Shown here in pieces: positions 1-49,132 of a stretch of 49,132 nt of DNA. Positions within the stretch are counted from its first letter, which is position 1. Each line of letters starts with the position of its first letter. This DNA is from a virus, in the IMG/VR virus record IMGVR_UViG_3300006802_013340, positions 1-49,132 of that record; one strand, given 5' to 3'. The notes under the pieces were generated by a model. It ran no database searches and was not told the origin of the DNA. It saw only the letters and a program-made list of their open reading frames with translations. The position numbers and the translations under genes are program-made.

Positions 1-612
1 AAAGTCTGTCCACAAGATCTGTGACTTACTCATATCAAGAGTCGCACCGCTTGGGCCAGTGCCGTTCATCTTGTCGACGTTCCAACTACTTTGTGCGATT
101 CTTGTGTTTACAACAGAACCAGACACTGCGCTGCGCTTTACAAAATACGTAGTTGTTCCGTCTTGTTCTACATAGATACCGTTGTCTTTTGTGAAGTAAC
201 CAACACGCTGACGAAGATTTGCCTTTGCTTCATTCATCGTAAACGTATTCATCACTAACAAGCTCTTACCGGGTTGATAACCAAATACACGGTCGGTTTG
301 TCTTACGATTTCATCACCATCAGCATCAGTGACGTCAAGATCCATAAGACCTTGATCCGCATTGAAAGTGTATGTTGCAGAACCAGATACTGCAGTGTTC
401 CATCGCCGTTCGCTATCAGCATAACGAAACGATGAGTCAAATAACGTATGCGGTTCGCTTACACGGAGTCGACCAAACGCATCAGACGCTGTGTTTAAGT
501 TTCCGGCTGGTACATAGACAGATGGTCCTGCCAGACCAGACACCATGACGACCTCATAGATGTCTTTGTTATTGTTGAGTAGTGCATTTCTATCTGTGCT
601 AAACTGTGCCAT
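1..612 (-). CDS. phage structural protein, N-terminal part (cut by window edge)
   Basis: An open frame runs without a stop from ATG at 612 to the left edge, giving about 204 residues of a longer protein. Near residue 45 it has the segment AFGRLRVSEPHTLFDSSF, which I associate with large virion or tail-fibre-like proteins of T4-like marine phages. It starts 8 nt after the stop of the gene on its 5' side. The C-terminus is outside the window, so total length and domains are unknown. The structural role is inferred from that motif alone. Confidence 0.6.
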   Translation of the reverse strand, partial: MAQFSTDRNALLNNNKDIYEVVMVSGLAGPSVYVPAGNLNTASDAFGRLRVSEPHTLFDSSFRYADSERRWNTAVSGSATYTFNADQGLMDLDVTDADGDEIVRQTDRVFGYQPGKSLLVMNTFTMNEAKANLRQRVGYFTKDNGIYVEQDGTTTYFVKRSAVSGSVVNTRIAQSSWNVDKMNGTGPSGATLDMSKSQILWTDF

Positions 613-620
613 GTTTATCC

Positions 621-1538
621 TTAATATGGATCACCAGAAAGTTTAACTGATGATGCCATCTTTTCTGACTCAAACTTAAATCGAATCTTCATGATCTTCT
701 TAGTTCCTGCTGTCACTCCGATCGATTCGTTTCCTACCTTCTCAAGCTTGATCTCATACTTAGACAGAGCACCAAGTTTTTCATTGTTGACAGGGTCCAT
801 GACCGCTGCAGCATAAGGCGCTTTACTTCCTTGTCCAGTTACCTTGATGTAAGGTGGATACAAGACCTCAGCGTCCATCCAATCAGAGAGCAAGTACTTC
901 ATCAGTTCAGGCTGCTTCATCTTACTCAGCCTTACCATCAACTCGTCTCGCATCGCAGCGAGTACTTGCTTACCAACTTCTTCTGTCTGTTGCTTGATCT
1001 GTGGGTTTGCACGGATGAATGCTTTCCTCTCGCTCGTGTTTGAAGGCAACGCGAGCTTATCGATCAAGCCTTTGACTTGTGTATTATACTTATCTGCGAG
1101 GTTTAATCCTAACGCGCGATCTACTGTACCTATACCAGGATTCTTGAAGCCGATATCGCCTTTACCCTTTGTCGCTTTTGCAGAGAGTCCTAAGTAACCA
1201 TTTGCAGGACCAGAGCTGAATAAGGCGAGGATGTCTGTAGGATTCTTACGACTATCAGCGTTAGGGTTCTTCGAAGCACGAGCCAATTCTCCAGGCCGTG
1301 CAGTCCACCATATTTGCTTTACATTACCACCATAACCGTTCTGTTTCGCCCACTTGACGAACGCCTGTGCCATCGCTTCAGCTTTACCAACAGCATCTTG
1401 TACTTCTTCAGGACGAGCTTGCTTCACGCGTGCATCGTACTGACGCTTTGCCTCAGGATCAAACCACTTACTGTTCGCAAGGAAATATCCAGTCATGATC
1501 TCGTTGATGTCAGAAAGGATGGTGTTTGCTGTCGCCAT
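621..1538 (-). CDS. hypothetical protein with PD-(D/E)XK-like signature, paralogue of next gene upstream
   Basis: A 305-aa protein whose ATG overlaps the upstream stop by one base (TAATG), with AGGTAAG as ribosome-binding site. Around residues 95-140 it carries NPTDIL, then about 12 residues, then GLSAKATKGK and NPGIGTVD. The upstream gene has a matching block, NPHDIL ... GASLKATQG ... NNGIGTVD. The spacing of an acidic residue followed by S-x-K resembles the PD-(D/E)XK nuclease core with Ser in place of Glu. The nuclease idea is inference. The shared block between the two neighbours is seen directly. It lies beside a structural gene, so a virion-associated role is possible. Confidence 0.55.
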   Translation of the reverse strand: MATANTILSDINEIMTGYFLANSKWFDPEAKRQYDARVKQARPEEVQDAVGKAEAMAQAFVKWAKQNGYGGNVKQIWWTARPGELARASKNPNADSRKNPTDILALFSSGPANGYLGLSAKATKGKGDIGFKNPGIGTVDRALGLNLADKYNTQVKGLIDKLALPSNTSERKAFIRANPQIKQQTEEVGKQVLAAMRDELMVRLSKMKQPELMKYLLSDWMDAEVLYPPYIKVTGQGSKAPYAAAVMDPVNNEKLGALSKYEIKLEKVGNESIGVTAGTKKIMKIRFKFESEKMASSVKLSGDPY

Positions 1539-2500
1539 TACTTACCTGAACCAATCTTTGTGTTGACTTGGATTCCAGCGAATGCGCCGTGTGTAGGACG
1601 ATGCTCAACAGTGGCAAGGTGCTTGCCTTCATGATCGTACAGCTTGACCAAGTTACTGCCTTTCTCAGCTTTCGCTGTGAACTTGGTGCCCTTCTCGATC
1701 GAGACGGCGTGTGGCAACTGATGACTCGGGATTGACTTCTTTTTCTCGCCGTTGACATAGTCATACGGTACCGCAGGCTTCTCTGACTTCATGATGTACT
1801 TCAGATGCTTGCGCTGAGTCTCAAGATCAGCTGAGTTAAACTTCTCGACGTGGTGCTGAGCAGCTGCAGCCTTTGCTTGGTTGTTGATCTCTTTGATCTT
1901 TGGATCGTCACGCACGGCCTTGATATCGGCCTTTGACTTACCTTCGAGTCCAGCTTTCTTCATGTGGCTTTTCCATATACTGCCAAAGTCAGTATTCAAG
2001 CCATGCTCTTTTGACATCTGATCGACAGTGCCGATACCATTATTGCTTAGAGTACCTTGTGTGGCCTTCAACGATGCACCATGCATCTTGCCACCTTTCG
2101 TCTTTACAAGGATGTCGTGGGGGTTTTGGATACGATCCGTCTTCTCGCCTACATGATCGTCAATGCCCTTTGATGTATGATGCACTTCGTGCACATCATC
2201 AGGGTTGATCTTATGGTTATTCTGTAGGCTCTGGATGTATGTCTCAGCAGAGTTCTTTGCAGCTTCCATAGCTCTCTGCTGCAGGTGTTGAGGCAATCTG
2301 TTATGCGCCTCTTGTCCCTTCTTTTGGATCTCTGCGATCTTCTTAAGGTACTCAGGGTCATTATTCTTTCGAGCGCCTGTCATGTTATGCGTATGCATAG
2401 CAGTGGCTGTCTCATATGCGACACCAAAGTCCTCGTTATGGTTCTTCTTCTCTTCTGCTTCCTCTACGAGAGAGAAAAACCTCTTAAATTTTTGTATCAT
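1538..2500 (-). CDS. hypothetical protein with PD-(D/E)XK-like signature
   Basis: A 320-aa protein starting MIQKFKRFF, rich in His, Lys and Asn. Its N-terminal third looks helical. Residues about 125-160 contain IQNPHDIL, then HGASLKATQG and NNGIGTVD, shared with the following gene. This fits a degenerate PD-(D/E)XK core (D ... S-x-K), but function is unproven. A TATAAATA late-type promoter lies 28 nt upstream, followed by an ACGGAG Shine-Dalgarno, so late expression with virion genes is likely. Confidence 0.6.
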   Translation of the reverse strand: MIQKFKRFFSLVEEAEEKKNHNEDFGVAYETATAMHTHNMTGARKNNDPEYLKKIAEIQKKGQEAHNRLPQHLQQRAMEAAKNSAETYIQSLQNNHKINPDDVHEVHHTSKGIDDHVGEKTDRIQNPHDILVKTKGGKMHGASLKATQGTLSNNGIGTVDQMSKEHGLNTDFGSIWKSHMKKAGLEGKSKADIKAVRDDPKIKEINNQAKAAAAQHHVEKFNSADLETQRKHLKYIMKSEKPAVPYDYVNGEKKKSIPSHQLPHAVSIEKGTKFTAKAEKGSNLVKLYDHEGKHLATVEHRPTHGAFAGIQVNTKIGSGK

Positions 2501-2527
2501 ACGTAATAACTCCGTAGCAATTACGTA

Positions 2528-2535
2528 TATTTATA
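2528..2535 (-). promoter_or_regulatory. T4-type late promoter (TATAAATA)
   Basis: Exact TATAAATA on the minus strand, about 28 nt before the ATG at 2500. T4-like phages use this octamer, with sigma gp55 and gp33, for late genes. No gp55 gene is in the window. Confidence 0.75.
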
Positions 2536-2540
2536 ATACT

Positions 2541-2849
2541 TTATCGATCGAACCTATCATACACATACACATCAGCTTGACGTGCATTCTTGATGCCATT
2601 GACTACGTTACCGCCCCAGTCGTATCCAGCAACGCGCTCTTTGCCGGTGACCCAATTACGTATGGCTTTTTTCTCAATAGGATCTCGTAAAGCCAGTCGA
2701 ATGCGCTTAGGTGTTTTACTAAGCTTACGAAGCGCTTTATTTGCCTCACGCATAGCGATACGAGCTTGCTTTAGCCACATCATGTCATGCTCGTCAGACA
2801 AGTTGAGAGTTACAACGTAGGAAGTAGAATTGCGTTTTTTCGTAATCAT
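2541..2849 (-). CDS. small hypothetical protein
   Basis: A 102-aa basic protein beginning MITKKRNSTSY. This ATG is preferred over upstream in-frame options because AGGAGC lies 5 nt before it and the longer form would overlap the neighbour. The middle is Lys/Arg-rich and predicted helical (residues about 25-60). No family recognised. It is the last gene of a compact run of four small genes transcribed leftward from a promoter near 3455. Confidence 0.6.
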   Translation of the reverse strand: MITKKRNSTSYVVTLNLSDEHDMMWLKQARIAMREANKALRKLSKTPKRIRLALRDPIEKKAIRNWVTGKERVAGYDWGGNVVNGIKNARQADVYVYDRFDR

Positions 2850-2859
2850 TTCATGCTCC

Positions 2860-3036
2860 TTAAAAGAATACGATATGTGTTCGTGTGAACTCATTGAACT
2901 CTTCGGCCAAGAACTCATAGTGAGTACTATGCTCTTCGATGAAGTTTAAGGCGTCAATAGTACCTGTCCATCCATACGCTGTATTCAGCGCGCGGACTTC
3001 GTCTGCTAATTGGGGAAATGCTTGGATCGGGTCCAT
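2860..3036 (-). CDS. 58-aa acidic hypothetical protein
   Basis: A short frame from ATG at 3036 to TAA at 2860. Its ATG overlaps the upstream stop by one base (TAATG), a usual sign of translational coupling. The product is acidic and aromatic-rich (MDPIQAFPQLADEV at the N-terminus). No family recognised. It fills the gap between two other coupled genes and keeps the frame open throughout, which supports it being real. Confidence 0.55.
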   Translation of the reverse strand: MDPIQAFPQLADEVRALNTAYGWTGTIDALNFIEEHSTHYEFLAEEFNEFTRTHIVFF

Positions 3037-3161
3037 TATTTAATCCTTTCAGTAATCATTGCAACAAACGCAATAATCATGGCAGCAATTAACTGTCCAA
3101 GATTATTGGTGAACAAAGCCATCATCGCAAAGAAGATGGATATAGCATACATGAAAATCAT
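3036..3161 (-). CDS. 41-aa small membrane protein
   Basis: A short frame with two hydrophobic stretches, residues about 2-17 and 21-36, separated by TNNLGQ. It would be a small hairpin-like inner-membrane protein. Start and stop overlap both neighbours (ATGA upstream, TAATG downstream). Function unknown. Phage early regions often encode such small membrane proteins. Confidence 0.5.
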   Translation of the reverse strand: MIFMYAISIFFAMMALFTNNLGQLIAAMIIAFVAMITERIK

Positions 3162-3400
3162 GCTGCCTCCTTCTTAGGCTGGACCCTTGTGCTATACCAG
3201 CTGTTACGCTGGATCTTGCGCTTGCAAGTCAGTATGACTTTGCGAAGGGCCCTAACTTCTTCGATGTTAGGGGCATTGATACCGCCGTAAGCTTGAAGAG
3301 CCATAACAGCGGCATCTCGCATGACGTAGGTAGCAACTGCTTCTGAAGGCACCTTCCTCTCGAAGATGCCGCCAAGGGGCGAGGTATATAAGACGTTCAT
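3158..3400 (-). CDS. 80-aa hypothetical protein
   Basis: Begins MNVLYTSPLGGIFERK with a clear AGGAG 9 nt upstream. It is mixed alpha/beta with a basic C-terminus (Lys/Arg-rich after residue 52). It is the first gene of the leftward small-gene run, read from the TTTACA-N17-TAAGAT promoter at 3432-3460. No family recognised. Confidence 0.6.
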   Translation of the reverse strand: MNVLYTSPLGGIFERKVPSEAVATYVMRDAAVMALQAYGGINAPNIEEVRALRKVILTCKRKIQRNSWYSTRVQPKKEAA

Positions 3401-3431
3401 TTGCTTTCTCCTTTTTTGATTTGTTAGGTAG

Positions 3432-3460
3432 ATCTTACCCCATCCCCGTTCACATGTAAA
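3432..3460 (-). promoter_or_regulatory. early-type promoter TTTACA-17-TAAGAT
   Basis: Minus-strand -35 TTTACA (3455-3460) and -10 TAAGAT (3432-3437), spaced exactly 17 bp. It shares a long block with the promoter at 29031-29059: a TTAGAACTTTTAACTAA tract just upstream and ATCTACCTAAC after the -10. It drives the 80-aa gene and those that follow. Confidence 0.7.
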
Positions 3461-3515
3461 TTAGTTAAAAGTTCTAATTTCGAAAAAATAGAAAAAGGTT
3501 CTAATTTACCAGGGG

Positions 3516-3634
3516 CCCCGGCCGGGGTAGAAAAAAGTTCTAACTAGCCAGAGCTCCCAGGACCTCACAGGACAAGGGGCCCTTGTTGGCCTATTGGCCA
3601 GGGCCCCTTGGGACACGACCAGGAGCTCCTGGTC
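3516..3634. repeat. GC-rich palindrome cluster, possible terminator region
   Basis: This gap between the small-gene run and the DUF932 gene holds no ORF I trust. It contains perfect palindromes: CCCCGGCCGGGG (3516-3527), an 18-bp loopless palindrome at 3617-3634 centred on GAGCTC, and arms AAGGGGCCC/GGGCCCCTT (3574-3582 with 3601-3609) enclosing a GGCC-TATT-GGCC hairpin. They sit just past the DUF932 stop, so transcription termination is one possible role. No clear U-run follows, and the GC content is far above the surroundings. Confidence 0.6.
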
Positions 3635-3642
3635 AGCTGACT

Positions 3643-4599
3643 TTATGCAGCTTCGGCCATCTCAATGGCACGGTTGAGGGCAAAGCGCTTGCGGTTCTGG
3701 TTGAAACCGTACCAGCTGCTGTACAACCGAGACTCAGGGGTCCTGCCTTGCAGGTGGTCAGTGGCGTATGTCACTGAGTTAAAAGCTTGCCACCAAGAAC
3801 CACGAGCGAACTCGGCGCCTGGTTGAGTCTCGAGGACCTCCAAGCACTCCTTCGCGTTACGAGACAAGGTTTCAACAGAGAGCTCTTTGTCTTGCACACG
3901 TTTGTCCGAAGTGCGAGGAAAGACCTCGTTGTAGTACTGGATGAGGCTGTCCATGTTGAAGCGCTTGCTGCCAAGGAACTTGGCCATCTCTTTGTACATA
4001 CCGAACTTCTCGTGAGCGATGCCAAGTTGCTCCTTGACCATCTCAGGGTTGAAATCAGAGCGATGACCAACACGGACACCTTTCTGTGCTGCACCGTCCA
4101 AGGCGAGCGTCAACGTGTTATTGCACACCACACGAATGGGGGTGAAACGAACGTCGATGGACTTGCCATACTCATGAGGGTTGGAGAAGAGCAAGTAAGA
4201 CTCGACCTCGTCACCTTTGAAGAGCTCAAAGGATTCCTTGACTTTGGCCAAGGCCCACACCATCTGACCGCCTTTGAGCGAACCAGCAGTGTGCATCTCC
4301 ATGTCGCCTGCATAGACGTACTCAGAGAAGAACTCGAATGCTTGCTCGTTTTGGACTGGTTTCCAGCCAGGGCCAGTGTTGGTCAAGACCTTACCGTCTG
4401 TCGAACGGACGAGAGACTTGTCACCAGTTTTTTGGCGTTTGCCATTGAACTCAATGAAAGACTCGACCTCGACGACTTCCCAGTCGACGCCAGCTTTCTT
4501 CATCATCTGTTGAGGAGAGAGGTCATTTGATACTGACTCGCCCAGGCCATGCCAAGGGGTTTCGCCAGCGTATGCCATCGTTTCAACTAAGTGTGCCAT
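3643..4599 (-). CDS. DUF932 family protein
   Basis: A 318-aa protein opening MAHLVETMAYAGETPWHGLG, the usual start of the phage/plasmid DUF932 (TIGR03299-like) family. Later features include WKPVQNEQAFEFF, RVVCNNTL and a C-terminal NRKRFALNRAIEMA. Members are common on phages and plasmids and their biochemical role is not established. It is transcribed alone from the TGTACA-N17-TACAAT promoter at 4629-4657, with ACAGGAG before the ATG. Confidence 0.85.
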   Translation of the reverse strand: MAHLVETMAYAGETPWHGLGESVSNDLSPQQMMKKAGVDWEVVEVESFIEFNGKRQKTGDKSLVRSTDGKVLTNTGPGWKPVQNEQAFEFFSEYVYAGDMEMHTAGSLKGGQMVWALAKVKESFELFKGDEVESYLLFSNPHEYGKSIDVRFTPIRVVCNNTLTLALDGAAQKGVRVGHRSDFNPEMVKEQLGIAHEKFGMYKEMAKFLGSKRFNMDSLIQYYNEVFPRTSDKRVQDKELSVETLSRNAKECLEVLETQPGAEFARGSWWQAFNSVTYATDHLQGRTPESRLYSSWYGFNQNRKRFALNRAIEMAEAA

Positions 4600-4628
4600 A
4601 ATATACTCCTGTGTGAATTGGAAGTGTA

Positions 4629-4657
4629 ATTGTACCCTGATCGTGGGGAAATGTACA
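4629..4657 (-). promoter_or_regulatory. early-type promoter TGTACA-17-TACAAT
   Basis: Minus-strand TGTACA (4652-4657) and TACAAT (4629-4634), 17-bp spacer. The spacer starts TTTCCCC and ends CAGGG, very like the promoter at 27847-27875. It lies 30 nt before the DUF932 ATG. Confidence 0.75.
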
Positions 4658-4697
4658 TAGGTAGTCTACCTGGGCAGTAGACTATTTCACCAGGTGG

Positions 4698-4723
4698 AAA
4701 AGTAGAACTAAAGTTCTACTTTT
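4698..4723 (-). terminator. hairpin terminator of sulfotransferase-like gene
   Basis: Perfect 12-bp arms (4698-4709 and 4712-4723) around a two-base centre, with TTTT at the end of the transcript-side stem. The stop codon of the 4716-5456 gene lies inside the stem. It could act on either strand. Confidence 0.5.
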
Positions 4724-5456
4724 TGTACTTGGAGTCGATATGAGACAGCCAACGGATGAGCTGCTCTTTATCTGCCTCAAACTCATCAGCGTTTGAGATG
4801 CGACTCCAGATGTCGCCATTATAGTTCGGCGGCTTGATTAAGTCATGATCTTGAATGATATCGAATGGTTCTTTACCTAACATCTTAAAGAGGATCTTGT
4901 GATTGGTCTGCCATTGGTCGTAATAGATCGTCTTTGCTCCAGGCACAGAAGCTTTCAGCTGATAGTAAGATTCGAGTGAAGTGACAAAATCATCAAAGAG
5001 TGTGGCATCATACTTGATAGATTCAATGCTCTCTTCACCTGCATTTTGCACAGCACCACAGTAAGAGATGAACTGACGAAGCTTATTCCTTCTTTCAAGG
5101 AAGAGAGGTTCATAGTTCTGTACGATATAGTCCCACACATCTGGTTGCTGTACATCTTCTGGTAATACTCTGAACGTATGCTGAGGGAATTGCTTTAAGA
5201 CTTCTAACCGAGCAGTCCTCTCTTCTTCCTTCGTGCCTTTCCAGTACTTAGTCTTACGCTTATTACTGAGACGCTGCAAAGTCAACTTACCATCGTTCTC
5301 ATAAAGTTTCCACTTATAAGGTGCAATGTTATTGACGTTGAACAGGAATCCAAGGTCATTCTTGGAACCATAATAAGTCTCGGCGATATGAGACAGGTCA
5401 TAACCGATAGGAGTAGCTCCAGTGCGAGCAGTCGTAACGATGACAGGGATCTTCAT
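4716..5456 (-). CDS. sulfotransferase-like protein
   Basis: A 246-aa protein starting MKIPVIVTTARTGATPIGY. A beta strand followed by R-T-G-A-T resembles the 5'-phosphosulfate-binding loop (R-[ST]-G-[ST]) of PAPS sulfotransferases. A later RRNKLRQFISY at about residue 126 resembles the 3'-phosphate-binding segment of that fold. If correct it moves sulfate from PAPS to an unknown acceptor. It is divergent from the ketoacyl synthase, with a late-type promoter in the shared gap, so it may belong functionally with the lipid genes. A general P-loop transferase is an alternative. Confidence 0.5.
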   Translation of the reverse strand: MKIPVIVTTARTGATPIGYDLSHIAETYYGSKNDLGFLFNVNNIAPYKWKLYENDGKLTLQRLSNKRKTKYWKGTKEEERTARLEVLKQFPQHTFRVLPEDVQQPDVWDYIVQNYEPLFLERRNKLRQFISYCGAVQNAGEESIESIKYDATLFDDFVTSLESYYQLKASVPGAKTIYYDQWQTNHKILFKMLGKEPFDIIQDHDLIKPPNYNGDIWSRISNADEFEADKEQLIRWLSHIDSKYKK

Positions 5457-5490
5457 AGTTCGTGTATAGATAAGAGTGTAACCATTCTTT

Positions 5491-5498
5491 TATTTATA
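5491..5498 (-). promoter_or_regulatory. T4-type late promoter (TATAAATA)
   Basis: Exact TATAAATA on the minus strand in the 52-bp divergent gap, 34 nt before the ATG of the sulfotransferase-like gene at 5456. The opposite strand of the gap serves the ketoacyl synthase gene, for which I see no equally clear promoter. Confidence 0.7.
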
Positions 5499-5508
5499 TA
5501 GGTGAATC

Positions 5509-6555
5509 ATGAAAGATAAGATTGTTATTGTTGATATGGCAACTTTGGATCCGATTACAGAAAACGAGGTAGCTGATAACCGGTTCGGTGGATGGATGTA
5601 CGCAGCAGGAAATCTGCTCTTTGAACAGATGGCTTCTAAACCGCTAGAATCCATGAATAAGACAGTGCTTCAAGCTGTAGACACCTTTGTATTTTCATCT
5701 CTAAGTTGGGATCCAGAATACAAACAACGGGCTTTTCAAGGGAAGATTAGGCCTGACTCTATCCTTAAAGGAATGGGAGTCAACGCGATGGTTGAGGTTA
5801 CCAAGTTCCTTCGAAAAGAAGTGGACATGTTTAGTTTAAACTACATGTGCGCCACTGGTTTAAAAGCCATCGAGTTAGGTAGGTTACTGATCGAAGCCCA
5901 AAATCAAGTAGTCCTCGTCGGTTGTATTGATGATCCTATCGTTGAGATCGAGATCAAAGCTGCGATGGCAACTCGAGCCATTAGTGTAGACGATACTTAT
6001 TATGGGCCTTTCGATAAGAAGAGGAGCGGGTTTGCTGCAGGTCGTTCTGCTTCTTATGTCGCGATATGTAGCGAGAAGAAAGCAAAAGAGCTTGGGGTAG
6101 ATCCGATCGCTGTGATTGAAGACGTACGATCAGCCACAAAAGGCATCGCTCGTACACAGCCATCTGATGCTGACTTCTTGTGTCAACTTGTAGACTCAGT
6201 CGTAAAAGACTGGGATAGCATTGGTCATTGGAACGCTCATGCTACAGCAACTCCTGTAGGAGACGTGATCGAATATGATATGTTTAAACGGAGTGTAGGC
6301 AATCGCGATATCCCAATCTCGAGCTTGAAAGGTCGTATTGGACATACGATGTCAAACTCGGGTCTCTGTGAGATGATTCATGGTATCATGTCTTTTCAAC
6401 AGAAAAAGGTCTTTAAGACGCACAACCTCGTAGACCCATTCGTCGATGATCCTCGCATTATCATGGAAGACGTAAGCACCACGAAAGATACGTTTCTGAA
6501 GTGTTCATTCGGTTTCTCAGGTAAAAACTCTGTGGTATTAGTAAAATGTCTGTAA
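5509..6555 (+). CDS. beta-ketoacyl-ACP synthase-like (FabF/KAS) enzyme
   Basis: A 348-aa thiolase-fold condensing enzyme. The catalytic Cys is C114 in NYMCATGLKAIE (compare ACATG in FabF). The first His is H244 in WNAHATATPVGD, replacing the usual NAHGTSTP, and Lys274 and the second His H279 lie in SLKGRIGHTMSNSG. The full Cys-His-His set suggests decarboxylating condensation of malonyl-ACP with an acyl primer rather than a chain-length factor. It is shorter than the usual ~410 aa of FabF. The 3' end overlaps the AspH-like gene by 10 bp. Together with the desaturases it points to fatty-acyl or polyketide-like chain building. Start chosen at ATG with AGGTGA 4 nt upstream. Confidence 0.8.
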   Translation: MKDKIVIVDMATLDPITENEVADNRFGGWMYAAGNLLFEQMASKPLESMNKTVLQAVDTFVFSSLSWDPEYKQRAFQGKIRPDSILKGMGVNAMVEVTKFLRKEVDMFSLNYMCATGLKAIELGRLLIEAQNQVVLVGCIDDPIVEIEIKAAMATRAISVDDTYYGPFDKKRSGFAAGRSASYVAICSEKKAKELGVDPIAVIEDVRSATKGIARTQPSDADFLCQLVDSVVKDWDSIGHWNAHATATPVGDVIEYDMFKRSVGNRDIPISSLKGRIGHTMSNSGLCEMIHGIMSFQQKKVFKTHNLVDPFVDDPRIIMEDVSTTKDTFLKCSFGFSGKNSVVLVKCL

Positions 6556-7100
6556 CAAAGATCGGCGAAGTCGATTTAGAACGAGTAAAGAACGAGCTGT
6601 TCAAGCATGAAGTGCTACGTAATTTAGAAAAGCATAGTTCTAATCAAGAGCTGCACTTAAAATATAACCTACAACGTAGAAGTAAGACTTCAGACTTTTC
6701 TACTACTGGTAAGTCTCTATGGGCAACTAACCCTGAAGGAAATGACTTTTTACCTTATGATCCCGACTACACTGAGAACTTATATCGTAGCGAGATGCCT
6801 TATGTGTACTTGCTCATTGAAGAGTTTAACCTATGCCGAACTCGAGTATTAACACTTCAACCTAGTACAAACTATTCATTTCATCAAGACTTAACTAAAC
6901 GAATACACATACCAATAATTTCAAACGAACATTGTGTATTCATTATAGATGATAAGGTATGGAGACTTCCAGCAGATGGATCGGTTTATTTAGTTGATAC
7001 CACTCTACTACATACTGCTATCAATGGCAATATGAGAAAGTTTAATCGTATGCACTTAGTCGGTTCGATCGAGTCTGACGTGCAAGACGAAGAAGAATAA
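6546..7100 (+). CDS. AspH-like 2OG-Fe(II) dioxygenase
   Basis: A 184-aa protein with the layout of aspartyl/asparaginyl beta-hydroxylase (AspH/LpxO/OlsC) enzymes. Iron ligands are H113-x-D115 in NYSFHQDLTKR and distal H156 in DTTLLHTAIN, and R168 in NRMHLVGS is the 2-oxoglutarate-binding Arg. LpxO and OlsC in this superfamily hydroxylate lipid A and ornithine-lipid acyl chains, which suits the setting, but the substrate is unknown. Translation is coupled to the ketoacyl synthase. Its last 59 bp overlap, tail to tail, the end of the convergent desaturase gene. Confidence 0.7.
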   Translation: MSVTKIGEVDLERVKNELFKHEVLRNLEKHSSNQELHLKYNLQRRSKTSDFSTTGKSLWATNPEGNDFLPYDPDYTENLYRSEMPYVYLLIEEFNLCRTRVLTLQPSTNYSFHQDLTKRIHIPIISNEHCVFIIDDKVWRLPADGSVYLVDTTLLHTAINGNMRKFNRMHLVGSIESDVQDEEE

Positions 7101-7848
7101 GTGTATTGATTACATATTTGCCTGGATCAAACTGCCACCACTTCTTACCGATACGATAGTTACCAGGATCAGCATGATGGTTATTATGCCATCCTTCTCC
7201 GAAAGTAAAGTATGACCACCACCATACGTTGTGAGAAGAATCTTTTGTATAAGACCTCTTATTGCTACCAAAGATAGCAGCATGATCTATCCAGTTACTC
7301 ATACGAGATGCTATAGTGTTAAAGAACACTGGTATGAAGAATAAATGAATCGCGTATAGCGGGTCGATCAAAGATAATAAGATAGGTACTGCTAACACGA
7401 TAGCGGTATAGTATCGATGCATGAACCTATGAAATGGATCTGTGACGATGTCCTTCACATCCCACTTATTGAACTCTGCGCTGTAGTCCCCGATGATGGC
7501 ACCAATAGGACCAAGCACCGTTGGAGAGTGTGGGTCTCCTGGTTTATCTGCATATCTGTGGTGTCTACGATGCACGAACGTCCATCCTAAAGAACTGCCA
7601 GTGCAACCCAAGTTACCAAACAGAGAGAACAAGTATTCTACTGGCTTTGCAAGTTTATATGAGCGATGAGCGAGTAGTCTATGAAACGTAACGGTGATAC
7701 CAAGACACGTGATCAAGAAGTAGCCGCATAAAGATAGCATCCAGAGCTCCATGCTACTCTGATGCGCCAAAGCATAGACGAAAGCCATCGCACTGACGAG
7801 TTGAATCGCAATGAAGAATGTATTCGATGGGAGTAGGTATCTCTGCAT
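7042..7848 (-). CDS. membrane fatty-acid desaturase (delta-9-like), copy 1
   Basis: A 268-aa di-iron acyl desaturase with three His boxes, HRLLAH (56-61), HRRHH (93-97) and HNNHH (221-225), between hydrophobic segments. This is the delta-9/DesC-like pattern: O2-dependent cis double-bond insertion into acyl chains at the membrane. YADKPGDPHSP after box 2 is typical. It is the last gene of the leftward lipid run. The ATG follows a GATAAATA box by 5 nt. It overlaps the AspH-like gene on the other strand by 59 bp. Which acyl substrate or position it acts on cannot be read from sequence. Confidence 0.88.
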   Translation of the reverse strand: MQRYLLPSNTFFIAIQLVSAMAFVYALAHQSSMELWMLSLCGYFLITCLGITVTFHRLLAHRSYKLAKPVEYLFSLFGNLGCTGSSLGWTFVHRRHHRYADKPGDPHSPTVLGPIGAIIGDYSAEFNKWDVKDIVTDPFHRFMHRYYTAIVLAVPILLSLIDPLYAIHLFFIPVFFNTIASRMSNWIDHAAIFGSNKRSYTKDSSHNVWWWSYFTFGEGWHNNHHADPGNYRIGKKWWQFDPGKYVINTLILLRLARQTRSNRLSAYD

Positions 7849-7852
7849 ATCA

Positions 7853-8587
7853 CTATTTATCAGTTCTCACTAAATTTATTAACCAAAATCCTGGATCAAA
7901 CTTTCCTTTTTTAAACTGTGGATCGTTTGGGTATTGATGATGATACCCATGCCATCCGTCTCCAAAGCTGATGAGTATGATGAACCAATTGTCGCATGCT
8001 CTGTTTTCTGGATCTTTCCCTTTGTGACAGAACGTATTACCTAAGCTAACTGTCATGTAGCTCAGTGCACCAGGTGCAACGACTGTAGCGATGGACCACT
8101 GCAAGCCAAAGAGGAGTGTGACTACGACAAATGTCCCAAGGACGATCGCGAGGTAGTATTGATGTATGAACGTATGGAACGGATCACGCATCATGTCTTT
8201 CACGAGCTTATAGTTAACTTCACCTTTCCATGCTAACATAGGGAAGTACTGCTGCCACCAGTTGTTGATCCATGGAGAATGAGGGTCACCTTCTCGATCA
8301 GGATACTTATGATGTTGACGATGCCATAACACTCGAGTAATACTCGAGCCAGTAAAACTAAACACTCCTAAGAGTGTACCAAACATCTCAAACCAGCGAG
8401 GAGCTTGCCATGAACGATGAGCAAGTAGTCTATGATAAGTGACAGTCCCAGCGACAAAGATGTTCAAGCAGTGAAGGGCTAACATCACTGCTATCTGCGA
8501 CCAAGTCCCAAAGATCAACGTATAGAGTAACGCAAGGTGAGATACTACCACAAGGGCAAAGTATCTGTACCTCGTCGTCATCCACAT
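7853..8587 (-). CDS. membrane fatty-acid desaturase, copy 2
   Basis: 244 aa with His boxes HRLLAH (52-57), HRQHH (89-93) and HGYHH (213-217). The third box has GY where the other copies have NN. Hydrophobic segments flank boxes 1 and 2 and span about 145-185. Start chosen at ATG preceded by TAGGAGTTACTG. The stop (GATAAATAG) coincides with the late-like box before copy 1. It is clearly divergent from its five sister genes, so a different regiospecificity or substrate is possible. Confidence 0.88.
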   Translation of the reverse strand: MWMTTRYRYFALVVVSHLALLYTLIFGTWSQIAVMLALHCLNIFVAGTVTYHRLLAHRSWQAPRWFEMFGTLLGVFSFTGSSITRVLWHRQHHKYPDREGDPHSPWINNWWQQYFPMLAWKGEVNYKLVKDMMRDPFHTFIHQYYLAIVLGTFVVVTLLFGLQWSIATVVAPGALSYMTVSLGNTFCHKGKDPENRACDNWFIILISFGDGWHGYHHQYPNDPQFKKGKFDPGFWLINLVRTDK

Positions 8588-9645
8588 CAGTAACTCCTAC
8601 TAAACTTCACTTGCTTATTAAACTCTTCTCTTGACAAGAACTTATCTTGCTTGATGATACCAGGTTTTGCAAACCCAATGTTCTGTAAACCTTGAGTTCC
8701 TTTATGTAGCAGGTTGTCAAAGTTACAAGTCTGTCTAATCAAGACTCTCTTACTGCAATCTTTTGTAGGACGTCGATGTACGGTAATGGTTTGATCCATC
8801 CATACCATGTCTCCGTCTTTCCAGTCATGATGGTACATGTACTCATCACGCAAGAACTTATTTAAGATCCAGTTGGTGATGTCCTGTGACTCCTCTTCGT
8901 TATACCCTTTGTAGCCCACTACAGTATTATAGCTAAGACGAATGCCGCGCCTTCCGGTTGTACTTGAGCAAGTCACAGGTACCTCACTCTGGTCAATCGG
9001 ACACATGTTCATGCGTACGATGTTATCTTGTTCTTTATTCAGCCCAGGAGCGATCTTACCTGTCGTATAGCTATGTATAGCGATTAGATTTTCTAACCAC
9101 TTTTGATCGTCTTTTCCTAAAGACTCAAACGCATCGTGCGTCTGTAAGAACTCTGTACATGTGCCTTCTGTACCAGATACCGCCATCAGCCCGATACATG
9201 GACAGAAGTTACCAGTGCCTTGGCGATCTGAGTGCCAATCAAGTTCACCATCAGCAAACATACCTAAGTAGTCGCCTTCATCGTCTTTCTTTCCAGTGAC
9301 CCAGATCTGGCCATCGTGCTCTTCAAGTCCTTTACGGATCTTACGCATGTTCTTCAACACTGACAAGTCTTCACGCGTCAATAAACCAGCACTCTTCTTT
9401 TCTTCGACGAGTGCATATACGCTTTGCTTGGTATCAATCCCGCCAAAAGGATCACCAAACCGCTTGGCGATATAGTTGAGTCGTGGAGCAGGGAGTGTAC
9501 AGTTTTTACTATCGATCACCACGACAAGTTGATCAGCGATGACTCTACCAACCTCATCGATCTCTTCGTCTGATGCCGTCTTTAAGTCTACGTCTTCTGT
9601 CTCGACACCAAGTGTACCGAAACCATTAAGCTTCTTTAGGTTCAT
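8587..9645 (-). CDS. TauD/TfdA-like 2OG-Fe(II) dioxygenase
   Basis: 352 aa from the ATG at 9645, which has GAGGAAGAAA upstream; an earlier in-frame ATG at 9669 is less likely. Iron ligands are H138-x-D140 in DWHSD and distal H290 in ITVHRRP, with Arg near 300-304 for 2-oxoglutarate. LMAVSGTEGTCTEF after the HxD is typical of TauD/TfdA enzymes, which hydroxylate small acids or amino-acid derivatives. The start region lies in a 36-bp sequence repeated exactly at the end of the gene at 10367. Substrate unknown. Confidence 0.8.
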   Translation of the reverse strand: MNLKKLNGFGTLGVETEDVDLKTASDEEIDEVGRVIADQLVVVIDSKNCTLPAPRLNYIAKRFGDPFGGIDTKQSVYALVEEKKSAGLLTREDLSVLKNMRKIRKGLEEHDGQIWVTGKKDDEGDYLGMFADGELDWHSDRQGTGNFCPCIGLMAVSGTEGTCTEFLQTHDAFESLGKDDQKWLENLIAIHSYTTGKIAPGLNKEQDNIVRMNMCPIDQSEVPVTCSSTTGRRGIRLSYNTVVGYKGYNEEESQDITNWILNKFLRDEYMYHHDWKDGDMVWMDQTITVHRRPTKDCSKRVLIRQTCNFDNLLHKGTQGLQNIGFAKPGIIKQDKFLSREEFNKQVKFSRSY

Positions 9646-9659
9646 TTTCTTCCTCAAGT
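9624..9659. repeat. 36-bp direct repeat, copy A
   Basis: Exactly identical, base for base, to 10365-10400. Here it supplies the ribosome-binding site and first codons of the TauD-like gene. In copy B the same bases encode, in another frame, the last residues and stop of the GNAT-like gene. Confidence 0.9.
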
Positions 9660-9681
9660 AGATTTGCATCTTCTTCTGTGT

Positions 9682-10347
9682 TTAATAAGCGCCTGACGGT
9701 AAATTCTTCAGCCATTCTGGTTCATCCTCAATTGCAAAACATTCATCATCTGTTTCAATATCTACTATTACATGTATACGCTCATACGGAGAATAGTTTT
9801 CGGCAGCATGTAGCCATAAATTATTTAGTTGATACAAGTTTCCTGATTTCATATGTATCTCTTTATCATTATGCCTACAATAGAATAATACCATTGGGTT
9901 TGTGATGATAGGTACATGAAATCTTTTATAGACTTCCCAATATGGACCCGGATCTCTATGATATGGGATACCAGATTCTGGAAGTAACTTTGCTAGCATG
10001 ATCTGGCCTAAACGTTTACCTTTTACTGTTTGATATATCCAATCCACTAATTTGTTGACATGTGGAAATAATACTCGTGCTTGAGTATCTGCACACTCAA
10101 TAACTTTGCTGTGCTCATGTACAGACTTTGCCATGCCCGCAGGAATCTTATGATAACGAAGGTGTATGGTTTGACATGAGCCGAACACGTGTTGCTTCTT
10201 ATTACCTTGTCCAACCATTCCATCTTGAGTAGAGCCTCGAGTTTGCGGCATCTTATCCCAGATGTCTATCTCTTCGACCTCTTTGAGAGTCGGACCAAAT
10301 ACTTCATCAGGAACATTTTCGATTAGCTGAACATGATCGATCATCAT
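9682..10347 (-). CDS. AspH-like 2OG-Fe(II) dioxygenase, paralogue A
   Basis: 221 aa. Iron ligands H130-x-D132 (IPYHRDPGPYW) and H180 (NLWLHAAENYS), with R190 in YERIHVIVDIE as the likely 2-oxoglutarate ligand. The HRDPG ... R.HVPI ... G.LYQLNNLWLH ... R.HV.VDI layout fits the aspartyl/asparaginyl beta-hydroxylase fold. It is strongly similar over its whole length to the gene at 10975-11616, so the pair arose by duplication. Likely an acyl or amino-acyl hydroxylase of the lipid cluster; the substrate is inferred only from context. Confidence 0.75.
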   Translation of the reverse strand: MMIDHVQLIENVPDEVFGPTLKEVEEIDIWDKMPQTRGSTQDGMVGQGNKKQHVFGSCQTIHLRYHKIPAGMAKSVHEHSKVIECADTQARVLFPHVNKLVDWIYQTVKGKRLGQIMLAKLLPESGIPYHRDPGPYWEVYKRFHVPIITNPMVLFYCRHNDKEIHMKSGNLYQLNNLWLHAAENYSPYERIHVIVDIETDDECFAIEDEPEWLKNLPSGAY

Positions 10348-10364
10348 AGCGGTTCATCACCAAT

Positions 10365-10400
10365 CATTAAGCTTCTTTAGGTTCATTTTCTTCCTCAAGT
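10365..10400. repeat. 36-bp direct repeat, copy B
   Basis: Exact match to 9624-9659 on the same strand. It covers the C-terminal codons (LEEENEPKEA) and stop of the GNAT-like gene. Flanking bases differ at both ends, so the repeat is sharply bounded. Confidence 0.9.
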
Positions 10401-10978
10401 TCATAACCTACATTTCGAAATTCACTCTTTAAACAAAACTTTGCGATCATGATTCGTATTGGCCACTCTCTATGCATCAAGAAAGCATCATGCAAATGAT
10501 ACTTTGATCGAGTACCAGGTTCAAGGATCTCTTCCACATAACGAGTGTATCGCTCAGTGACACCAGTAGCATTCATAAAGTCACGACCTAAATGTCTAAA
10601 CTTTTCAGGCCATTTTTCGAGGGATCTATTGTACCAGAATGTGTATCTACCTTCAGCTTCCATGTCTGCACAGACTTTGGCAACGAGTACTCGAGCAGGA
10701 CTTCTCTCTGGTTGCCAAGAAAAAGTATTGTTCACACCTTGTTTTACTAGCCAAGGTCCAATATAAGTTGAAGCATGGTGTGTCATGCGAATGCAACGCA
10801 GACACGCTACGAGTTCACCATCTTCCCATGCACCATAATACTGAGTAACCTTCTCTCTAACCTTTAACTCTTGCATGTCAAAGAAGACACGTTGTAACTT
10901 CTTATGAGAGTTAACGAGTGCTTCAAGTTCGTCAGCATCATTTTCAGTCAATTGTCTTACTTCATATTCTTTCATCAT
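10367..10978 (-). CDS. GNAT-like acyltransferase family protein A
   Basis: About 203 aa. WEDGELVACLRCIRM resembles the central strands of GNAT or autoinducer-synthase-like acyltransferases. The C-terminus KYHLHDAFLMHREWPIRIM followed by CLKSEFR has a clear counterpart in the protein at 14908. Start set at the ATG overlapping the upstream stop (TGATG); an ATG at 10987 is also possible. In GNAT enzymes such as OlsB or FeeM an acyl chain moves from ACP or CoA to an amine. That role would suit this cluster but is inference. The last 36 bp are duplicated at 9624. Confidence 0.5.
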   Translation of the reverse strand: MMKEYEVRQLTENDADELEALVNSHKKLQRVFFDMQELKVREKVTQYYGAWEDGELVACLRCIRMTHHASTYIGPWLVKQGVNNTFSWQPERSPARVLVAKVCADMEAEGRYTFWYNRSLEKWPEKFRHLGRDFMNATGVTERYTRYVEEILEPGTRSKYHLHDAFLMHREWPIRIMIAKFCLKSEFRNVGYELEEENEPKEA

Positions 10979-11616
10979 ATTTTCCATCTTTCTTCGGGAA
11001 TCATGAATTGCGGGTTGTCTGTTTCAATATCTATGATTACATGGATACGCTCGTATGGAGAATAATTATCTACTCCGTGAAGCCATAAGTTGTTGAGTTG
11101 GTATAAACTTCCGGCTTCCATGTATATTTCTTTATCATTGTGCCCGCACTTGAATAATACCATTGGATTTGTAATGATGGGCACATGAAATCTTCTGTAC
11201 GTCTGAAAGTATGGACCAGGATCTCTATGTAACGGGATACTTGATTCCTCAAGCATCTTTGCAAGCATGACTCGGCCTAAACGTTTACCATCAACACGTG
11301 TATAGGCCCAATCGATGACTTTATTAAGAGCTGGAAACCAAGCGCGGGCTCGAGAGTCTTGACACTCGATGATCTTACTATGGTCTCTAATCGTAGTAGC
11401 AGTGCCTGGAGGAACCTTATGATAACGAACATGTATCGTTTGGCAATCACTAAAGATGTGTTTTTTATTCTCGCCTTCTCCCACCATACCATCTTTCGTA
11501 TAGTTTCGAGTTTGCGGAATAGATTCCCAATAATCTATCTTCTGAACTTCTGTGAGTGCTTGTTCAAATAGGTCTTTAGGCGCTTCATCAATCCATTCAA
11601 CAGAATCAATCATCAT
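10975..11616 (-). CDS. AspH-like 2OG-Fe(II) dioxygenase, paralogue B
   Basis: 213 aa, paralogue of the gene at 9682. The HxD is in IPLHRDPGPYF and the distal His in NNLWLHGVDNYS, with Arg in YERIHVIIDIE. All likely iron and co-substrate ligands are kept in both copies, so both are probably active, perhaps on different substrates. The stop overlaps the start of the GNAT-like gene by 4 bp. Confidence 0.75.
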   Translation of the reverse strand: MMIDSVEWIDEAPKDLFEQALTEVQKIDYWESIPQTRNYTKDGMVGEGENKKHIFSDCQTIHVRYHKVPPGTATTIRDHSKIIECQDSRARAWFPALNKVIDWAYTRVDGKRLGRVMLAKMLEESSIPLHRDPGPYFQTYRRFHVPIITNPMVLFKCGHNDKEIYMEAGSLYQLNNLWLHGVDNYSPYERIHVIIDIETDNPQFMIPEERWKI

Positions 11617-11619
11617 ATG

Positions 11620-12003
11620 TTATAGCGTATAAAGAATAGCCCTCACTGCCTGAATAGTCTCTTCATCTGGATCGTTGTACTTTGGATCGATAGGCTCTGA
11701 GAGAGTAAACTCAGACTCATGGCCGTTATCATCACAGTATGCCATACGAATCGTCGTATAGCTTGGATACCGTTCTCCCATCACGCGGCGAAACGCGATG
11801 TAATGATCCTGAGAAGGGAATGTAAGCACACGATCATACGTGTTTCCATCCACGCCTTTATCTTCAAACGTGAATAAACCCCTCGTGATAAAGTGTTGTC
11901 TTAAGGCGTGGACTCCAGCAATCAAGTCTTCTTCAATCTCGTAGAAGAAAGGTACTTCATTGCCTTCTGGTCGAATCAACCTCATCGTAAGCGTCATTGA
12001 CAT
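11620..12003 (-). CDS. 127-aa hypothetical protein
   Basis: Starts MSMTLTMRLIRPEGNE with AGGAGAATATT before the ATG. It is acidic, with an alpha/beta pattern and no hydrophobic segment, so probably cytosolic. GVHALRQHFITRGLFTFED and the later FRRVMGERYPSYTTIR do not match a family I know. It sits inside the lipid run, between a TauD-like and an AspH-like gene. Confidence 0.6.
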   Translation of the reverse strand: MSMTLTMRLIRPEGNEVPFFYEIEEDLIAGVHALRQHFITRGLFTFEDKGVDGNTYDRVLTFPSQDHYIAFRRVMGERYPSYTTIRMAYCDDNGHESEFTLSEPIDPKYNDPDEETIQAVRAILYTL

Positions 12004-12036
12004 AATATTCTCCTGTTAGTCTTGACTAGCATAATG

Positions 12037-12873
12037 CTATTTATGTTTGATATTAGCTCTCCAAAAAGCACGTTCTTCTCCTGCTTTTACATTACAGTGC
12101 GATCGTTTATGGATCATATTCCAGTTATCATAGATGATCAAGTCATTCACTTCCCACTGATGTGTGTAGAGCAAATCTGGTCGAGCTTCAAACTTTTCGT
12201 GAATTGGTTCAAGAGTATATTGATTATCAACCAGTTCACCATTTAAGTATGTCTCTTTGATCCAAGCCATATTCGTCTTATCATCTCTTGGATTCACATA
12301 GTAGTTACAACGAAGAGACTTCTTATTGGTGACTGGATGAGCCTTGATAAAAGGCTGTTTAACGATCTGTTCTCCTGGACGATACCATGATTGGTTTAAG
12401 ATCTCCATGTTCTCATATTGATGCATCTCTTCAGATGAAGGTTTCATCAAGTCGAGGCGAATATTTGCCCATGTCGTGAGTCCAGTCGTTGGGTCTGGAT
12501 TACTTAACATGTACAATGATCTCCATGGAAAAGAATCTTCTCCATTATTGGGAATGTCAACGTGCCACGGCATCATGTAGTGTTGAAGGCGAAATGCACT
12601 CACATTACTAAAGTAAGTAATATGCCGAGTGCCTTCTTCGTCCACCGCAAGAGCTTTCTCTGTTGAGTAACGATACTCTTGACCAGTCCACGGAGTACCA
12701 AAACAAGAGATCAAGTCATGATACTGAGACTTAGTGATTACACCAAGGCCTCTAAAAAGGATCAAGTCCCTTTGATACCCTAAGTCCTTGAATGTGTGCT
12801 TATGCTCCATGACATCTTCATATGTGCCATAGACGATCGAGCCCCATGATTCATGTATATTTTCAACTCGCAT
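12037..12873 (-). CDS. TauD/TfdA-like 2OG-Fe(II) dioxygenase
   Basis: 278 aa. HxD at H104-x-D106 (MPWHVDIPNN), distal H255 (WNMIHKRSH), Arg at 268/272 (ERAFWRANI). LYMLSNPDPTTGLTTWANI after the HxD, and DLIIYDNWNMIHKRS, are the usual TauD-family blocks. The family oxidises small acidic or amino-acid substrates with O2 and 2-oxoglutarate. It overlaps the upstream gene by 11 bp. Only moderately similar to the other TauD-like gene at 8587, so not a recent duplicate. Confidence 0.8.
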   Translation of the reverse strand: MRVENIHESWGSIVYGTYEDVMEHKHTFKDLGYQRDLILFRGLGVITKSQYHDLISCFGTPWTGQEYRYSTEKALAVDEEGTRHITYFSNVSAFRLQHYMMPWHVDIPNNGEDSFPWRSLYMLSNPDPTTGLTTWANIRLDLMKPSSEEMHQYENMEILNQSWYRPGEQIVKQPFIKAHPVTNKKSLRCNYYVNPRDDKTNMAWIKETYLNGELVDNQYTLEPIHEKFEARPDLLYTHQWEVNDLIIYDNWNMIHKRSHCNVKAGEERAFWRANIKHK

Positions 12874-13621
12874 ATAACATTTCCTTTAATCCTGGGCGGA
12901 AAACTCCATCTACTCTGATAGAGAAAGCAAAGTGCTCGACTGGTTCTGTTCCGTGAAAGTCCATCTCATTAAACCAAACGAATCGCTTGTCATCCTCAGG
13001 ATAAACTCTTTCTTTTGTCTCATCATCCATCACAAAAACTGACTTAGTCGTAGGTTTGGTAGTGAACCATACAAAGTCATCGTTTGGCTTTGTGTTTCGT
13101 TGTTGTTCTGATCCTGCATCAAAGTGAGGCACAGTTTGGTTGTTTGCCTCTGTCATGAATAAGATGATCCTGCCGATACCTTGAAAAGGCATAGACTCAA
13201 TAAACTTACGAAGCTTAGGAAAGTGCTTAGCATTATCAGTCCATTCGCATTCGGATTCGACTGACTTATTTGCAACACGACTCTGTTCGATCATCATGTT
13301 CTCTCTTAGCCATAGTACCCAAAATGGATGAGGTACATGTGACAATGCATTCAAGTACTTTAGCTTTTGTTCGATTAACGGCAATGATTCGAGTATGTGA
13401 AGCTGTTCTGCATTTAAGTGCTGAGATGCAGTCTTCAAGTACGGAGTGATCTCTTTGTCTGCCCAGTCTTTGTGTACGCCTGAAGATACAAATGTCTTCT
13501 GCCACTTGGACAAAGCGATGCCTCTACATACTTCAGTATGCAGAGATTCCCAATCGACTTCAGGTATAAAGTCGTCGAGGTATAGGTGAGGTGCCTTATT
13601 TGGGCCTAGGCCTCGGATCAT
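12863..13621 (-). CDS. 2OG-Fe(II) dioxygenase-like protein
   Basis: 252 aa from ATG at 13621, preceded by GGAAGG; a TTG at 13636 is the only longer option. The C-terminal half has H166-x-D168 (TVPHFDAG), H223 (MDFHGTEPVEH) and R236 (FSIRVDGVFRP), in the order and spacing of a 2OG-Fe(II) double-stranded beta-helix. The N-terminal half is helical and unassigned. It overlaps the upstream stop by 26 bp. Substrate unknown. Confidence 0.65.
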   Translation of the reverse strand: MIRGLGPNKAPHLYLDDFIPEVDWESLHTEVCRGIALSKWQKTFVSSGVHKDWADKEITPYLKTASQHLNAEQLHILESLPLIEQKLKYLNALSHVPHPFWVLWLRENMMIEQSRVANKSVESECEWTDNAKHFPKLRKFIESMPFQGIGRIILFMTEANNQTVPHFDAGSEQQRNTKPNDDFVWFTTKPTTKSVFVMDDETKERVYPEDDKRFVWFNEMDFHGTEPVEHFAFSIRVDGVFRPGLKEMLYAS

Positions 13622-14162
13622 GTGATGACCTTCCAAACTCTCCCATTAAAGGAGCAACGAGGATACAGTTTTGTTTTAGATTGTGCATGTGCACGAACTT
13701 TTGATAATAAAGCAATGACAAATCTTCTGAGATGTGCGGGTATGGTTCCCATCGATCGATCATGAACCCAGATTCTGAGATACCATCTCTCAAAGACTCG
13801 AGAATTGGATCATTAAAATATTTATGAAGATGAGATTCGTTCTTCCATATCTCAATATAGTCGATCGACCTTTCTCTAACGTTTAAGATCTTGACTCTCC
13901 ATACGAGTTCTCCAGAAAACCATGCATCTTCAAAGATCTTATTATGAACTTTCCAATATTCTACAAGATGACGAGTACGAGCCCTCAAGTTTAAACCTGA
14001 AGGTCCTGCTACAGGGTTACTCGTAGAAGCATCAGATTCTGCAGAAGGTATGAAGTAATTTTGTAAGAACTCTTCGTTGAGCTTTGGATCGATGTGTTTG
14101 ATCCATAAGTAACGTAACCTATACTCATTTACTCCGTCTGGTCTGATGAGCGCGTCTCTCAT
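13596..14162 (-). CDS. 188-aa hypothetical protein of the lipid cluster
   Basis: No firm family. Begins MRDALIRPDGVNEYRLRYLWIK; rich in Trp, Tyr and Arg. FEDAWFSGELVWRVKIL followed by IDYIEIWKNESHLHKY suggests an alpha/beta or GNAT-like fold. Start overlaps the upstream desaturase stop (ATGA), implying coupled translation and a role in the same pathway. Confidence 0.5.
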   Translation of the reverse strand: MRDALIRPDGVNEYRLRYLWIKHIDPKLNEEFLQNYFIPSAESDASTSNPVAGPSGLNLRARTRHLVEYWKVHNKIFEDAWFSGELVWRVKILNVRERSIDYIEIWKNESHLHKYFNDPILESLRDGISESGFMIDRWEPYPHISEDLSLLYYQKFVHMHNLKQNCILVAPLMGEFGRSSHDPRPRPK

Positions 14163-14911
14163 TTCAATAACGGTAGGAACAACCTTGTAGGGTCAAACTC
14201 CCACCACTTCTTTCCAAAGTTGTAGTTTCCTGGGTCATGATGATGGTTATTGTGCCATGCCTGACCCCATGTAAAGAACGCGATCAATGGTTGGTTATAG
14301 CTATTGTCATTCGTATCATAGTTACGATAGCCAACACCCAACTTCAGATGGCCTACCACGTTCACCATATTGTCTTGTAAGTTAGAGATCAATCCTGGCA
14401 AATAGAACAACATGCATGCGACCTTCCAGTCCCATAACAAGAAGAGCAGAGGCACTCCAAACAATACTTTCCTATAGTGATCGAAGAACCATACATGATG
14501 CTTCTTACGTAAAAGATCAGTCGCTCCTCTTAAACTGAACCAACTCGGTAGATCATAGTGCCAAAGTAAAGTACGCATGACACCGTGTACTTTAGGACTA
14601 TGAAGGTCTTTTTCAGTGTCAGCATGTCGATGATGGTGCCCGCGATGAGCAGCCACCCAAAAGATGCTAGGACCCTGACCAGCAAATGTGCCAAGGAAAA
14701 GTAAGATGCATTCTTTCCATGCAGGTAGATCGTGCGTCTTATGACTAAAGACACGATGATAACCTACAGAGATACCTAACCCGCTGAATAACACCCAACC
14801 AATCAATGTGAGCCATAAGTAATCGAGCGGGATATATCCTAGGCTCAATAAGCCTATCGTGATCAGTCCAAAGAGTAGGACCGGTGGTTGAGTCATCATC
14901 GAATCTTTCAT
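14159..14911 (-). CDS. membrane fatty-acid desaturase, copy 3
   Basis: 250 aa with HRVFSH (52-57), HRGHH (89-93) and HNNHH (220-224). GHHHRHADTEKDLHSP has Leu where the other copies have Pro before HSP. Two membrane hairpins flank the His boxes as in DesC/SCD-type desaturases. Both ends overlap neighbours by 4 bp, so it is translated as part of the run. Confidence 0.88.
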   Translation of the reverse strand: MKDSMMTQPPVLLFGLITIGLLSLGYIPLDYLWLTLIGWVLFSGLGISVGYHRVFSHKTHDLPAWKECILLFLGTFAGQGPSIFWVAAHRGHHHRHADTEKDLHSPKVHGVMRTLLWHYDLPSWFSLRGATDLLRKKHHVWFFDHYRKVLFGVPLLFLLWDWKVACMLFYLPGLISNLQDNMVNVVGHLKLGVGYRNYDTNDNSYNQPLIAFFTWGQAWHNNHHHDPGNYNFGKKWWEFDPTRLFLPLLK

Positions 14912-15480
14912 CTATATTCCTGTTTCAGGTAGGTGCATCGAACTACAGTATCTACTGGATACGTGTGGCGCCAATACAAGTGTTCATAGTGTTTTGCATG
15001 ATGGCAACTTTCATTCGCCTTAACTATGTATTCATCAAAATAATCATATCGCTGGTTCACATCTTCAGAGAAAAGGAGGTTGCGAATGTTATTTTTTCCG
15101 GCATGCTTTGCGTTCATCATAGAATAAAACTTCAACCTTTTTTCCATCTCATTATGAGAGATGGCAAGGTCTAAGCACCGTGGTAGGTGATGTGCGCCTT
15201 TACCGCTTGCCCGCATGATAGTAAAAAACCAAGAAGGTTCGAACTTGTCTATGTCATAGGTGATGAGGGCTTCTACCTTATCGTCTTGAAAAAACCCTAT
15301 AGAATAGCCTTCTCCGAAAAGATAGTGCTCACAGAAGAACTCATAATGAAACTTACGTACCTTCTCTTCTGTACGATTGCCTACCTCACGAAAAGCTTCC
15401 TTCGACGACATGAACTTAGCATTATCGTAGAAGAGGTGTTTTACTGAATCAGCGTGTTTATAATCTAGGACATCAATCAT
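14908..15480 (-). CDS. GNAT-like acyltransferase family protein B
   Basis: 190 aa from ATG at 15480, which overlaps the upstream stop as ATGA; a GTG at 15492 is possible. GFFQDDKVEALITYDI is a GNAT-like strand pair, and the C-terminal RHTYPVDTVVRCTYLKQEYR parallels protein A (WPIRIM ... CLKSEFR at 10367), so they belong to one divergent family. Acyl transfer to an amine is a reasonable but unproven role. Confidence 0.5.
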   Translation of the reverse strand: MIDVLDYKHADSVKHLFYDNAKFMSSKEAFREVGNRTEEKVRKFHYEFFCEHYLFGEGYSIGFFQDDKVEALITYDIDKFEPSWFFTIMRASGKGAHHLPRCLDLAISHNEMEKRLKFYSMMNAKHAGKNNIRNLLFSEDVNQRYDYFDEYIVKANESCHHAKHYEHLYWRHTYPVDTVVRCTYLKQEYR

Positions 15481-16385
15481 TGGTTTATGCACAGTCTCTC
15501 TACGACGCGATGATAGTCTTCATAGTATCCACCATAATATTGCAGTTTCCATGCTTGAAAATGATCCATCATGTATGATTTTCCAAGGTCTGTGTTTAAG
15601 AACTCTTCATAACCAGTCATCTTCTTACGAGTCTTCCAATCATAGTTTACCATATTAAATCCAGAGCCATTGTTGAATACATGGCACTTACTTGAGTTTG
15701 TACCAAGCTTTCCAGGATACTTGCCGTTTGCAAGGTCTACGATCGTTGGATCGAGTAAGAAAGATAACATCTGCTCTGCTCGATAGCTCAAGAAGAACGG
15801 ACAGCCAGGAACTTCAAACCGATGAAAGAACCGAAGTATCGAGTGAATGATCTCTAACTCTTCAAGGCACCATGAATCAGTGTCTTGAAAATACTTCAAA
15901 TAAGGTGGATCGTTTCCCATGACGATGAACTCATCAAGCTCTTTGGCTACCTTCATCGTAGCAGGTATCATCCAAGAACCACACTCAAACTGATCAGCAA
16001 GTTCGATCAACTCTCCAGACTCAAAGAACGGGTCAAAGTCAAACACGATGACCTTAGGCTTGATACCTAAACACTTACAATGTTCAAAGGCATACTTTGA
16101 CTCTTCATGATTATAGTCATGAATCATGCCACGTCCTTGCACTCGTATGATGACAGGTACAAAGTCCATCTTCAGTGAATGCAACACGTTGAATACGTAC
16201 TGAGAATCTAATCCACCACTATAGAGCAGATGGATCTTACCTTGTTTGTTCTCGTATACGTAACGAGCCGTCTCAAGGGTCTCTTCGTGGTAACTCTTTA
16301 CTTTACCTTTCGGAGGATCAATATCAACGTGCCAATATTTACCGTTACCACTTCCGCGAAGGTAGTTGTCTTTTATCAAGTTCAT
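15477..16385 (-). CDS. PP-loop ATPase (asparagine-synthase/QueC-like)
   Basis: 302 aa. Strand-loop LLYSGGLDSQYV (S56-S61) is the PP-loop that binds the phosphates of ATP in N-type ATP pyrophosphatases, and PVIIRVQGRG and KVIVFDFDP provide further strands of the fold. Such enzymes adenylate a carbonyl or carboxylate to form amides or related products (asparagine synthetase, QueC, beta-lactam synthetase). No glutaminase domain is present, so ammonia or an amine would be the nucleophile. It overlaps both neighbours, GNAT-like (4 bp) and Rieske (4 bp). Confidence 0.75.
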   Translation of the reverse strand: MNLIKDNYLRGSGNGKYWHVDIDPPKGKVKSYHEETLETARYVYENKQGKIHLLYSGGLDSQYVFNVLHSLKMDFVPVIIRVQGRGMIHDYNHEESKYAFEHCKCLGIKPKVIVFDFDPFFESGELIELADQFECGSWMIPATMKVAKELDEFIVMGNDPPYLKYFQDTDSWCLEELEIIHSILRFFHRFEVPGCPFFLSYRAEQMLSFLLDPTIVDLANGKYPGKLGTNSSKCHVFNNGSGFNMVNYDWKTRKKMTGYEEFLNTDLGKSYMMDHFQAWKLQYYGGYYEDYHRVVERLCINQ

Positions 16386-17200
16386 TGCTCATCATTCATC
16401 CATCTACGATAGTGCAACTTGCTCTCTTCAAGGTTTTCGTCAAAGCCGTTCTCATCAGGCACTATCAGTTCTGCTTGCATTCTGTCTTGCATCCATGCAT
16501 CTTCCCACGTATAGGAATGAAGTTTCCAATTCTCATCGGTAGAATCGTTAGCACGATACTTATACACGTGTACGTCTGTATAGCCATGATGATTCGTTTG
16601 ACCGGCGACAGTGATGAAGAAGTGTCCGCTTTGCCATTCAACCATGGTGCCTGGATACAAACATAGCCATGCTGCTTGTAAAGTTCCTTGATGACCTTTT
16701 ACGATTTGAGTAGAACCCCAATCGTGATAGTTCCAAGTAATCTCTGAACCGCTATCGATACCGATCTGGTCATAGACTCCGTCATGAAGGTGTTGGATAT
16801 GCTCTACATCTAAGAACACGTCGATGATGCTGGTACGATGTGCCTTTACTTGATCAGTGCGCCTCTCGACTAAAGAGACAGAACATTCAGGTAACTCAAG
16901 CTCCGGAGTTTCGAATGGCTTATCAAAAAACAATGTGTTCCATTCGTGCAACATGGCCTTTTCAAGTGTATCGCAGTTTCCTTTGAGACAGTAGCCGTTC
17001 ATGTCAAACTCACGACCATGGTACATACACGTACGAGACTCGCCTCTACCTTTGACCAAAGAGATCAAAGAACGTTGGTGAGTGCATACGTTACTGAGTA
17101 AGTATGCATTCGGTTCATTTACGAAGATGTACTTCTTATCGAGTTGTTTGACAGGCTCAAACTCTCCGAGCTCTATGTCACTGTTATGACCTATAAACAT
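16382..17200 (-). CDS. Rieske non-haem iron oxygenase, alpha-subunit type
   Basis: 272 aa from ATG at 17200 with AAAGG upstream; the longer frame would run into the preceding desaturase. Rieske [2Fe-2S] ligands are C39-x-H41 (NVCTHQRSL) and C58-x2-H61 (TCMYHGREFD). The catalytic iron site D131-x2-H134-x4-H139 is in FLDVEHIQHLHDGVY. Such oxygenases hydroxylate or demethylate substrates using electrons from a separate reductase, and I find none here. At 272 aa it is shorter than typical ~400-aa alpha subunits. Confidence 0.82.
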   Translation of the reverse strand: MFIGHNSDIELGEFEPVKQLDKKYIFVNEPNAYLLSNVCTHQRSLISLVKGRGESRTCMYHGREFDMNGYCLKGNCDTLEKAMLHEWNTLFFDKPFETPELELPECSVSLVERRTDQVKAHRTSIIDVFLDVEHIQHLHDGVYDQIGIDSGSEITWNYHDWGSTQIVKGHQGTLQAAWLCLYPGTMVEWQSGHFFITVAGQTNHHGYTDVHVYKYRANDSTDENWKLHSYTWEDAWMQDRMQAELIVPDENGFDENLEESKLHYRRWMNDEQ

Positions 17201-17202
17201 GA

Positions 17203-17979
17203 TTAACCTTTCATTCGAATCATTCTGATTACGTAAGCAGTAATATCTATTTGCCACCATTTTTGTCCGCAACTAAAGTTACGCGGGTGTCGATGATGGT
17301 TATTGTGCCAAGTTTCTCCCCAAGAAGGGATCGCCCATAACCAGTTATTGGCAGACTGATCTGGTGTATTATATGTCCTAAAAGAACCGAGCGAGTTAGG
17401 CTTATGTCCTATATAATTTACAACGTTTGACATGACTGCAGTCACGGCTGCCGGTGCGAGGTGACCAAAGATCATGAGGTATGGACCACCGATCAGCAAT
17501 AACGCAATACTCCATAGTGCTATTATACCAAAATAATAGCGATGAAGGAACTGCTGGTATCGATTTGTGATCAAGTCTCTCATCCTCCATTTGACTTCAT
17601 CATCAACTCCCGACTCATAGTCGAGTTTAAATACGTTTAGTCCTTGATACAAAGGACTGTGAGGGTCATCCTTCTTATCTGATTTCAGGTGATGACATAG
17701 GTGGATGGCGACCCATGCGATAGGACTTCCTGTACCAGCGAGTGAGCCAAAGAATGAGAAGAGCTTGACGATGTATGGATGTGTCTTATAGCTCTGATGA
17801 GTAAGGTTACGATGGAAAGTCGCGACGATCCCAAGTGAGCCATATACAAAGTAACCGAGTACGATAAGACCAACGATCTGTAGGTCAATACCATACGTCA
17901 CGAACCCGATAAGGCTCATGATGAGTGAAAAGATTAAGAAAGCTTGGGCGCCGTTGGTGCTAGATGCTAGGTACTTCAT
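17203..17979 (-). CDS. membrane fatty-acid desaturase, copy 4
   Basis: 258 aa with HRNLTH (56-61), HLCHH (93-97; Leu-Cys in the second box) and HNNHH (225-229). KSDKKDDPHSP follows box 2. Four or more hydrophobic segments. Overlaps the upstream desaturase by 4 bp; the Rieske gene starts 2 nt past its stop, so these three oxygenases are co-translated. Confidence 0.88.
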   Translation of the reverse strand: MKYLASSTNGAQAFLIFSLIMSLIGFVTYGIDLQIVGLIVLGYFVYGSLGIVATFHRNLTHQSYKTHPYIVKLFSFFGSLAGTGSPIAWVAIHLCHHLKSDKKDDPHSPLYQGLNVFKLDYESGVDDEVKWRMRDLITNRYQQFLHRYYFGIIALWSIALLLIGGPYLMIFGHLAPAAVTAVMSNVVNYIGHKPNSLGSFRTYNTPDQSANNWLWAIPSWGETWHNNHHRHPRNFSCGQKWWQIDITAYVIRMIRMKG

Positions 17980-18743
17980 CTTGCTACTGCCTTTATAAGA
18001 TAAACAACGGGGTCAATTTCCCACCACTTATGGTGTGTACTTAACTTTGAAGGTTCTCCATGATGGTTATTATGCCATGCTTCACCAAAGTTTAAGAACC
18101 ACAACCAAAAGTTGTTTGTACTCTGATCTTTTTTATGATAGTTTTTGTAACCAGACTTATGATTAAAATAATTGAAGAGGTTGAAACTTACCTCTAACAT
18201 TAAGATAGGCAACACATAGATGAAGTAAAAAACATCAAAGCTGACTAACATCAACGGGACGACTACAGCTGCCACGATCAGCCAATAATAGGTGTTGATG
18301 AAAACCTGTTCCTTATTCATCAAGCTTTTGACGAGAAGCGGATTCATCTTAAACTCATAAGACACACGTAAGTTATCATAAAAGCCAAAAAGCTTGAAAC
18401 CTTGGCTGATAGGACCGATAGGATCTTCGTGTGTATCAGCCTTTGCATGATGCATGCGATGCACATAGACCCAACCAATAGGACTACCACGAGTGCAGAG
18501 TATCGAGATGAGAGTAAAAAATCTAAGTAGCCATTTACTCTTAAACTTAAAATAACTGTGTGAATAGTAACGATGCATCATCATGTGCATGCCTATGATG
18601 TTCAACACAAAGAAAGACGCAATCATCATCAATGCATGATCGAGAGTAAACTCAATGAAGAACACACCAATGATCGCGATGCACGACAAGAGAGCGTGCA
18701 CGATTGCGACCGATCGAGTGGATGCTTTAAATAGGTTTGTCAT
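17976..18743 (-). CDS. membrane fatty-acid desaturase, copy 5
   Basis: His boxes HRYYSH, HRMHH and HNNHH lie at about 57-62, 95-99 and 224-228 counted from the ATG at 18743 (255 aa); a GTG two codons earlier is possible. HEDPIGP replaces the usual DPHSP after box 2. The ATG comes 6 nt after a GATAAATA box that includes the upstream stop, the same junction as before copy 1. Keeps all eight conserved His. Confidence 0.88.
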   Translation of the reverse strand: MTNLFKASTRSVAIVHALLSCIAIIGVFFIEFTLDHALMMIASFFVLNIIGMHMMMHRYYSHSYFKFKSKWLLRFFTLISILCTRGSPIGWVYVHRMHHAKADTHEDPIGPISQGFKLFGFYDNLRVSYEFKMNPLLVKSLMNKEQVFINTYYWLIVAAVVVPLMLVSFDVFYFIYVLPILMLEVSFNLFNYFNHKSGYKNYHKKDQSTNNFWLWFLNFGEAWHNNHHGEPSKLSTHHKWWEIDPVVYLIKAVAR

Positions 18744-18748
18744 AATCA

Positions 18749-19324
18749 CTATTTATCTACCCACCGGATAGCTTCCCAGTTAGGCTGGTAGCTCTCATCG
18801 ATATTACGGTATAGTAGCCATTGCTTTGTATACTGTATCTCAACTGGAAACTCAACGATCTGTGGCTTACTGCCATGGAAAAGTCCACCTGGACCTTTTC
18901 GTTTTACGATGCCCGTTCCAGTCCTCATGAAGTTATGTCTTAGCTTCTGATTATACTCATTGAAGCTAACTGCAAAGGTCTTCATGCCTCTTCGTTTGGC
19001 CCATTCTAATTGCTCAGGCAAGATAACACCACCGAGTAAAAACTTACCTCTATGCTCTTCATTGACCCAACTACGAACTCCGCCGAGTGCAACGTATGGA
19101 TCAAACTGAGAAATATAAATCCCTGACCCGATGCATATCTTATCGTTTATCTTTAAGAAGTAATACGTACCGTTGTCTCCGCTTAACCTCTTTTTGTCTC
19201 CATACAAAAGGTCTGGAAGAGTACGCATGTTGACATGTGCAGGATCATCGATACACAGACTCGCATCACGGATAAAATCCATGACTTCTTCTTTATCAAG
19301 GTCAGTGTATTCAAAGATCTGCAT
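18749..19324 (-). CDS. GNAT-like acyltransferase
   Basis: 191 aa. The core SGIYISQFDPYVALGGVRSW, NEEHRGKFLLGGVILPEQLEWAKRRG and FNEYNQKLRHNFMR follow the GNAT order: strand, acyl-donor-binding loop (HRGK-x3-GG, in place of R/Q-x-x-G-x-G/A), helix, then strand. The donor could be acyl-ACP or acyl-CoA. It is the first protein gene after the tmRNA and starts 10 nt past the 3' hairpin, with no clear ribosome-binding site. It heads the coupled lipid operon. Confidence 0.6.
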   Translation of the reverse strand: MQIFEYTDLDKEEVMDFIRDASLCIDDPAHVNMRTLPDLLYGDKKRLSGDNGTYYFLKINDKICIGSGIYISQFDPYVALGGVRSWVNEEHRGKFLLGGVILPEQLEWAKRRGMKTFAVSFNEYNQKLRHNFMRTGTGIVKRKGPGGLFHGSKPQIVEFPVEIQYTKQWLLYRNIDESYQPNWEAIRWVDK

Positions 19325-19334
19325 GGTAAATGGT

Positions 19335-19737
19335 GCAGGTTTTTTGGTGATAAGGGAAACCTGCCAGAAACCTCATCTAGTGCTTACGCTGCTAGAGCAA
19401 ATACCTCATCATTGGCATTTATACTTTTTGCTTCTTCGGCCGAGTAGTCCCAACCCTAACGTCTTTCACATTGACGTGCTGTCCACTCTGTTACTCATTG
19501 CCCTGTCGAAACCAGTACACCCCCATCATAAACATATAGTTTGGATCTTACTATGAGCATTGTTATCTCATTCGCCAGTAGACTATATGCTTATGGTGGA
19601 GGTGGGCGGAATCGAACCGCCGTCCAAGACACCTTTCTCATTGCTTCATACAGCAATAAATTTTGGATCAGATAGCTGGGTTTGCTCGCTCTAGGCATCC
19701 GGTGAAGACGATACATTACTGCTCGTCAGATCCAAAA
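19335..19737 (-). ncRNA. ssrA: permuted two-piece tmRNA (ssrA)
   Basis: On the minus strand the acceptor piece comes first. It ends at 19594 with GGCGGTTCGATTCCGCC (T-arm), acceptor strand CACCTCC, discriminator A and an encoded CCA. After a 69-nt intervening segment the coding piece begins at 19524 with GGGGGTG, which pairs with CACCTCC and gives the G3-U70 wobble that marks alanine identity; CTGGTTTCGACAGGG follows. The tag frame (19416-19384) reads ANDEVFALAA then TAA. TTTTGGATC/GATCCAAAA stems close the acceptor piece and an 8-bp stem (19335-19342 with 19357-19364) ends the coding piece. tmRNA with SmpB rescues stalled ribosomes. The permuted order is known from alphaproteobacteria and some betaproteobacteria and cyanobacteria. 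Exact ends are estimates. Confidence 0.93.
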
Positions 19738-19742
19738 CCATC

Positions 19743-19771
19743 ATTATACTACGCTTTTATCTATATGTACA
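19743..19771 (-). promoter_or_regulatory. tmRNA promoter TGTACA-17-TATAAT
   Basis: TGTACA (19766-19771) and TATAAT (19743-19748) on the minus strand, 17-bp spacer. It places the transcript start near 19736, just ahead of the acceptor piece, so the phage tmRNA is expressed from the same promoter type as the replication genes. A TTTAGTTCTA tract lies just upstream. Confidence 0.8.
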
Positions 19772-19787
19772 TATAGAACTAAAGTAT

Positions 19788-20651
19788 TTATTTCCAAAGT
19801 TTTCTTGATTCGTTCTTTGTCTTGTCAGAGAGTGGAACATAATCGAGTTCTTCTGCGATCTGATCGTTATTATAACACCATTCAAAGAACTCGTACACTG
19901 CTTTTGTGTTCTTTCCGTCTGGATATACGATGATGAATGTCTGTGCTGTGATAACCCAGTCACCAGACTTGAACGTATCGGCACTTGGTGCTATACCATT
20001 AAGCGTAGTTGTTGTAAGATCATTTTGTTTGGCATAAGCGTATTCAACATATCCGATGGTTCCTTTTACTTGTTGAACCATAGCAGCCACGCCTGCATTA
20101 CCTTTTCCGCCGACAGCATTGCCTAACCACTTTACAGCTTTACCAGGTTTCAACTTAAATTCTTTTGAGTTGTCAGCGAGGTATGTAGTAAAGATCGCAG
20201 TAGTTCCAGATCCATCAGATCGATGAGCGATCGTGACAGGCATGTCTGGTAGACTTGAATCGACCTCTTTCCAATTCTTTACGTCACCAGAAAATAAGCG
20301 CGCGACTTGATCAGTCGTAAGGTTGAGTTGATTTTTTTCTACTCCGGGTAGATTCACTACGATAACTACACCGCCCATGACGGTGGGAAATTGAACTTGA
20401 CCGTTCTTTTCAAGGTCTTCTTTTTTGACAGCCACATCAGATGCACCAAAGTCAACGGTCTTTGAGTTGATCTGTTTGATGCCACCACTCGAACCGATGG
20501 ACTGATAGTTAATCTGTTTGCCAGTTTGTTTTTCGTATTCTGCTGCCCACTTAAAGTAGACAGGAGCAGGAAACGATGCACCCGCACCAATCGTAGCTGC
20601 GTGTGAAGTGAGTGTGAATAATGCTGCTAGAGCCGCGATGATTGATTTCAT
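19788..20651 (-). CDS. pstS: periplasmic phosphate-binding protein PstS
   Basis: 287 aa with a Sec signal peptide (MKSIIAALAALFTLTSHA, cleavage near 18). IGAGASFPAPVYFKWAAEYE, IGSSGGIKQI, VDFGASDV and HRSDGSGTTAIF are the conserved phosphate-binding blocks; GTIGYVEYAYAKQN and TTFI-like strands follow, and the C-terminus RKLWK matches bacterial PstS. It would feed the host PstCAB importer and raise phosphate uptake, a known phage auxiliary gene. A Pho-box-like promoter, an inverted repeat and AAAGGAG precede it. The sequence looks proteobacterial. Confidence 0.93.
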   Translation of the reverse strand: MKSIIAALAALFTLTSHAATIGAGASFPAPVYFKWAAEYEKQTGKQINYQSIGSSGGIKQINSKTVDFGASDVAVKKEDLEKNGQVQFPTVMGGVVIVVNLPGVEKNQLNLTTDQVARLFSGDVKNWKEVDSSLPDMPVTIAHRSDGSGTTAIFTTYLADNSKEFKLKPGKAVKWLGNAVGGKGNAGVAAMVQQVKGTIGYVEYAYAKQNDLTTTTLNGIAPSADTFKSGDWVITAQTFIIVYPDGKNTKAVYEFFEWCYNNDQIAEELDYVPLSDKTKNESRKLWK

Positions 20652-20664
20652 TTGTTCTCCTTTT

Positions 20665-20685
20665 ATGTAAGCCCTATGCTTACAT
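20665..20685. promoter_or_regulatory. inverted repeat in pstS leader
   Basis: ATGTAAGC and GCTTACAT, perfect 8-bp arms around a 5-bp centre, 13 nt before the pstS ATG. It could be an operator or an mRNA hairpin in the 5' leader close to the ribosome-binding site. Confidence 0.55.
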
Positions 20686-20688
20686 CGT

Positions 20689-20723
20689 TATCTATGGGGA
20701 GAATTGTTACGAGGGTATTACAA
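20689..20723 (-). promoter_or_regulatory. Pho-box-like promoter of pstS
   Basis: On the minus strand TTGTAAT and TCGTAAC are 7-mers with an 11-bp repeat period (20717-20723 and 20706-20712), like PhoB half-sites. A TAGATA box (20689-20694) lies 11 nt further on, where a -10 would sit when PhoB replaces the -35. Match to consensus CTGTCAT is only partial. Confidence 0.45.
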
Positions 20724-20732
20724 TCGCATGTT

Positions 20733-21149
20733 TTACGAAATATTTTTCCATTTCACTTGGCCTGCAGCAGGATGGCCAGATGGATACTTCTCATTATCCT
20801 TATTTGTAAAATGCTCTACACCAACAACTTTACGACCACTCATACCAATATGAAAATCAATACGATGACGTACACCTTGATTACCCGTCACAGCATGAAT
20901 CGTGTGCATGTCATACTTATTTCCAACAGAAGACTTCTCTACAGAATGTGCAAAGCCTTGTTGTCCAGCACCCATGATGTGTTGCTTATATAACGGGTGC
21001 TTCATCACAACATTCATGGTTGCACGACCAAAGTGCTGCATAGCTTCTTTACCACTCATCACCTTAGGCTTACCAGACGCATCCCTTTTCGGAGGCTCAG
21101 GCATCTTTGTTGCAGCCATCTCTGCGATGTGACTTCTAAAGTTTTTCAT
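20733..21149 (-). CDS. 138-aa hypothetical protein
   Basis: Starts MKNFRSHIAEMAATKMPE. His- and Lys-rich with a C-terminal alpha/beta part (residues about 80-138: HAVTGNQGVRHRIDFHI and GRKVVGVEHFTN). No family recognised. A late-type TATAAATA lies 50 nt upstream. Its N-terminal style (short, basic, Met-rich) is like proteins found beside structural genes in T4-like marine phages, so it may be a late or virion-associated protein. Confidence 0.6.
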   Translation of the reverse strand: MKNFRSHIAEMAATKMPEPPKRDASGKPKVMSGKEAMQHFGRATMNVVMKHPLYKQHIMGAGQQGFAHSVEKSSVGNKYDMHTIHAVTGNQGVRHRIDFHIGMSGRKVVGVEHFTNKDNEKYPSGHPAAGQVKWKNIS

Positions 21150-21152
21150 TGA

Positions 21153-21200
21153 TTATTGGACGTTGTTGTGTATCCATTGCCAGTATTCTTCTACTGTCAT
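21153..21200 (-). CDS. possible 15-aa leader peptide
   Basis: ATG at 21200 preceded by a consensus AGGAGG 7 nt upstream, encoding MTVEEYWQWIHNNVQ and a stop 3 nt before the next gene. The late promoter box TATAAATA overlaps its ATG, so it could be translated only from upstream transcripts. It may be a coupling peptide; weak evidence because it is so short. Confidence 0.3.
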   Translation of the reverse strand: MTVEEYWQWIHNNVQ

Positions 21201-21207
21201 ATTTATA
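21200..21207 (-). promoter_or_regulatory. T4-type late promoter (TATAAATA)
   Basis: Exact octamer on the minus strand, 50 nt before the ATG at 21149. It overlaps the spacer and ATG of the tiny ORF at 21153-21200. Confidence 0.6.
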
Positions 21208-21211
21208 CCTC

Positions 21212-21337
21212 CTAAAAAATCTTGTTGAGTAACCAAATGATCAAGAATACGAGACACATAAAGCACACGCCTAAGACGAAACCAGCAGCAAAGTAATGCT
21301 GATTCGTCAATGCGAACTTTATAGTAGACTCAATCAT
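21212..21337 (-). CDS. 41-aa single-pass membrane protein
   Basis: ATG at 21337, overlapping the desaturase stop by 8 bp. A strong hydrophobic segment spans about residues 16-38 (AAGFVLGVCFMCLVFLIIWL), ending LNKIF. Likely a small inner-membrane protein co-translated with the sixth desaturase. Function unknown. Confidence 0.5.
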   Translation of the reverse strand: MIESTIKFALTNQHYFAAGFVLGVCFMCLVFLIIWLLNKIF

Positions 21338-22088
21338 TTGCCTTTGTTGAGATCAATCGTATAAGCTGCCAACCAAAGTCAAACTCCCACCACTTCTGTC
21401 CGAACTTAGCAGACGATGCCTTATGGTGATGGTTATTATGCCATCCTTCTCCCCATAAAAAGTATCCAGTGAATATGTTGTTTACGCTCTTATCTTTTGT
21501 CTCATAGCTCCTATAGCCAAAAGAATGGTTTACTGTATTTACAAGGCCTCCTGCCACAAACAGCAAGATGCCAGGAGTCAAGTACGCATATGTGATAGCA
21601 TAAGGTTCAATAACTAGCAAAAGCAACACGTACAACCCTGAAACGGCCCAATGGTACTTATGTAAGAAAGATATGTAAGGTGACCTTATCATGTCAGGAG
21701 CATTCGTGATAAAGAATTTAGGCGGTTTATCCTCTATCATACGAAAGATGATACGAAACCATGACACGTGTATTGGGCTGTGAGGATCCTTAGCCTCATC
21801 AGAGTATCGATGATGGGCTCGATGCACTGCTACCCATATGATAGCACTCGTAGAAGAAAACAGCGTGAACAAGAGTACCATCGGGTTGATGATCCAAGCT
21901 GATGCTTCGAAACTACGATGAGTTAGATACCTATGAATGATAACAGTATCAATCACTCCCAAGACAAAGTAGATCGATAAGACGATCGACCATTCTAGCC
22001 ATCCTCCTGTCAGGATCGTATAGACGAGAGAAAGCACGCCTAAGATGGCAAATATCTCTTGACTTTTCTTACTTGGAGCTAGGTTCAT
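21330..22088 (-). CDS. membrane fatty-acid desaturase, copy 6
   Basis: 252 aa from ATG at 22088. His boxes HRYLTH, HRAHH and HNNHH (about 52-57, 89-93 and 217-221 from this start), with SDEAKDPHSP after box 2 and KFGQKWWEFDFGW at the end, as in the other copies. It is separated from the other five by pstS and the tmRNA. TATAAATA ends only 6-7 nt before the ATG, so the late transcript may be leaderless. The pattern is that of delta-9-type desaturases. Confidence 0.88.
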   Translation of the reverse strand: MNLAPSKKSQEIFAILGVLSLVYTILTGGWLEWSIVLSIYFVLGVIDTVIIHRYLTHRSFEASAWIINPMVLLFTLFSSTSAIIWVAVHRAHHRYSDEAKDPHSPIHVSWFRIIFRMIEDKPPKFFITNAPDMIRSPYISFLHKYHWAVSGLYVLLLLVIEPYAITYAYLTPGILLFVAGGLVNTVNHSFGYRSYETKDKSVNNIFTGYFLWGEGWHNNHHHKASSAKFGQKWWEFDFGWQLIRLISTKAND

Positions 22089-22094
22089 ACACAA

Positions 22095-22102
22095 TATTTA
22101 TA
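22095..22102 (-). promoter_or_regulatory. late promoter for desaturase 6
   Basis: TATAAATA on the minus strand inside the palindromic stretch ATATTTATAAATA. It overlaps by four bases the plus-strand late box at 22099-22106. Confidence 0.65.
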
Positions 22103-22106
22103 AATA
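22099..22106 (+). promoter_or_regulatory. late promoter for exported-protein run
   Basis: TATAAATA on the plus strand, 76 nt before the GTG start at 22183. Shares bases with the opposing box, so polymerase can initiate from only one side at a time. Confidence 0.6.
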
Positions 22107-22142
22107 GCTTATAAGCTTGGGAAGCGACTTGAACACCTTCAG

Positions 22143-22172
22143 TTATGTTACATTATACCATAAAACATAACT
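22143..22172 (+). promoter_or_regulatory. stem-loop in 5' leader of the exported-protein run
   Basis: GTTATGTT and AACATAAC form an 8-bp perfect stem around a 14-nt loop, ending just before the GGAGG of the gene at 22183. A transcript from the late box would carry it, so it may affect mRNA stability or ribosome access. Confidence 0.45.
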
Positions 22173-22182
22173 GGAGGACACC

Positions 22183-22980
22183 GTGCGCAAAGTCATAGCT
22201 GCGTGTATATTATGCGTGACAGCATCTGTAAGTGCTCAAACATACGATAGCACAACTCGCGTAGACACTAATAATGACTCTACGTCTACGAGTACTGTCA
22301 CGAGCACTAATACAAACACTAATAATAACACCAACGTCAATACGAACACAACGACGGTGGATAGTACTTCGACTGCTACGAACACAAATAATAATACGAA
22401 CGTGAACACGTCTACATCGACGAGTACTGCGACGTCCACGAACACGAATAACAATAGTAACGTTAACACAAACACGAGTACAAGTACAAATACGAACGTC
22501 AATCAGAATGTAAACTCTGGTGACATGACGAACCGTAACATCAACGACTCAAAAGTTGAGCAGACGGTAAAGTCTCCGCCTCCTACTGCCGTGGCACCAG
22601 CAATGATGAGCGGTGGTGGTAATGACTTGTGTACCACTGGTGTCAGTGGTGCTGTGCAGACTCAGATCCTCGGCATCTCTGGTGGCTCAACCGTCAGAGA
22701 CTTAAACTGTGAGAGATTGAAGAACGCTAAGACTCTCTATGACATGGGAATGAAGGTTGCGGCAGTGTCAGTGATGTGTCAAGATCGTAGGGTCTTTGAT
22801 GCGATGTGGCATGCTGGTACACCTTGTCCGTTTGAAGGTCAGATTGGTGAAGCTGCGAAGAAGGCTTGGTCAGAATGGCCAGATCGTGTCCCTAAACCAG
22901 AAACAACGAAAGAAGATGCAGGCTATCAAAAGATCCTTATTGGCATTGGTCTTGCTGCTGTGCTCGGCGTCATATTCTAA
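22183..22980 (+). CDS. exported Asn/Thr/Ser-repeat protein with C-terminal membrane anchor
   Basis: 265 aa, GTG start with GGAGG upstream. A signal peptide (about residues 1-18) is followed by residues 19-120 made almost only of N, T, S, V and D in repeats such as TNTNNNTNVNT. Then comes a Cys-containing domain (LCTTGVSGAVQTQILGISGG ... CQDRRVF ... GTPCPFEG) and a hydrophobic tail (KILIGIGLAAVLGVIF). Codons vary between repeats, so the repeat is kept at protein level. It is probably on the envelope or virion surface; function unknown. Late-type promoter upstream. Confidence 0.75.
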   Translation: MRKVIAACILCVTASVSAQTYDSTTRVDTNNDSTSTSTVTSTNTNTNNNTNVNTNTTTVDSTSTATNTNNNTNVNTSTSTSTATSTNTNNNSNVNTNTSTSTNTNVNQNVNSGDMTNRNINDSKVEQTVKSPPPTAVAPAMMSGGGNDLCTTGVSGAVQTQILGISGGSTVRDLNCERLKNAKTLYDMGMKVAAVSVMCQDRRVFDAMWHAGTPCPFEGQIGEAAKKAWSEWPDRVPKPETTKEDAGYQKILIGIGLAAVLGVIF

Positions 22981-24331
22981 CGCACAAGTAAGTACGACTG
23001 GCGACTTAATCCAAAACAATGCTTGGACTGGTTGTTGGACACCCACTGCCGATGGCTTTTGGGGTGGGACTTCTGGTGGACCGTGTCCTGGCATTAGTAA
23101 TCATGGGTATGCTAATAGTAATCAAATCATCTTTAGTTATCAACAGCAAACGATAAGTCAGACTACTGCTCTTGCAAACGCGCTGCCTAACTCTGGTACT
23201 GGTTTACAAGTGAATGGTTATAACTGGCACTGGCATGTAAAGAACTCAAACATCAATGATGGACAACCCGGTAGTTATGATAGTACCGCTTACGTTACTG
23301 TTGACTTGTTAAGTGCTTCAGGCTCCATCCTTGAATCTGACAAGTATGATTATGGTTACAGAATATCTGATTGGATCAATCCAAGTGGTACAAGGACATA
23401 TACAAATCCATATAGTTTAGCATCAGCCGATTCAATTCGATTGAGCTTGACTGGTAAAGATGATGGGTTCTGGGCAGGTTACTGGGGTCCAGAGTTCATG
23501 CACGTTACATTGTCAGTTAATTACTCAGTGGATCCATGTTATGACAATCCATTTTATTCACCTACATGTCCAGGGTTTGCAGAAGCTTTGGCAAAACTAA
23601 CGGCTTCAGCGACATCACCCATAGAAGAAACAACAGGAGTGCCTGAAGTCGTATCATATGGTAATAACAACACCTCAAGTGCACCGACTGAAGAACCTAC
23701 TGTAGCAACTACTCCAACCGTTGATGCTGGTGGCATTGAAGTCTCCACTACTGGAGAGCTATCGATCCCAGGAGATACACCAAAGGAAAAGAAAGAAGTC
23801 GTAGTAGAGGAAAAAGAAAAGACACGGCCTGCAGTTGACTATAGCTTGATCTCTGCTGTGGTACGACAAGCGACTGACTTGACAAACGTGATGAGTGTGG
23901 TAAACCAAAGCATCATGCAGTCAACCACATCTCAGTTCGTAAGTGAATCCTCATCTACTGGTATAGAAGAAGTCCTGACGACAGAGGTTGTACAACAGTC
24001 AACATCACAGGAATCTCCAGTCACGAGTGTGATGATGAGTCAAGACACGAGTTCAGAGCCTGCTCAAGCTGAGACCACTACGACTCAGCAGCAACCTCAG
24101 CAACAAGCGAAGAAGCAACCAAACGAAGCTGCAGCCGGAGGTGTGAGCATGGATGCTTTCGCAAAGGCACCAGCAGGGTTCAGTGCATATCAGACGTCGA
24201 TGGCTGACGCAGCGTTCTATGAACCAAAAGAGATTTATAAAGGTCAAGTCAATGTGGATAATCGTAAAGCATTGAGAGGACTTGGCTCAGACCGATTACA
24301 TCAGGAGATGGTAAGACAGCAGTATCGATAA
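22916..24331 (+). CDS. exported protein with beta-rich domain and low-complexity linker
   Basis: 471 aa from ATG at 22916, inside the end of the previous gene (65-bp overlap). Signal peptide MQAIKRSLLALVLLLCSASYS. Residues about 25-215 are rich in Gly, Trp and Tyr (WTGCWTPTADGFWGGTSGGP; FWAGYWGPEFMHVTLSVNYS), suggesting a beta-sandwich. A Ser/Thr/Gln linker (to about 410) leads to a conserved-looking tail (FAKAPAGFSAYQTSM ... GLGSDRLHQEMVRQQYR). I know similar proteins only as unnamed ones in T4-like marine phages. A role at the cell surface or in the virion is likely. Confidence 0.7.
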   Translation: MQAIKRSLLALVLLLCSASYSNAQVSTTGDLIQNNAWTGCWTPTADGFWGGTSGGPCPGISNHGYANSNQIIFSYQQQTISQTTALANALPNSGTGLQVNGYNWHWHVKNSNINDGQPGSYDSTAYVTVDLLSASGSILESDKYDYGYRISDWINPSGTRTYTNPYSLASADSIRLSLTGKDDGFWAGYWGPEFMHVTLSVNYSVDPCYDNPFYSPTCPGFAEALAKLTASATSPIEETTGVPEVVSYGNNNTSSAPTEEPTVATTPTVDAGGIEVSTTGELSIPGDTPKEKKEVVVEEKEKTRPAVDYSLISAVVRQATDLTNVMSVVNQSIMQSTTSQFVSESSSTGIEEVLTTEVVQQSTSQESPVTSVMMSQDTSSEPAQAETTTTQQQPQQQAKKQPNEAAAGGVSMDAFAKAPAGFSAYQTSMADAAFYEPKEIYKGQVNVDNRKALRGLGSDRLHQEMVRQQYR

Positions 24332-24341
24332 GGAGGGTTCA

Positions 24342-24461
24342 ATGAGCTGGTTCAAACATAGACCTAGACCGAAAGATGGAGTGGCGCATCCTCCAAAGAA
24401 GAATACGCCGATCCAAAGACAGTTAAGAGAACAAGATAAACCAAAAGAGAAAAAAAAATAA
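24342..24461 (+). CDS. 39-aa basic protein
   Basis: Starts MSWFKHRPRPKDG after AAGGAGGGTTCA; Lys, Arg and Pro-rich, ending KEKKK. The stop overlaps the next ATG (TAATGG). Function unknown. Good ribosome-binding site and coupling on both sides support it. Confidence 0.6.
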   Translation: MSWFKHRPRPKDGVAHPPKKNTPIQRQLREQDKPKEKKK

Positions 24462-24601
24462 TGGTTACGACAGCATTTGTAGCAGGCTTTTTTACTGCAC
24501 TAGGTTTTTGGACCGCTGGCAAACTTACTGATAAAGTTGATGCGGCAATGGAACCACCCGCAATAGAACAAAAAATAGAGGCAGAAGAAAATGGCAAGTA
24601 A
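24461..24601 (+). CDS. 46-aa small membrane protein
   Basis: One hydrophobic segment (residues about 2-20: VTTAFVAGFFTALGFWTAG) with an acidic C-terminal tail. ATG overlaps the previous stop by one base and its end overlaps the next gene by 11 bp. Part of the membrane-protein run before the endolysin. Confidence 0.55.
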   Translation: MVTTAFVAGFFTALGFWTAGKLTDKVDAAMEPPAIEQKIEAEENGK

Positions 24602-25151
24602 AGACTTAGGCGAAGGAATCGAGAACTTTGAAGAGGAAGTAGAAAACCTCAAGAACAAAGAGTTTCGTCTATTTGGCATTAAGATGACTGCGATGACGAT
24701 AAGCGCAGCGTTTGCGATCATATCAGCTGGTCTCGGCTCGCTGTATGGAGCATTTGAGGTATACAAGGACTATATGTCCATGAAAGAGGCTATATCGACC
24801 TATGTGGCACCAGACCTCTCAGCTATCAATGAAAAGATGGCAGTGCTAGAAAAAGAGATGCAGTCTACTGCAAAAGAGGTAAATACAATAAAGAATGCAG
24901 TGAATGAGTCTGCTCAGTATACAGCTGATATTAAGAATGACCTGAAGAGTGACATCAGAAGGATTGAAAAGGTAGTAGAAGGAGTAGAAAGATCTTCGAA
25001 AGAGCAGCAACGTCAGGTTGATGCTGACTTGAAGGTAGCAAGGAACGAGATGCGTGACTTGCAAAAACAAGTTGATAATGATCTAAAGGAGGTTCGTAAA
25101 GAGCTAGAGAATAAAATTAAGGAGGCTTTGGATAATCCATTAGCCAATTAA
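24591..25151 (+). CDS. membrane-anchored coiled-coil protein
   Basis: 186 aa. An acidic N-terminus (1-25), one transmembrane segment (about 33-57: MTAMTISAAFAIISAGLGSL), then a long heptad-patterned coiled coil (75-180) rich in Lys and Glu. A membrane anchor plus extended periplasmic helix is the layout of inner-membrane spanins. With the endolysin nearby a lysis role is possible, but the size and lack of Pro-rich partner make it uncertain. Confidence 0.65.
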   Translation: MASKDLGEGIENFEEEVENLKNKEFRLFGIKMTAMTISAAFAIISAGLGSLYGAFEVYKDYMSMKEAISTYVAPDLSAINEKMAVLEKEMQSTAKEVNTIKNAVNESAQYTADIKNDLKSDIRRIEKVVEGVERSSKEQQRQVDADLKVARNEMRDLQKQVDNDLKEVRKELENKIKEALDNPLAN

Positions 25152-25160
25152 GGAGGAACT

Positions 25161-25415
25161 ATGGACGATCGTAAGAGCGTAAGATGGCTCGGATTATTGA
25201 TTTTTGTCCCTATTATCTTCGCTATGTTTGGTGGCGATCGTTATCGTTACCCTTGTCAGGACCCTGAAAATTGGTCCCTCGGAGAATGTCAGAAGCCTCA
25301 GTGCCTGAGCGATGGCACATGTCCAGATCAACTCGTCGGTAAACCAAAAGCCATGGCGAGTGTATCACCTGTAACACCCACATTACCAAAACCTGAAGTA
25401 GGAGTTTGTAAATGA
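25161..25415 (+). CDS. 84-aa exported/anchored Cys-rich protein
   Basis: Starts MDDRKSVRWLGLLIFVPII with AAGGAGG upstream: a signal anchor, then CQDPENWSLGECQKPQC and GTCPDQL with paired Cys (five before the C-terminal one), then a Pro-rich tail. The Cys pattern recurs in small proteins of T4-like marine phages beside lysis genes. Possible outer-membrane or periplasmic partner in lysis; function not established. Confidence 0.65.
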   Translation: MDDRKSVRWLGLLIFVPIIFAMFGGDRYRYPCQDPENWSLGECQKPQCLSDGTCPDQLVGKPKAMASVSPVTPTLPKPEVGVCK

Positions 25416-25846
25416 AACTTGAAAACCCATTTAAGAAAGACCCTAACGCTCCAAAGGAAGAGAAGTTCCTCTATACTGAAGAGCAGTTGATGGCTCGTTT
25501 GAAGTTTGTAGTTGGTATCTGTTTGGCTTTCACTTTGTTTGGCATCGTGTTTGTCGTCTTATACTCTCTCGTCTTCGTCACTCAACCGATGAATGCTATT
25601 TCTCCGGTCGATCAAAAGTTCTTTGAACTGATTGTCCCTATCGCAACGTTCTTGACTGGTACCTTATCAGGTATAATGCTAGCTGATAGGACTCCAAACG
25701 GGCAACCGCAACCGCCTAAGCCTGCAGCTCCGACAGCTCCTACGTTGTCAGCTCCTGCCCCTGCCCCTGCGCCTGTGGCACCTAAGCCTCCGATGGTTTC
25801 TGTACCACCAAAAGTCGCCGTACCACCAGCCCCATTGAAGGAGTAA
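25412..25846 (+). CDS. two-TM protein, holin candidate
   Basis: 144 aa. Two strong hydrophobic segments (about 30-55 and 70-92), a charged N-terminus, and a Pro/Ala-rich C-terminal tail (APAPAPAPVAPKPP). It overlaps the previous gene by 4 bp and lies 2 nt before the endolysin. Position and topology suit a holin or pore-forming lysis protein, though the family is not recognised and the Pro-rich tail is unusual for one. Confidence 0.5.
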   Translation: MKLENPFKKDPNAPKEEKFLYTEEQLMARLKFVVGICLAFTLFGIVFVVLYSLVFVTQPMNAISPVDQKFFELIVPIATFLTGTLSGIMLADRTPNGQPQPPKPAAPTAPTLSAPAPAPAPVAPKPPMVSVPPKVAVPPAPLKE

Positions 25847-25848
25847 AT

Positions 25849-26475
25849 ATGAGTTTTGAATTTGATTTTTCCGCAGAGAAACTAGGTCACATCATCCCTA
25901 ATGCCGCTTATGGCGTAGAGGTGTGGCATGCAGAACTGAGTGAACTGTTGCCTGTCTTTGAGATCACTTCGGTCGCACGTGTTGCTGCTTTTGTGGCTCA
26001 AACTGCACACGAGTCAGGTGGATATAGAGCGCTAGCTGAGAACCTAAACTATTCAGGCGATTCTCTATGTAAAGTTTGGCCTAAGCACTTTAACGCAGAC
26101 AACAAGGACGAGTATCATCGTAACCCTGAGAAGATCGCGAATCGTGCCTATCGTAACCGCATGGGCAACGGCGATGAGGACACCGGTGATGGATGGAACT
26201 ATCGTGGTCGTGGACTTATCCAGTTGACTGGTAAAAACAACTATAGTAAGTTTGCTGAGTATGCTGAGATCGCGGTTGAAGATGCACCTGGTTACATCGA
26301 GACTCCGCGTGGTGCAGTGCACTCTGCTTGCTGGTTCTGGTACGCCAATGACTTGAATACATTTGCTGATGCAGGTGACTTCGTTGGGATGACTAAGCGT
26401 ATCAATGGCGGTACGATCGGCCTTGAAGATCGTATCAAGCACTATAACGAAGCAGTGGAGGTATTCTCAGGATGA
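25849..26475 (+). CDS. endolysin, glycoside hydrolase family 19
   Basis: 208 aa single-domain chitinase-class-I-like muramidase. The catalytic Glu is in QTAHESGGYRALAENLNYS; DGWNYRGRGLIQLTGKNNY is the family signature; AYRNRMGNGDEDTGD and the CWFWYANDLN helix complete the core. In phages this fold cuts peptidoglycan glycan strands at lysis. No signal peptide, so it needs a holin. AAGGAG before the ATG. Confidence 0.92.
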   Translation: MSFEFDFSAEKLGHIIPNAAYGVEVWHAELSELLPVFEITSVARVAAFVAQTAHESGGYRALAENLNYSGDSLCKVWPKHFNADNKDEYHRNPEKIANRAYRNRMGNGDEDTGDGWNYRGRGLIQLTGKNNYSKFAEYAEIAVEDAPGYIETPRGAVHSACWFWYANDLNTFADAGDFVGMTKRINGGTIGLEDRIKHYNEAVEVFSG

Positions 26476-26705
26476 AGTACTTACTCGCAATCTTCCTCTC
26501 ATTCGGGTTGATCGCTCCTACGTATGCAAGCTCTAAGCCTGCGCCGAAGGTCGACTGCTCGGTAAAGAAGAACCAAAAGAAGCTTGAATGCAAAGAAGCT
26601 CCTAAGTCCGACGTCAAGGTTGAAGTAAAAAAACCGAAGAAAGTCGATCGCCAAGCTCCATCATCAGTAAAGAAGAAAGCTGAGGAGAAAACCAAGGAGA
26701 AGTAA
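26472..26705 (+). CDS. 77-aa exported basic protein
   Basis: Signal peptide (MKYLLAIFLSFGLIAPTYAS) then a short lysine-rich mature part with two Cys (VDCSVKK ... KLECKEA). Overlaps the endolysin by 4 bp and the next gene by 1 bp. Could be a small periplasmic lysis accessory; unknown. Confidence 0.6.
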   Translation: MKYLLAIFLSFGLIAPTYASSKPAPKVDCSVKKNQKKLECKEAPKSDVKVEVKKPKKVDRQAPSSVKKKAEEKTKEK

Positions 26706-27172
26706 TGATAGACCCCGTAACTGCATTTGCAGCAGCGAGTGCAGCTTTTAAGGGGGTACAGACCTTAGTAAATCATGGTCGTGAAATAGAAGATGTATTT
26801 GGACAGTTAGCTAAATGGGCCGAAGCTGTCTCTGACCTACAAGAATGGATGGGACAGAAGTCTAAGCCCTCTATCTTTAAGAAGCTAACTTTTCGAGATG
26901 ATACCAAAGCAGCGCTAGAGACTGTCATGTACCGTCAAAAGCTAGCTGCGATGGAAAAAGAGATCCGCGAAATGTTCCAGTGGTATGGACCACCAGGAGC
27001 ATATGAGGAGTTCATAAAAGAAAGGCGTCTTATCAAAGCCCGTAGAGAGAAAATGATCTACGAACAGATAAGACGCCGAAAGGCTTTTGTAGAATATAGT
27101 CTAGCGTTTGGTCTGGTTGCTGCGACGCTTGGCGGAATCGCTTGGATCTTCGCTGTCATCCTGACCATTTAA
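26705..27172 (+). CDS. 155-aa membrane protein of the lysis region
   Basis: Begins MIDPVTAFAAASAAFKGVQT, a start I associate with conserved unnamed proteins of T4-like marine phages. Long amphipathic helices (residues 30-125, rich in Lys, Arg and Glu), then one C-terminal transmembrane segment (about 132-155). AAGGAGAAGTA before the ATG. Its 3' 72 bp overlap the convergent gene on the other strand. Function unknown. Confidence 0.65.
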   Translation: MIDPVTAFAAASAAFKGVQTLVNHGREIEDVFGQLAKWAEAVSDLQEWMGQKSKPSIFKKLTFRDDTKAALETVMYRQKLAAMEKEIREMFQWYGPPGAYEEFIKERRLIKARREKMIYEQIRRRKAFVEYSLAFGLVAATLGGIAWIFAVILTI

Positions 27173-27442
27173 GTCATGGATGTATAACTGAATCAGCGCA
27201 TAGTGTAGAACTTTCATTAGATCCTTACGGGCATCAGACTTGGTGCCCTTTTTACCATAACGCTGTGCATACTTAAGCACATTACCAATACAAAAGCCTG
27301 TTCCATGGCCACCGTCGATGACAAATTCGGTGGCTTGGAACTTATTCACAGAATAGTGACCACTATAAGTCGAGTCAATATAACGTTTGAACTCGTTGAT
27401 ATGGATGTCCTCATCAAACTTGTAAGTGATAGGAGTAGTCAT
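27101..27442 (-). CDS. DUF3310-like protein (SaV family)
   Basis: 113 aa. The segment FCIGNVLKYAQRYGKKGTKSDARKDL then KVLHYALIQL is the core of the DUF3310 family, sometimes annotated as a nucleotide kinase without firm proof. Small acidic/basic tail at the C-terminus. Convergent with, and overlapping by 72 bp, the plus-strand membrane gene. Confidence 0.75.
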   Translation of the reverse strand: MTTPITYKFDEDIHINEFKRYIDSTYSGHYSVNKFQATEFVIDGGHGTGFCIGNVLKYAQRYGKKGTKSDARKDLMKVLHYALIQLYIHDLNGQDDSEDPSDSAKRRSNQTKR

Positions 27443-27469
27443 GTGTGGCCAGTATCCTGTGAATGATGC

Positions 27470-27760
27470 TTAGGCGAAGAAGCCAGCTGTAGTAGTAGCA
27501 ACCGTCGCACGGTTAGGCTTGAAGAAGCCAGCTGCCGTAGCAGTAGCAACCATCGCACGGCTAGGCTTGCCGATGCGATACTTTGTCACACGCTCGCCAT
27601 TGCGCAGCGTAGATTCGTTCGCATACACGCACACGCCGTTTTTACGCAGTTGGCTGATAGCCGCAGTAGGATTGGCCAAACCGAACATGCCGGTAATTTG
27701 ACGAGCGGTAACGGTAGAGCCACTGTTCAAAAAGGCTTCGAGTTTACCAAGTTTAGTCAT
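27470..27760 (-). CDS. small winged-helix-like DNA-binding protein
   Basis: 96 aa. Residues 1-65 (LGKLEAFLNSGSTVTARQIT ... ANPTAAISQLRKNGVCVYAN ... GERVTKYRIG) have the helix-turn-helix-wing pattern seen in a family common in T4-like cyanophages. The tail carries two imperfect copies of RAMVATATAAGFF-like sequence made by a 45/48-bp tandem repeat. Likely an early regulator. Read from the TGTACA-N17-TATAAT promoter with an ~80-nt leader; GGAG before the ATG. Confidence 0.7.
   Translation of the reverse strand: MTKLGKLEAFLNSGSTVTARQITGMFGLANPTAAISQLRKNGVCVYANESTLRNGERVTKYRIGKPSRAMVATATAAGFFKPNRATVATTTAGFFA
27476..27568. repeat. imperfect tandem repeat, 45 + 48 bp
   Basis: Unit 1 27476-27520, unit 2 27521-27568, differing by a 3-bp length change and a few substitutions. 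It encodes the duplicated Ala/Thr/Phe-rich tail of the winged-helix protein. Confidence 0.8.
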
Positions 27761-27846
27761 GAAAATACTCCATAATGAAACAACCCTCCTATCAAAAGCC
27801 GCTAAGGAAACGAGGGTAGCTTTTCCTTAGCAACGCATACATGTAT

Positions 27847-27875
27847 ATTATACCCTGAAACAGGGCAAATGTACA
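27847..27875 (-). promoter_or_regulatory. early-type promoter TGTACA-17-TATAAT
   Basis: TGTACA (27870-27875), TATAAT (27847-27852), 17-bp spacer starting TTTGCCC and ending CAGGG, as before the DUF932 gene. The transcript has an ~80-nt leader before 27760 containing AAGGAAAAGCTACC ... CGAGGGT. Confidence 0.78.
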
Positions 27876-27891
27876 TGCTTATTTTCTCGCC

Positions 27892-28092
27892 TCAATCGAG
27901 ACTTTCATCCCCGATGTGATCGACCGTAGCAGTGCCATGAAGGTTGCTCTTCTGAGCACCGCGATTGGCGATAGAGTACTTTGAGCCGACAGCTGACGTA
28001 AAAGTCGTGTCATTTGGTTCGATGTACTTGTACTTCGTGATCTTGTACCCATCAGGGTGCATCTCTACTGATTCAACATAACGCTCATTCAT
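27892..28092 (-). CDS. 66-aa hypothetical protein
   Basis: Begins MNERYVESVEMHPDGYKITKY from the ATG inside the upstream stop region; longer in-frame starts would sit deep in the neighbour. Mixed charge, beta-like. No family recognised. It ends about 17 nt before the promoter of the winged-helix gene. Confidence 0.5.
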   Translation of the reverse strand: MNERYVESVEMHPDGYKITKYKYIEPNDTTFTSAVGSKYSIANRGAQKSNLHGTATVDHIGDESLD

Positions 28093-28336
28093 CGCCCCAG
28101 TCCTTTCTATCATCTTGCTCATAGTAACCAGCATAGTACGCTGCGATCTCTTCTTCGCTCATGTCACACTCCTCGATGTGAGTTGACCTGAACGAGTCTC
28201 CAGTAAAGTAGTGAGGCTGTGCTTCACGCCAATAGTATGCATCACATGCTCCACGATCATATGGACCGCCGTGTCGAGTGAACGACCACCGCTCACGAAA
28301 AGGAATTTCCATATCTGAATCAGTCATTGTAGACAT
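28085..28336 (-). CDS. 83-aa conserved phage protein
   Basis: From ATG at 28336 with GAGGA 6 nt upstream. RHGGPYDRGACDAYYWRE followed by EEEIAAYYAGYYEQ is a pattern I know from unnamed small proteins of T4-like marine phages. Acidic, soluble; function unknown. Coupled to both neighbours. Confidence 0.65.
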   Translation of the reverse strand: MSTMTDSDMEIPFRERWSFTRHGGPYDRGACDAYYWREAQPHYFTGDSFRSTHIEECDMSEEEIAAYYAGYYEQDDRKDWGDE

Positions 28337-28338
28337 TT

Positions 28339-28515
28339 TCATTCCTCATCTAACATTAGTTCTTCGGGCCACCGCACACAACGTAGTTCGTTGGCATTAA
28401 TCATACCTTCAACATCATCATCACTCATCCACTTTAAGCACATCTTTAATGCCTCGATCGGATCAAGTTCACCGCCTTCGACCATTTCCAAAACAAAGTC
28501 TGTTGATTCACGCAT
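28339..28515 (-). CDS. 58-aa conserved phage protein
   Basis: MRESTDFVLEMVEGGELDP then ALKMCLKWMSDDDVEGMI: a small all-helical acidic protein of a type frequent in T4-like cyanophages. GAGGTGAGTGAAA before the ATG; a GTG two codons earlier is possible. Function unknown. Confidence 0.65.
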   Translation of the reverse strand: MRESTDFVLEMVEGGELDPIEALKMCLKWMSDDDVEGMINANELRCVRWPEELMLDEE

Positions 28516-28684
28516 TTTCACTCACCTCAAAAACGTCAGTCAGATAATCAACGATGGTTGCATAGTCAAAAGAAGGATAATCCTCCTGGACAATAGCCAC
28601 TGCTTCATCAAAATCGATAGCGCCATCTGCGGCCATCTCTGCAAGTTCATGCAGCTTTGTATGTAGTTCAGCCATTCTGCTCAT
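28508..28684 (-). CDS. 58-aa acidic hypothetical protein
   Basis: ATG at 28684 overlaps the upstream stop by ATGA and the frame stays open to TGA at 28508. Two predicted helices (MAELHTKLHELAEMAADGAI; FDEAVAIVQEDYPSFDYATI). Resembles the next gene in size and charge. Function unknown. Confidence 0.55.
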   Translation of the reverse strand: MSRMAELHTKLHELAEMAADGAIDFDEAVAIVQEDYPSFDYATIVDYLTDVFEVSENA

Positions 28685-29001
28685 AATGAAACCTCCAAAA
28701 CTTTTGCTGGAAAATCAATCTTGCCGTCGAACTCGAGCTGACTGCGTTCGAAGTCAGTCAAGTGGTCGTCATCGACGATCGTCCACCCGAGGATGTACTC
28801 CTCACACATGGGGTTGGAGATCTCGACTTGGTCACGGACCTTGGTCAAGATCTGATCGACCTTGGCCTCGGCCCACTCATAGTCGGCGTCAAAGTCAAGG
28901 CCCTTGACCACGTACTCCGAACCGCCCTTGAGCTTCCAATAAGGCTCGTCAGGCGAACCATAGTTCTCGCAATACTGAGTGCTGATAATGAGCTTTGACA
29001 T
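28681..29001 (-). CDS. 106-aa conserved phage protein
   Basis: MSKLIISTQYCENYGSPDEPYWKLK followed by EWAEAKVDQIL and ILGWTIVDDDHLTDFERSQL. I know near relatives as unnamed proteins of T4-like marine phages. Soluble, acidic. AAAGGAGATTCAG before the ATG, and the promoter at 29031-29059 upstream. It heads a run of six small early-type genes. Confidence 0.65.
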   Translation of the reverse strand: MSKLIISTQYCENYGSPDEPYWKLKGGSEYVVKGLDFDADYEWAEAKVDQILTKVRDQVEISNPMCEEYILGWTIVDDDHLTDFERSQLEFDGKIDFPAKVLEVSL

Positions 29002-29030
29002 CTGAATCTCCTTTTTTAACCGTTAGGTAG

Positions 29031-29059
29031 ATATTACCACAAGTAAAATGATTTGTAAA
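29031..29059 (-). promoter_or_regulatory. early-type promoter TTTACA-17-TAATAT
   Basis: TTTACA (29054-29059), TAATAT (29031-29036), 17 bp apart. It shares the upstream TTAGAACTTTTAACTAA tract and downstream ATCTACCTAAC with the promoter at 3432-3460. Confidence 0.75.
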
Positions 29060-29260
29060 TTAGTTAAAAGTTCTAATTCGATCATTTTCTTTACGGCTGT
29101 AGTACTTTAGTTCTAAAGTACCATATCCTGTCACCTGTGAGTCCAGGACGCGTTTTCTACGGGCAAAGGCATCATACGCTAGCCCCGCAGAATCCTTATC
29201 CGGGCACTCCAGGATGTCCCTGGTGCCATCTGTATAAGTGACGTAAAATACGTACTTCAT
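29060..29260 (-). CDS. 66-aa hypothetical protein
   Basis: MKYVFYVTYTDGTRDILEC ... AYDAFARRKRVLDSQVTGYG. A small beta-alpha-beta-like soluble protein. The C-terminal codons run through the AGTTCTAA-containing tract that precedes the promoter at 29031. The ATG overlaps the stop of the 33-aa gene. Function unknown. Confidence 0.5.
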   Translation of the reverse strand: MKYVFYVTYTDGTRDILECPDKDSAGLAYDAFARRKRVLDSQVTGYGTLELKYYSRKENDRIRTFN

Positions 29261-29358
29261 AGGTAGAAGGCAAAATATAGGCCAAAAGGTATACCGATGG
29301 CAAGGGCCAGGACCAGGGCCCCGGCGAGGTCGTTTAGGAAAGTGTTTTTGTTTAGCAT
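29257..29358 (-). CDS. 33-aa small membrane protein, probably leaderless
   Basis: ATG at 29358 encodes a hydrophobic protein (AGALVLALAIGIPFGLYFAF) with a short polar start. The -10 TAATAT ends 7 nt before the ATG and there is no Shine-Dalgarno, so the message would begin at or next to the start codon. The stop overlaps the next ATG (CTATGAAG). Confidence 0.45.
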   Translation of the reverse strand: MLNKNTFLNDLAGALVLALAIGIPFGLYFAFYL

Positions 29359-29365
29359 GGGGTAG

Positions 29366-29394
29366 ATATTACTACGACCCACTGCATTTGTACA
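29366..29394 (-). promoter_or_regulatory. early-type promoter TGTACA-17-TAATAT
   Basis: TGTACA (29389-29394), TAATAT (29366-29371), 17-bp spacer; ATCTACC after the -10 as in the other promoters. Reads straight into the 33-aa gene. Confidence 0.72.
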
Positions 29395-29416
29395 TGTAGT
29401 GCTATAGTACTACACT

Positions 29417-29437
29417 AAAACGGTAGACTATTCTACC
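29417..29437 (-). terminator. Rho-independent-like terminator
   Basis: GGTAGA, 4-nt loop, TCTACC, then GTTTTAG. The stop codon of the AspH-like gene at 29428 lies in the loop. Short stem, so moderate strength. It separates the uvsX-to-thyX operon from the small early genes. Confidence 0.5.
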
Positions 29438-29997
29438 TGCCCCTGGTCAGGTAAGAGGTTTGGTCCAACGTACTTATTGAACTCTTCAAGTGAAAGTTGC
29501 GCGTTGCACAACGCTTCATAGATCTGTTGCATGCTTGGACCGAGCTTCTCCATCCCGCCGATGAATACACCTAATCGTTCCTTCTTGAGGTCCCATACAC
29601 GGTGCTTGACTTGATGGTTGAACAAGTACCAGTGATTCTTCTCAAGAGCGAAAGGAAAGATCTCATCCTTAAATAAGAACTCAGTAGGATGGTTCTCAGT
29701 GAAGACACAACAGATGCTATACTGTCGATTGACGTCTGTATGCCAATTTTCTGCACCCGGAGGAAAGATCCTCTGTAGCTGAAGTTCACGAAAGTTTACT
29801 TTAAACCGAGGAAGGTTGAGTTCTACTTGGATCTTATACGCATCAGTGGCTCTTTCAGGATAGTCAACTAGAGCTCCATACGTAGAGATGCCAGGATGAT
29901 AGCCAAACTGCATCTTATAGAGATGCTCATTGTCTTGCAACCTCTTGATAAATTCATCTGCGAGATGCTGCCTCATGGGTGGCCATGGCAGCTTCAT
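29428..29997 (-). CDS. AspH-like 2OG-Fe(II) dioxygenase
   Basis: 189 aa from ATG at 29997, chosen for AGGTG 8 nt upstream; longer starts run into thyX. Iron ligands H86-x-D88 (ENWHTDVNRQY), distal His in NHQVKHRVW (H132) and R141 (KERLGVFIG). Same fold as the lipid-cluster AspH-like genes, but placed at the end of the uvsX-gp41-grx-thyX operon. Might modify a protein, a nucleotide or a lipid; unknown. Confidence 0.65.
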   Translation of the reverse strand: MKLPWPPMRQHLADEFIKRLQDNEHLYKMQFGYHPGISTYGALVDYPERATDAYKIQVELNLPRFKVNFRELQLQRIFPPGAENWHTDVNRQYSICCVFTENHPTEFLFKDEIFPFALEKNHWYLFNHQVKHRVWDLKKERLGVFIGGMEKLGPSMQQIYEALCNAQLSLEEFNKYVGPNLLPDQGQVE

Positions 29998-30008
29998 TGG
30001 TGTTACAC

Positions 30009-30680
30009 CTAACATTCTTGTACGTACTCCGATATCATTGGAAATGCTTCCACGATAGCCTGAGCACAAGCCTTTGCGACTTCAATATGTTCCTTCTGAG
30101 TGCCATTACCAGATCTTAACTCGATGTAATGGATCCACGAACGAATGGTACCATTGACATACAGTCTTGACATCATCAAACCCTCGGGTAACAAAGCTCG
30201 AGCTTGTTCTTTTGCTATCCCTTGTTGAATGGCCCATTCATATTCTTTCTTGCACATATCTGCAATGCGCTTCTGAACATTAAGCCAGTCATCCTGTAAC
30301 TTCTTGTCATCTGTATTTATACTGTTCTGTCGATTTTTCTGATCTTGAAGACGTGCCTCCCGATATACGAATTCCAGATCTTTTGTTGGGTCGGCGTAGC
30401 GTTGGGAAAATTCTTGAAAGGAAAAGGAACGATGTCGTAGTAACTGACGCGCGATGTCTCGAGTGGTTTCGACCTCGATGCAGGCTGAGACCATCTCGAA
30501 GGGAGACCAATGCTTGTGTTTGGCCAAGTATCTGATGAGACCTTCTGCCGTGCCCAAGTTGAGCTGGTTCGAGGGATTGGAAACCCTAGCGCAGAATGAG
30601 ATAAGGTCCTGCGCGTCAACCACCCCATCATCGTACATCTTCCTTGTAGGTTTCGAGACACTGATTAACCGTGCTTTCAT
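30009..30680 (-). CDS. thyX: flavin-dependent thymidylate synthase ThyX
   Basis: 223 aa. The ThyX signature RHRSFSFQEFSQRY is present (RHRxxSxxExSxRY), with ETTRDIARQLLRHRS before it and LPEGLMMSRLYVNGTIRSW near the C-terminus. Makes dTMP from dUMP using methylene-tetrahydrofolate, FAD and NADPH. It overlaps glutaredoxin by 4 bp. Its presence beside a separate ThyA homologue is significant: dTMP supply does not need the latter. Confidence 0.95.
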   Translation of the reverse strand: MKARLISVSKPTRKMYDDGVVDAQDLISFCARVSNPSNQLNLGTAEGLIRYLAKHKHWSPFEMVSACIEVETTRDIARQLLRHRSFSFQEFSQRYADPTKDLEFVYREARLQDQKNRQNSINTDDKKLQDDWLNVQKRIADMCKKEYEWAIQQGIAKEQARALLPEGLMMSRLYVNGTIRSWIHYIELRSGNGTQKEHIEVAKACAQAIVEAFPMISEYVQEC

Positions 30681-30916
30681 TCATTTTCCTTAAAGTATTC
30701 AACAAGATCAGTGTATCCTCCGACCAGTTCTCCATACAATAAGATCTGCGGAAATGTGCGGGCAGCAGGGACGATGTCTAAGAGTTCATTCATCGTATGC
30801 TCTGCTGGTGCAACCTTCTTCTCTTCGTATGAATGACCCTTTTGTGTGACTAACTGCTTAGCCCTTATACAGAACCCACAGTTATCTTTTGTCCAAATTA
30901 CAAAGTGCTTTCTCAT
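30677..30916 (-). CDS. grx: glutaredoxin
   Basis: 79 aa. Active site C13-G-F-C16, cis-Pro loop FPQILLYGE with TFP and GGYTDL for glutathione binding. Reduces disulfides, most likely to keep ribonucleotide reductase or phage enzymes reduced. Tandem with gp41 and thyX (4-bp overlaps). Confidence 0.92.
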   Translation of the reverse strand: MRKHFVIWTKDNCGFCIRAKQLVTQKGHSYEEKKVAPAEHTMNELLDIVPAARTFPQILLYGELVGGYTDLVEYFKENE

Positions 30917-32289
30917 AGCTTAAACCCTTCGAACTTAGTCTTCTTTACTTCTTGAGACTTATCATACAATGGAGTATCATCAGTCAAAGTTTGCTGAGTC
31001 TCTTCAACATCATAAAGTCTCATCTTTGATCTGTCAACTCCTATAACGAACCTTTTATGATACGTTGGATCATTGTATCTATTCTTCAACTGTTTGACCA
31101 TCATCTGGCCTTGCTGCTCTAACTCTTCTGTCGAGATAAGAGCGAACATAAAGTCTGCCGTGGCTGGTAACCCAAACGATTCAGAGGTGTCCTCAAGTCC
31201 AACGTCTGAGTTTGAGTATCCGCTTCTTGTTGTTTGAGTTGCTGATACGATTGGAACGTTAAATTCGACAGCAAGGCCACGTATTTCTTCGGCAATGGCT
31301 TTGATGTAGTTGTACGAGTTGATGGCACCGCCCATTCCTTTCATCCTCGATGAGGCACAGATGTTTAAGTAGTCAATAAAGATGATGTCTGGCACAAACT
31401 GTTTCTTCAGCTTGAGCTCATTCATCAAACCGCGAAAGTGACCAGTGTGTGCTGAACCAGTAGGATATTCCTTAATGATTAGCTTACCAGTCGTTTGGCT
31501 AGAGATCTTTGCTACCTTTGTGGTGAAAAGATCCTTCGACAACTTATCAATCTGGTCGATAGCAACGTTCAACAAGTTAGCGTCGATACGCTCTGCGATA
31601 CGTTCTTCTGCCATCTCCAACGTGATGTACAATACGTTATTACCTTGAGTCAAACATGCACCAGCCATATGGCACATGAAGAGAGACTTACCAACTCCAG
31701 TACCAGCAAGAGCGATGTTTAACGTCTTGTTTGGTAGACCACCTTTGGTGATCTTGTTAAAATACTCGAGGTCAAACGGGATTCGAGATTCTTCTGTATG
31801 ATAGAACTCATATCGACGATCGACGTTCTCGATATAGTCGTGACCTACATTGACATCAAACGCGACTGCAAGCGCTTTCTGTAAGATGTCTGGCAATGCA
31901 TTCTTAGTCAACGACTCATGCTTACCATCAATGATAGAGATGGATTCCATGATCGCGTTATAGACAGCTCGATCTTGGCACCACTTCTCTGTCGTGTCGA
32001 TCAACCAATCATCGTCTATCTTCTCAGTTGAGAATAGATGTGGTAAGATGTCATGAGCCATCGTGAACTGCTCGTTTGTCAGTCGATCTGACTGGTCGAT
32101 CTCGATCGCAAATGCTTCTAGCGTAGGTAGACGATTGTACTTTGCTACAAACTTACCTACTTCTTTGAACAAAACCTTATATACGCCTTCAAAGTAATCT
32201 GGCTTGACGAACGGCAACACCTTACGCATGTATGATTCATTTGTAAGGATATTTCGTAGGATCGTCAACTCAAGATTTTGCATCGTCAT
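30913..32289 (-). CDS. 41: replicative DNA helicase (T4 gp41-like, DnaB family)
   Basis: 458 aa hexameric helicase. N-terminal DnaB-like helical domain (1-150), then RecA core: Walker A ALAGTGVGKSLF at about 195, YITLEMAEERIAERID after it, Walker B DIIFIDYLNI, and SATQTTRSGYSN. It unwinds DNA ahead of gp43 and works with the primase. Start at ATG with AAAGG upstream (a second ATG two codons on). It overlaps the gene before it by 20 bp. Confidence 0.93.
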   Translation of the reverse strand: MTMQNLELTILRNILTNESYMRKVLPFVKPDYFEGVYKVLFKEVGKFVAKYNRLPTLEAFAIEIDQSDRLTNEQFTMAHDILPHLFSTEKIDDDWLIDTTEKWCQDRAVYNAIMESISIIDGKHESLTKNALPDILQKALAVAFDVNVGHDYIENVDRRYEFYHTEESRIPFDLEYFNKITKGGLPNKTLNIALAGTGVGKSLFMCHMAGACLTQGNNVLYITLEMAEERIAERIDANLLNVAIDQIDKLSKDLFTTKVAKISSQTTGKLIIKEYPTGSAHTGHFRGLMNELKLKKQFVPDIIFIDYLNICASSRMKGMGGAINSYNYIKAIAEEIRGLAVEFNVPIVSATQTTRSGYSNSDVGLEDTSESFGLPATADFMFALISTEELEQQGQMMVKQLKNRYNDPTYHKRFVIGVDRSKMRLYDVEETQQTLTDDTPLYDKSQEVKKTKFEGFKL

Positions 32290-32593
32290 CTGTTACCTTT
32301 ACTGTACCGTCGTAGACACCCTTTTCGAGGATCGCTGAGAGGATGTCTGATGCGACTGATTGTAGTTCTAAGTTTTCTGGTTTGGCTTCTGGATCAGGAG
32401 AACTATGTACCTTAAACGAGAAGTTTAGTGTATCATTCTCTGTGTTGAAGCTAACAGCTGCATACTGGACCACAGTCTCTACAAAGTATCCAGCCATGAT
32501 CCTTACGCCCCATGCATCTGTATGTTCTGGTAGAGGGACCAACTCGTAGTCAATTCCTTCTACCCATTTACTCAGCGGTATGTACCTGTCCAT
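32270..32593 (-). CDS. 107-aa conserved protein between uvsX and gp41
   Basis: MDRYIPLSKWVEGIDYELVP ... TDAWGVRIMAGYFVETVVQY ... LQSVASDILSAILEKG. Soluble, alpha/beta. Unnamed genes of similar size sit between uvsX and gp41 in T4-like marine phages, so synteny supports it. Possible replication accessory; no motif known. Confidence 0.65.
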   Translation of the reverse strand: MDRYIPLSKWVEGIDYELVPLPEHTDAWGVRIMAGYFVETVVQYAAVSFNTENDTLNFSFKVHSSPDPEAKPENLELQSVASDILSAILEKGVYDGTVKVTDDDAKS

Positions 32594-33614
32594 CTTCAAC
32601 TGCCTTTGTAGTGATTGAGAATCGTTTTGTTAAGTAGTCTTTAAAGTCTGTGCCATCAATTATCGGTTTCCAAAATGCTTCCGATAATGTCTCTTTCTCT
32701 CGTACTCGTCCATCAACGAGCTCACCCGTCGCTCTGTCCACCCTCTGATACCACCCGTTAGAAGGTTTAGCAACGTAACCACCGTCCAAAGCAAGATCAA
32801 GCAGACCAGAGAAACGCTGTACACCGCCCTCCCAGGAAACAGAGATAGGAACCTTAGACTTTTCTTTAACATACCGAGACTTCTCTACGTTGATGATGAA
32901 GTGATAACCCTTGATCTCAGTGCCATCTTTATCTTGTTGACGACCCAAGATCCAGATGTGATCGGCTGAGTAGTAGATACCAGTACCACCAGAGACGATG
33001 TCTTTCGGGTACATCGCGATCTCTTTGTATGTATGGTTAATAGCGATCAAAGGCACATCTTTCATCGCGAGGTAAGGCGTACACATACGGAACAAACCTT
33101 TAAGCGCTTTCGCACGACTCATATCTGCGACTGACTTCTCGTTCATCGCATCTTCGAGTTCTTTCTTTGAAGCCAAGTTACCAACAGAGTCGATCATGAT
33201 GACAACCTTATCACCACGCTCAAGACCATCGAGCTGAGAGATCAAGTCAAACTTCAACTGCTCTACGTCGGTGATAGGAGTATGAAGCACTCGACTCGTA
33301 TCAATGCCAAAGTTTTCAAAGTAAGACTGAGGCGAACCAAACTCTGAGTCATAAAACAATAGCACAGAATCAGGGTACTTCTTTAAGTAAGCACTCGCCA
33401 TGATTAAGCCGAAAGAAGTCTTAAAGTGCTTTGAAGGACCAGCAAGTACAGTTAGACCAGGAGTGAGGCCACCATCCATACTACCAGACAGAGCCACGTT
33501 AATCATCGGCACCTCAGTAGGCACCATGTCTTTTTCATTGAAGAACTTAGACTTAGAAAGCACTTCTGTATGAGCGACCTTCGAGTTCTTCTTTAGTTTG
33601 TCCATTATTCCCAT
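32568..33614 (-). CDS. uvsX: UvsX RecA-like recombinase
   Basis: 348 aa from ATG at 33614 with GAGGATGTGTGT before it. Walker A GPSKHFKTSF at about 60, VLLFYDSEFGSPQSYF, Walker B KVVIMIDSVGNLAS, and loops DMSRAKALKG, SGGTGIYYSADH. Catalyses strand exchange in recombination-dependent replication and repair. Promoter with TGTACA-N17-TATAAT at 33641-33669. Confidence 0.94.
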   Translation of the reverse strand: MGIMDKLKKNSKVAHTEVLSKSKFFNEKDMVPTEVPMINVALSGSMDGGLTPGLTVLAGPSKHFKTSFGLIMASAYLKKYPDSVLLFYDSEFGSPQSYFENFGIDTSRVLHTPITDVEQLKFDLISQLDGLERGDKVVIMIDSVGNLASKKELEDAMNEKSVADMSRAKALKGLFRMCTPYLAMKDVPLIAINHTYKEIAMYPKDIVSGGTGIYYSADHIWILGRQQDKDGTEIKGYHFIINVEKSRYVKEKSKVPISVSWEGGVQRFSGLLDLALDGGYVAKPSNGWYQRVDRATGELVDGRVREKETLSEAFWKPIIDGTDFKDYLTKRFSITTKAVEDGQVHTAE

Positions 33615-33640
33615 ACACACATCCTCATCTGTAAAATGTC

Positions 33641-33669
33641 ATTATACCATAAATGCGTCAAGTTGTACA
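33641..33669 (-). promoter_or_regulatory. uvsX promoter TGTACA-17-TATAAT
   Basis: TGTACA (33664-33669), TATAAT (33641-33646), spacer 17 bp, on the minus strand. The -35 lies inside the 3' end of the upstream gene. Transcript leader about 20 nt, with GAGGA. Confidence 0.78.
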
Positions 33670-34670
33670 CCCTCTTCCTTCTTCACTTCTGTCCATTCTT
33701 TCCCTTGCCAATGGGGATAAGATGCCCTTGAAAGGTGAATTGACTGTGGCTTCTCCATGAATTCAAAATCCAACTCACCTTTTTTATTCTTTAACTTATC
33801 TACCCACTTGAAGACTGGAACATCACTTGACTCAAGCTCGTCCATAAAGTATTGACGTGCATCAGTTCGTTCTTGCCATGACCCATAGAAAGGAGTGCCC
33901 TTATAGTTACCAGTCTTTGGTACCTTTCGGCTTGGATCTTCGATAGGTAGAAGTTCCCATAAAGTCACCTTTGCAGAGTGTTTGTCTGCTAAGAACTCGG
34001 CTGCAGCAGTGTATCGATCAGCAAGATCCTTTGCCGCTTTCTTCACATCGTCATTTCGACACAAGTGATGACGAACGTCGATGTTACCAAAGTAGATCTC
34101 GATCTCTTTATAACTGCCTTCAGGTATGAAATGATCGAATCCCAACTTAATCGCACCATGTAAGGTCTTGAACGGGGTGGAGACGTTCATCCATCCAGGT
34201 CGATACATGCAGATCGCATGACTGTCGCCGATTGAGATCCGATCATAACGCTTGACTAGGTTTGGATCTACAGTCTTCGCTTGCTTTTCGATCTTGCGAA
34301 GATTTTGCCAATCCCAGTCGAATGACATGTTTGCTTTCTTCAAGCGTGCCTCAAACATGTCGCTATATTGAGGAAAGTCGATGATGAGCGACTTCACTTC
34401 ACCATTAAATCGAGACAGAGCACCAACAGTCTCTATGTTTTGATAGTTCTCTATACCGCCAAACAAGTTTAGGTTGCCGCTCCAATCAGAGCCATGATAA
34501 ACATAGACTTCATCGAATGGAGTATAGTCAGTGATCTTCTTACTAGCAAGATTGATCGTGACATCAAGACCAGCGTGCTTTAGCTGATCTGCATAAATGA
34601 TGGCTTGTGCAGCCTTATGCGAATAGATCTTGTCCGATATCGGACCTAGTCCCGTTAATAGTACTTTCAT
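33642..34670 (-). CDS. SGNH-hydrolase-like protein of base-modification block
   Basis: 342 aa from ATG at 34670 with GGTGG 7 nt upstream. Residues 1-120 are Rossmann-like (KVLLTGLGPISDKIYSHKAA). Residues about 145-330 contain SIGDSHAICMYRPGW (Ser in GDS) and IYFGNIDVRHHLCRN (Gly/Asn block), as in SGNH esterases or acyltransferases; a candidate D-x-x-H is not clear. It is transcribed with the PLP-like and two transferase-like genes. Possibly tailors a modified base or small molecule. Confidence 0.5.
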   Translation of the reverse strand: MKVLLTGLGPISDKIYSHKAAQAIIYADQLKHAGLDVTINLASKKITDYTPFDEVYVYHGSDWSGNLNLFGGIENYQNIETVGALSRFNGEVKSLIIDFPQYSDMFEARLKKANMSFDWDWQNLRKIEKQAKTVDPNLVKRYDRISIGDSHAICMYRPGWMNVSTPFKTLHGAIKLGFDHFIPEGSYKEIEIYFGNIDVRHHLCRNDDVKKAAKDLADRYTAAAEFLADKHSAKVTLWELLPIEDPSRKVPKTGNYKGTPFYGSWQERTDARQYFMDELESSDVPVFKWVDKLKNKKGELDFEFMEKPQSIHLSRASYPHWQGKEWTEVKKEEGVQLDAFMV

Positions 34671-35559
34671 CTTTTTTCCACCCACGATATGAATCCACTC
34701 GATCGATGATCGATGGATCTTTCAATATAGGCTCAGTGCCTACGTTCCAAAACAACACGTCCTTACCAGAGTTCTTAGGGATATACCTCCAAGCTTTGCC
34801 ATCATACGTAGCGACCGTAGGGAATGGAGGCATCTCTTCTTCCTTGATCGCTTGTGTGAAAGCTTCTGGCGCAGATATGATGTTGCCATGACCAGTTTCA
34901 CCTTCTTTCAAGTTACGTGCGACAGCAACCGCATGGAAGGTAGCGTTAGGCCATGCAATCTGCAGAGCTCGATGAAGTACACCAGTCGAGATCACTGTCC
35001 AGACTTCTTCTGGTTCAGGGATCTGAGATGCAACCTTTACGAAACCTGCAGTCACGAGTTCATGCTTCAAACCAAGCGGGATGAAAGCATGTCCTTCATG
35101 TTCTTCTGCGTATCGTTTAGCGATAGCATTTAAGTTGGGCATTGCAGCGATACGATGGAACTCCACTTCAGCTCCACGTTCAATACAACATGCCTGATGA
35201 TGCGAGATCTTTTGGCTGCTTGGCATGAACAGCTTGACCTTCTTATTATGTCTCTTTGCCACATCTAAGATAGACACACCAGCTAGACCAGTACGAGGCT
35301 GAACATATACGAGTGTCTCTTCTTTGATACGAGAGATGAGGCAGTCACCACCTCGAACCTTTGAACCGGTAAGTAAGTCATCACGTACGACTCGAACACC
35401 TTCATAAGTCTCTACGACAGGCGGTGGGTTTGGATCTTCCCAATCACCAGCAAGGTTCAAGTAATACTCGCGAGCATCATGACGAGTGTAGACACCTTCC
35501 ATCAAAAGGTTGTCTACGTCTTTGTTACGATGGTCAATGATATGCTTGTCGTGCGACAT
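34615..35559 (-). CDS. PLP-dependent-enzyme-like protein
   Basis: 314 aa. SRIKEETLVYVQPRTGLAG followed by SILDVAKRHNKKVKLFMPSS and GLKHELVTAGFVKVAS resembles fold-type-II PLP enzymes (ACC deaminase/cysteine desulfhydrase-like), where a Gly-rich loop binds phosphate and a Lys forms the Schiff base; I cannot name the Lys with confidence. In phages with hypermodified thymine, PLP enzymes process the attached amino acid, and two transferase-like genes lie just upstream here. Assignment is tentative. Confidence 0.5.
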   Translation of the reverse strand: MSHDKHIIDHRNKDVDNLLMEGVYTRHDAREYYLNLAGDWEDPNPPPVVETYEGVRVVRDDLLTGSKVRGGDCLISRIKEETLVYVQPRTGLAGVSILDVAKRHNKKVKLFMPSSQKISHHQACCIERGAEVEFHRIAAMPNLNAIAKRYAEEHEGHAFIPLGLKHELVTAGFVKVASQIPEPEEVWTVISTGVLHRALQIAWPNATFHAVAVARNLKEGETGHGNIISAPEAFTQAIKEEEMPPFPTVATYDGKAWRYIPKNSGKDVLFWNVGTEPILKDPSIIDRVDSYRGWKKDESTINGTRSDIGQDLFA

Positions 35560-36538
35560 CTTTTTTCAGGCTAAATTCATTAGGAAAGATCCAATCATAC
35601 GGGATACGTTTAGTCGGTCTCTTTACTCCGTGAGTGATGGCGATATGCTTATAGAAGAAACACGTCTTGTCTTCTAAGTTGAGCCACATTTGTTCTTTGA
35701 TTGGATTCTTTGGATGATTCGCTAGCTTCTGCATCTGCTCAACCCACATTATACCATAACCATTCGTAGGTGTAAACTTGCCTCTCTCGTCTAACTCGTA
35801 CTTTACTTTGCCCATCAGATTCTTACCACCAAAGATCTGGTGTAGACCATCAAAGTGACCAGTGCCACCAAACAGTACAGAGTTTGGATCACAGATGTGA
35901 GGATATGCCATCGCGATATAACGTGCAAAGTTCTTGCATGGATACATCGGGTTGCGAAAGCCTTGGTTCTTTGCAAAGTAACCAGCCATCTCTTTTGCCA
36001 ACTCCATCATTGTCCATGGTCTATCCTTACGAGTGAGGATATGATGCATATCATCAGCAGCTTTCTTCGGGCCATCGATGATCCATTGCTTTACGTTTGT
36101 ATCTTTTGGATAGTAGATCTGAAACAGGTCATTACGAGCATGACGCTGAGTCTCGAACCTCTTTTGTAGTCCTTCGTCTCCATGTTCAAGGAGAGTGGTG
36201 AAAGTTTTCCAGTGTTCATTCGTAAAGCTAAAGACGAGTGTGTACCACATACGCTTATGGTCGTCTTTTACTTCTTTCATCACGTCACAGAACGGGTGTT
36301 CATGCCAATGCAAACGATGAGAGAAGATTTGATAGTCTTCTTTGAGTAAGAGGTCTTCACGTTTATCGAACTTATCACAGAACTCAAAGAACTTTTCAAA
36401 GCGTTGTTCCTGTGTCCAGCTCGACATCCACGAATCTTTTGGCTTGCCTTTAAAGTTGACCTCTACGAGGTCAGTGTTCGGGTACACAATGTTACGAGAT
36501 GTGTCCTCAATGAAATGACTTAGTGTAGCGTTTTGCAT
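35534..36538 (-). CDS. aGPT-Pplase-like protein A (candidate DNA base-modification transferase)
   Basis: 334 aa, largely helical. MWYTLVFSFTNEHWKTFTTL near 95, PWTMMELAKEMAGYFAKN, PCKNFARYIAMAYP and GGTGHFDGLHQIFGGKN resemble the glycosylase-fold alpha-glutamyl/putrescinyl-thymine pyrophosphorylase group (amino acid:DNA transferases), but I recognise only the general layout. It overlaps neighbours on both sides and has an internal early-type promoter at 35748-35776. Alternative: an unrelated helical protein. Confidence 0.4.
   Translation of the reverse strand: MQNATLSHFIEDTSRNIVYPNTDLVEVNFKGKPKDSWMSSWTQEQRFEKFFEFCDKFDKREDLLLKEDYQIFSHRLHWHEHPFCDVMKEVKDDHKRMWYTLVFSFTNEHWKTFTTLLEHGDEGLQKRFETQRHARNDLFQIYYPKDTNVKQWIIDGPKKAADDMHHILTRKDRPWTMMELAKEMAGYFAKNQGFRNPMYPCKNFARYIAMAYPHICDPNSVLFGGTGHFDGLHQIFGGKNLMGKVKYELDERGKFTPTNGYGIMWVEQMQKLANHPKNPIKEQMWLNLEDKTCFFYKHIAITHGVKRPTKRIPYDWIFPNEFSLKKDVARQAYH
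35748..35776 (-). promoter_or_regulatory. internal promoter TTTACA-17-TATAAT
   Basis: TTTACA (35771-35776) and TATAAT (35748-35753), 17 bp apart, inside the coding sequence of protein A. The PLP-like gene starts 190 nt downstream, so this may allow its separate expression. The match could be chance, but the spacing and the GG before the -10 are as in the other promoters. Confidence 0.5.
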
Positions 36539-37686
36539 AGTTCTTTATACTTATCAACTGTCATATCACACTGCTTTAAGATCGTGTCGTCTGAAGGATG
36601 ATGCTTTAGGTTATTAAACGTACTCACTAGACCAAGCTCAAGCATTGCCTTTTGTCGACCAAACGGATGATCTTTGATACGAGATGATGACCATACTTCA
36701 TCTAAGTTGATATGAGAGTAGTGTGCACCAGGACGTACATAGTTCTCAACCCATCGGATAAAGTCACAGCATACATCTTCAGCATTATATGGATATGCAC
36801 CAGTGTCTTCGTATATCTTCATCATCACTGCATCAAGGAACTCTTCCTTCTTCATCTTCTGAGTCGGCTTGGCAAGGTACGAGATACACTCAACTGCGTT
36901 TGTTCCATAGTAGAACGGTGATTCTTTATTTACGTATGCAGGATACCAGTCAGCGATGTCTGCAACGACTGCCGCATATTGAAAGATATATCGACGTAGG
37001 CCGTTTCTTTCGTTCCACTGACCCATCCACTCACCTACTTCACGCAGGTCCTTCTTCTTATCTGAAGACTGTAGCCACTCAGCAAGTTCTCTTGCCAGTC
37101 GTGGTGCATACTCGCCTAAGTAGTAGTCACCACCCTTCTTATAGTCTCCTTGCGGCTTAGGAAATGCAGGGAACTGATAGCCGACAGAAGTATAGAATGG
37201 TTCACGATGCTTCTTCATGTACCATACCATCTCTTCGATCGTACGTGCTTTATGTAGTACGAACAGCAGCGTGTTATGATAACCTGATGGCTTGGTCGCA
37301 TAGTTGATCGCAGATCCAGTCACACGATGTAAGATGAAGAGGTACAACCATTCAGGTAAGTCAAAGTCTTTATGCTTACCAGTCCAGTTATTTGCAACGA
37401 CTTCACGCTGTTGAGTGACCTTGCCTGCTCTCATCTTCTCCCAATATGGATGTCCATAGCTCCATCCATAAAAGCAGTCATTCACGATCTGAGAGAAACC
37501 AGCATACTTACGTTCCACCACATCATACAGCTCGATGTTCTCCATCAAGTCGTCGTTCATGTTAGACTCGAGGTGCGGGATCATGCCATAAGGAGCAGTA
37601 TCACTTACGTTGCATTTTTTCTGTTGATCAAGCGCCATGTTATAATAGCGCAAGTATTCATCATAATACTGTGTGGTTTCTATCAT
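36520..37686 (-). CDS. aGPT-Pplase-like protein B (candidate DNA base-modification transferase)
   Basis: 388 aa helical protein. LPEWLYLFILHRVTGSAINY, YMKKHREPFYTSVGYQFPAF, ERNGLRRYIFQYAAVVAD and NAEDVCCDFIRWVENYV fit the layout of amino acid:DNA transferases, whose helices hold a DNA-glycosylase-like fold. It precedes protein A in the same transcript and overlaps the UDG-like gene by 26 bp. If correct, the pair would attach an amino group donor to a hydroxymethylated pyrimidine. Needs profile searches to confirm. Confidence 0.4.
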   Translation of the reverse strand: MIETTQYYDEYLRYYNMALDQQKKCNVSDTAPYGMIPHLESNMNDDLMENIELYDVVERKYAGFSQIVNDCFYGWSYGHPYWEKMRAGKVTQQREVVANNWTGKHKDFDLPEWLYLFILHRVTGSAINYATKPSGYHNTLLFVLHKARTIEEMVWYMKKHREPFYTSVGYQFPAFPKPQGDYKKGGDYYLGEYAPRLARELAEWLQSSDKKKDLREVGEWMGQWNERNGLRRYIFQYAAVVADIADWYPAYVNKESPFYYGTNAVECISYLAKPTQKMKKEEFLDAVMMKIYEDTGAYPYNAEDVCCDFIRWVENYVRPGAHYSHINLDEVWSSSRIKDHPFGRQKAMLELGLVSTFNNLKHHPSDDTILKQCDMTVDKYKELCKTLH

Positions 37687-38137
37687 ACAAATATTGTTTC
37701 AGCGACTCTAACATCGCGAGCTCATAGTCTTTGCTGTTCAAGTTTCGATTGCGGGGAGAAGGATGGTCAATCTTGTAAGTATCTATCGAATACTTCTTAC
37801 ATGCACGTTCTACAAACCCGCCAAGGGAGATGACTACTTTTTTGTCTTGTACTGCAATAATTAGTGCAGTCTTATCAACGTCTTTCAAGTCATAAGAGTT
37901 GATCTTATGTGGGATCACGTTATGAAAGTCCCAGGCCTCTACACCAACATAGTCCATCCACTTCTTGAGCCGAGCAAACGTACCGTTGACCGATGGTGTA
38001 GTCTTGCTCGAAGGACATTGACCAAGTACGATGATGTCAGAGTTCGTATCATGACCAGGCAAGAAGTCTAAGACGTCTCTACCTTTACGCCCGCTTCCTC
38101 GAGTAATTCTTTCGCTTCTTTGCATGACTCTTGCCAC
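37661..38137 (-). CDS. uracil-DNA-glycosylase-superfamily protein
   Basis: Up to 158 aa; start is uncertain because the frame overlaps the dCMP deaminase by 70 bp (a TTG at 38062 is an alternative). IIVLGQCPSSKTT is the first UDG motif and IDHPSPRNRN the second, as in UDG families 4/5-like, with VVISLGGFVERACK between. Family members remove uracil, or in some phages other bases. Near dCMP deaminase it might guard against dUMP incorporation or act on modified bases. Confidence 0.65.
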   Translation of the reverse strand: MARVMQRSERITRGSGRKGRDVLDFLPGHDTNSDIIVLGQCPSSKTTPSVNGTFARLKKWMDYVGVEAWDFHNVIPHKINSYDLKDVDKTALIIAVQDKKVVISLGGFVERACKKYSIDTYKIDHPSPRNRNLNSKDYELAMLESLKQYLYDRNHTVL

Positions 38138-38550
38138 TTTTCAGGTACCTCCATCTTTGCAGTCACTACTTTCTTGATGCCAACTTGAATCACACCCTTT
38201 GCACATTCAAGACAAACTGGCAATCCAGAAACATACAGCGTTGAACCGTCAAGCGATACTCCGTTATAAGTGGCATTATAGATGGCGTTCATCTCAGCGT
38301 GAACGATGAACTTATACTTTGTGGCTCGATCATCAAGCCTTTCAGTAGTATCCTGGATACCACGAGGAAATCCGTTATAGCCTTGTGATAGTACTTGCCC
38401 TTTGTTGCCTATTACTACTGCACCGACTTTGGTGGATGGATCTTTTGACCAAGAAGAGATGTCTTTGGCAAGTCGTAAGTATCGACCATCCCATTTTTCA
38501 TCGTTCGACGGTTGGTAAGTCTGAGGCGAACCAAAATATAAGTCAATCAT
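38068..38550 (-). CDS. dCMP deaminase
   Basis: 160 aa from ATG at 38550 (8-bp overlap with the ThyA-like gene); an earlier in-frame ATG gives 176 aa. Zinc site HAE in FIVHAEMNAIYNA with LPVCLECAK (C-x2-C), plus DPSTKVGAVVIGNKGQVLSQ, define the deoxycytidylate deaminase family. Produces dUMP for ThyX. Allosteric control by dCTP/dTTP is usual in the family and not judged here. Confidence 0.88.
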   Translation of the reverse strand: MIDLYFGSPQTYQPSNDEKWDGRYLRLAKDISSWSKDPSTKVGAVVIGNKGQVLSQGYNGFPRGIQDTTERLDDRATKYKFIVHAEMNAIYNATYNGVSLDGSTLYVSGLPVCLECAKGVIQVGIKKVVTAKMEVPEKWQESCKEAKELLEEAGVKVETS

Positions 38551-39427
38551 AAAATTCCCGATTAGGTCTCCAATTAAAGTCATCAGAAGATATGCCATTC
38601 ACACTGAACTTGATCTCTTTGTAATGATCTGCATCCCACGTCTTACTACCTTTCGCTCCTCCCGATTGCAATGGCATGTTACGATCAGTATCATAATAAT
38701 AGTGCGAATGCTCTTCAGCGTCTTTCTCTCCTTCGACTAGATGGAAATGACGTTCATACACATGAAGGTTTTGAACTTGCCAATAGATGTCGCCGAGTTG
38801 AAGCTCAGGCTCATATTGAAAACGTTCATCATCTTTTGATAGCCTTACTTCATTCAGGTCATCAAGTAAGTGCTGAAGTACAAATCCTTGCCACGCATAG
38901 TCATTCTTATAACCAAACACAACGTCATTCGAACGCATCTGTACCACACAGTTAAGTTTATTGTCTCTAATATAGTATGTCACTGAGTTAGTACAGATGA
39001 AGTCATTCTTACCATCTTCATTGTATTCAACCCAGATCGAAGGACGAGTATAGATCATCGATGCACGACGAGAGTCTGGATTATTACGCAGCTCATTAAA
39101 GACTTGCTCGTACTGTTCGTAGTACTTCTTTGAGAGGATCAGATGACCATAGTTAGAGTTGATTTCTCCATATTGGTTTGCTGTGGCTTGCCATGCCGCA
39201 GGAATTTTTTCACCACCAATATCATTAACGTTGGTCGACTGGTTCATGTACCAGTCAATCTCGCGATCGATATATTCTTGGTTAGGTGTACCAAAGATGG
39301 CAGGTTCTGTGGCTTTGAAGCATGCACCTAACAACTCAATGGTCTTTGCACCAGTGCGGTCGATGGTAAACTTCTGATCTTTCAGAGCTTGCTTGAAGTG
39401 TTTACGGATGTCAGTTACGTTTTGCAT
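38543..39427 (-). CDS. ThyA-family pyrimidine hydroxymethylase (dCMP-type)
   Basis: 294 aa with the thymidylate-synthase fold. NNPDSRRASMIY matches the ThyA ELRDNPDSRR segment. The catalytic Cys is C145 in DFICTNSVTYYI (ThyA has PCH). In QMRSNDVVFGYKNDYAW, E. coli Asn177 aligns with Asp176. Asp at this site is what distinguishes dCMP hydroxymethylase (T4 gp42, Asp179) from dUMP-specific enzymes. Since ThyX is also encoded, this enzyme probably makes 5-hydroxymethyl-dCMP rather than dTMP. The ATG lies 6 nt after the -10 box. Confidence 0.75.
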   Translation of the reverse strand: MQNVTDIRKHFKQALKDQKFTIDRTGAKTIELLGACFKATEPAIFGTPNQEYIDREIDWYMNQSTNVNDIGGEKIPAAWQATANQYGEINSNYGHLILSKKYYEQYEQVFNELRNNPDSRRASMIYTRPSIWVEYNEDGKNDFICTNSVTYYIRDNKLNCVVQMRSNDVVFGYKNDYAWQGFVLQHLLDDLNEVRLSKDDERFQYEPELQLGDIYWQVQNLHVYERHFHLVEGEKDAEEHSHYYYDTDRNMPLQSGGAKGSKTWDADHYKEIKFSVNGISSDDFNWRPNREFYD

Positions 39428-39433
39428 GTTGAT

Positions 39434-39462
39434 ATTATACCATAGATGTTAGCGCATGTACA
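39434..39462 (-). promoter_or_regulatory. ThyA-like gene promoter TGTACA-17-TATAAT
   Basis: TGTACA (39457-39462), TATAAT (39434-39439), 17-bp spacer. The -35 is inside the end of the UDP-glucose dehydrogenase gene. The ATG at 39427 is 6 nt past the -10, so the transcript would be leaderless. Confidence 0.78.
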
Positions 39463-40258
39463 CAATCTTTTGATCTTTTTCCCGATCATCAAGGTCATAC
39501 CCAGCCCTAACCTTATTATTCGCCTCAATGGCGGAGTTCAAAACTGTTAGATGTTCACTAAAGTTAACAAAAGCCTGAGTATCTTTGGGGAAACAGGCTC
39601 CACCAAATCCCATCTTACCATCAAATCCAGGAACTTTCGTATGACCTCGGCCGATCCGTGGATCAGCACCTACAGCGTTTACGATATGATTAAAGTTGTA
39701 GCCATTATCCAAACACATCTGATAGATCTGGTTGAAGAATGTAACTTTCGTGGCAAGGAACGAGTTGATCGTGTACTTGACGACAGATGCTTCTTCAAGA
39801 GATAGCTTATAAGATGGGCACGGGTTACATAAGCTATACTGATGATAGTAACGTTCAAGTTGGTTGACAGAGTGCACTTCGCCTCCAAAGATATGGAAAG
39901 GCGGGTCGATAAACTGCTCTGCTGCAGACTTCTCTGTCAAGAACTCTGGATTATAGACGATCGTCGAGTTACGATATTCGCGAAGCACATGAGGAGGAAC
40001 CGTCGACTTGATCGCGACAGATCCGAACTTCATGAAGCCTCGTTGCCTGAGCTCATCCATCACCGATCGGAAGATCGTGAAGTCTTCGTAGGGTGTCGGC
40101 ACACAGATGAAGATCAGCTCAGTGTCTAAGTCGATGTCTTTGACCGATGTGTTATATTTTGGATCAATGAGCTGCTTCTTCACAGAAGGATGACTAAAGC
40201 CATAGTCTACAGCTTTGCCCACAAAGCCATGGCCGATGATAGCAAGTTTAAACTTCAT
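39449..40258 (-). CDS. UDP-glucose/GDP-mannose dehydrogenase family protein (short)
   Basis: 269 aa from ATG at 40258. NAD site AIIGHGFVGKAV, IFICVPTP, substrate motif VVYNPEFLTEKSAAEQFI-like, KYTINSFLATKVTFFNQI, and catalytic Cys in GFGGACFPKDT. The family oxidises UDP-glucose to UDP-glucuronate (or GDP-mannose). It is about 120-150 aa shorter than usual and lacks the C-terminal nucleotide-sugar domain, so activity may be altered. Paired with the epimerase it could supply an activated pentose or uronic acid for glycosylating DNA. Confidence 0.85.
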   Translation of the reverse strand: MKFKLAIIGHGFVGKAVDYGFSHPSVKKQLIDPKYNTSVKDIDLDTELIFICVPTPYEDFTIFRSVMDELRQRGFMKFGSVAIKSTVPPHVLREYRNSTIVYNPEFLTEKSAAEQFIDPPFHIFGGEVHSVNQLERYYHQYSLCNPCPSYKLSLEEASVVKYTINSFLATKVTFFNQIYQMCLDNGYNFNHIVNAVGADPRIGRGHTKVPGFDGKMGFGGACFPKDTQAFVNFSEHLTVLNSAIEANNKVRAGYDLDDREKDQKIVYMR

Positions 40259-40958
40259 TGAGGAAATCATTTACAGTAACCTTACAGCGCCAACCCATGG
40301 CTTCGAGGAGCTCAATGTCCTTTTTGTTAGCACATGTACGTAGTCTTTCATAAGGTTGACCTTCCTTTACTGGTAAGTGAGGAGCGATCGATGATACCTT
40401 GACAGGTTTGCCAGTACCGATATCGATTGGACCTCTATGCGTTGAATAGAGTAGAAGGTGGATCGCTTCTACGACGTCAGTGATATGTATAAAATCTCTT
40501 TCATGATCTGTCACAAACTCGAGTACACCGCGTTGTAACTTATCAAAGAACATACCGGGGCGGGCAGGATTACTGTACACGGTATGGAATCGCATGAAGC
40601 ACACGTTAGTATGAGGGATACTCTCGATCACATGCTTTGATGCTGCATAGGGATTTAAGTGTGGTTCATACTGAGAGCTAGACCCCGCAACAAGGACACG
40701 TGAGTTAGGATAAGAAGCTAAGATTCTCTTCGTGCCTTCAACGTTGTTCATCCAATACTTTTTCGGGTCTTCAATGCTTGGTAACACTCCAGCATTAGCA
40801 GCGAGATGAATCACCCAGTCAGCACGCGGTAGCTCGCAAGTAAGGATGTCGTTTCCTTCCTTGATGTCCAAACCAATGACCTGATGGCCTTTACGTTTTA
40901 ATGTCTTGCAAAGCTCTGAGCCAATAAAGCCTGCTGAACCAGTGACTACGATCTTCAT
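40248..40958 (-). CDS. NAD-dependent epimerase/dehydratase (short SDR)
   Basis: 236 aa extended-type SDR. VTGSAGFIGSEL is the NAD motif, VIHLAANAGVLPSIEDP follows, and NPYAASKHVIE contains Y-x3-K. RDFIHITDVVEAI and PIDIGTGKPVKVSSIA are usual epimerase blocks. The C-terminal substrate domain is short. With the UDP-glucose dehydrogenase it could act as UDP-glucuronate decarboxylase or epimerase, the route to UDP-xylose or arabinose in phages that sugar-modify hydroxymethyl-cytosine. Inference from the pair. Confidence 0.82.
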   Translation of the reverse strand: MKIVVTGSAGFIGSELCKTLKRKGHQVIGLDIKEGNDILTCELPRADWVIHLAANAGVLPSIEDPKKYWMNNVEGTKRILASYPNSRVLVAGSSSQYEPHLNPYAASKHVIESIPHTNVCFMRFHTVYSNPARPGMFFDKLQRGVLEFVTDHERDFIHITDVVEAIHLLLYSTHRGPIDIGTGKPVKVSSIAPHLPVKEGQPYERLRTCANKKDIELLEAMGWRCKVTVNDFLNEV

Positions 40959-41299
40959 TCTTCTGCTTTCTTCGCTTTACGATTTAAGAAGTCACGTGTA
41001 GGATCTTGACCGTCGATACCTTTACGACACCATGCAACAACGAAAGATGCATAGTTGATTAGGTCTTTGGCAGAATCTTCGAGCGATTCAAAGTTAGGCT
41101 CATAGTTCGGATCATGTTCCATCGCTTCAATGACAGACCACATACGAAGGGTCTTGGCATTGATGAGGTCCATGAGCGATGCTACACCACGAGGATAGTA
41201 GTCAGCTTGACGAACACGTGAGTTTTCGTTCTGATAATCACGAGACTTTTTCTGTTGGACTTCTGCACATTCTTGCAGCACTTTAAGGGATTCACGCAT
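40955..41299 (-). CDS. DUF1599 (Nmad1-type) protein
   Basis: 114 aa from ATG at 41299 with GGAGG 8 nt upstream. KKSRDYQNENSRVRQADYYP, SLMDLINAKTLRMWSVIE and DLINYASFVVAW are the DUF1599 family core, called nucleotide-modification-associated domain 1 from its frequent neighbours. Its presence among modification-type genes supports a modified-base hypothesis. A TATAAT lies at 41319-41324 but without the usual -35. Confidence 0.75.
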   Translation of the reverse strand: MRESLKVLQECAEVQQKKSRDYQNENSRVRQADYYPRGVASLMDLINAKTLRMWSVIEAMEHDPNYEPNFESLEDSAKDLINYASFVVAWCRKGIDGQDPTRDFLNRKAKKAEE

Positions 41300-41807
41300 A
41301 TTCTTTACCTCCAAACTCATTATACCACATCTTATTCACACACTCCCAATTATTTTTCTCGTCTGACCATTGATAAAAACCGTGGCACGTGTACTCATCA
41401 TAATAACGAGTGAATAGTATGACATGGTCAGCAATCTTTTGCCTCCACTGTACACGTCTGCGCCAAAGCTTGGTGAAGGTATCTCTGATCCTTTGGTTCA
41501 TAGCTGACACTCCGCCATAGGTACTGACAGTCTTCACTTCGACATGGAAACCATCTGGGTGCAAGACGTCCATGTACTTCTCATCAAAGTTAGTATAACC
41601 TTTATGCTCAGTCAACCAGTGTTCTGCTACGAGACCATCACGAGTGTTCTTCAACACGATCTCAGGATCACGCCTTTCACTGATAGGTTTTTTGAGTTCG
41701 CCTTCAAGGAACATAACGTATTCTGCTTGCGCATGATCTTCGAGCGCTATCTTATCTACGTCATCAATGGTAAAGACATCACCGAGGCGTACTTTATAAT
41801 CAATCAT
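41292..41807 (-). CDS. PD-(D/E)XK nuclease-like protein
   Basis: 171 aa. LVAEHWLTEHKGYTNFDE then MDVLHPDGFHVEVKTVST: D ... E-V-K is the PD-(D/E)XK core with its preceding acidic residue; ADHVILFTRYYDEYTCHGF gives later strands. Similar to restriction-endonuclease-like proteins of T4-like marine phages. Target unknown; perhaps degrades host DNA while phage DNA is protected by modified bases. Confidence 0.7.
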   Translation of the reverse strand: MIDYKVRLGDVFTIDDVDKIALEDHAQAEYVMFLEGELKKPISERRDPEIVLKNTRDGLVAEHWLTEHKGYTNFDEKYMDVLHPDGFHVEVKTVSTYGGVSAMNQRIRDTFTKLWRRRVQWRQKIADHVILFTRYYDEYTCHGFYQWSDEKNNWECVNKMWYNEFGGKEYA

Positions 41808-42736
41808 ATCATATTCCTATAAACGTATTCAAGTGCCCGATCTGCTTCCTTGTTCATCGGACGATTCTCATACCAATTACCCGTATCTATGTCAAACTCG
41901 CGACACATGTTCGTGATCTCGTTTGATGTGATAGGATACTGGTTCTTCACCGCTTTGCTTGCAACCGCTACCATGATCTGATACATCTTATGATACCATC
42001 CAGTGTTATTAATGGTCTGATACTCAGACGCTAGCTTTTTTGGCCAGAAAGGGCAGTCTCTGTAGCCTGACCACTGAAACGATGTATTTTCAAGTTGAGA
42101 TTTTCTGTGCTCGACGATCTGTCTTTGCCATTCGTCAGGCAGTCGGTCGATGAAGCTACCTGCATCTGACTTTGAGTTGTACTCCCACTTAGAACAAAGA
42201 AAATCAACATCAAGAAAATCGCCAGCGTTAGTAAAGAAGAAGTTGTAAGCGCCAGCATAGCTCGCAGGGATGTAATACATTCTGCTGAGATCCTTAGTCT
42301 GTCGATCTCCGATGGCGCCAAGCTCTGAGTTGAGTGCCCACCAGAAATGCTTGATTTGATCTTGCTGTACTGCTCGAGTAAGTGGAAAGACAAGCCTGAA
42401 CTTCGGGCGTGACTCCGTGCTGCTAGCAGTACTATAACAAACATAACGCCACTTACCATACCGAGTACGTAGCTCATCTTCTAGGTCTCCTTCAAATACA
42501 TGATCGTCAACGTCGACTGCAGCCCAACCACTCCACTCTACCACATTCTTATTTGCACGAGTAGTGCCTTCTAAGTATGTAGCAGGTGAGATCAGATAAG
42601 CATCTTTCTTCGATGCACATGGCTTTTGAGACAACGCACGAAGCGCCATCTCAAACTGATCGAAAGACTCGAACTGAAGTGAGTTATGAGTCTTATTGTC
42701 GAATACACCTTTAAAACGCGTCAGAGAGATTACCAT
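41804..42736 (-). CDS. primase-polymerase-like (AEP) protein
   Basis: 310 aa. GWAAVDVDDHVFEGDLED gives the D-x-D pair, then YVCYSTASSTESRPKFRLVF (S-x-x-S-x2-R/K) and PLTRAVQQDQIKHFWW, a layout of archaeo-eukaryotic primase-like domains found in phages and plasmids. FWPKKLASEYQTIN and the helical tail are unassigned. It could prime or initiate replication. I saw no Toprim-type gp61 primase in the window. Confidence 0.55.
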   Translation of the reverse strand: MVISLTRFKGVFDNKTHNSLQFESFDQFEMALRALSQKPCASKKDAYLISPATYLEGTTRANKNVVEWSGWAAVDVDDHVFEGDLEDELRTRYGKWRYVCYSTASSTESRPKFRLVFPLTRAVQQDQIKHFWWALNSELGAIGDRQTKDLSRMYYIPASYAGAYNFFFTNAGDFLDVDFLCSKWEYNSKSDAGSFIDRLPDEWQRQIVEHRKSQLENTSFQWSGYRDCPFWPKKLASEYQTINNTGWYHKMYQIMVAVASKAVKNQYPITSNEITNMCREFDIDTGNWYENRPMNKEADRALEYVYRNMI

Positions 42737-43118
42737 GATTGTCCTTATGGCTTGGTGCGATCCAACCTTCTGGTTTGATCAAGTCGGGTAGACCAAGTGG
42801 ATTAGGACGAGAAGGCTTTACGCCTACTTCTTTGTTCATGTTTGCACGATGCACTTCGCGCCATGCTTTGTCGCCATCAACACCAAATGCTTCGAGAGTG
42901 CCGATCGCGATAACGCAGATGTCGATCAAACCATCGATGATCTCTTCTGCATCTTTCTCACGATAAGCTTTCTGAGTTTCTTCATACTCTTCTTTGAGGA
43001 AGTTCATGCGAAACTCAAGAAACTTTTTCAGTTGCTCAGGTGTTGCGTTGTGAATCCATTGAGATACACCGTACTTACCGTGCATCTGTCTCATATCTGT
43101 AAACCAAGTTTTCATAAT
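42711..43118 (-). CDS. mazG: MazG-like nucleotide pyrophosphohydrolase
   Basis: 135 aa from ATG at 43118 with AAAGGAAAAATT before it. EFRMNFLKEEYEETQKAY then EEIIDGLIDICVIAIG gives the EExxE ... ExxD metal site of all-alpha NTP pyrophosphatases; the tail GLPDLIKPEGWIAPSH matches phage MazG proteins. Such phage enzymes remove non-canonical dNTPs or adjust nucleotide pools or (p)ppGpp-like signals. Promoter at 43137-43165. Confidence 0.85.
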   Translation of the reverse strand: MMKTWFTDMRQMHGKYGVSQWIHNATPEQLKKFLEFRMNFLKEEYEETQKAYREKDAEEIIDGLIDICVIAIGTLEAFGVDGDKAWREVHRANMNKEVGVKPSRPNPLGLPDLIKPEGWIAPSHKDNHGNLSDAF

Positions 43119-43136
43119 TTTTCCTTTCGCATGCTC

Positions 43137-43165
43137 ATTATACCACAACCCGGGGCCCATGTACA
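43137..43165 (-). promoter_or_regulatory. mazG promoter TGTACA-17-TATAAT
   Basis: TGTACA (43160-43165), TATAAT (43137-43142), 17-bp spacer with GGGCCCCGGG. Leader of about 12 nt with AAAGG before the ATG. It lies 14 nt past the end of the DNA polymerase gene. Confidence 0.78.
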
Positions 43166-43178
43166 TGTAGTACTAAAG

Positions 43179-45695
43179 TTATACAAAAAAGTCTTCAAGG
43201 GTCTGCTTCTCTTCAAGTGACCAGCCGACTGCATCTAAGATGAACTGCAAAGGCTCGATGAAAGTCTTCTCAAACTGCAAGTCATAGTCGATGTATCGAT
43301 GTAAGCCTAACTCTTTTGGTAGGTGATCTGGAAATGAGATCACGTTCTCTTTGATATGGTTAGGCAGTCTCAGGTATGCGAACTTGATCTTGTCACCATT
43401 ATTGATGAGCTCGTACTTTGTGTTTAGACTATGGTTCTTGATGTGTCTATTGTAGAGTAGAGATCCTCTGACGTGGATCGGAGTGGCTTTCTTATAGATG
43501 TTCTGTCGATCTGACCATTCAGTGATGTTTGACACCGAACGAGGAAACGCGACTTCTTCAGGAGGCAGAGACTTGAACTTAACCTTGAAGTCGTTGATGA
43601 ACTTACGTGTCTCTTCTTCGTCTCCTTTGATGATGATCTTAAATACCTCGTTGAACATATCTCGTACGACCTCGGGAGTCGAAGACTTGATAGCTTCAAT
43701 ACCCATGATCTTAAGCTTAGGCTCTGCATACTGCACACCTTCTGAGTTGTGCACGTTCAAGATGTAACGCTTCTTTGCAGTCCATATACCGTGATCAGCG
43801 ATGACTTCTCGCTTCATCGTCATACGGTTCATGAAGCCATTCATGTTCTCGAACAACTCTGCATATGACTTCTCAAGGAGTGGTTCAAAGTGTGTAGAGC
43901 AGATCTTATCAAGGAATGCGACCTTCTTCTCAAGATCGTCGTTAGGCTTCCATATTAAAGTGTCCATGATAGGACCAAAGTTGACATACAATGAATCAGT
44001 ATCGATAGCGATCACATAGTCTTTGTTCTTTGTCTTGCAGATCTTGTTCATCTCTGCGTTGATGGCTTTCTCTGCCCACTGAATCGTAAGCTGACCAGTT
44101 AAGGTAACACCTTCAGCAAGTCTAATATCAAAGTATCGAAAGTATTGATTACCAAGAGCGCCATAAAGAGAGTTAAGCAGAATTTTAAGAGCCATCTGAG
44201 TATTTTCTAGACGGTTGATTTCCTTCTCGAGTTCATATGTCTTGTTCTTCTGATATTCTTTCTGAGATGCAAGCATCAGTTTCTTTGTAGCAGAACGTTC
44301 ATCATAGTAGTCAACGATGATGTTAGGCACCACACCTTGGAACTTCTTATGGTAAGTTGAGCCGTTCGCTGCGACTGCCACGTCTTTCTTGGGAGTGGCC
44401 TTATTCTCCATATAGTACTCAACTCCAGCTTGCACTCGATCGTCTGGCGATGTCATCAAGGTTTCAGGCGACATGTTATACTGAACGATAATGTTTGGAT
44501 ACAGAGAGTTTAAGTCGAACGATACGACCCAATCATGCATGCCAACCTTAGGATCTTTCACATAACCACCAGCGAATGCAGTCTTTACGCTATCGTTCTC
44601 GGCGATCATAGGCATGATCTTCTGTGACTTGAGCTTACGATAGATGATCGATTCCCAGATTGCGGTGGTACCAAACGTGTCTGCATAGTTGACACCACCT
44701 TTATATGCTATCGTCATTGCAAGAGTAATCAGTCCCATCTTGTCTTCAAGTCGATCGACAAGCTGTACGTCTTTCATGTTATAGTCGATGTACTTCTGAA
44801 AGTCGTCTTTGTATAGGTTCTTCAAAGAACCAGACTCTTCGTATGATAGCTTACGCTCACCGAGTACCACATAAGCGATGTGATTCAACTTATATGATTC
44901 TTGTGCACCATACGAATAACCAAACTTTTGAAAGAGCTCGAGGTAGTCGAGTGATTGGATACCTTCTAAGTTAAAGGTGTCATACTCTTTGTTACGACGA
45001 CTGATCTTACGATGGTTGACCAAACCCCAAGGCGAGAACTTCTTGACATACTCTACGCCAAGCACCTTTGCTGTACGATTCACGAGGTATGGAATATCAA
45101 AGAAGCGAGAGTTCCAACCAGTAATGACGTCAGGCGAGTACTTTGCTGATGACCAATGCTCAAGGAAAAACTTCAGCATGTTTGCTTCAGATGTGCACTT
45201 GACGTATTTGACTGGTTTGATGAGCGCTTTCTCTACGTCATAGTCTCCATAACCCCATACGTAGTAAACACCGTCGACGTTTGATTTGACCGTGATAGCA
45301 AGGATCTCGTTCTTTGCTTCTGATGGTTCAGGAAAACCACCTTCATATGCGGTCTCGATATCGATCGTCGTGACGTTGATCAAGTCACGGTCAAACTGTA
45401 TGTCTGTAGGAAACTTCTCTGCGATGTACTGCTGAACGAAGTTGGTGTTACCATAGATGTTAAAACCAGAAACGCTCTTGTACTTTTCTAACCACTCACG
45501 CGCATCACGCATACTGTCCATCTTGGCCGAGCCGATCTGTTGACCGTCAAGACCTCGAAAGCCAGTGTCGTACTGTGAGGGGATGTAGAAGGTTGGTTGA
45601 TACGGCTCTTTACGCTGGTATCTTTGACCAGCTCCATCATAGCCGCGATACATGATGGAGTTACCGAAACGAAATACTGATGTGTAGAATGCCAT
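43179..45695 (-). CDS. 43: DNA polymerase, T4 gp43-like (family B)
   Basis: 838 aa from ATG at 45695. Exonuclease motif DIETAYEGG at about 110; motif [18 protein letters not shown]; motif [17 protein letters not shown]; motif [12 protein letters not shown]. The N-terminal segment ([20 protein letters not shown]) is typical of T4-like marine gp43. Leading- and lagging-strand synthesis. The ATG lies 6 nt after TATAAT with no Shine-Dalgarno; an in-frame ATG at 45719 is before the -10 and cannot be used by that transcript. Confidence 0.95.
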
Positions 45696-45701
45696 TGGGG
45701 T

Positions 45702-45730
45702 ATTATACCATACTTTCAAGGTGGTGTAAA
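45702..45730 (-). promoter_or_regulatory. gp43 promoter TTTACA-17-TATAAT
   Basis: TTTACA (45725-45730), TATAAT (45702-45707), 17-bp spacer. The -35 overlaps the end of the radical SAM gene. The -10 ends 6 nt before the polymerase ATG. Confidence 0.78.
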
Positions 45731-46933
45731 CTGATCGATCAATAGATCCTCGTCTATCTTTCCCTTCTTATATGAATTATTTTGATGCACGAGCCAACCT
45801 ATGATCTCATGTCGACGGATTGGTTTAGTTCCTATCATATCTCTTAAAACGATCAAGTAGTCCATCACGTCTTTCTTCGTGATGTTACACATCGCACCTT
45901 CAACTCTATCGATACACTGATCGATCACTGCTCTATGCTTGATGTCTAACCCGTTCAATGCAAGAGTTGAAGGTTGACTTACCCAATTCCATGTGTTAAA
46001 CATGATCTTCTTATAAGGGTTTAATCGTTCTGCAGAAGATATGACATAGTCGATGAAGTTATAAGTGTCTTTGATCGTGAACACGTTTGGCGACATGGAT
46101 ATGCGAATCATGCTTATCTCGTCTAGTATGAGTAGACGTTCATAGTTCTTTTTCCATACTTCCCAATCAGAACCGTATCTGACGTTCTCTGACACTGCGC
46201 CTGTCGACTCGTTTGATAAGCAATATAACCACTTCCAGCGAGTCGTTTGCTTTACTTCTTCTTCTATATTATACCATACTTTGTCAGTAAATGAGCCATT
46301 AGATGTGATGTCAATGATGAGCTCGCTATTACGAATGACGTCGTCTTCGATCATCTTTGACTTAAAGACTTCCCAGCCTTTACTGATGGTAGGCTCTCCG
46401 CCCAATACGCAAATATGTTTTAGGACTTCAGGCTCTTGCTGACAAAGGTCTCTGATCCAATCGATGATAACATCCATATCATCTTCTCGGTACTTATCGT
46501 AAGGAGCAATGCCACGCTCTTGCGCGTGTAGACTGCTGAACTTTTCATTACAGTATAAGCAGCTATGGTTACACGTGTTTTCAAAGTACAACTTGATGTA
46601 TCTAGCGTACTGCTTCTTATTTTCTGGATCAGCTACTTTTATTTCAAGCTTAGGCCAACTCTTACGAGTTCGAAAGCTTGTACCAGTCTCATTCTCTTGC
46701 TGCCAACATTGATTGCAGGCAGGATGTCTCCAGTTATTCAGCGCGTAGTTACGTCTATCATCGATGATGTTGTTACTACGAATCCACTCTTTTGTAAGAG
46801 GGTCTGGGAACTTATGAGATGTAGTGGTCCTACAACAGTACTTGATCTCGCGGCGATGGAAGTATAACTCGATGTCTTCCCAATGTAGACTACAGAAAGT
46901 CTGTGGCGAGTAATTTAGGGAGTGGATCTTCAT
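45716..46933 (-). CDS. radical SAM enzyme
   Basis: 405 aa from ATG at 46933; the earlier ATG at 46966 overlaps the upstream gene more and has no better signal. The [4Fe-4S] motif is C121-x3-C125-x2-C128 ([16 protein letters not shown]), followed by [17 protein letters not shown] and IDITSNGS (SAM-binding blocks). An N-terminal Cys group (CC ... CNQC) suggests an auxiliary cluster. Such phage proteins are often named only radical SAM. Possible link to base or lipid tailoring; substrate unknown. Confidence 0.82.
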
Positions 46934-47519
46934 GGAAGCGATATGATATACTGATCCTGACTTCATTAGTCGTGTTATTGATCTTATGCGGGGTTGAAGT
47001 ATTAAGTAAAACTGGATATTTTAGGTTATAGCTATCAATAAGTTTTGCTTTACTTAAATCTGGAGGTACCAGCCTAGGACGATCTAAGCCATCTGATTGG
47101 CGAAGTTCTTCCCACCATCCTTCTCCACAATCGTAAATGTTTACGGGAGTTTTTATATAATTTTTGATACCAATGTTAATAACGTTTTCGTGAGGAACTT
47201 CAGTAGCAACGCGTGTTATATCAAGTCTACGATCGTGGCGTGTAGGACGGACATAAGTGTCGTCGGTCGGATATGTTGTTTTATTAAAGTCAACATGTAT
47301 CTGGCTAGATATACCAGAATAGTTAACAAAAATTAGAGCTTGAAATGGAAAGAACCCTCTAGCATTGAACCACTTCTTCAATGACTGAGGATAATGAACG
47401 CTATTCATCTGTACAACTTGTTGAGCTAACAAGTATTTACTTTCGTCGTATGCTTTCAGTACATTAGCTCGTACCTCATCTACGATAGCAGTAGGGATAT
47501 TTAGCTGCCGAAAAAACAT
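46890..47519 (-). CDS. 2OG-Fe(II) dioxygenase-like protein
   Basis: 209 aa. H75-x-D77 (SSQIHVDFNK), distal H178 (NTSTPHKINN) and R188 (EVRISISYRF) give the 2OG-Fe(II) set, and NINIGIKNY-like and PVLLNTS strands agree with an AspH-like fold. Overlaps its upstream neighbour by 19 bp. It lies outside the lipid run. Confidence 0.6.
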   Translation of the reverse strand: MFFRQLNIPTAIVDEVRANVLKAYDESKYLLAQQVVQMNSVHYPQSLKKWFNARGFFPFQALIFVNYSGISSQIHVDFNKTTYPTDDTYVRPTRHDRRLDITRVATEVPHENVINIGIKNYIKTPVNIYDCGEGWWEELRQSDGLDRPRLVPPDLSKAKLIDSYNLKYPVLLNTSTPHKINNTTNEVRISISYRFHEDPLPKLLATDFL

Positions 47520-47755
47520 TGCTTGAAGATCGTCTTAGAAAGTTGTAAGTTGGTATCTCGATCAGTCTTTTTAGTAAAAACCGGGTTGATGATCTTCTTA
47601 AAGAACTCGTAGTCTCTGTCATTAAACATGACATGCCATTCGTTTTCATAGTTGGACAAGAGGACCCAACCATTGCCGAGTCTCATGTCCAATTCCGATT
47701 TTTGCTCTTCACTCAAAGGTCGCTTAGCTAAACGACCATAATAATTATAAAACAT
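47501..47755 (-). CDS. 84-aa hypothetical protein
   Basis: MFYNYYGRLAKRPLSEEQKSEL ... GNGWVLLSNYENEWHVMFND ... FKKIINPVFTK. Soluble, mixed. No family known. 6 nt after the nitroreductase stop, and overlaps the dioxygenase start, so in one transcript. Confidence 0.5.
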   Translation of the reverse strand: MFYNYYGRLAKRPLSEEQKSELDMRLGNGWVLLSNYENEWHVMFNDRDYEFFKKIINPVFTKKTDRDTNLQLSKTIFKQCFFGS

Positions 47756-47761
47756 AAAGAA

Positions 47762-48415
47762 TTAGAGGTATGTTACCTTCGCGTTGGGTTTATCAAAAGA
47801 ACGCACTTTCTTACCAGTGCCTTGGCTCTCGCGACGTTGCTTGCTAGGATCTTTGAAGCCAACACCCATAGCCAAGATGGGTTTATCATTGGTGTTCAAT
47901 AGCTTTTTCACTTCTTCGTGATTAAAGCACTTATCACAACCAGTTTGGTAACCAAGCATAGAAGCGGTCATATTAACAAAGCCAGCAGCAACACCGATAG
48001 CTTCATGCATGTCTGCATAGTTGGTCAGCCGATCTTTTTCAGAGTCGATGCCCATGGCAATCTTCTTCTGCTCGGAAGTACGGAACACTGAGTGTTTGTT
48101 CTCAGTAAAGATCAAGACTGCATTGGCGAGAACTTGAGGGTTATCACGTGCTTCAGTCTTGGAAGCTTCATACATATGCTCTAGAGTCTCGCGATCTTCG
48201 ATCACATAGACGTTATAGAAGTCAACGTTTTGTTTAGAAGGTGCCTGAGTGGCAGCATGGACGATTAGATCCAAGTCTTCTTTAGGGATCTGCTTACTTA
48301 GGTCCCAGTTACGTTGGCATCGCTGACCGCGTAGGATCGCGTCATTGATGTACTTATTAAATTGTTGTTTATCCACTACGGGTGCAATGGCTTCTTGAAA
48401 TGCGGCTGGCGTCAT
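47762..48415 (-). CDS. nitroreductase-family flavoprotein
   Basis: 217 aa. AILRGQRCQRNWDLSKQIP, VHAATQAPSKQNVDFYNVYV (FMN-binding R ... P-S-x-x-N), GFVNMTASMLGYQTGCDKCF and PILAMGVGFKDP are standard nitroreductase blocks. FMN-dependent NAD(P)H oxidoreductase; a physiological substrate is unknown. A plausible reductase partner for oxygenases, but not shown. GGGGGAAAC before the ATG and a late-type promoter. Confidence 0.85.
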   Translation of the reverse strand: MTPAAFQEAIAPVVDKQQFNKYINDAILRGQRCQRNWDLSKQIPKEDLDLIVHAATQAPSKQNVDFYNVYVIEDRETLEHMYEASKTEARDNPQVLANAVLIFTENKHSVFRTSEQKKIAMGIDSEKDRLTNYADMHEAIGVAAGFVNMTASMLGYQTGCDKCFNHEEVKKLLNTNDKPILAMGVGFKDPSKQRRESQGTGKKVRSFDKPNAKVTYL

Positions 48416-48451
48416 GAAATGTTTCCCCCAAAAAATAGGTATCGGTACACT

Positions 48452-48459
48452 TATTTATA
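48452..48459 (-). promoter_or_regulatory. T4-type late promoter (TATAAATA)
   Basis: Exact octamer on the minus strand, 36 nt before the nitroreductase ATG and just past the terminator at 48475-48497. An independent late unit. Confidence 0.75.
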
Positions 48460-48474
48460 CAAGTTAAGAGCCAG

Positions 48475-48497
48475 AAAAAGGGGCCGAAGCCCCTTTG
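48475..48497 (-). terminator. strong Rho-independent terminator
   Basis: On the minus strand AAAGGGGC, UUCG tetraloop, GCCCCTTTTT: an 8-bp stem closed C-UUCG-G and followed by U residues. It ends the phasin-like transcript immediately after the stop at 48499. Confidence 0.88.
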
Positions 48498-48498
48498 T

Positions 48499-48714
48499 TT
48501 AGTCGCGTTTAGAGACAAACGTATATAGTTCTGCCGCCTTTTTCATCAACTCTTCTGTTGAATATGGCTTAAGAGCTTCTTTCATGTCTTCTGCAGTCTT
48601 CTGACCTTGGTCAAACAACTGTTGGGTAAACATGTAGTTCATTTCCCAGGCGCGGTCCATGTAGTCCTTAGCCATCTTCAAGACTTCTTGACGGATTTCA
48701 AACGGGTTTTTCAT
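48499..48714 (-). CDS. phasin-like helical protein B
   Basis: 71 aa from ATG at 48714 with GGAGGCGACT before it. MKNPFEIRQEVLKMAKDYMD ... STEELMKKAAELYTFVSKRD is a conserved small helical protein of T4-like marine phages. Amphipathic helices like phasins; may be virion-associated or membrane-interacting. Function unknown. Confidence 0.65.
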   Translation of the reverse strand: MKNPFEIRQEVLKMAKDYMDRAWEMNYMFTQQLFDQGQKTAEDMKEALKPYSTEELMKKAAELYTFVSKRD

Positions 48715-48725
48715 AGTCGCCTCCA

Positions 48726-48941
48726 TTATTTAGTAACCAATTTAGAAACTGCCGAGAATTGGTCGACGGTGTACTTCATCATTGCGATGGAGTTGTCGAC
48801 AATCATTTCAGCGTATTGAGTTTGAGCGTCGAGGTATCTTTCAGCTGCTTCTTTCAGTTCAGGTTGGTCCTTGAACATCTGATCGCCAACCAATTTCTTG
48901 GTATGCTGAAACTGCTCGATATAGAATTTAGGTGAAAACAT
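48726..48941 (-). CDS. phasin-like helical protein A
   Basis: 71 aa. MFSPKFYIEQFQHTKKLVGD ... LKEAAERYLDAQTQYAEMIV ... FSAVSKLV: helical, similar to phasin-domain proteins and to small conserved proteins of T4-like marine phages. CAGGAGATTTAA before the ATG. Downstream of a GATAAATA box. Confidence 0.65.
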   Translation of the reverse strand: MFSPKFYIEQFQHTKKLVGDQMFKDQPELKEAAERYLDAQTQYAEMIVDNSIAMMKYTVDQFSAVSKLVTK

Positions 48942-48997
48942 TTAAATCTCCTGTGTGTGTTTGTGAAAATACCGGTTTTAAAAAGATCCGGCAACTT

Positions 48998-49005
48998 TAT
49001 TTATC
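48998..49005 (-). promoter_or_regulatory. late-promoter-like box GATAAATA
   Basis: One mismatch to TATAAATA; it overlaps the rubredoxin stop and lies 56 nt before the ATG at 48941. Same variant as at 7854-7861 and 18750-18757. Confidence 0.45.
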
Positions 49006-49132
49006 AAAAGTCTAGAGGTTGGTATGCCTCACGGGCATCGACTCCGCACTCCGGACAATTAGCATACTTTGGCAAATCCTCGAAAGGTCCATCTACAGTC
49101 TCATCATGGATGTGACCGCAAACATCGCATAC
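49004..49132 (-). CDS. rubredoxin, C-terminal part (cut by window edge)
   Basis: 42 residues plus stop. CDVCGHIHDETVDGPFED and NCPECGVDAREAYQPL carry both C-x2-C-G pairs that bind the single iron. Rubredoxins pass electrons one at a time, including to membrane di-iron alkane hydroxylases. The N-terminus is outside the window, so it may be a stand-alone rubredoxin or the end of a larger protein. Confidence 0.85.
   Translation of the reverse strand, partial: VCDVCGHIHDETVDGPFEDLPKYANCPECGVDAREAYQPLDF

Follow-up and report, generated by a model that had tools for sequence, protein, structure and literature searches.

Individual lipid genes, and certain biosynthetic gene clusters, are known from phages. 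The genome fragment analyzed here, a 49,132-nt stretch from an aquatic T4-like virus (hereafter the window), contains a densely packed block of enzyme genes at positions 5509–22088, which a sequence-only reading had taken for a lipid or N-acyl-metabolite biosynthesis island. We asked whether these genes serve a common pathway and, if so, what that pathway would make.

Enzyme content of the island

Seventeen genes at 7042–19324 all lie on the minus strand, with intergenic gaps ranging from −70 to +33 bp. Overlaps of 1–26 bp had been described for many genes; overlaps were indeed found at 10 of the 16 junctions, the longest being 70 bp when the longest ORFs are presupposed. A permuted tmRNA and a PstS gene are also located inside the interval and have no part in the pathway argument. 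The nearby gene at 4716–5456, previously called sulfotransferase-like, had no Pfam support and the identification was therefore dropped.

Table 1. Genes of the island, with the evidence for each assignment
Feature	Position	Strand	Evidence
Beta-ketoacyl synthase (KAS), 348 aa	5509..6555	+	PF02801 60.1 bits, PF00109 24.3 bits; Cys114-His244-His279
AspH-like Fe/2OG dioxygenase 1	6546..7100	+	PF05118 29.3 bits
Membrane fatty acid desaturase 1	7042..7848	-	PF00487 60.4 bits; three His boxes
Membrane fatty acid desaturase 2	7853..8587	-	PF00487 50.5 bits; three His boxes
TauD-like dioxygenase 1	8587..9669	-	PF02668 67.6 bits
AspH-like dioxygenase 2	9682..10347	-	PF05118 46.9 bits
GNAT-like protein 1	10367..10987	-	PF13527 E 0.01, below cut-off; GNAT2 profile 1.9e-5
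AspH-like dioxygenase 3	10975..11616	-	PF05118 36.8 bits
Small protein, 127 aa	11620..12003	-	No Pfam match, family unassigned
TauD-like dioxygenase 2	12037..12873	-	PF02668 55.6 bits
Possible 2OG-type oxygenase	12863..13636	-	HxD motif, no Pfam match; recurrent family
Protein of 188 aa	13596..14162	-	No Pfam match
Membrane fatty acid desaturase 3	14159..14911	-	PF00487 45.2 bits; three His boxes
GNAT-like protein 2	14908..15492	-	Family profile A10 vs PDB N-acetyltransferases, E 1.4e-4
PP-loop ATPase, family founder	15477..16385	-	SGGLDS motif; AlphaFold pLDDT 91.7, pTM 0.91; Foldseek PP-loop matches
Rieske-type oxygenase	16382..17272	-	PF00355 37 bits; 2Fe-2S and mononuclear iron motifs
Membrane fatty acid desaturase 4, core-cassette ortholog	17203..17979	-	PF00487 62.5 bits
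Membrane fatty acid desaturase 5, core-cassette ortholog	17976..18749	-	PF00487 54.2 bits
GNAT-family acyltransferase 3, core	18749..19324	-	PF00583 in 11/19 family members
Membrane fatty acid desaturase 6, beyond main gene run	21330..22094	-	Three His boxes; desaturase family profile match

Profile searches of the individual proteins, together with motifs, upheld the KAS, desaturase, AspH-like, TauD-like and Rieske classes in the numbers proposed earlier. Pfam matches above curated cut-offs (22.6 bits for PF05118, Asp_Arg_Hydrox) were obtained for all of these except the sixth desaturase, which was assigned by motif and profile; the His boxes are present in all six. The active sites are intact: the KAS residues C114, H244 and H279 are invariant across the family alignment A9, and the Rieske protein has both CxHx16CxxH (2Fe-2S) and DxxHx4H (mononuclear iron). 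The KAS of the window has a shorter N-terminus than its relatives and does not belong to the FabF equivalog TIGR03150 (92 bits against a cut-off of 493.75). The additional 2OG-like protein of the sequence-only reading was not corroborated by Pfam; its family occurs in 11 loci carrying the PP-loop gene.

Two or three GNAT-like proteins had been expected. The GNAT fold is supported at the family level for GNAT-like 3 and, from a weaker family-profile match, for GNAT-like 2, both as predictions from sequence. GNAT-like 1 was aligned with a further family (GNAT48) and is joined to the GNAT2 group solely through weak similarity. The parallel drawn with OlsB and FeeM did not hold at the family level, as neither the island GNATs nor their families matched Pfam Acetyltransf_5. 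Likewise, the AspH-like proteins did not qualify as LpxO/OlsC lipid hydroxylases: only AspH-like dioxygenase 2 scored, at 23.6 bits against the NF033391 cut-off of 500.

The PP-loop ATPase

The protein described as an amide-forming-type PP-loop ATPase has no Pfam match, and its profile matches NAD synthetase (E 1e-5). The AlphaFold model accepted here was built from 28 sequences (an earlier model from six reached pLDDT 75), and its top structural matches are PP-loop enzymes, which supports placement in the PP-loop ATP pyrophosphatase superfamily, with an SGGxDS loop in a HUP-like fold. Amide formation is not established, because the model resembles sulfurtransferases (LarE, TtuA) as well as the amide-forming carbapenam and asparagine synthetases; by E-value the nearest structures include the tRNA-modifying TtuA and TilS together with LarE, with MnmA lower. 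Membership in asparagine synthetase B or beta-lactam synthetase was not supported, since a protein of 302 aa with the PP-loop near residue 56 leaves no space for an N-terminal glutaminase-like domain. The conserved cluster-binding or sulfur-carrying cysteines of a TtuA-type sulfurtransferase were not found among the 28 sequences either; C103 is the sole invariant cysteine, which leaves room for a LarE-like single Cys.

Distribution and recurrence in other phages

Used as single-sequence queries against IMG/VR, the KAS and PP-loop proteins of the window gave no matches, and their relatives were recovered only with alignments as queries. The PP-loop family is present in about 50 IMG/VR virus records, with zero matches in 50,697 phage and 72,556 plasmid records and a single match across 84,980 species of bacteria and archaea, in a Neomarinimicrobiota MAG (L201). 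This last contig bears the T4 capsid gene gp23 and has the island layout of two virus loci (L164, L165), and we therefore did not count it as a bacterial occurrence; the family is apparently restricted to phages. KAS matches in the cultured-phage collection were not accepted as phage genes; record names and lengths point to host DNA from fragmented or host-contaminated records.

Desaturases are encoded in 42 of 45 PP-loop records, mostly no more than 10 kb away from the PP-loop gene, compared with 5 of 46 T4-like records chosen by DNA polymerase. Relatives have up to eight desaturases, and gene content differs strongly from phage to phage. A cassette of two orthologous desaturases, the Rieske gene and the PP-loop gene recurs across phages; desaturases 4 and 5 each group in a clade with copies from the same five loci (L130, L131, L132, L136 and L154). 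The core genes are under purifying selection (dN/dS 0.02–0.18 among related copies).

No ACP, AcpS or FabZ was found within the window. In sister clusters, ACP, AcpS, FabZ and KAS genes adjoin the PP-loop gene, and this therefore ties the island to acyl-thioester chemistry. Four components of a type II fatty acid synthase are present in these clusters, namely KAS, ACP, FabZ and PPTase; ketoreductase, enoyl reductase and malonyl transferase were not noticed among the recurrent families. KAS-desaturase pairs were also seen in further phage lineages. Together, co-occurrence in many phages and the carrier-protein genes of sister clusters support well the earlier proposal of a phage-borne lipid or acyl-metabolite pathway: at the sequence level the PP-loop and GNAT folds are upheld, and related phages keep the genes together rather than scattered. 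The same module parts occur jointly in dozens of uncultured phages and are essentially missing from the bacterial genomes searched, and no description of such clusters was found in the open-licence literature.

A proposed pathway and its alternatives

Based on these observations, the island is probably a phage-specific fatty-acyl biosynthetic module, for which we infer substrates, step order, product and benefit to the phage. The KAS would extend or prime an acyl chain on acyl carrier protein, with ACP, AcpS and FabZ presumably taken from the host or encoded beyond the 49-kb fragment. Membrane di-iron desaturases would introduce double bonds at specific chain positions, the Fe/2OG and Rieske oxygenases would add oxygen, the PP-loop ATPase could activate a carboxylate or similar group through adenylation, and the GNAT enzymes could move the acyl group onto an amine. 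An N-acyl amide or aminolipid is a plausible product, the likeliest form being polyunsaturated and hydroxylated.

The genes might instead remodel host lipids, modifying phospholipid acyl chains, lipid A or ornithine-type lipids with no dedicated new product and altering membrane fluidity or surface during infection, perhaps with phosphate stress. Lipid desaturases are reportedly encoded by cyanophages (Roitman 2018, cited in PMC8224337), AspH-like dioxygenase 2 matches LpxO weakly, and a PstS gene lies within the interval. We nevertheless regard this explanation as unlikely: the ACP, AcpS, FabZ and KAS of sister clusters indicate carrier-bound synthesis, PP-loop and Rieske genes are unexpected for simple remodelling, and the LpxO score is far below its cut-off. 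Much less probable is a hypervariable collection of unrelated metabolic genes with no shared pathway. The island occupies one genome position, next to the phrog_1221 gene, and its contents vary in six relatives (L109, L111, L112, L114, L124 and L125), as such a collection would predict; however, the same families cluster at other positions in unrelated phages, with the orthologous cassette. Moreover, of the 41 desaturases encoded in 15 long records, 29 are no more than 10 kb away from the PP-loop gene, where 6.8 would be expected, and none of 20,000 random placements came to this figure. Least credible is modification of a macromolecule, whether tRNA, DNA or virion protein. Enzymes of the PP-loop, GNAT, radical-SAM and 2OG types take part in such modification too, and TtuA and TilS would point to it, but it has no place for membrane desaturases, KAS, FabZ and ACP, and the PP-loop family lacks a conserved Cys pair.

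For the fatty-acyl module itself, a bolder version can be put forward only tentatively: a dedicated, virus-restricted natural-product pathway common to aquatic T4-like and jumbo phages, with its own PP-loop family and a product, polyunsaturated acyl amide or aminolipid, that is not known from any cellular organism. The spread of a modular multi-enzyme acyl pathway through such phages, together with its near absence from the bacterial genomes searched, would suggest that viruses keep their own lipid-like chemistry. The island provides a concrete gene set for expression and a compound to seek, along with new phage-restricted enzyme families (two PP-loop and several GNAT-like).

Comparison with known systems

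The island resembles the OlsB/OlsC and FeeM systems in bringing GNAT and AspH folds to acyl chemistry but not in family-level membership, and after the tests reported above we rejected the label of an ornithine-lipid pathway. Type II fatty acid and polyketide synthases, such as the cispentacin proteins AmcB/AmcE/AmcF, have free-standing ACP, FabZ-like and KAS-like proteins as do the sister clusters, and AmcB is the top NCBIfam match of one sister-cluster ACP (L144); all three scores against the Amc families are under cut-off, and the tailoring set is different. Roseobacter prophages carry fabG-acpP-fabF (PMC8224337), likewise linking fatty acid synthesis genes to phage, with fabG present and the genes ordered as is usual in bacteria. 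In the recurrent families of the island clusters fabG was not noticed, and the clusters join the genes to desaturases and the phage-restricted PP-loop family.

The nearest cultured phage, the T4-like marine Pelagibacter phage Mosig EXVC030M, has AspH-like, GNAT3-family, TauD-like and desaturase genes together at 54.7–71.3 kb of MT647606, like the island. Members of the PP-loop, Rieske and KAS families were not found in this stretch, where genes of the aminotransferase, carbamoyltransferase and radical-SAM types occur. The genome announcement for Mosig uses none of the terms desaturase, hydroxylase, metabolic and biosynthesis. The cyanophage desaturases of Roitman et al. 2018, compared by title and by citation in PMC8224337 only, are similarly phage-borne fatty acid desaturase genes, whereas the island unites six desaturases in one block with KAS, Rieske, PP-loop and GNAT genes and five dioxygenases.

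Gene content and organization

The window, a 49,132-base IMG/VR virus record, was taken to be part of a T4-like phage genome on the evidence of its genes for a DNA polymerase (phrog_262, 1035.6 bits), UvsX and a DnaB-like helicase. The enzyme island reported there by a sequence-only reading was confirmed, with corrections. Seventeen genes lie on one strand with intergenic gaps of -70 to +33 bp and overlaps at 10 of the 16 junctions; given this shared strand and tight spacing, they are likely transcribed as one or few transcripts. The beta-ketoacyl synthase (KAS) and AspH1 genes occupy the opposite strand, convergent toward desaturase 1.

Curated Pfam cut-offs were exceeded by the KAS, five of the six membrane desaturases, all three AspH-like and both TauD-like dioxygenases, and the Rieske oxygenase, in agreement with the original assignments; desaturase 6 was identified by motif and a desaturase profile. 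The Cys-His-His triad of the KAS is complete (C114, H244, H279), as are the active-site motifs of all six desaturases and the Rieske protein. Neither the sulfotransferase-like gene proposed near the island nor the one further 2OG-like protein proposed within it was confirmed in identity.

The tmRNA inside the interval is permuted (two-piece), and its match is of betaproteobacterial type (RF04321, 131 bits; RF01850, 100 bits), which hints at a betaproteobacterial host. It is of an already known kind, and OM43 phage Melnitz has similar phage tmRNAs (PMC9004378). The island interval also holds a PstS-type protein, with a relative at the island edge of another locus, L124. The nitroreductase of a second small gene group has relatives in L124 and in Pelagibacter phage Mosig.

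Features of the window and coordinates in related loci
Feature	Location	Coordinates	Strand
Genes named in the sequence-only reading	window	5509-22094	
Run of 17 genes	window	7042-19324	
PP-loop ATPase	window	15477..16385	-
Permuted tmRNA	window	19384-19655	-
PstS-type phosphate-binding protein	window	19788-20651	-
Radical SAM protein, 2OG-like protein, nitroreductase	window	45716-48415	-
Second PP-loop family	L128	5154-7633	
Second PP-loop family	L134	12394-13614	
Second PP-loop family	L158	17232-18413	

PP-loop and GNAT-like proteins

The PP-loop protein had no match in Pfam. A structure model built from a 28-member family alignment was confident (pLDDT 91.7, pTM 0.91), and its nearest structures were PP-loop enzymes, i.e., LarE, TtuA, TilS, and carbapenam, asparagine and NAD synthetases. 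Carbapenam synthetase gave the broadest overlap (TM 0.42 by query length), and a profile search matched NAD synthetase (E 1e-5). Model, neighbours and profile support the PP-loop ATPase fold. Amide formation, the narrower label given in the sequence-only reading, is a candidate reaction: the neighbours include LarE, TtuA and TilS as well as the three synthetases. No conserved cysteine pair was found in the family.

The count of two or three GNAT-like proteins holds at family level for GNAT3 (PF00583 matched by 11/19 members) and GNAT2 (PDB N-acetyltransferases, E 1.4e-4), with GNAT1 weakly linked to the GNAT2/N-acetyltransferase group. The parallels drawn with OlsB/FeeM for the GNAT enzymes and with OlsC/LpxO for the AspH-like enzymes fail on family membership.

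Distribution of the PP-loop family

A two-sequence alignment of the PP-loop protein retrieved five virus loci, and a six-sequence alignment 76 loci, ~50 of them full-length or nearly so. The family had no match among 50,697 phage records or 72,556 plasmids and one among bacteria and archaea (84,980 species, one genome each), absences that are not absolute because the scans rely on short peptide patterns. The sole cellular match (L201; PBPT01000016.1) is a 335-kb contig of a Neomarinimicrobiota MAG. We read it as a jumbo phage, likely binned as bacterial, because it encodes the T4 major capsid protein (gp23) and its island is arranged as in virus loci L164 and L165; a bacterial occurrence was thereby rejected. 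Among 44 PP-loop virus records, T4 gp23 was detected in 5, whose lengths include 352, 364 and 524 kb; the majority of the remaining records are fragments.

A second, larger PP-loop family (~390-410 aa), without a match in Pfam, occurs in 38/74 PP-loop loci, often adjoining a TctC-like solute-binding protein gene. B12-binding radical SAM proteins (~490 aa) also recur across these islands (L126, L158, L164, L176 and others).

Co-occurrence and core cassette

The families repeatedly found near the PP-loop gene include desaturases, GNAT3, Rieske and AspH-like proteins. A desaturase was present in 42/45 PP-loop records versus 5/46 T4-like controls (selected by DNA polymerase alone, plus Mosig), a contrast somewhat inflated by the shorter average length of the controls. 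A within-record placement test sidesteps this bias. It covered 15 records of 70-525 kb, some of them kin and hence not fully independent; of their 41 desaturases, 29 are no more than 10 kb from the PP-loop gene, where chance placement predicts 6.8, and a count of 29 was never reached in 20,000 random placements. The scatter that would speak against a conserved block was not seen.

In the desaturase tree, window desaturases 4 and 5 fall into two separate supported clades, and each clade also holds genes from L130, L131, L132, L136 and L154. In these five loci the orthologs adjoin the Rieske and PP-loop genes, often with an intervening GNAT-like gene. Were the island a random collection of genes, one would not expect desaturases that are conserved and not interchangeable to accompany the same pair of enzymes; this argues for a pathway.

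A block of AcpS, GNAT-like, Rieske, PP-loop, FabZ, ACP and KAS genes is largely or fully present in ten loci (L137, L138, L144-L146, L175, L210, L211, L218, L264). Searches of Pfam and NCBIfam confirmed its ACP (PF00550), AcpS (PF01648; TIGR00516 above cut-off), FabZ (PF07977; NF000582 above cut-off) and KAS. The layout most similar to the window is that of L132 and L268, i.e., a run of desaturases and AspH-like genes with KAS and a GNAT-like gene at its end. In a second phage set the KAS adjoins a desaturase, and the stretch examined shows no PP-loop gene. KAS with a desaturase immediately after it, likewise lacking a PP-loop gene in the examined stretch, occurs in loci of other phage lineages (L250, L253-L257, L259, L265, L266, L270, L271, L274-L276, L281).

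Proposed function and comparison with known systems

Between related copies, dN/dS was 0.02-0.18 for PP-loop, Rieske, GNAT3, desaturase, AspH-like, KAS, FabZ, AcpS and GNAT16 (a further GNAT-like family) genes, which shows that selection maintains their function. The evidence best supports a pathway that would assemble an acyl chain on a carrier, desaturate and oxygenate it, and couple it to an amine or otherwise activate it, steps based on the established chemistry of the enzyme families; substrate, step order and product are inferred. The proposal of a lipid or N-acyl metabolite is partly supported and, in its general form, strengthened, with the specific product unproven.

No account of this gene combination was found in the open literature searched, and the relevant terms are absent from the text of the Mosig genome announcement. 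Single desaturases are known from cyanophages (Roitman 2018, as cited in PMC8224337) and fabG-acpP-fabF from roseobacter prophages (PMC8224337); reported deep-water viral genes include fabG, fabF and fabZ (PMC10653327), and biosynthetic clusters on phage genomes have been noted in a review (PMC12360287). Among cultured phages, the T4-like pelagiphage Mosig (EXVC030M, MT647606) carries an island related to that of the window.

Follow-up and report, generated by a model that had tools for sequence, protein, structure and literature searches.

A predicted amino-acid-based, kinase-independent cassette for hypermodification of 5-hydroxymethylcytosine at the b-gt locus of T4-like phages

To our knowledge, thymine is the only DNA base known to be hypermodified with amino acids, a process that goes through a 5-hydroxymethyluracil (5hmU) DNA kinase; amino acid:DNA transferases attach the amino acid on the activated 5hmU. 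No report of amino-acid-modified cytosine was found in the open-access literature. The M6/SN1 cassette consists of a hydroxymethylase, two aGPT-PPlases, a PLP enzyme, a nucleotide kinase and an rSAM protein (PMC9476957; see also PMC6449724 for the thymidine hypermodification pathway). On cytosine, decoration of 5-hydroxymethylcytosine (5hmC) near genes for a dCMP hydroxymethylase and a deaminase is represented by the 5hmC carbamoyltransferase found by MetaGPA (PMC8670742) and by the arabinosyl-5hmC phages, e.g., RB69 (PMC6024577). Genes for TS, PRA-PH, dCMP deaminase and MafB19 deaminase co-occur with the carbamoyltransferase on experimentally modified contigs (PMC8670742). In T4, the beta-glucosyltransferase (BGT) gene b-gt is located between uvsX and gene 42, in the order 41-40-uvsX-bgt-42.

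The window analyzed here (the entire 49,132 nucleotides of the IMG/VR virus record IMGVR_UViG_3300006802_013340) encodes four adjacent minus-strand ORFs, for an SGNH protein, a PLP enzyme and two helical proteins, HelA and HelB, that span positions 33642-37686 and overlap by 19-71 bp (Table 1). The initial annotation described these genes as one overlapping block located upstream of uvsX in the order of transcription, and both points hold. The gene order dnaB-p109-uvsX-SGNH-PLP-HelB-HelA-UDG-deaminase-42 puts the block in the place of b-gt. We propose, with a probability of about 0.6, that this block is a DNA-hypermodification cassette of T4-like phages that acts on 5hmC rather than on thymine, is independent of a kinase and is based on an amino acid.

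Table 1. Features of the cassette locus (coordinates in the window)
Feature	Length (aa)	Position	Strand	Assignment
uvsX		32568..33620	-	marks T4-type 41-40-uvsX-(b-gt)-42-43 locus
SGNH protein	347	33642..34685	-	residues ~5-118 similar to T4 BGT 1-116; ~140-327 predicted SGNH fold
PLP enzyme, fold type II	314	34615..35559	-	family of M6 gp52 / PHROG 7093
HelB	334	35534..36538	-	probable diverged HelA paralogue (HHalign, reciprocal HMM)
HelA	388	36520..37686	-	helical; predicted amino acid:DNA transferase / 5-hmdU-kinase-helical fold (HhH-glycosylase-like; AF2, Foldseek)
UDG-superfamily-like protein		37661..38137	-	PF03167, E = 0.0024 (sub-threshold)
dCMP deaminase		38068..38598	-	PF00383, E = 6e-20
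dCMP hydroxymethylase, T4 gp42-like		38543..39427	-	PF00303, E = 5e-17; predicted supply of 5hmC precursor
UDP-glucose dehydrogenase (UDPGDH) and epimerase genes		39449-40958		upstream of the block
DUF1599/Nmad1-like nucleotide-modification-associated protein		40955..41320	-	PF07659, E = 0.13
PRA-PH/MazG-type nucleotide pyrophosphohydrolase		42711..43166	-	PF01503, E = 7e-11

Relatives of the block genes with 50-80% identity, arranged in the same cluster, are present in IMG/VR, so these ORFs do not appear by chance. HelA, HelB and the SGNH protein served as baits in the retrieval of the IMG/VR loci, and all co-occurrence counts are conditional on these baits. Altogether, 139 loci encode HelA, the PLP enzyme and the SGNH protein; in all of them the block lies on a single strand, and it never exceeds 5.9 kb. 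Among the 73 long loci (at least 13 kb), the PLP enzyme and HelA are present in all 73, the SGNH protein in 72, and HelB in 55, i.e., HelB is absent from about a quarter. At least five shuffled gene orders are found among the long loci. The block is located within 3 kb of uvsX in 67 of the 67 loci that carry uvsX, of the dCMP deaminase gene in all 81 loci that encode the deaminase, and of the hydroxymethylase gene in every locus that has one; in divergent cassette loci it occupies the same b-gt place. A scan of bacterial genomes with HelA yielded six MAG-binned contigs, each with the same cassette. Scans for promoters and terminators gave signal at chance level.

The SGNH protein is a chimera. 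Its N-terminal half aligns with the BGT family in HHalign with E = 1e-9 (controls, 0.087 or higher), sub-threshold matches to PF09198 are found at the SGNH gene in 9 of 11 cassette genomes, and a match to phrog_7922 was counted toward the same relationship. Thus, as judged from sequence comparison, the first ~115 residues are homologous to the acceptor-side N-half of T4 BGT; the counterpart of BGT Asp100 is Asp in only 95 of 113 relatives. The UDP-glucose-binding C-terminal Rossmann domain of T4 BGT was not found in the protein, and residues 140-327 adopt a predicted SGNH fold instead. In the AF2 model (pLDDT 93), this part matches SGNH structures in the PDB with Z up to 13.8 over 166 residues, including sialate and xylan esterases and O-acetyltransferases such as PatB; a GDSH motif with Ser155, and His317, are invariant in 115 sequences. 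The fold and the catalytic Ser/His pair place this region in the SGNH hydrolase/acyltransferase superfamily, in agreement with the SGNH-like assignment made at the outset. Compared with T4, the block thus shares the N-terminal ~115 residues of BGT, the location between uvsX and gene 42, and an adjacent gp42-type hydroxymethylase, whereas the SGNH domain replaces the UDP-glucose-binding half, and the PLP and helical enzymes are added. We propose that the SGNH protein acts on the 5-CH2OH group of hmC in DNA.

Homologues of the BGT-N/SGNH protein (PHROG 17781, 13881) are also encoded by the Aeromonas phages 44RR2.8t (44RR; ORF233c) and 25 (ORF225c), in both of which the hydroxymethylase is of the gp42 type and a PF09198 BGT is absent; no homologue of the PLP enzyme or of HelA was found in either phage, and the SGNH protein may therefore have a separate job. 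The SGNH protein might then make an O-acyl-5hmC on its own, as the acetyltransferases within its fold class would allow, with HelA, HelB and the PLP enzyme carrying out a second, independent modification of the same or another base. The standalone form of the protein in phage 25 fits such a division. However, the marine SGNH gene is almost always accompanied by the PLP enzyme and HelA, and the 44RR protein, unlike that of the block, is fused to a domain with a weak match to HMUDK_hel, which joins the SGNH and helical functions. We regard two separate modifications as improbable, albeit the best of the alternatives.

The PLP enzyme was likewise named as such in the initial annotation, and its affiliation is now narrower. 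It matches PHROG 7093 (E = 1e-38), aligns with gp52 of M6, a thymidine-hypermodification gene (HHalign E = 2e-12), and retrieves cysteine synthases from the PDB (E = 5e-5); Lys67, the likely Schiff-base lysine, is retained in 102 of 102 sequences. Together with this lysine, the sequence comparisons assign the enzyme to the M6 gp52-type family, and trimming of the attached amino acid is its proposed role.

The two helical proteins were initially described as having the layout of alpha-glutamyl/putrescinyl-thymine pyrophosphorylases. This held for the kind of fold, through a structural model of HelA and a profile link for HelB, but not for family membership: PF18724 (ADDT), PF18723 (HMUDK_hel) and PF18746 (aGPT-Pplase3) gave no match at E <= 1 on HelA and 15 relatives or HelB and 11 relatives, whereas PF18724 and PF18723 do detect M6 gp51 and gp55. 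Comparison of HelA and HelB with the relatives of gp51 and gp55 in HHalign gave no signal; those two families also miss each other. No homologues of HelA or HelB were found in named phages with tblastn, and sequence searches of solved structures gave chance matches or none for HelA, HelB and the SGNH protein. The HelA AF2 model is of moderate confidence (pLDDT 75.6, pTM 0.78). Searched against BFVD with Foldseek, it matches A0A6J5L8T5, named amino acid:DNA transferase domain protein (E = 4e-40), and, with probability 1.00, the 5-hmdU kinase helical proteins of PhiW-14 (C9DG43; TM 0.37-0.42, E = 4e-3) and SP10 (F8WQ30). Against the PDB, AGOG glycosylases are retrieved with Z of 7-8 and DUF2419 with Z of 8.4, a glycosylase Z of 8 being within the range of helical coincidences. 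The shared helical core suggests that HelA belongs to the amino acid:DNA transferase/5-hmdU-kinase-helical fold superfamily, and we propose that it transfers an amino acid to modified cytosine in DNA. HelB aligns with HelA at E = 1.5e-4 to 2.8e-4 (controls, at least 0.023), with agreement from the reciprocal HMM search; it is probably a diverged paralogue, tied to the helical fold via the HelA profile alone. That an amino acid is attached is a conclusion of moderate strength.

With respect to the target base, the hydroxymethylase keeps all the T4 gp42 residues C148, R168, S169, D171, D179, H216 and Y218. Position 179 determines pyrimidine specificity in T4 gp42 (PMC6841964); Asp is found there in all 66 relatives readable at this residue and in all five hydroxymethylase loci searched with T4 gp42 by tblastn, whereas M6 has Ala and PhiW-14 has Ile. 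With the TS fold, Asp179 and the catalytic Cys148, the protein is predicted to be a dCMP hydroxymethylase, and no dUMP-type hydroxymethylase of the thymidine pathway was identified in the window, where this is the only TS-family gene; each of 11 large cassette genomes also has one, and in every cassette genome examined its product carries the residue set of a dCMP hydroxymethylase. A dCMP-type enzyme as the sole TS-family protein, combined with the BGT N-half at the b-gt locus, argues strongly for 5hmC in DNA as the target and against thymine, which was the target initially suggested. The hypermodification cassette itself, a PLP enzyme (here one like that of the M6 pathway) and possibly new chemistry survive from that suggestion, as does the absence of a 5-hmdU kinase: PF18748 matched nothing in the 11 cassette genomes (127-168 kb; contigs may be incomplete), with M6 as a positive control. 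No small P-loop kinase was found in one of these genomes (164 kb), nor was a T4 gp1-type kinase for 5hm-dCTP found.

Decoration of 5hmU with an amino acid, as in M6, ViI and PhiW-14, with the kinase missing or unrecognized, would be in line with the gp52-family PLP enzyme, the two helical proteins and the UDG-like protein shared with M6 (HHalign E = 1e-4 to gp48), and, with dTMP supplied by ThyX, which is also encoded in the window, 5hm-dUMP could come from another enzyme. Against the residues of the single TS-family protein, the lack of a detected kinase and the BGT-type domain at the b-gt locus, we consider this quite unlikely. Clustering of a hydroxymethylase, two helical enzymes and a PLP enzyme, and the HelA fold, are nonetheless features in common with the cassettes of M6, SN1, ViI, PhiW-14 and SP10, from which the block differs in the dCMP-type hydroxymethylase, in the absence of both the 5-hmdU kinase and an M6-type rSAM protein from its loci, in helical proteins beyond the reach of the Pfam profiles, and in the additional BGT-N/SGNH protein.

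The neighboring genes are the same set, TS, PRA-PH, dCMP deaminase and MafB19 deaminase, that accompanies the 5hmC carbamoyltransferase; unlike in the MetaGPA and RB69 systems, no carbamoyltransferase was found among the cassette genes, the enzyme classes are different, and the expected product is of an amino-acid type rather than a carbamoyl or sugar. The DUF1599-like and UDG-like neighbors noted initially were recovered, at sub-threshold level in the window and with stronger matches in relatives (PF07659 E = 4e-7 in locus L002); among the long loci, the DUF1599-like gene is present in 56 of 73 and the PRA-PH/MazG gene in 57 of 73. A target other than phage DNA (a base in tRNA, a glycan of the host or the nucleotide pool), to which the resemblance of HelA to the queuosine salvage protein DUF2419, the nearby sugar genes and the glycan substrates of many SGNH enzymes could point, is unlikely, considering that UDPGDH and epimerase, rejected as core parts, are present in only 1 and 4 of the 73 long loci, whereas hydroxymethylase, dCMP deaminase and PRA-PH are common there, that the block stays close to the hydroxymethylase gene, and that the BGT-N homology points to DNA.

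Under the cytosine reading, the gp42-type enzyme would produce 5hm-dCMP, and 5hmC would enter DNA during replication. Docking on 5hmC in duplex DNA would fall to the BGT-derived N-half of the SGNH protein, and the SGNH half, through Ser155 and His317, would form or handle an ester on the 5-CH2OH group, a step that would replace that of the 5-hmdU DNA kinase in thymidine hypermodification. HelA, aided by HelB where present, would then attach an amino acid at the 5-methylene, and the PLP enzyme would trim this amino acid to an amine with a positive charge, for instance through decarboxylation; the decorated genome would be protected from restriction. Activation as an ester and the sequence of the steps are weak points of this scheme, and the complete kinase-free route, in which HelA would displace the ester on 5hmC with the amino acid that is then trimmed to the amine, is offered as a tentative and rather doubtful proposal.

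Such a cassette would bring cytosine into the range of amino-acid hypermodification and point to a second activation chemistry. It would also explain how hydroxymethylated DNA is protected in T4-like phages that lack glucosyltransferases. Relatives are carried by the culturable Aeromonas phages 44RR, 25 and 31, which makes part of the system directly testable. If the proposal is true, an undescribed base would be present in the DNA of many T4-like phages, uncultivated and of aquatic origin.

The four genes of the block, coding for two helical proteins (HelA and HelB), a PLP enzyme and an SGNH protein, are, as described in the initial annotation, overlapping open reading frames. They lie on the minus strand of a 49,132-base virus record from IMG/VR that also contains T4-type replication genes. 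Upstream of the block are genes for a UDG-like protein, dCMP deaminase, a thymidylate synthase (TS)-family protein, two nucleotide-sugar enzymes, a DUF1599-like protein, PRA-PH pyrophosphohydrolase and DNA polymerase.

Genes of the block in the order of transcription
Gene	Position	Strand	Order
HelA	36520-37686	minus	first
HelB	35534-36538	minus	second
PLP enzyme	34615-35559	minus	third
SGNH protein	33642-34685	minus	fourth, then uvsX

HelA, HelB and the SGNH protein served as baits for searching viral contigs, so the counts are conditional on the presence of one member; two profile scans yielded at least 563 and at least 564 confirmed relatives. Among the 73 loci of at least 13 kb, HelA and the PLP enzyme are present in all, the SGNH protein in 72 and HelB in 55, accompanied by genes for the TS-family protein (58/73), PRA-PH (57/73), the DUF1599-like protein (56/73) and dCMP deaminase (47/73). 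The gene order is shuffled (A-B-PLP-SGNH, A-PLP-SGNH, A-B-SGNH-PLP, SGNH-A-B-PLP and B-SGNH-PLP-A) and yet the company is kept, a classic sign of a shared pathway: in all 139 loci with HelA, PLP enzyme and SGNH protein, the genes lie on one strand within 5.9 kb. The block is located within 3 kb of uvsX in all 67 loci that have uvsX and within 3 kb of the hydroxymethylase (the TS-family protein) in all 90 loci that have it.

Elsewhere in the window, six fatty-acid desaturase genes (5509-22094; PF00487, E 1e-11 to 7e-17), a striking number for one phage fragment, are interleaved with genes for TauD-type and other 2OG-Fe(II)-oxygenase-like proteins; this phage-borne cluster, which also includes a ketoacyl synthase, a Rieske protein and GNAT-like proteins, looks like a lipid or small-molecule modification system. 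A phage tmRNA (19327-19707, minus strand; permuted tmRNA RF04321 in Rfam, E 1.6e-25) also matches betaproteobacterial tmRNA, with the tag ANDEVFALAA (ARAGORN).

The initial reading of the block as a thymine hypermodification system holds in kind but probably not for the base, which shifts to cytosine. The hydroxymethylase of the window retains all compared active-site residues of T4 gp42 except Lys28, including Cys148, Arg168, Ser169, Asp171 and Asp179. The last of these determines the pyrimidine choice in T4 dCMP hydroxymethylase (PMC6841964); this position is Asp in the window protein and in 66 of 66 readable relatives, whereas M6 has Ala and PhiW-14 has Ile, both being thymidine-hypermodification phages. 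Each of 11 large cassette genomes encodes a single TS-family protein. In the window, the genes run dnaB, p109, uvsX, block, hydroxymethylase, polymerase, which corresponds to 41, 40, uvsX, b-gt, 42, 43 of T4, with the block in the place that the beta-glucosyltransferase (BGT) gene b-gt occupies between uvsX and 42. The domains PF00303, PF01503, PF00383 and PF14437, which co-occur with a 5hmC carbamoyltransferase in experimentally modified contigs (PMC8670742), are also found among the window neighbours. Given the hydroxymethylase residues, the b-gt position and the neighbour domains, cytosine, as 5hmC, is the likely target. The window also encodes ThyX (30009-30680; PF02511, E 1e-41) alongside the dCMP-hydroxymethylase-type TS homologue, and a separate dTMP supply would be in line with the latter not making dTMP. 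At 39449-40958, adjoining the hydroxymethylase, are a nucleotide-sugar epimerase and a UDP-glucose dehydrogenase with an incomplete N-terminal domain, both rare in other cassette loci.

The PLP enzyme matches PHROG 7093 'threonine dehydratase' (E 1e-38) and aligns over its length with gp52 of phage M6 (HHalign E 2e-12). Given that all 102 relatives share Lys67 of a GSKxRG motif and that the family profile retrieves cysteine synthases from PDB (E 5e-5), it is assigned to the PLP enzymes of fold type II. The M6/SN1 cassette consists of a pyrimidine hydroxymethylase, Nmad5, aGPT-PPlase1, a nucleotide kinase, rSAM, a PLP enzyme and aGPT-PPlase2 (PMC9476957); M6 gp51, gp54 and gp55 match PF18724, PF18748 and PF18723, respectively, and gp48 is UDG-like. 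A radical SAM isomerase is a feature of M6-type cassettes, whereas relatives of the window radical SAM protein (45716-46966, upstream of the polymerase gene; PF04055, E 6e-9) are rare in cassette loci (6 of the 73 long ones). M6-gp52-type PLP domains are also found in Erythrobacter phage R6L (L027:10873-13304), where the domain is part of an open frame of 810 aa with the annotation 'DNA modification methylase', and in Microcystis phage Mae-JY30 (L028:9992-10702), adjoining two ParB/sulfiredoxin-like genes.

Neither HelA nor HelB matched PF18723, PF18724 or PF18746 in profile scans, so the initially suggested membership in these families was not borne out. The AlphaFold2 model of HelA (pLDDT 75.6, pTM 0.78) retrieves from BFVD two proteins named 'Amino acid:DNA transferase domain-containing' in UniProt (65% and 16% identity) and, with probability 1.00, the 5-hmdU-kinase helical proteins of PhiW-14 and SP10. 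In PDB, it matches AGOG-type 8-oxoguanine DNA glycosylases with Z 7-8 and, with Z 8.4, DUF2419, an enzyme of queuosine salvage, although Z alone is an unsafe guide for a helical protein. Profile comparison identifies HelB as a distantly related paralogue of HelA (HHalign E 1.5e-4 to 2.8e-4, controls at least 0.023); each family HMM retrieves the other as the next-best group over the same region.

The SGNH protein is a chimera, its BGT half being recognized by sequence and its SGNH half by the confident structural model (pLDDT 93, pTM 0.90). In HHalign, the BGT half (residues 5-118) corresponds to T4 BGT residues 1-116 with E 1e-9 and a probability of 96%, compared with E 0.087 or worse for twelve unrelated families and a reversed control. 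The counterpart of the catalytic Asp100 of BGT is Asp103, and 95 of 113 relatives have Asp at this position. The stretch from 140 to 327 can be superposed on SGNH esterases, at best with Z 13.8 over 166 residues, peptidoglycan O-acetyltransferase PatB being among the matches, and all 115 relatives share Ser155 and His317. Although none of the 11 large cassette genomes contains a true match to PF09198, sub-threshold matches occur in 9, and in G013, the one genome where the position was checked, the match falls within the SGNH-protein gene.

On the thymidine route, a 5-hmdU DNA kinase first phosphorylates 5hmU in DNA, and substitution follows (PMC6449724); the pyrophosphoryl intermediate builds up in a PhiW-14 mutant (PMC5977210). 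In agreement with the initial annotation, a PF18748 kinase was detected in none of the 11 cassette genomes (127-168 kb contigs, perhaps incomplete), whereas the M6 positive control matched. In one genome of 164 kb scanned for Walker-A motifs, only replication-type and PhoH-like ATPases came up, another cassette genome encodes a kinase-like ORF of 134 aa, and a T4 gp1-type kinase (5hm-dCMP to 5hm-dCTP) was sought and not found. Because neither of two features that define the thymidine pathway, a dUMP-type hydroxymethylase and a 5-hmdU kinase, was found, the cassette lies outside that pathway and is best read as a new form of DNA hypermodification.

The sole constant extra part of the cassette is the BGT-N/SGNH protein. 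Its BGT half would recognize 5hmC and its SGNH half would form an ester at the hydroxymethyl group; HelA, with HelB, would swap the ester for an amino acid, and the PLP enzyme would trim the adduct. Of these points, 5hmC as the target is well supported, attachment of an amino acid is supported by homology and gene company, and the ester step and the order of steps are conjecture. Against the scheme stand the negative Pfam scans of the helical proteins, the failure to find a T4 gp1-type kinase that would explain the supply of 5hm-dCTP, and the Aeromonas phages described below. No nucleoside analysis of any of these phages was found in the open-access literature.

Homologues of the SGNH protein are also present, without the PLP enzyme or HelA, in Aeromonas phages 44RR2.8t and 25, so that this protein may carry out a modification by itself. 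Both phages encode a gp42-type hydroxymethylase and neither has a PF09198 BGT. The homologue stands alone in phage 25; in 44RR2.8t ORF233c (L029:4995-7382), the BGT-N/SGNH half is joined in one fusion protein to a C-terminal half that matches HMUDK_hel weakly (E 9e-4). ORF233c of this cultured T4-like phage is thus a candidate for an undescribed 5hmC modification that is open to testing.
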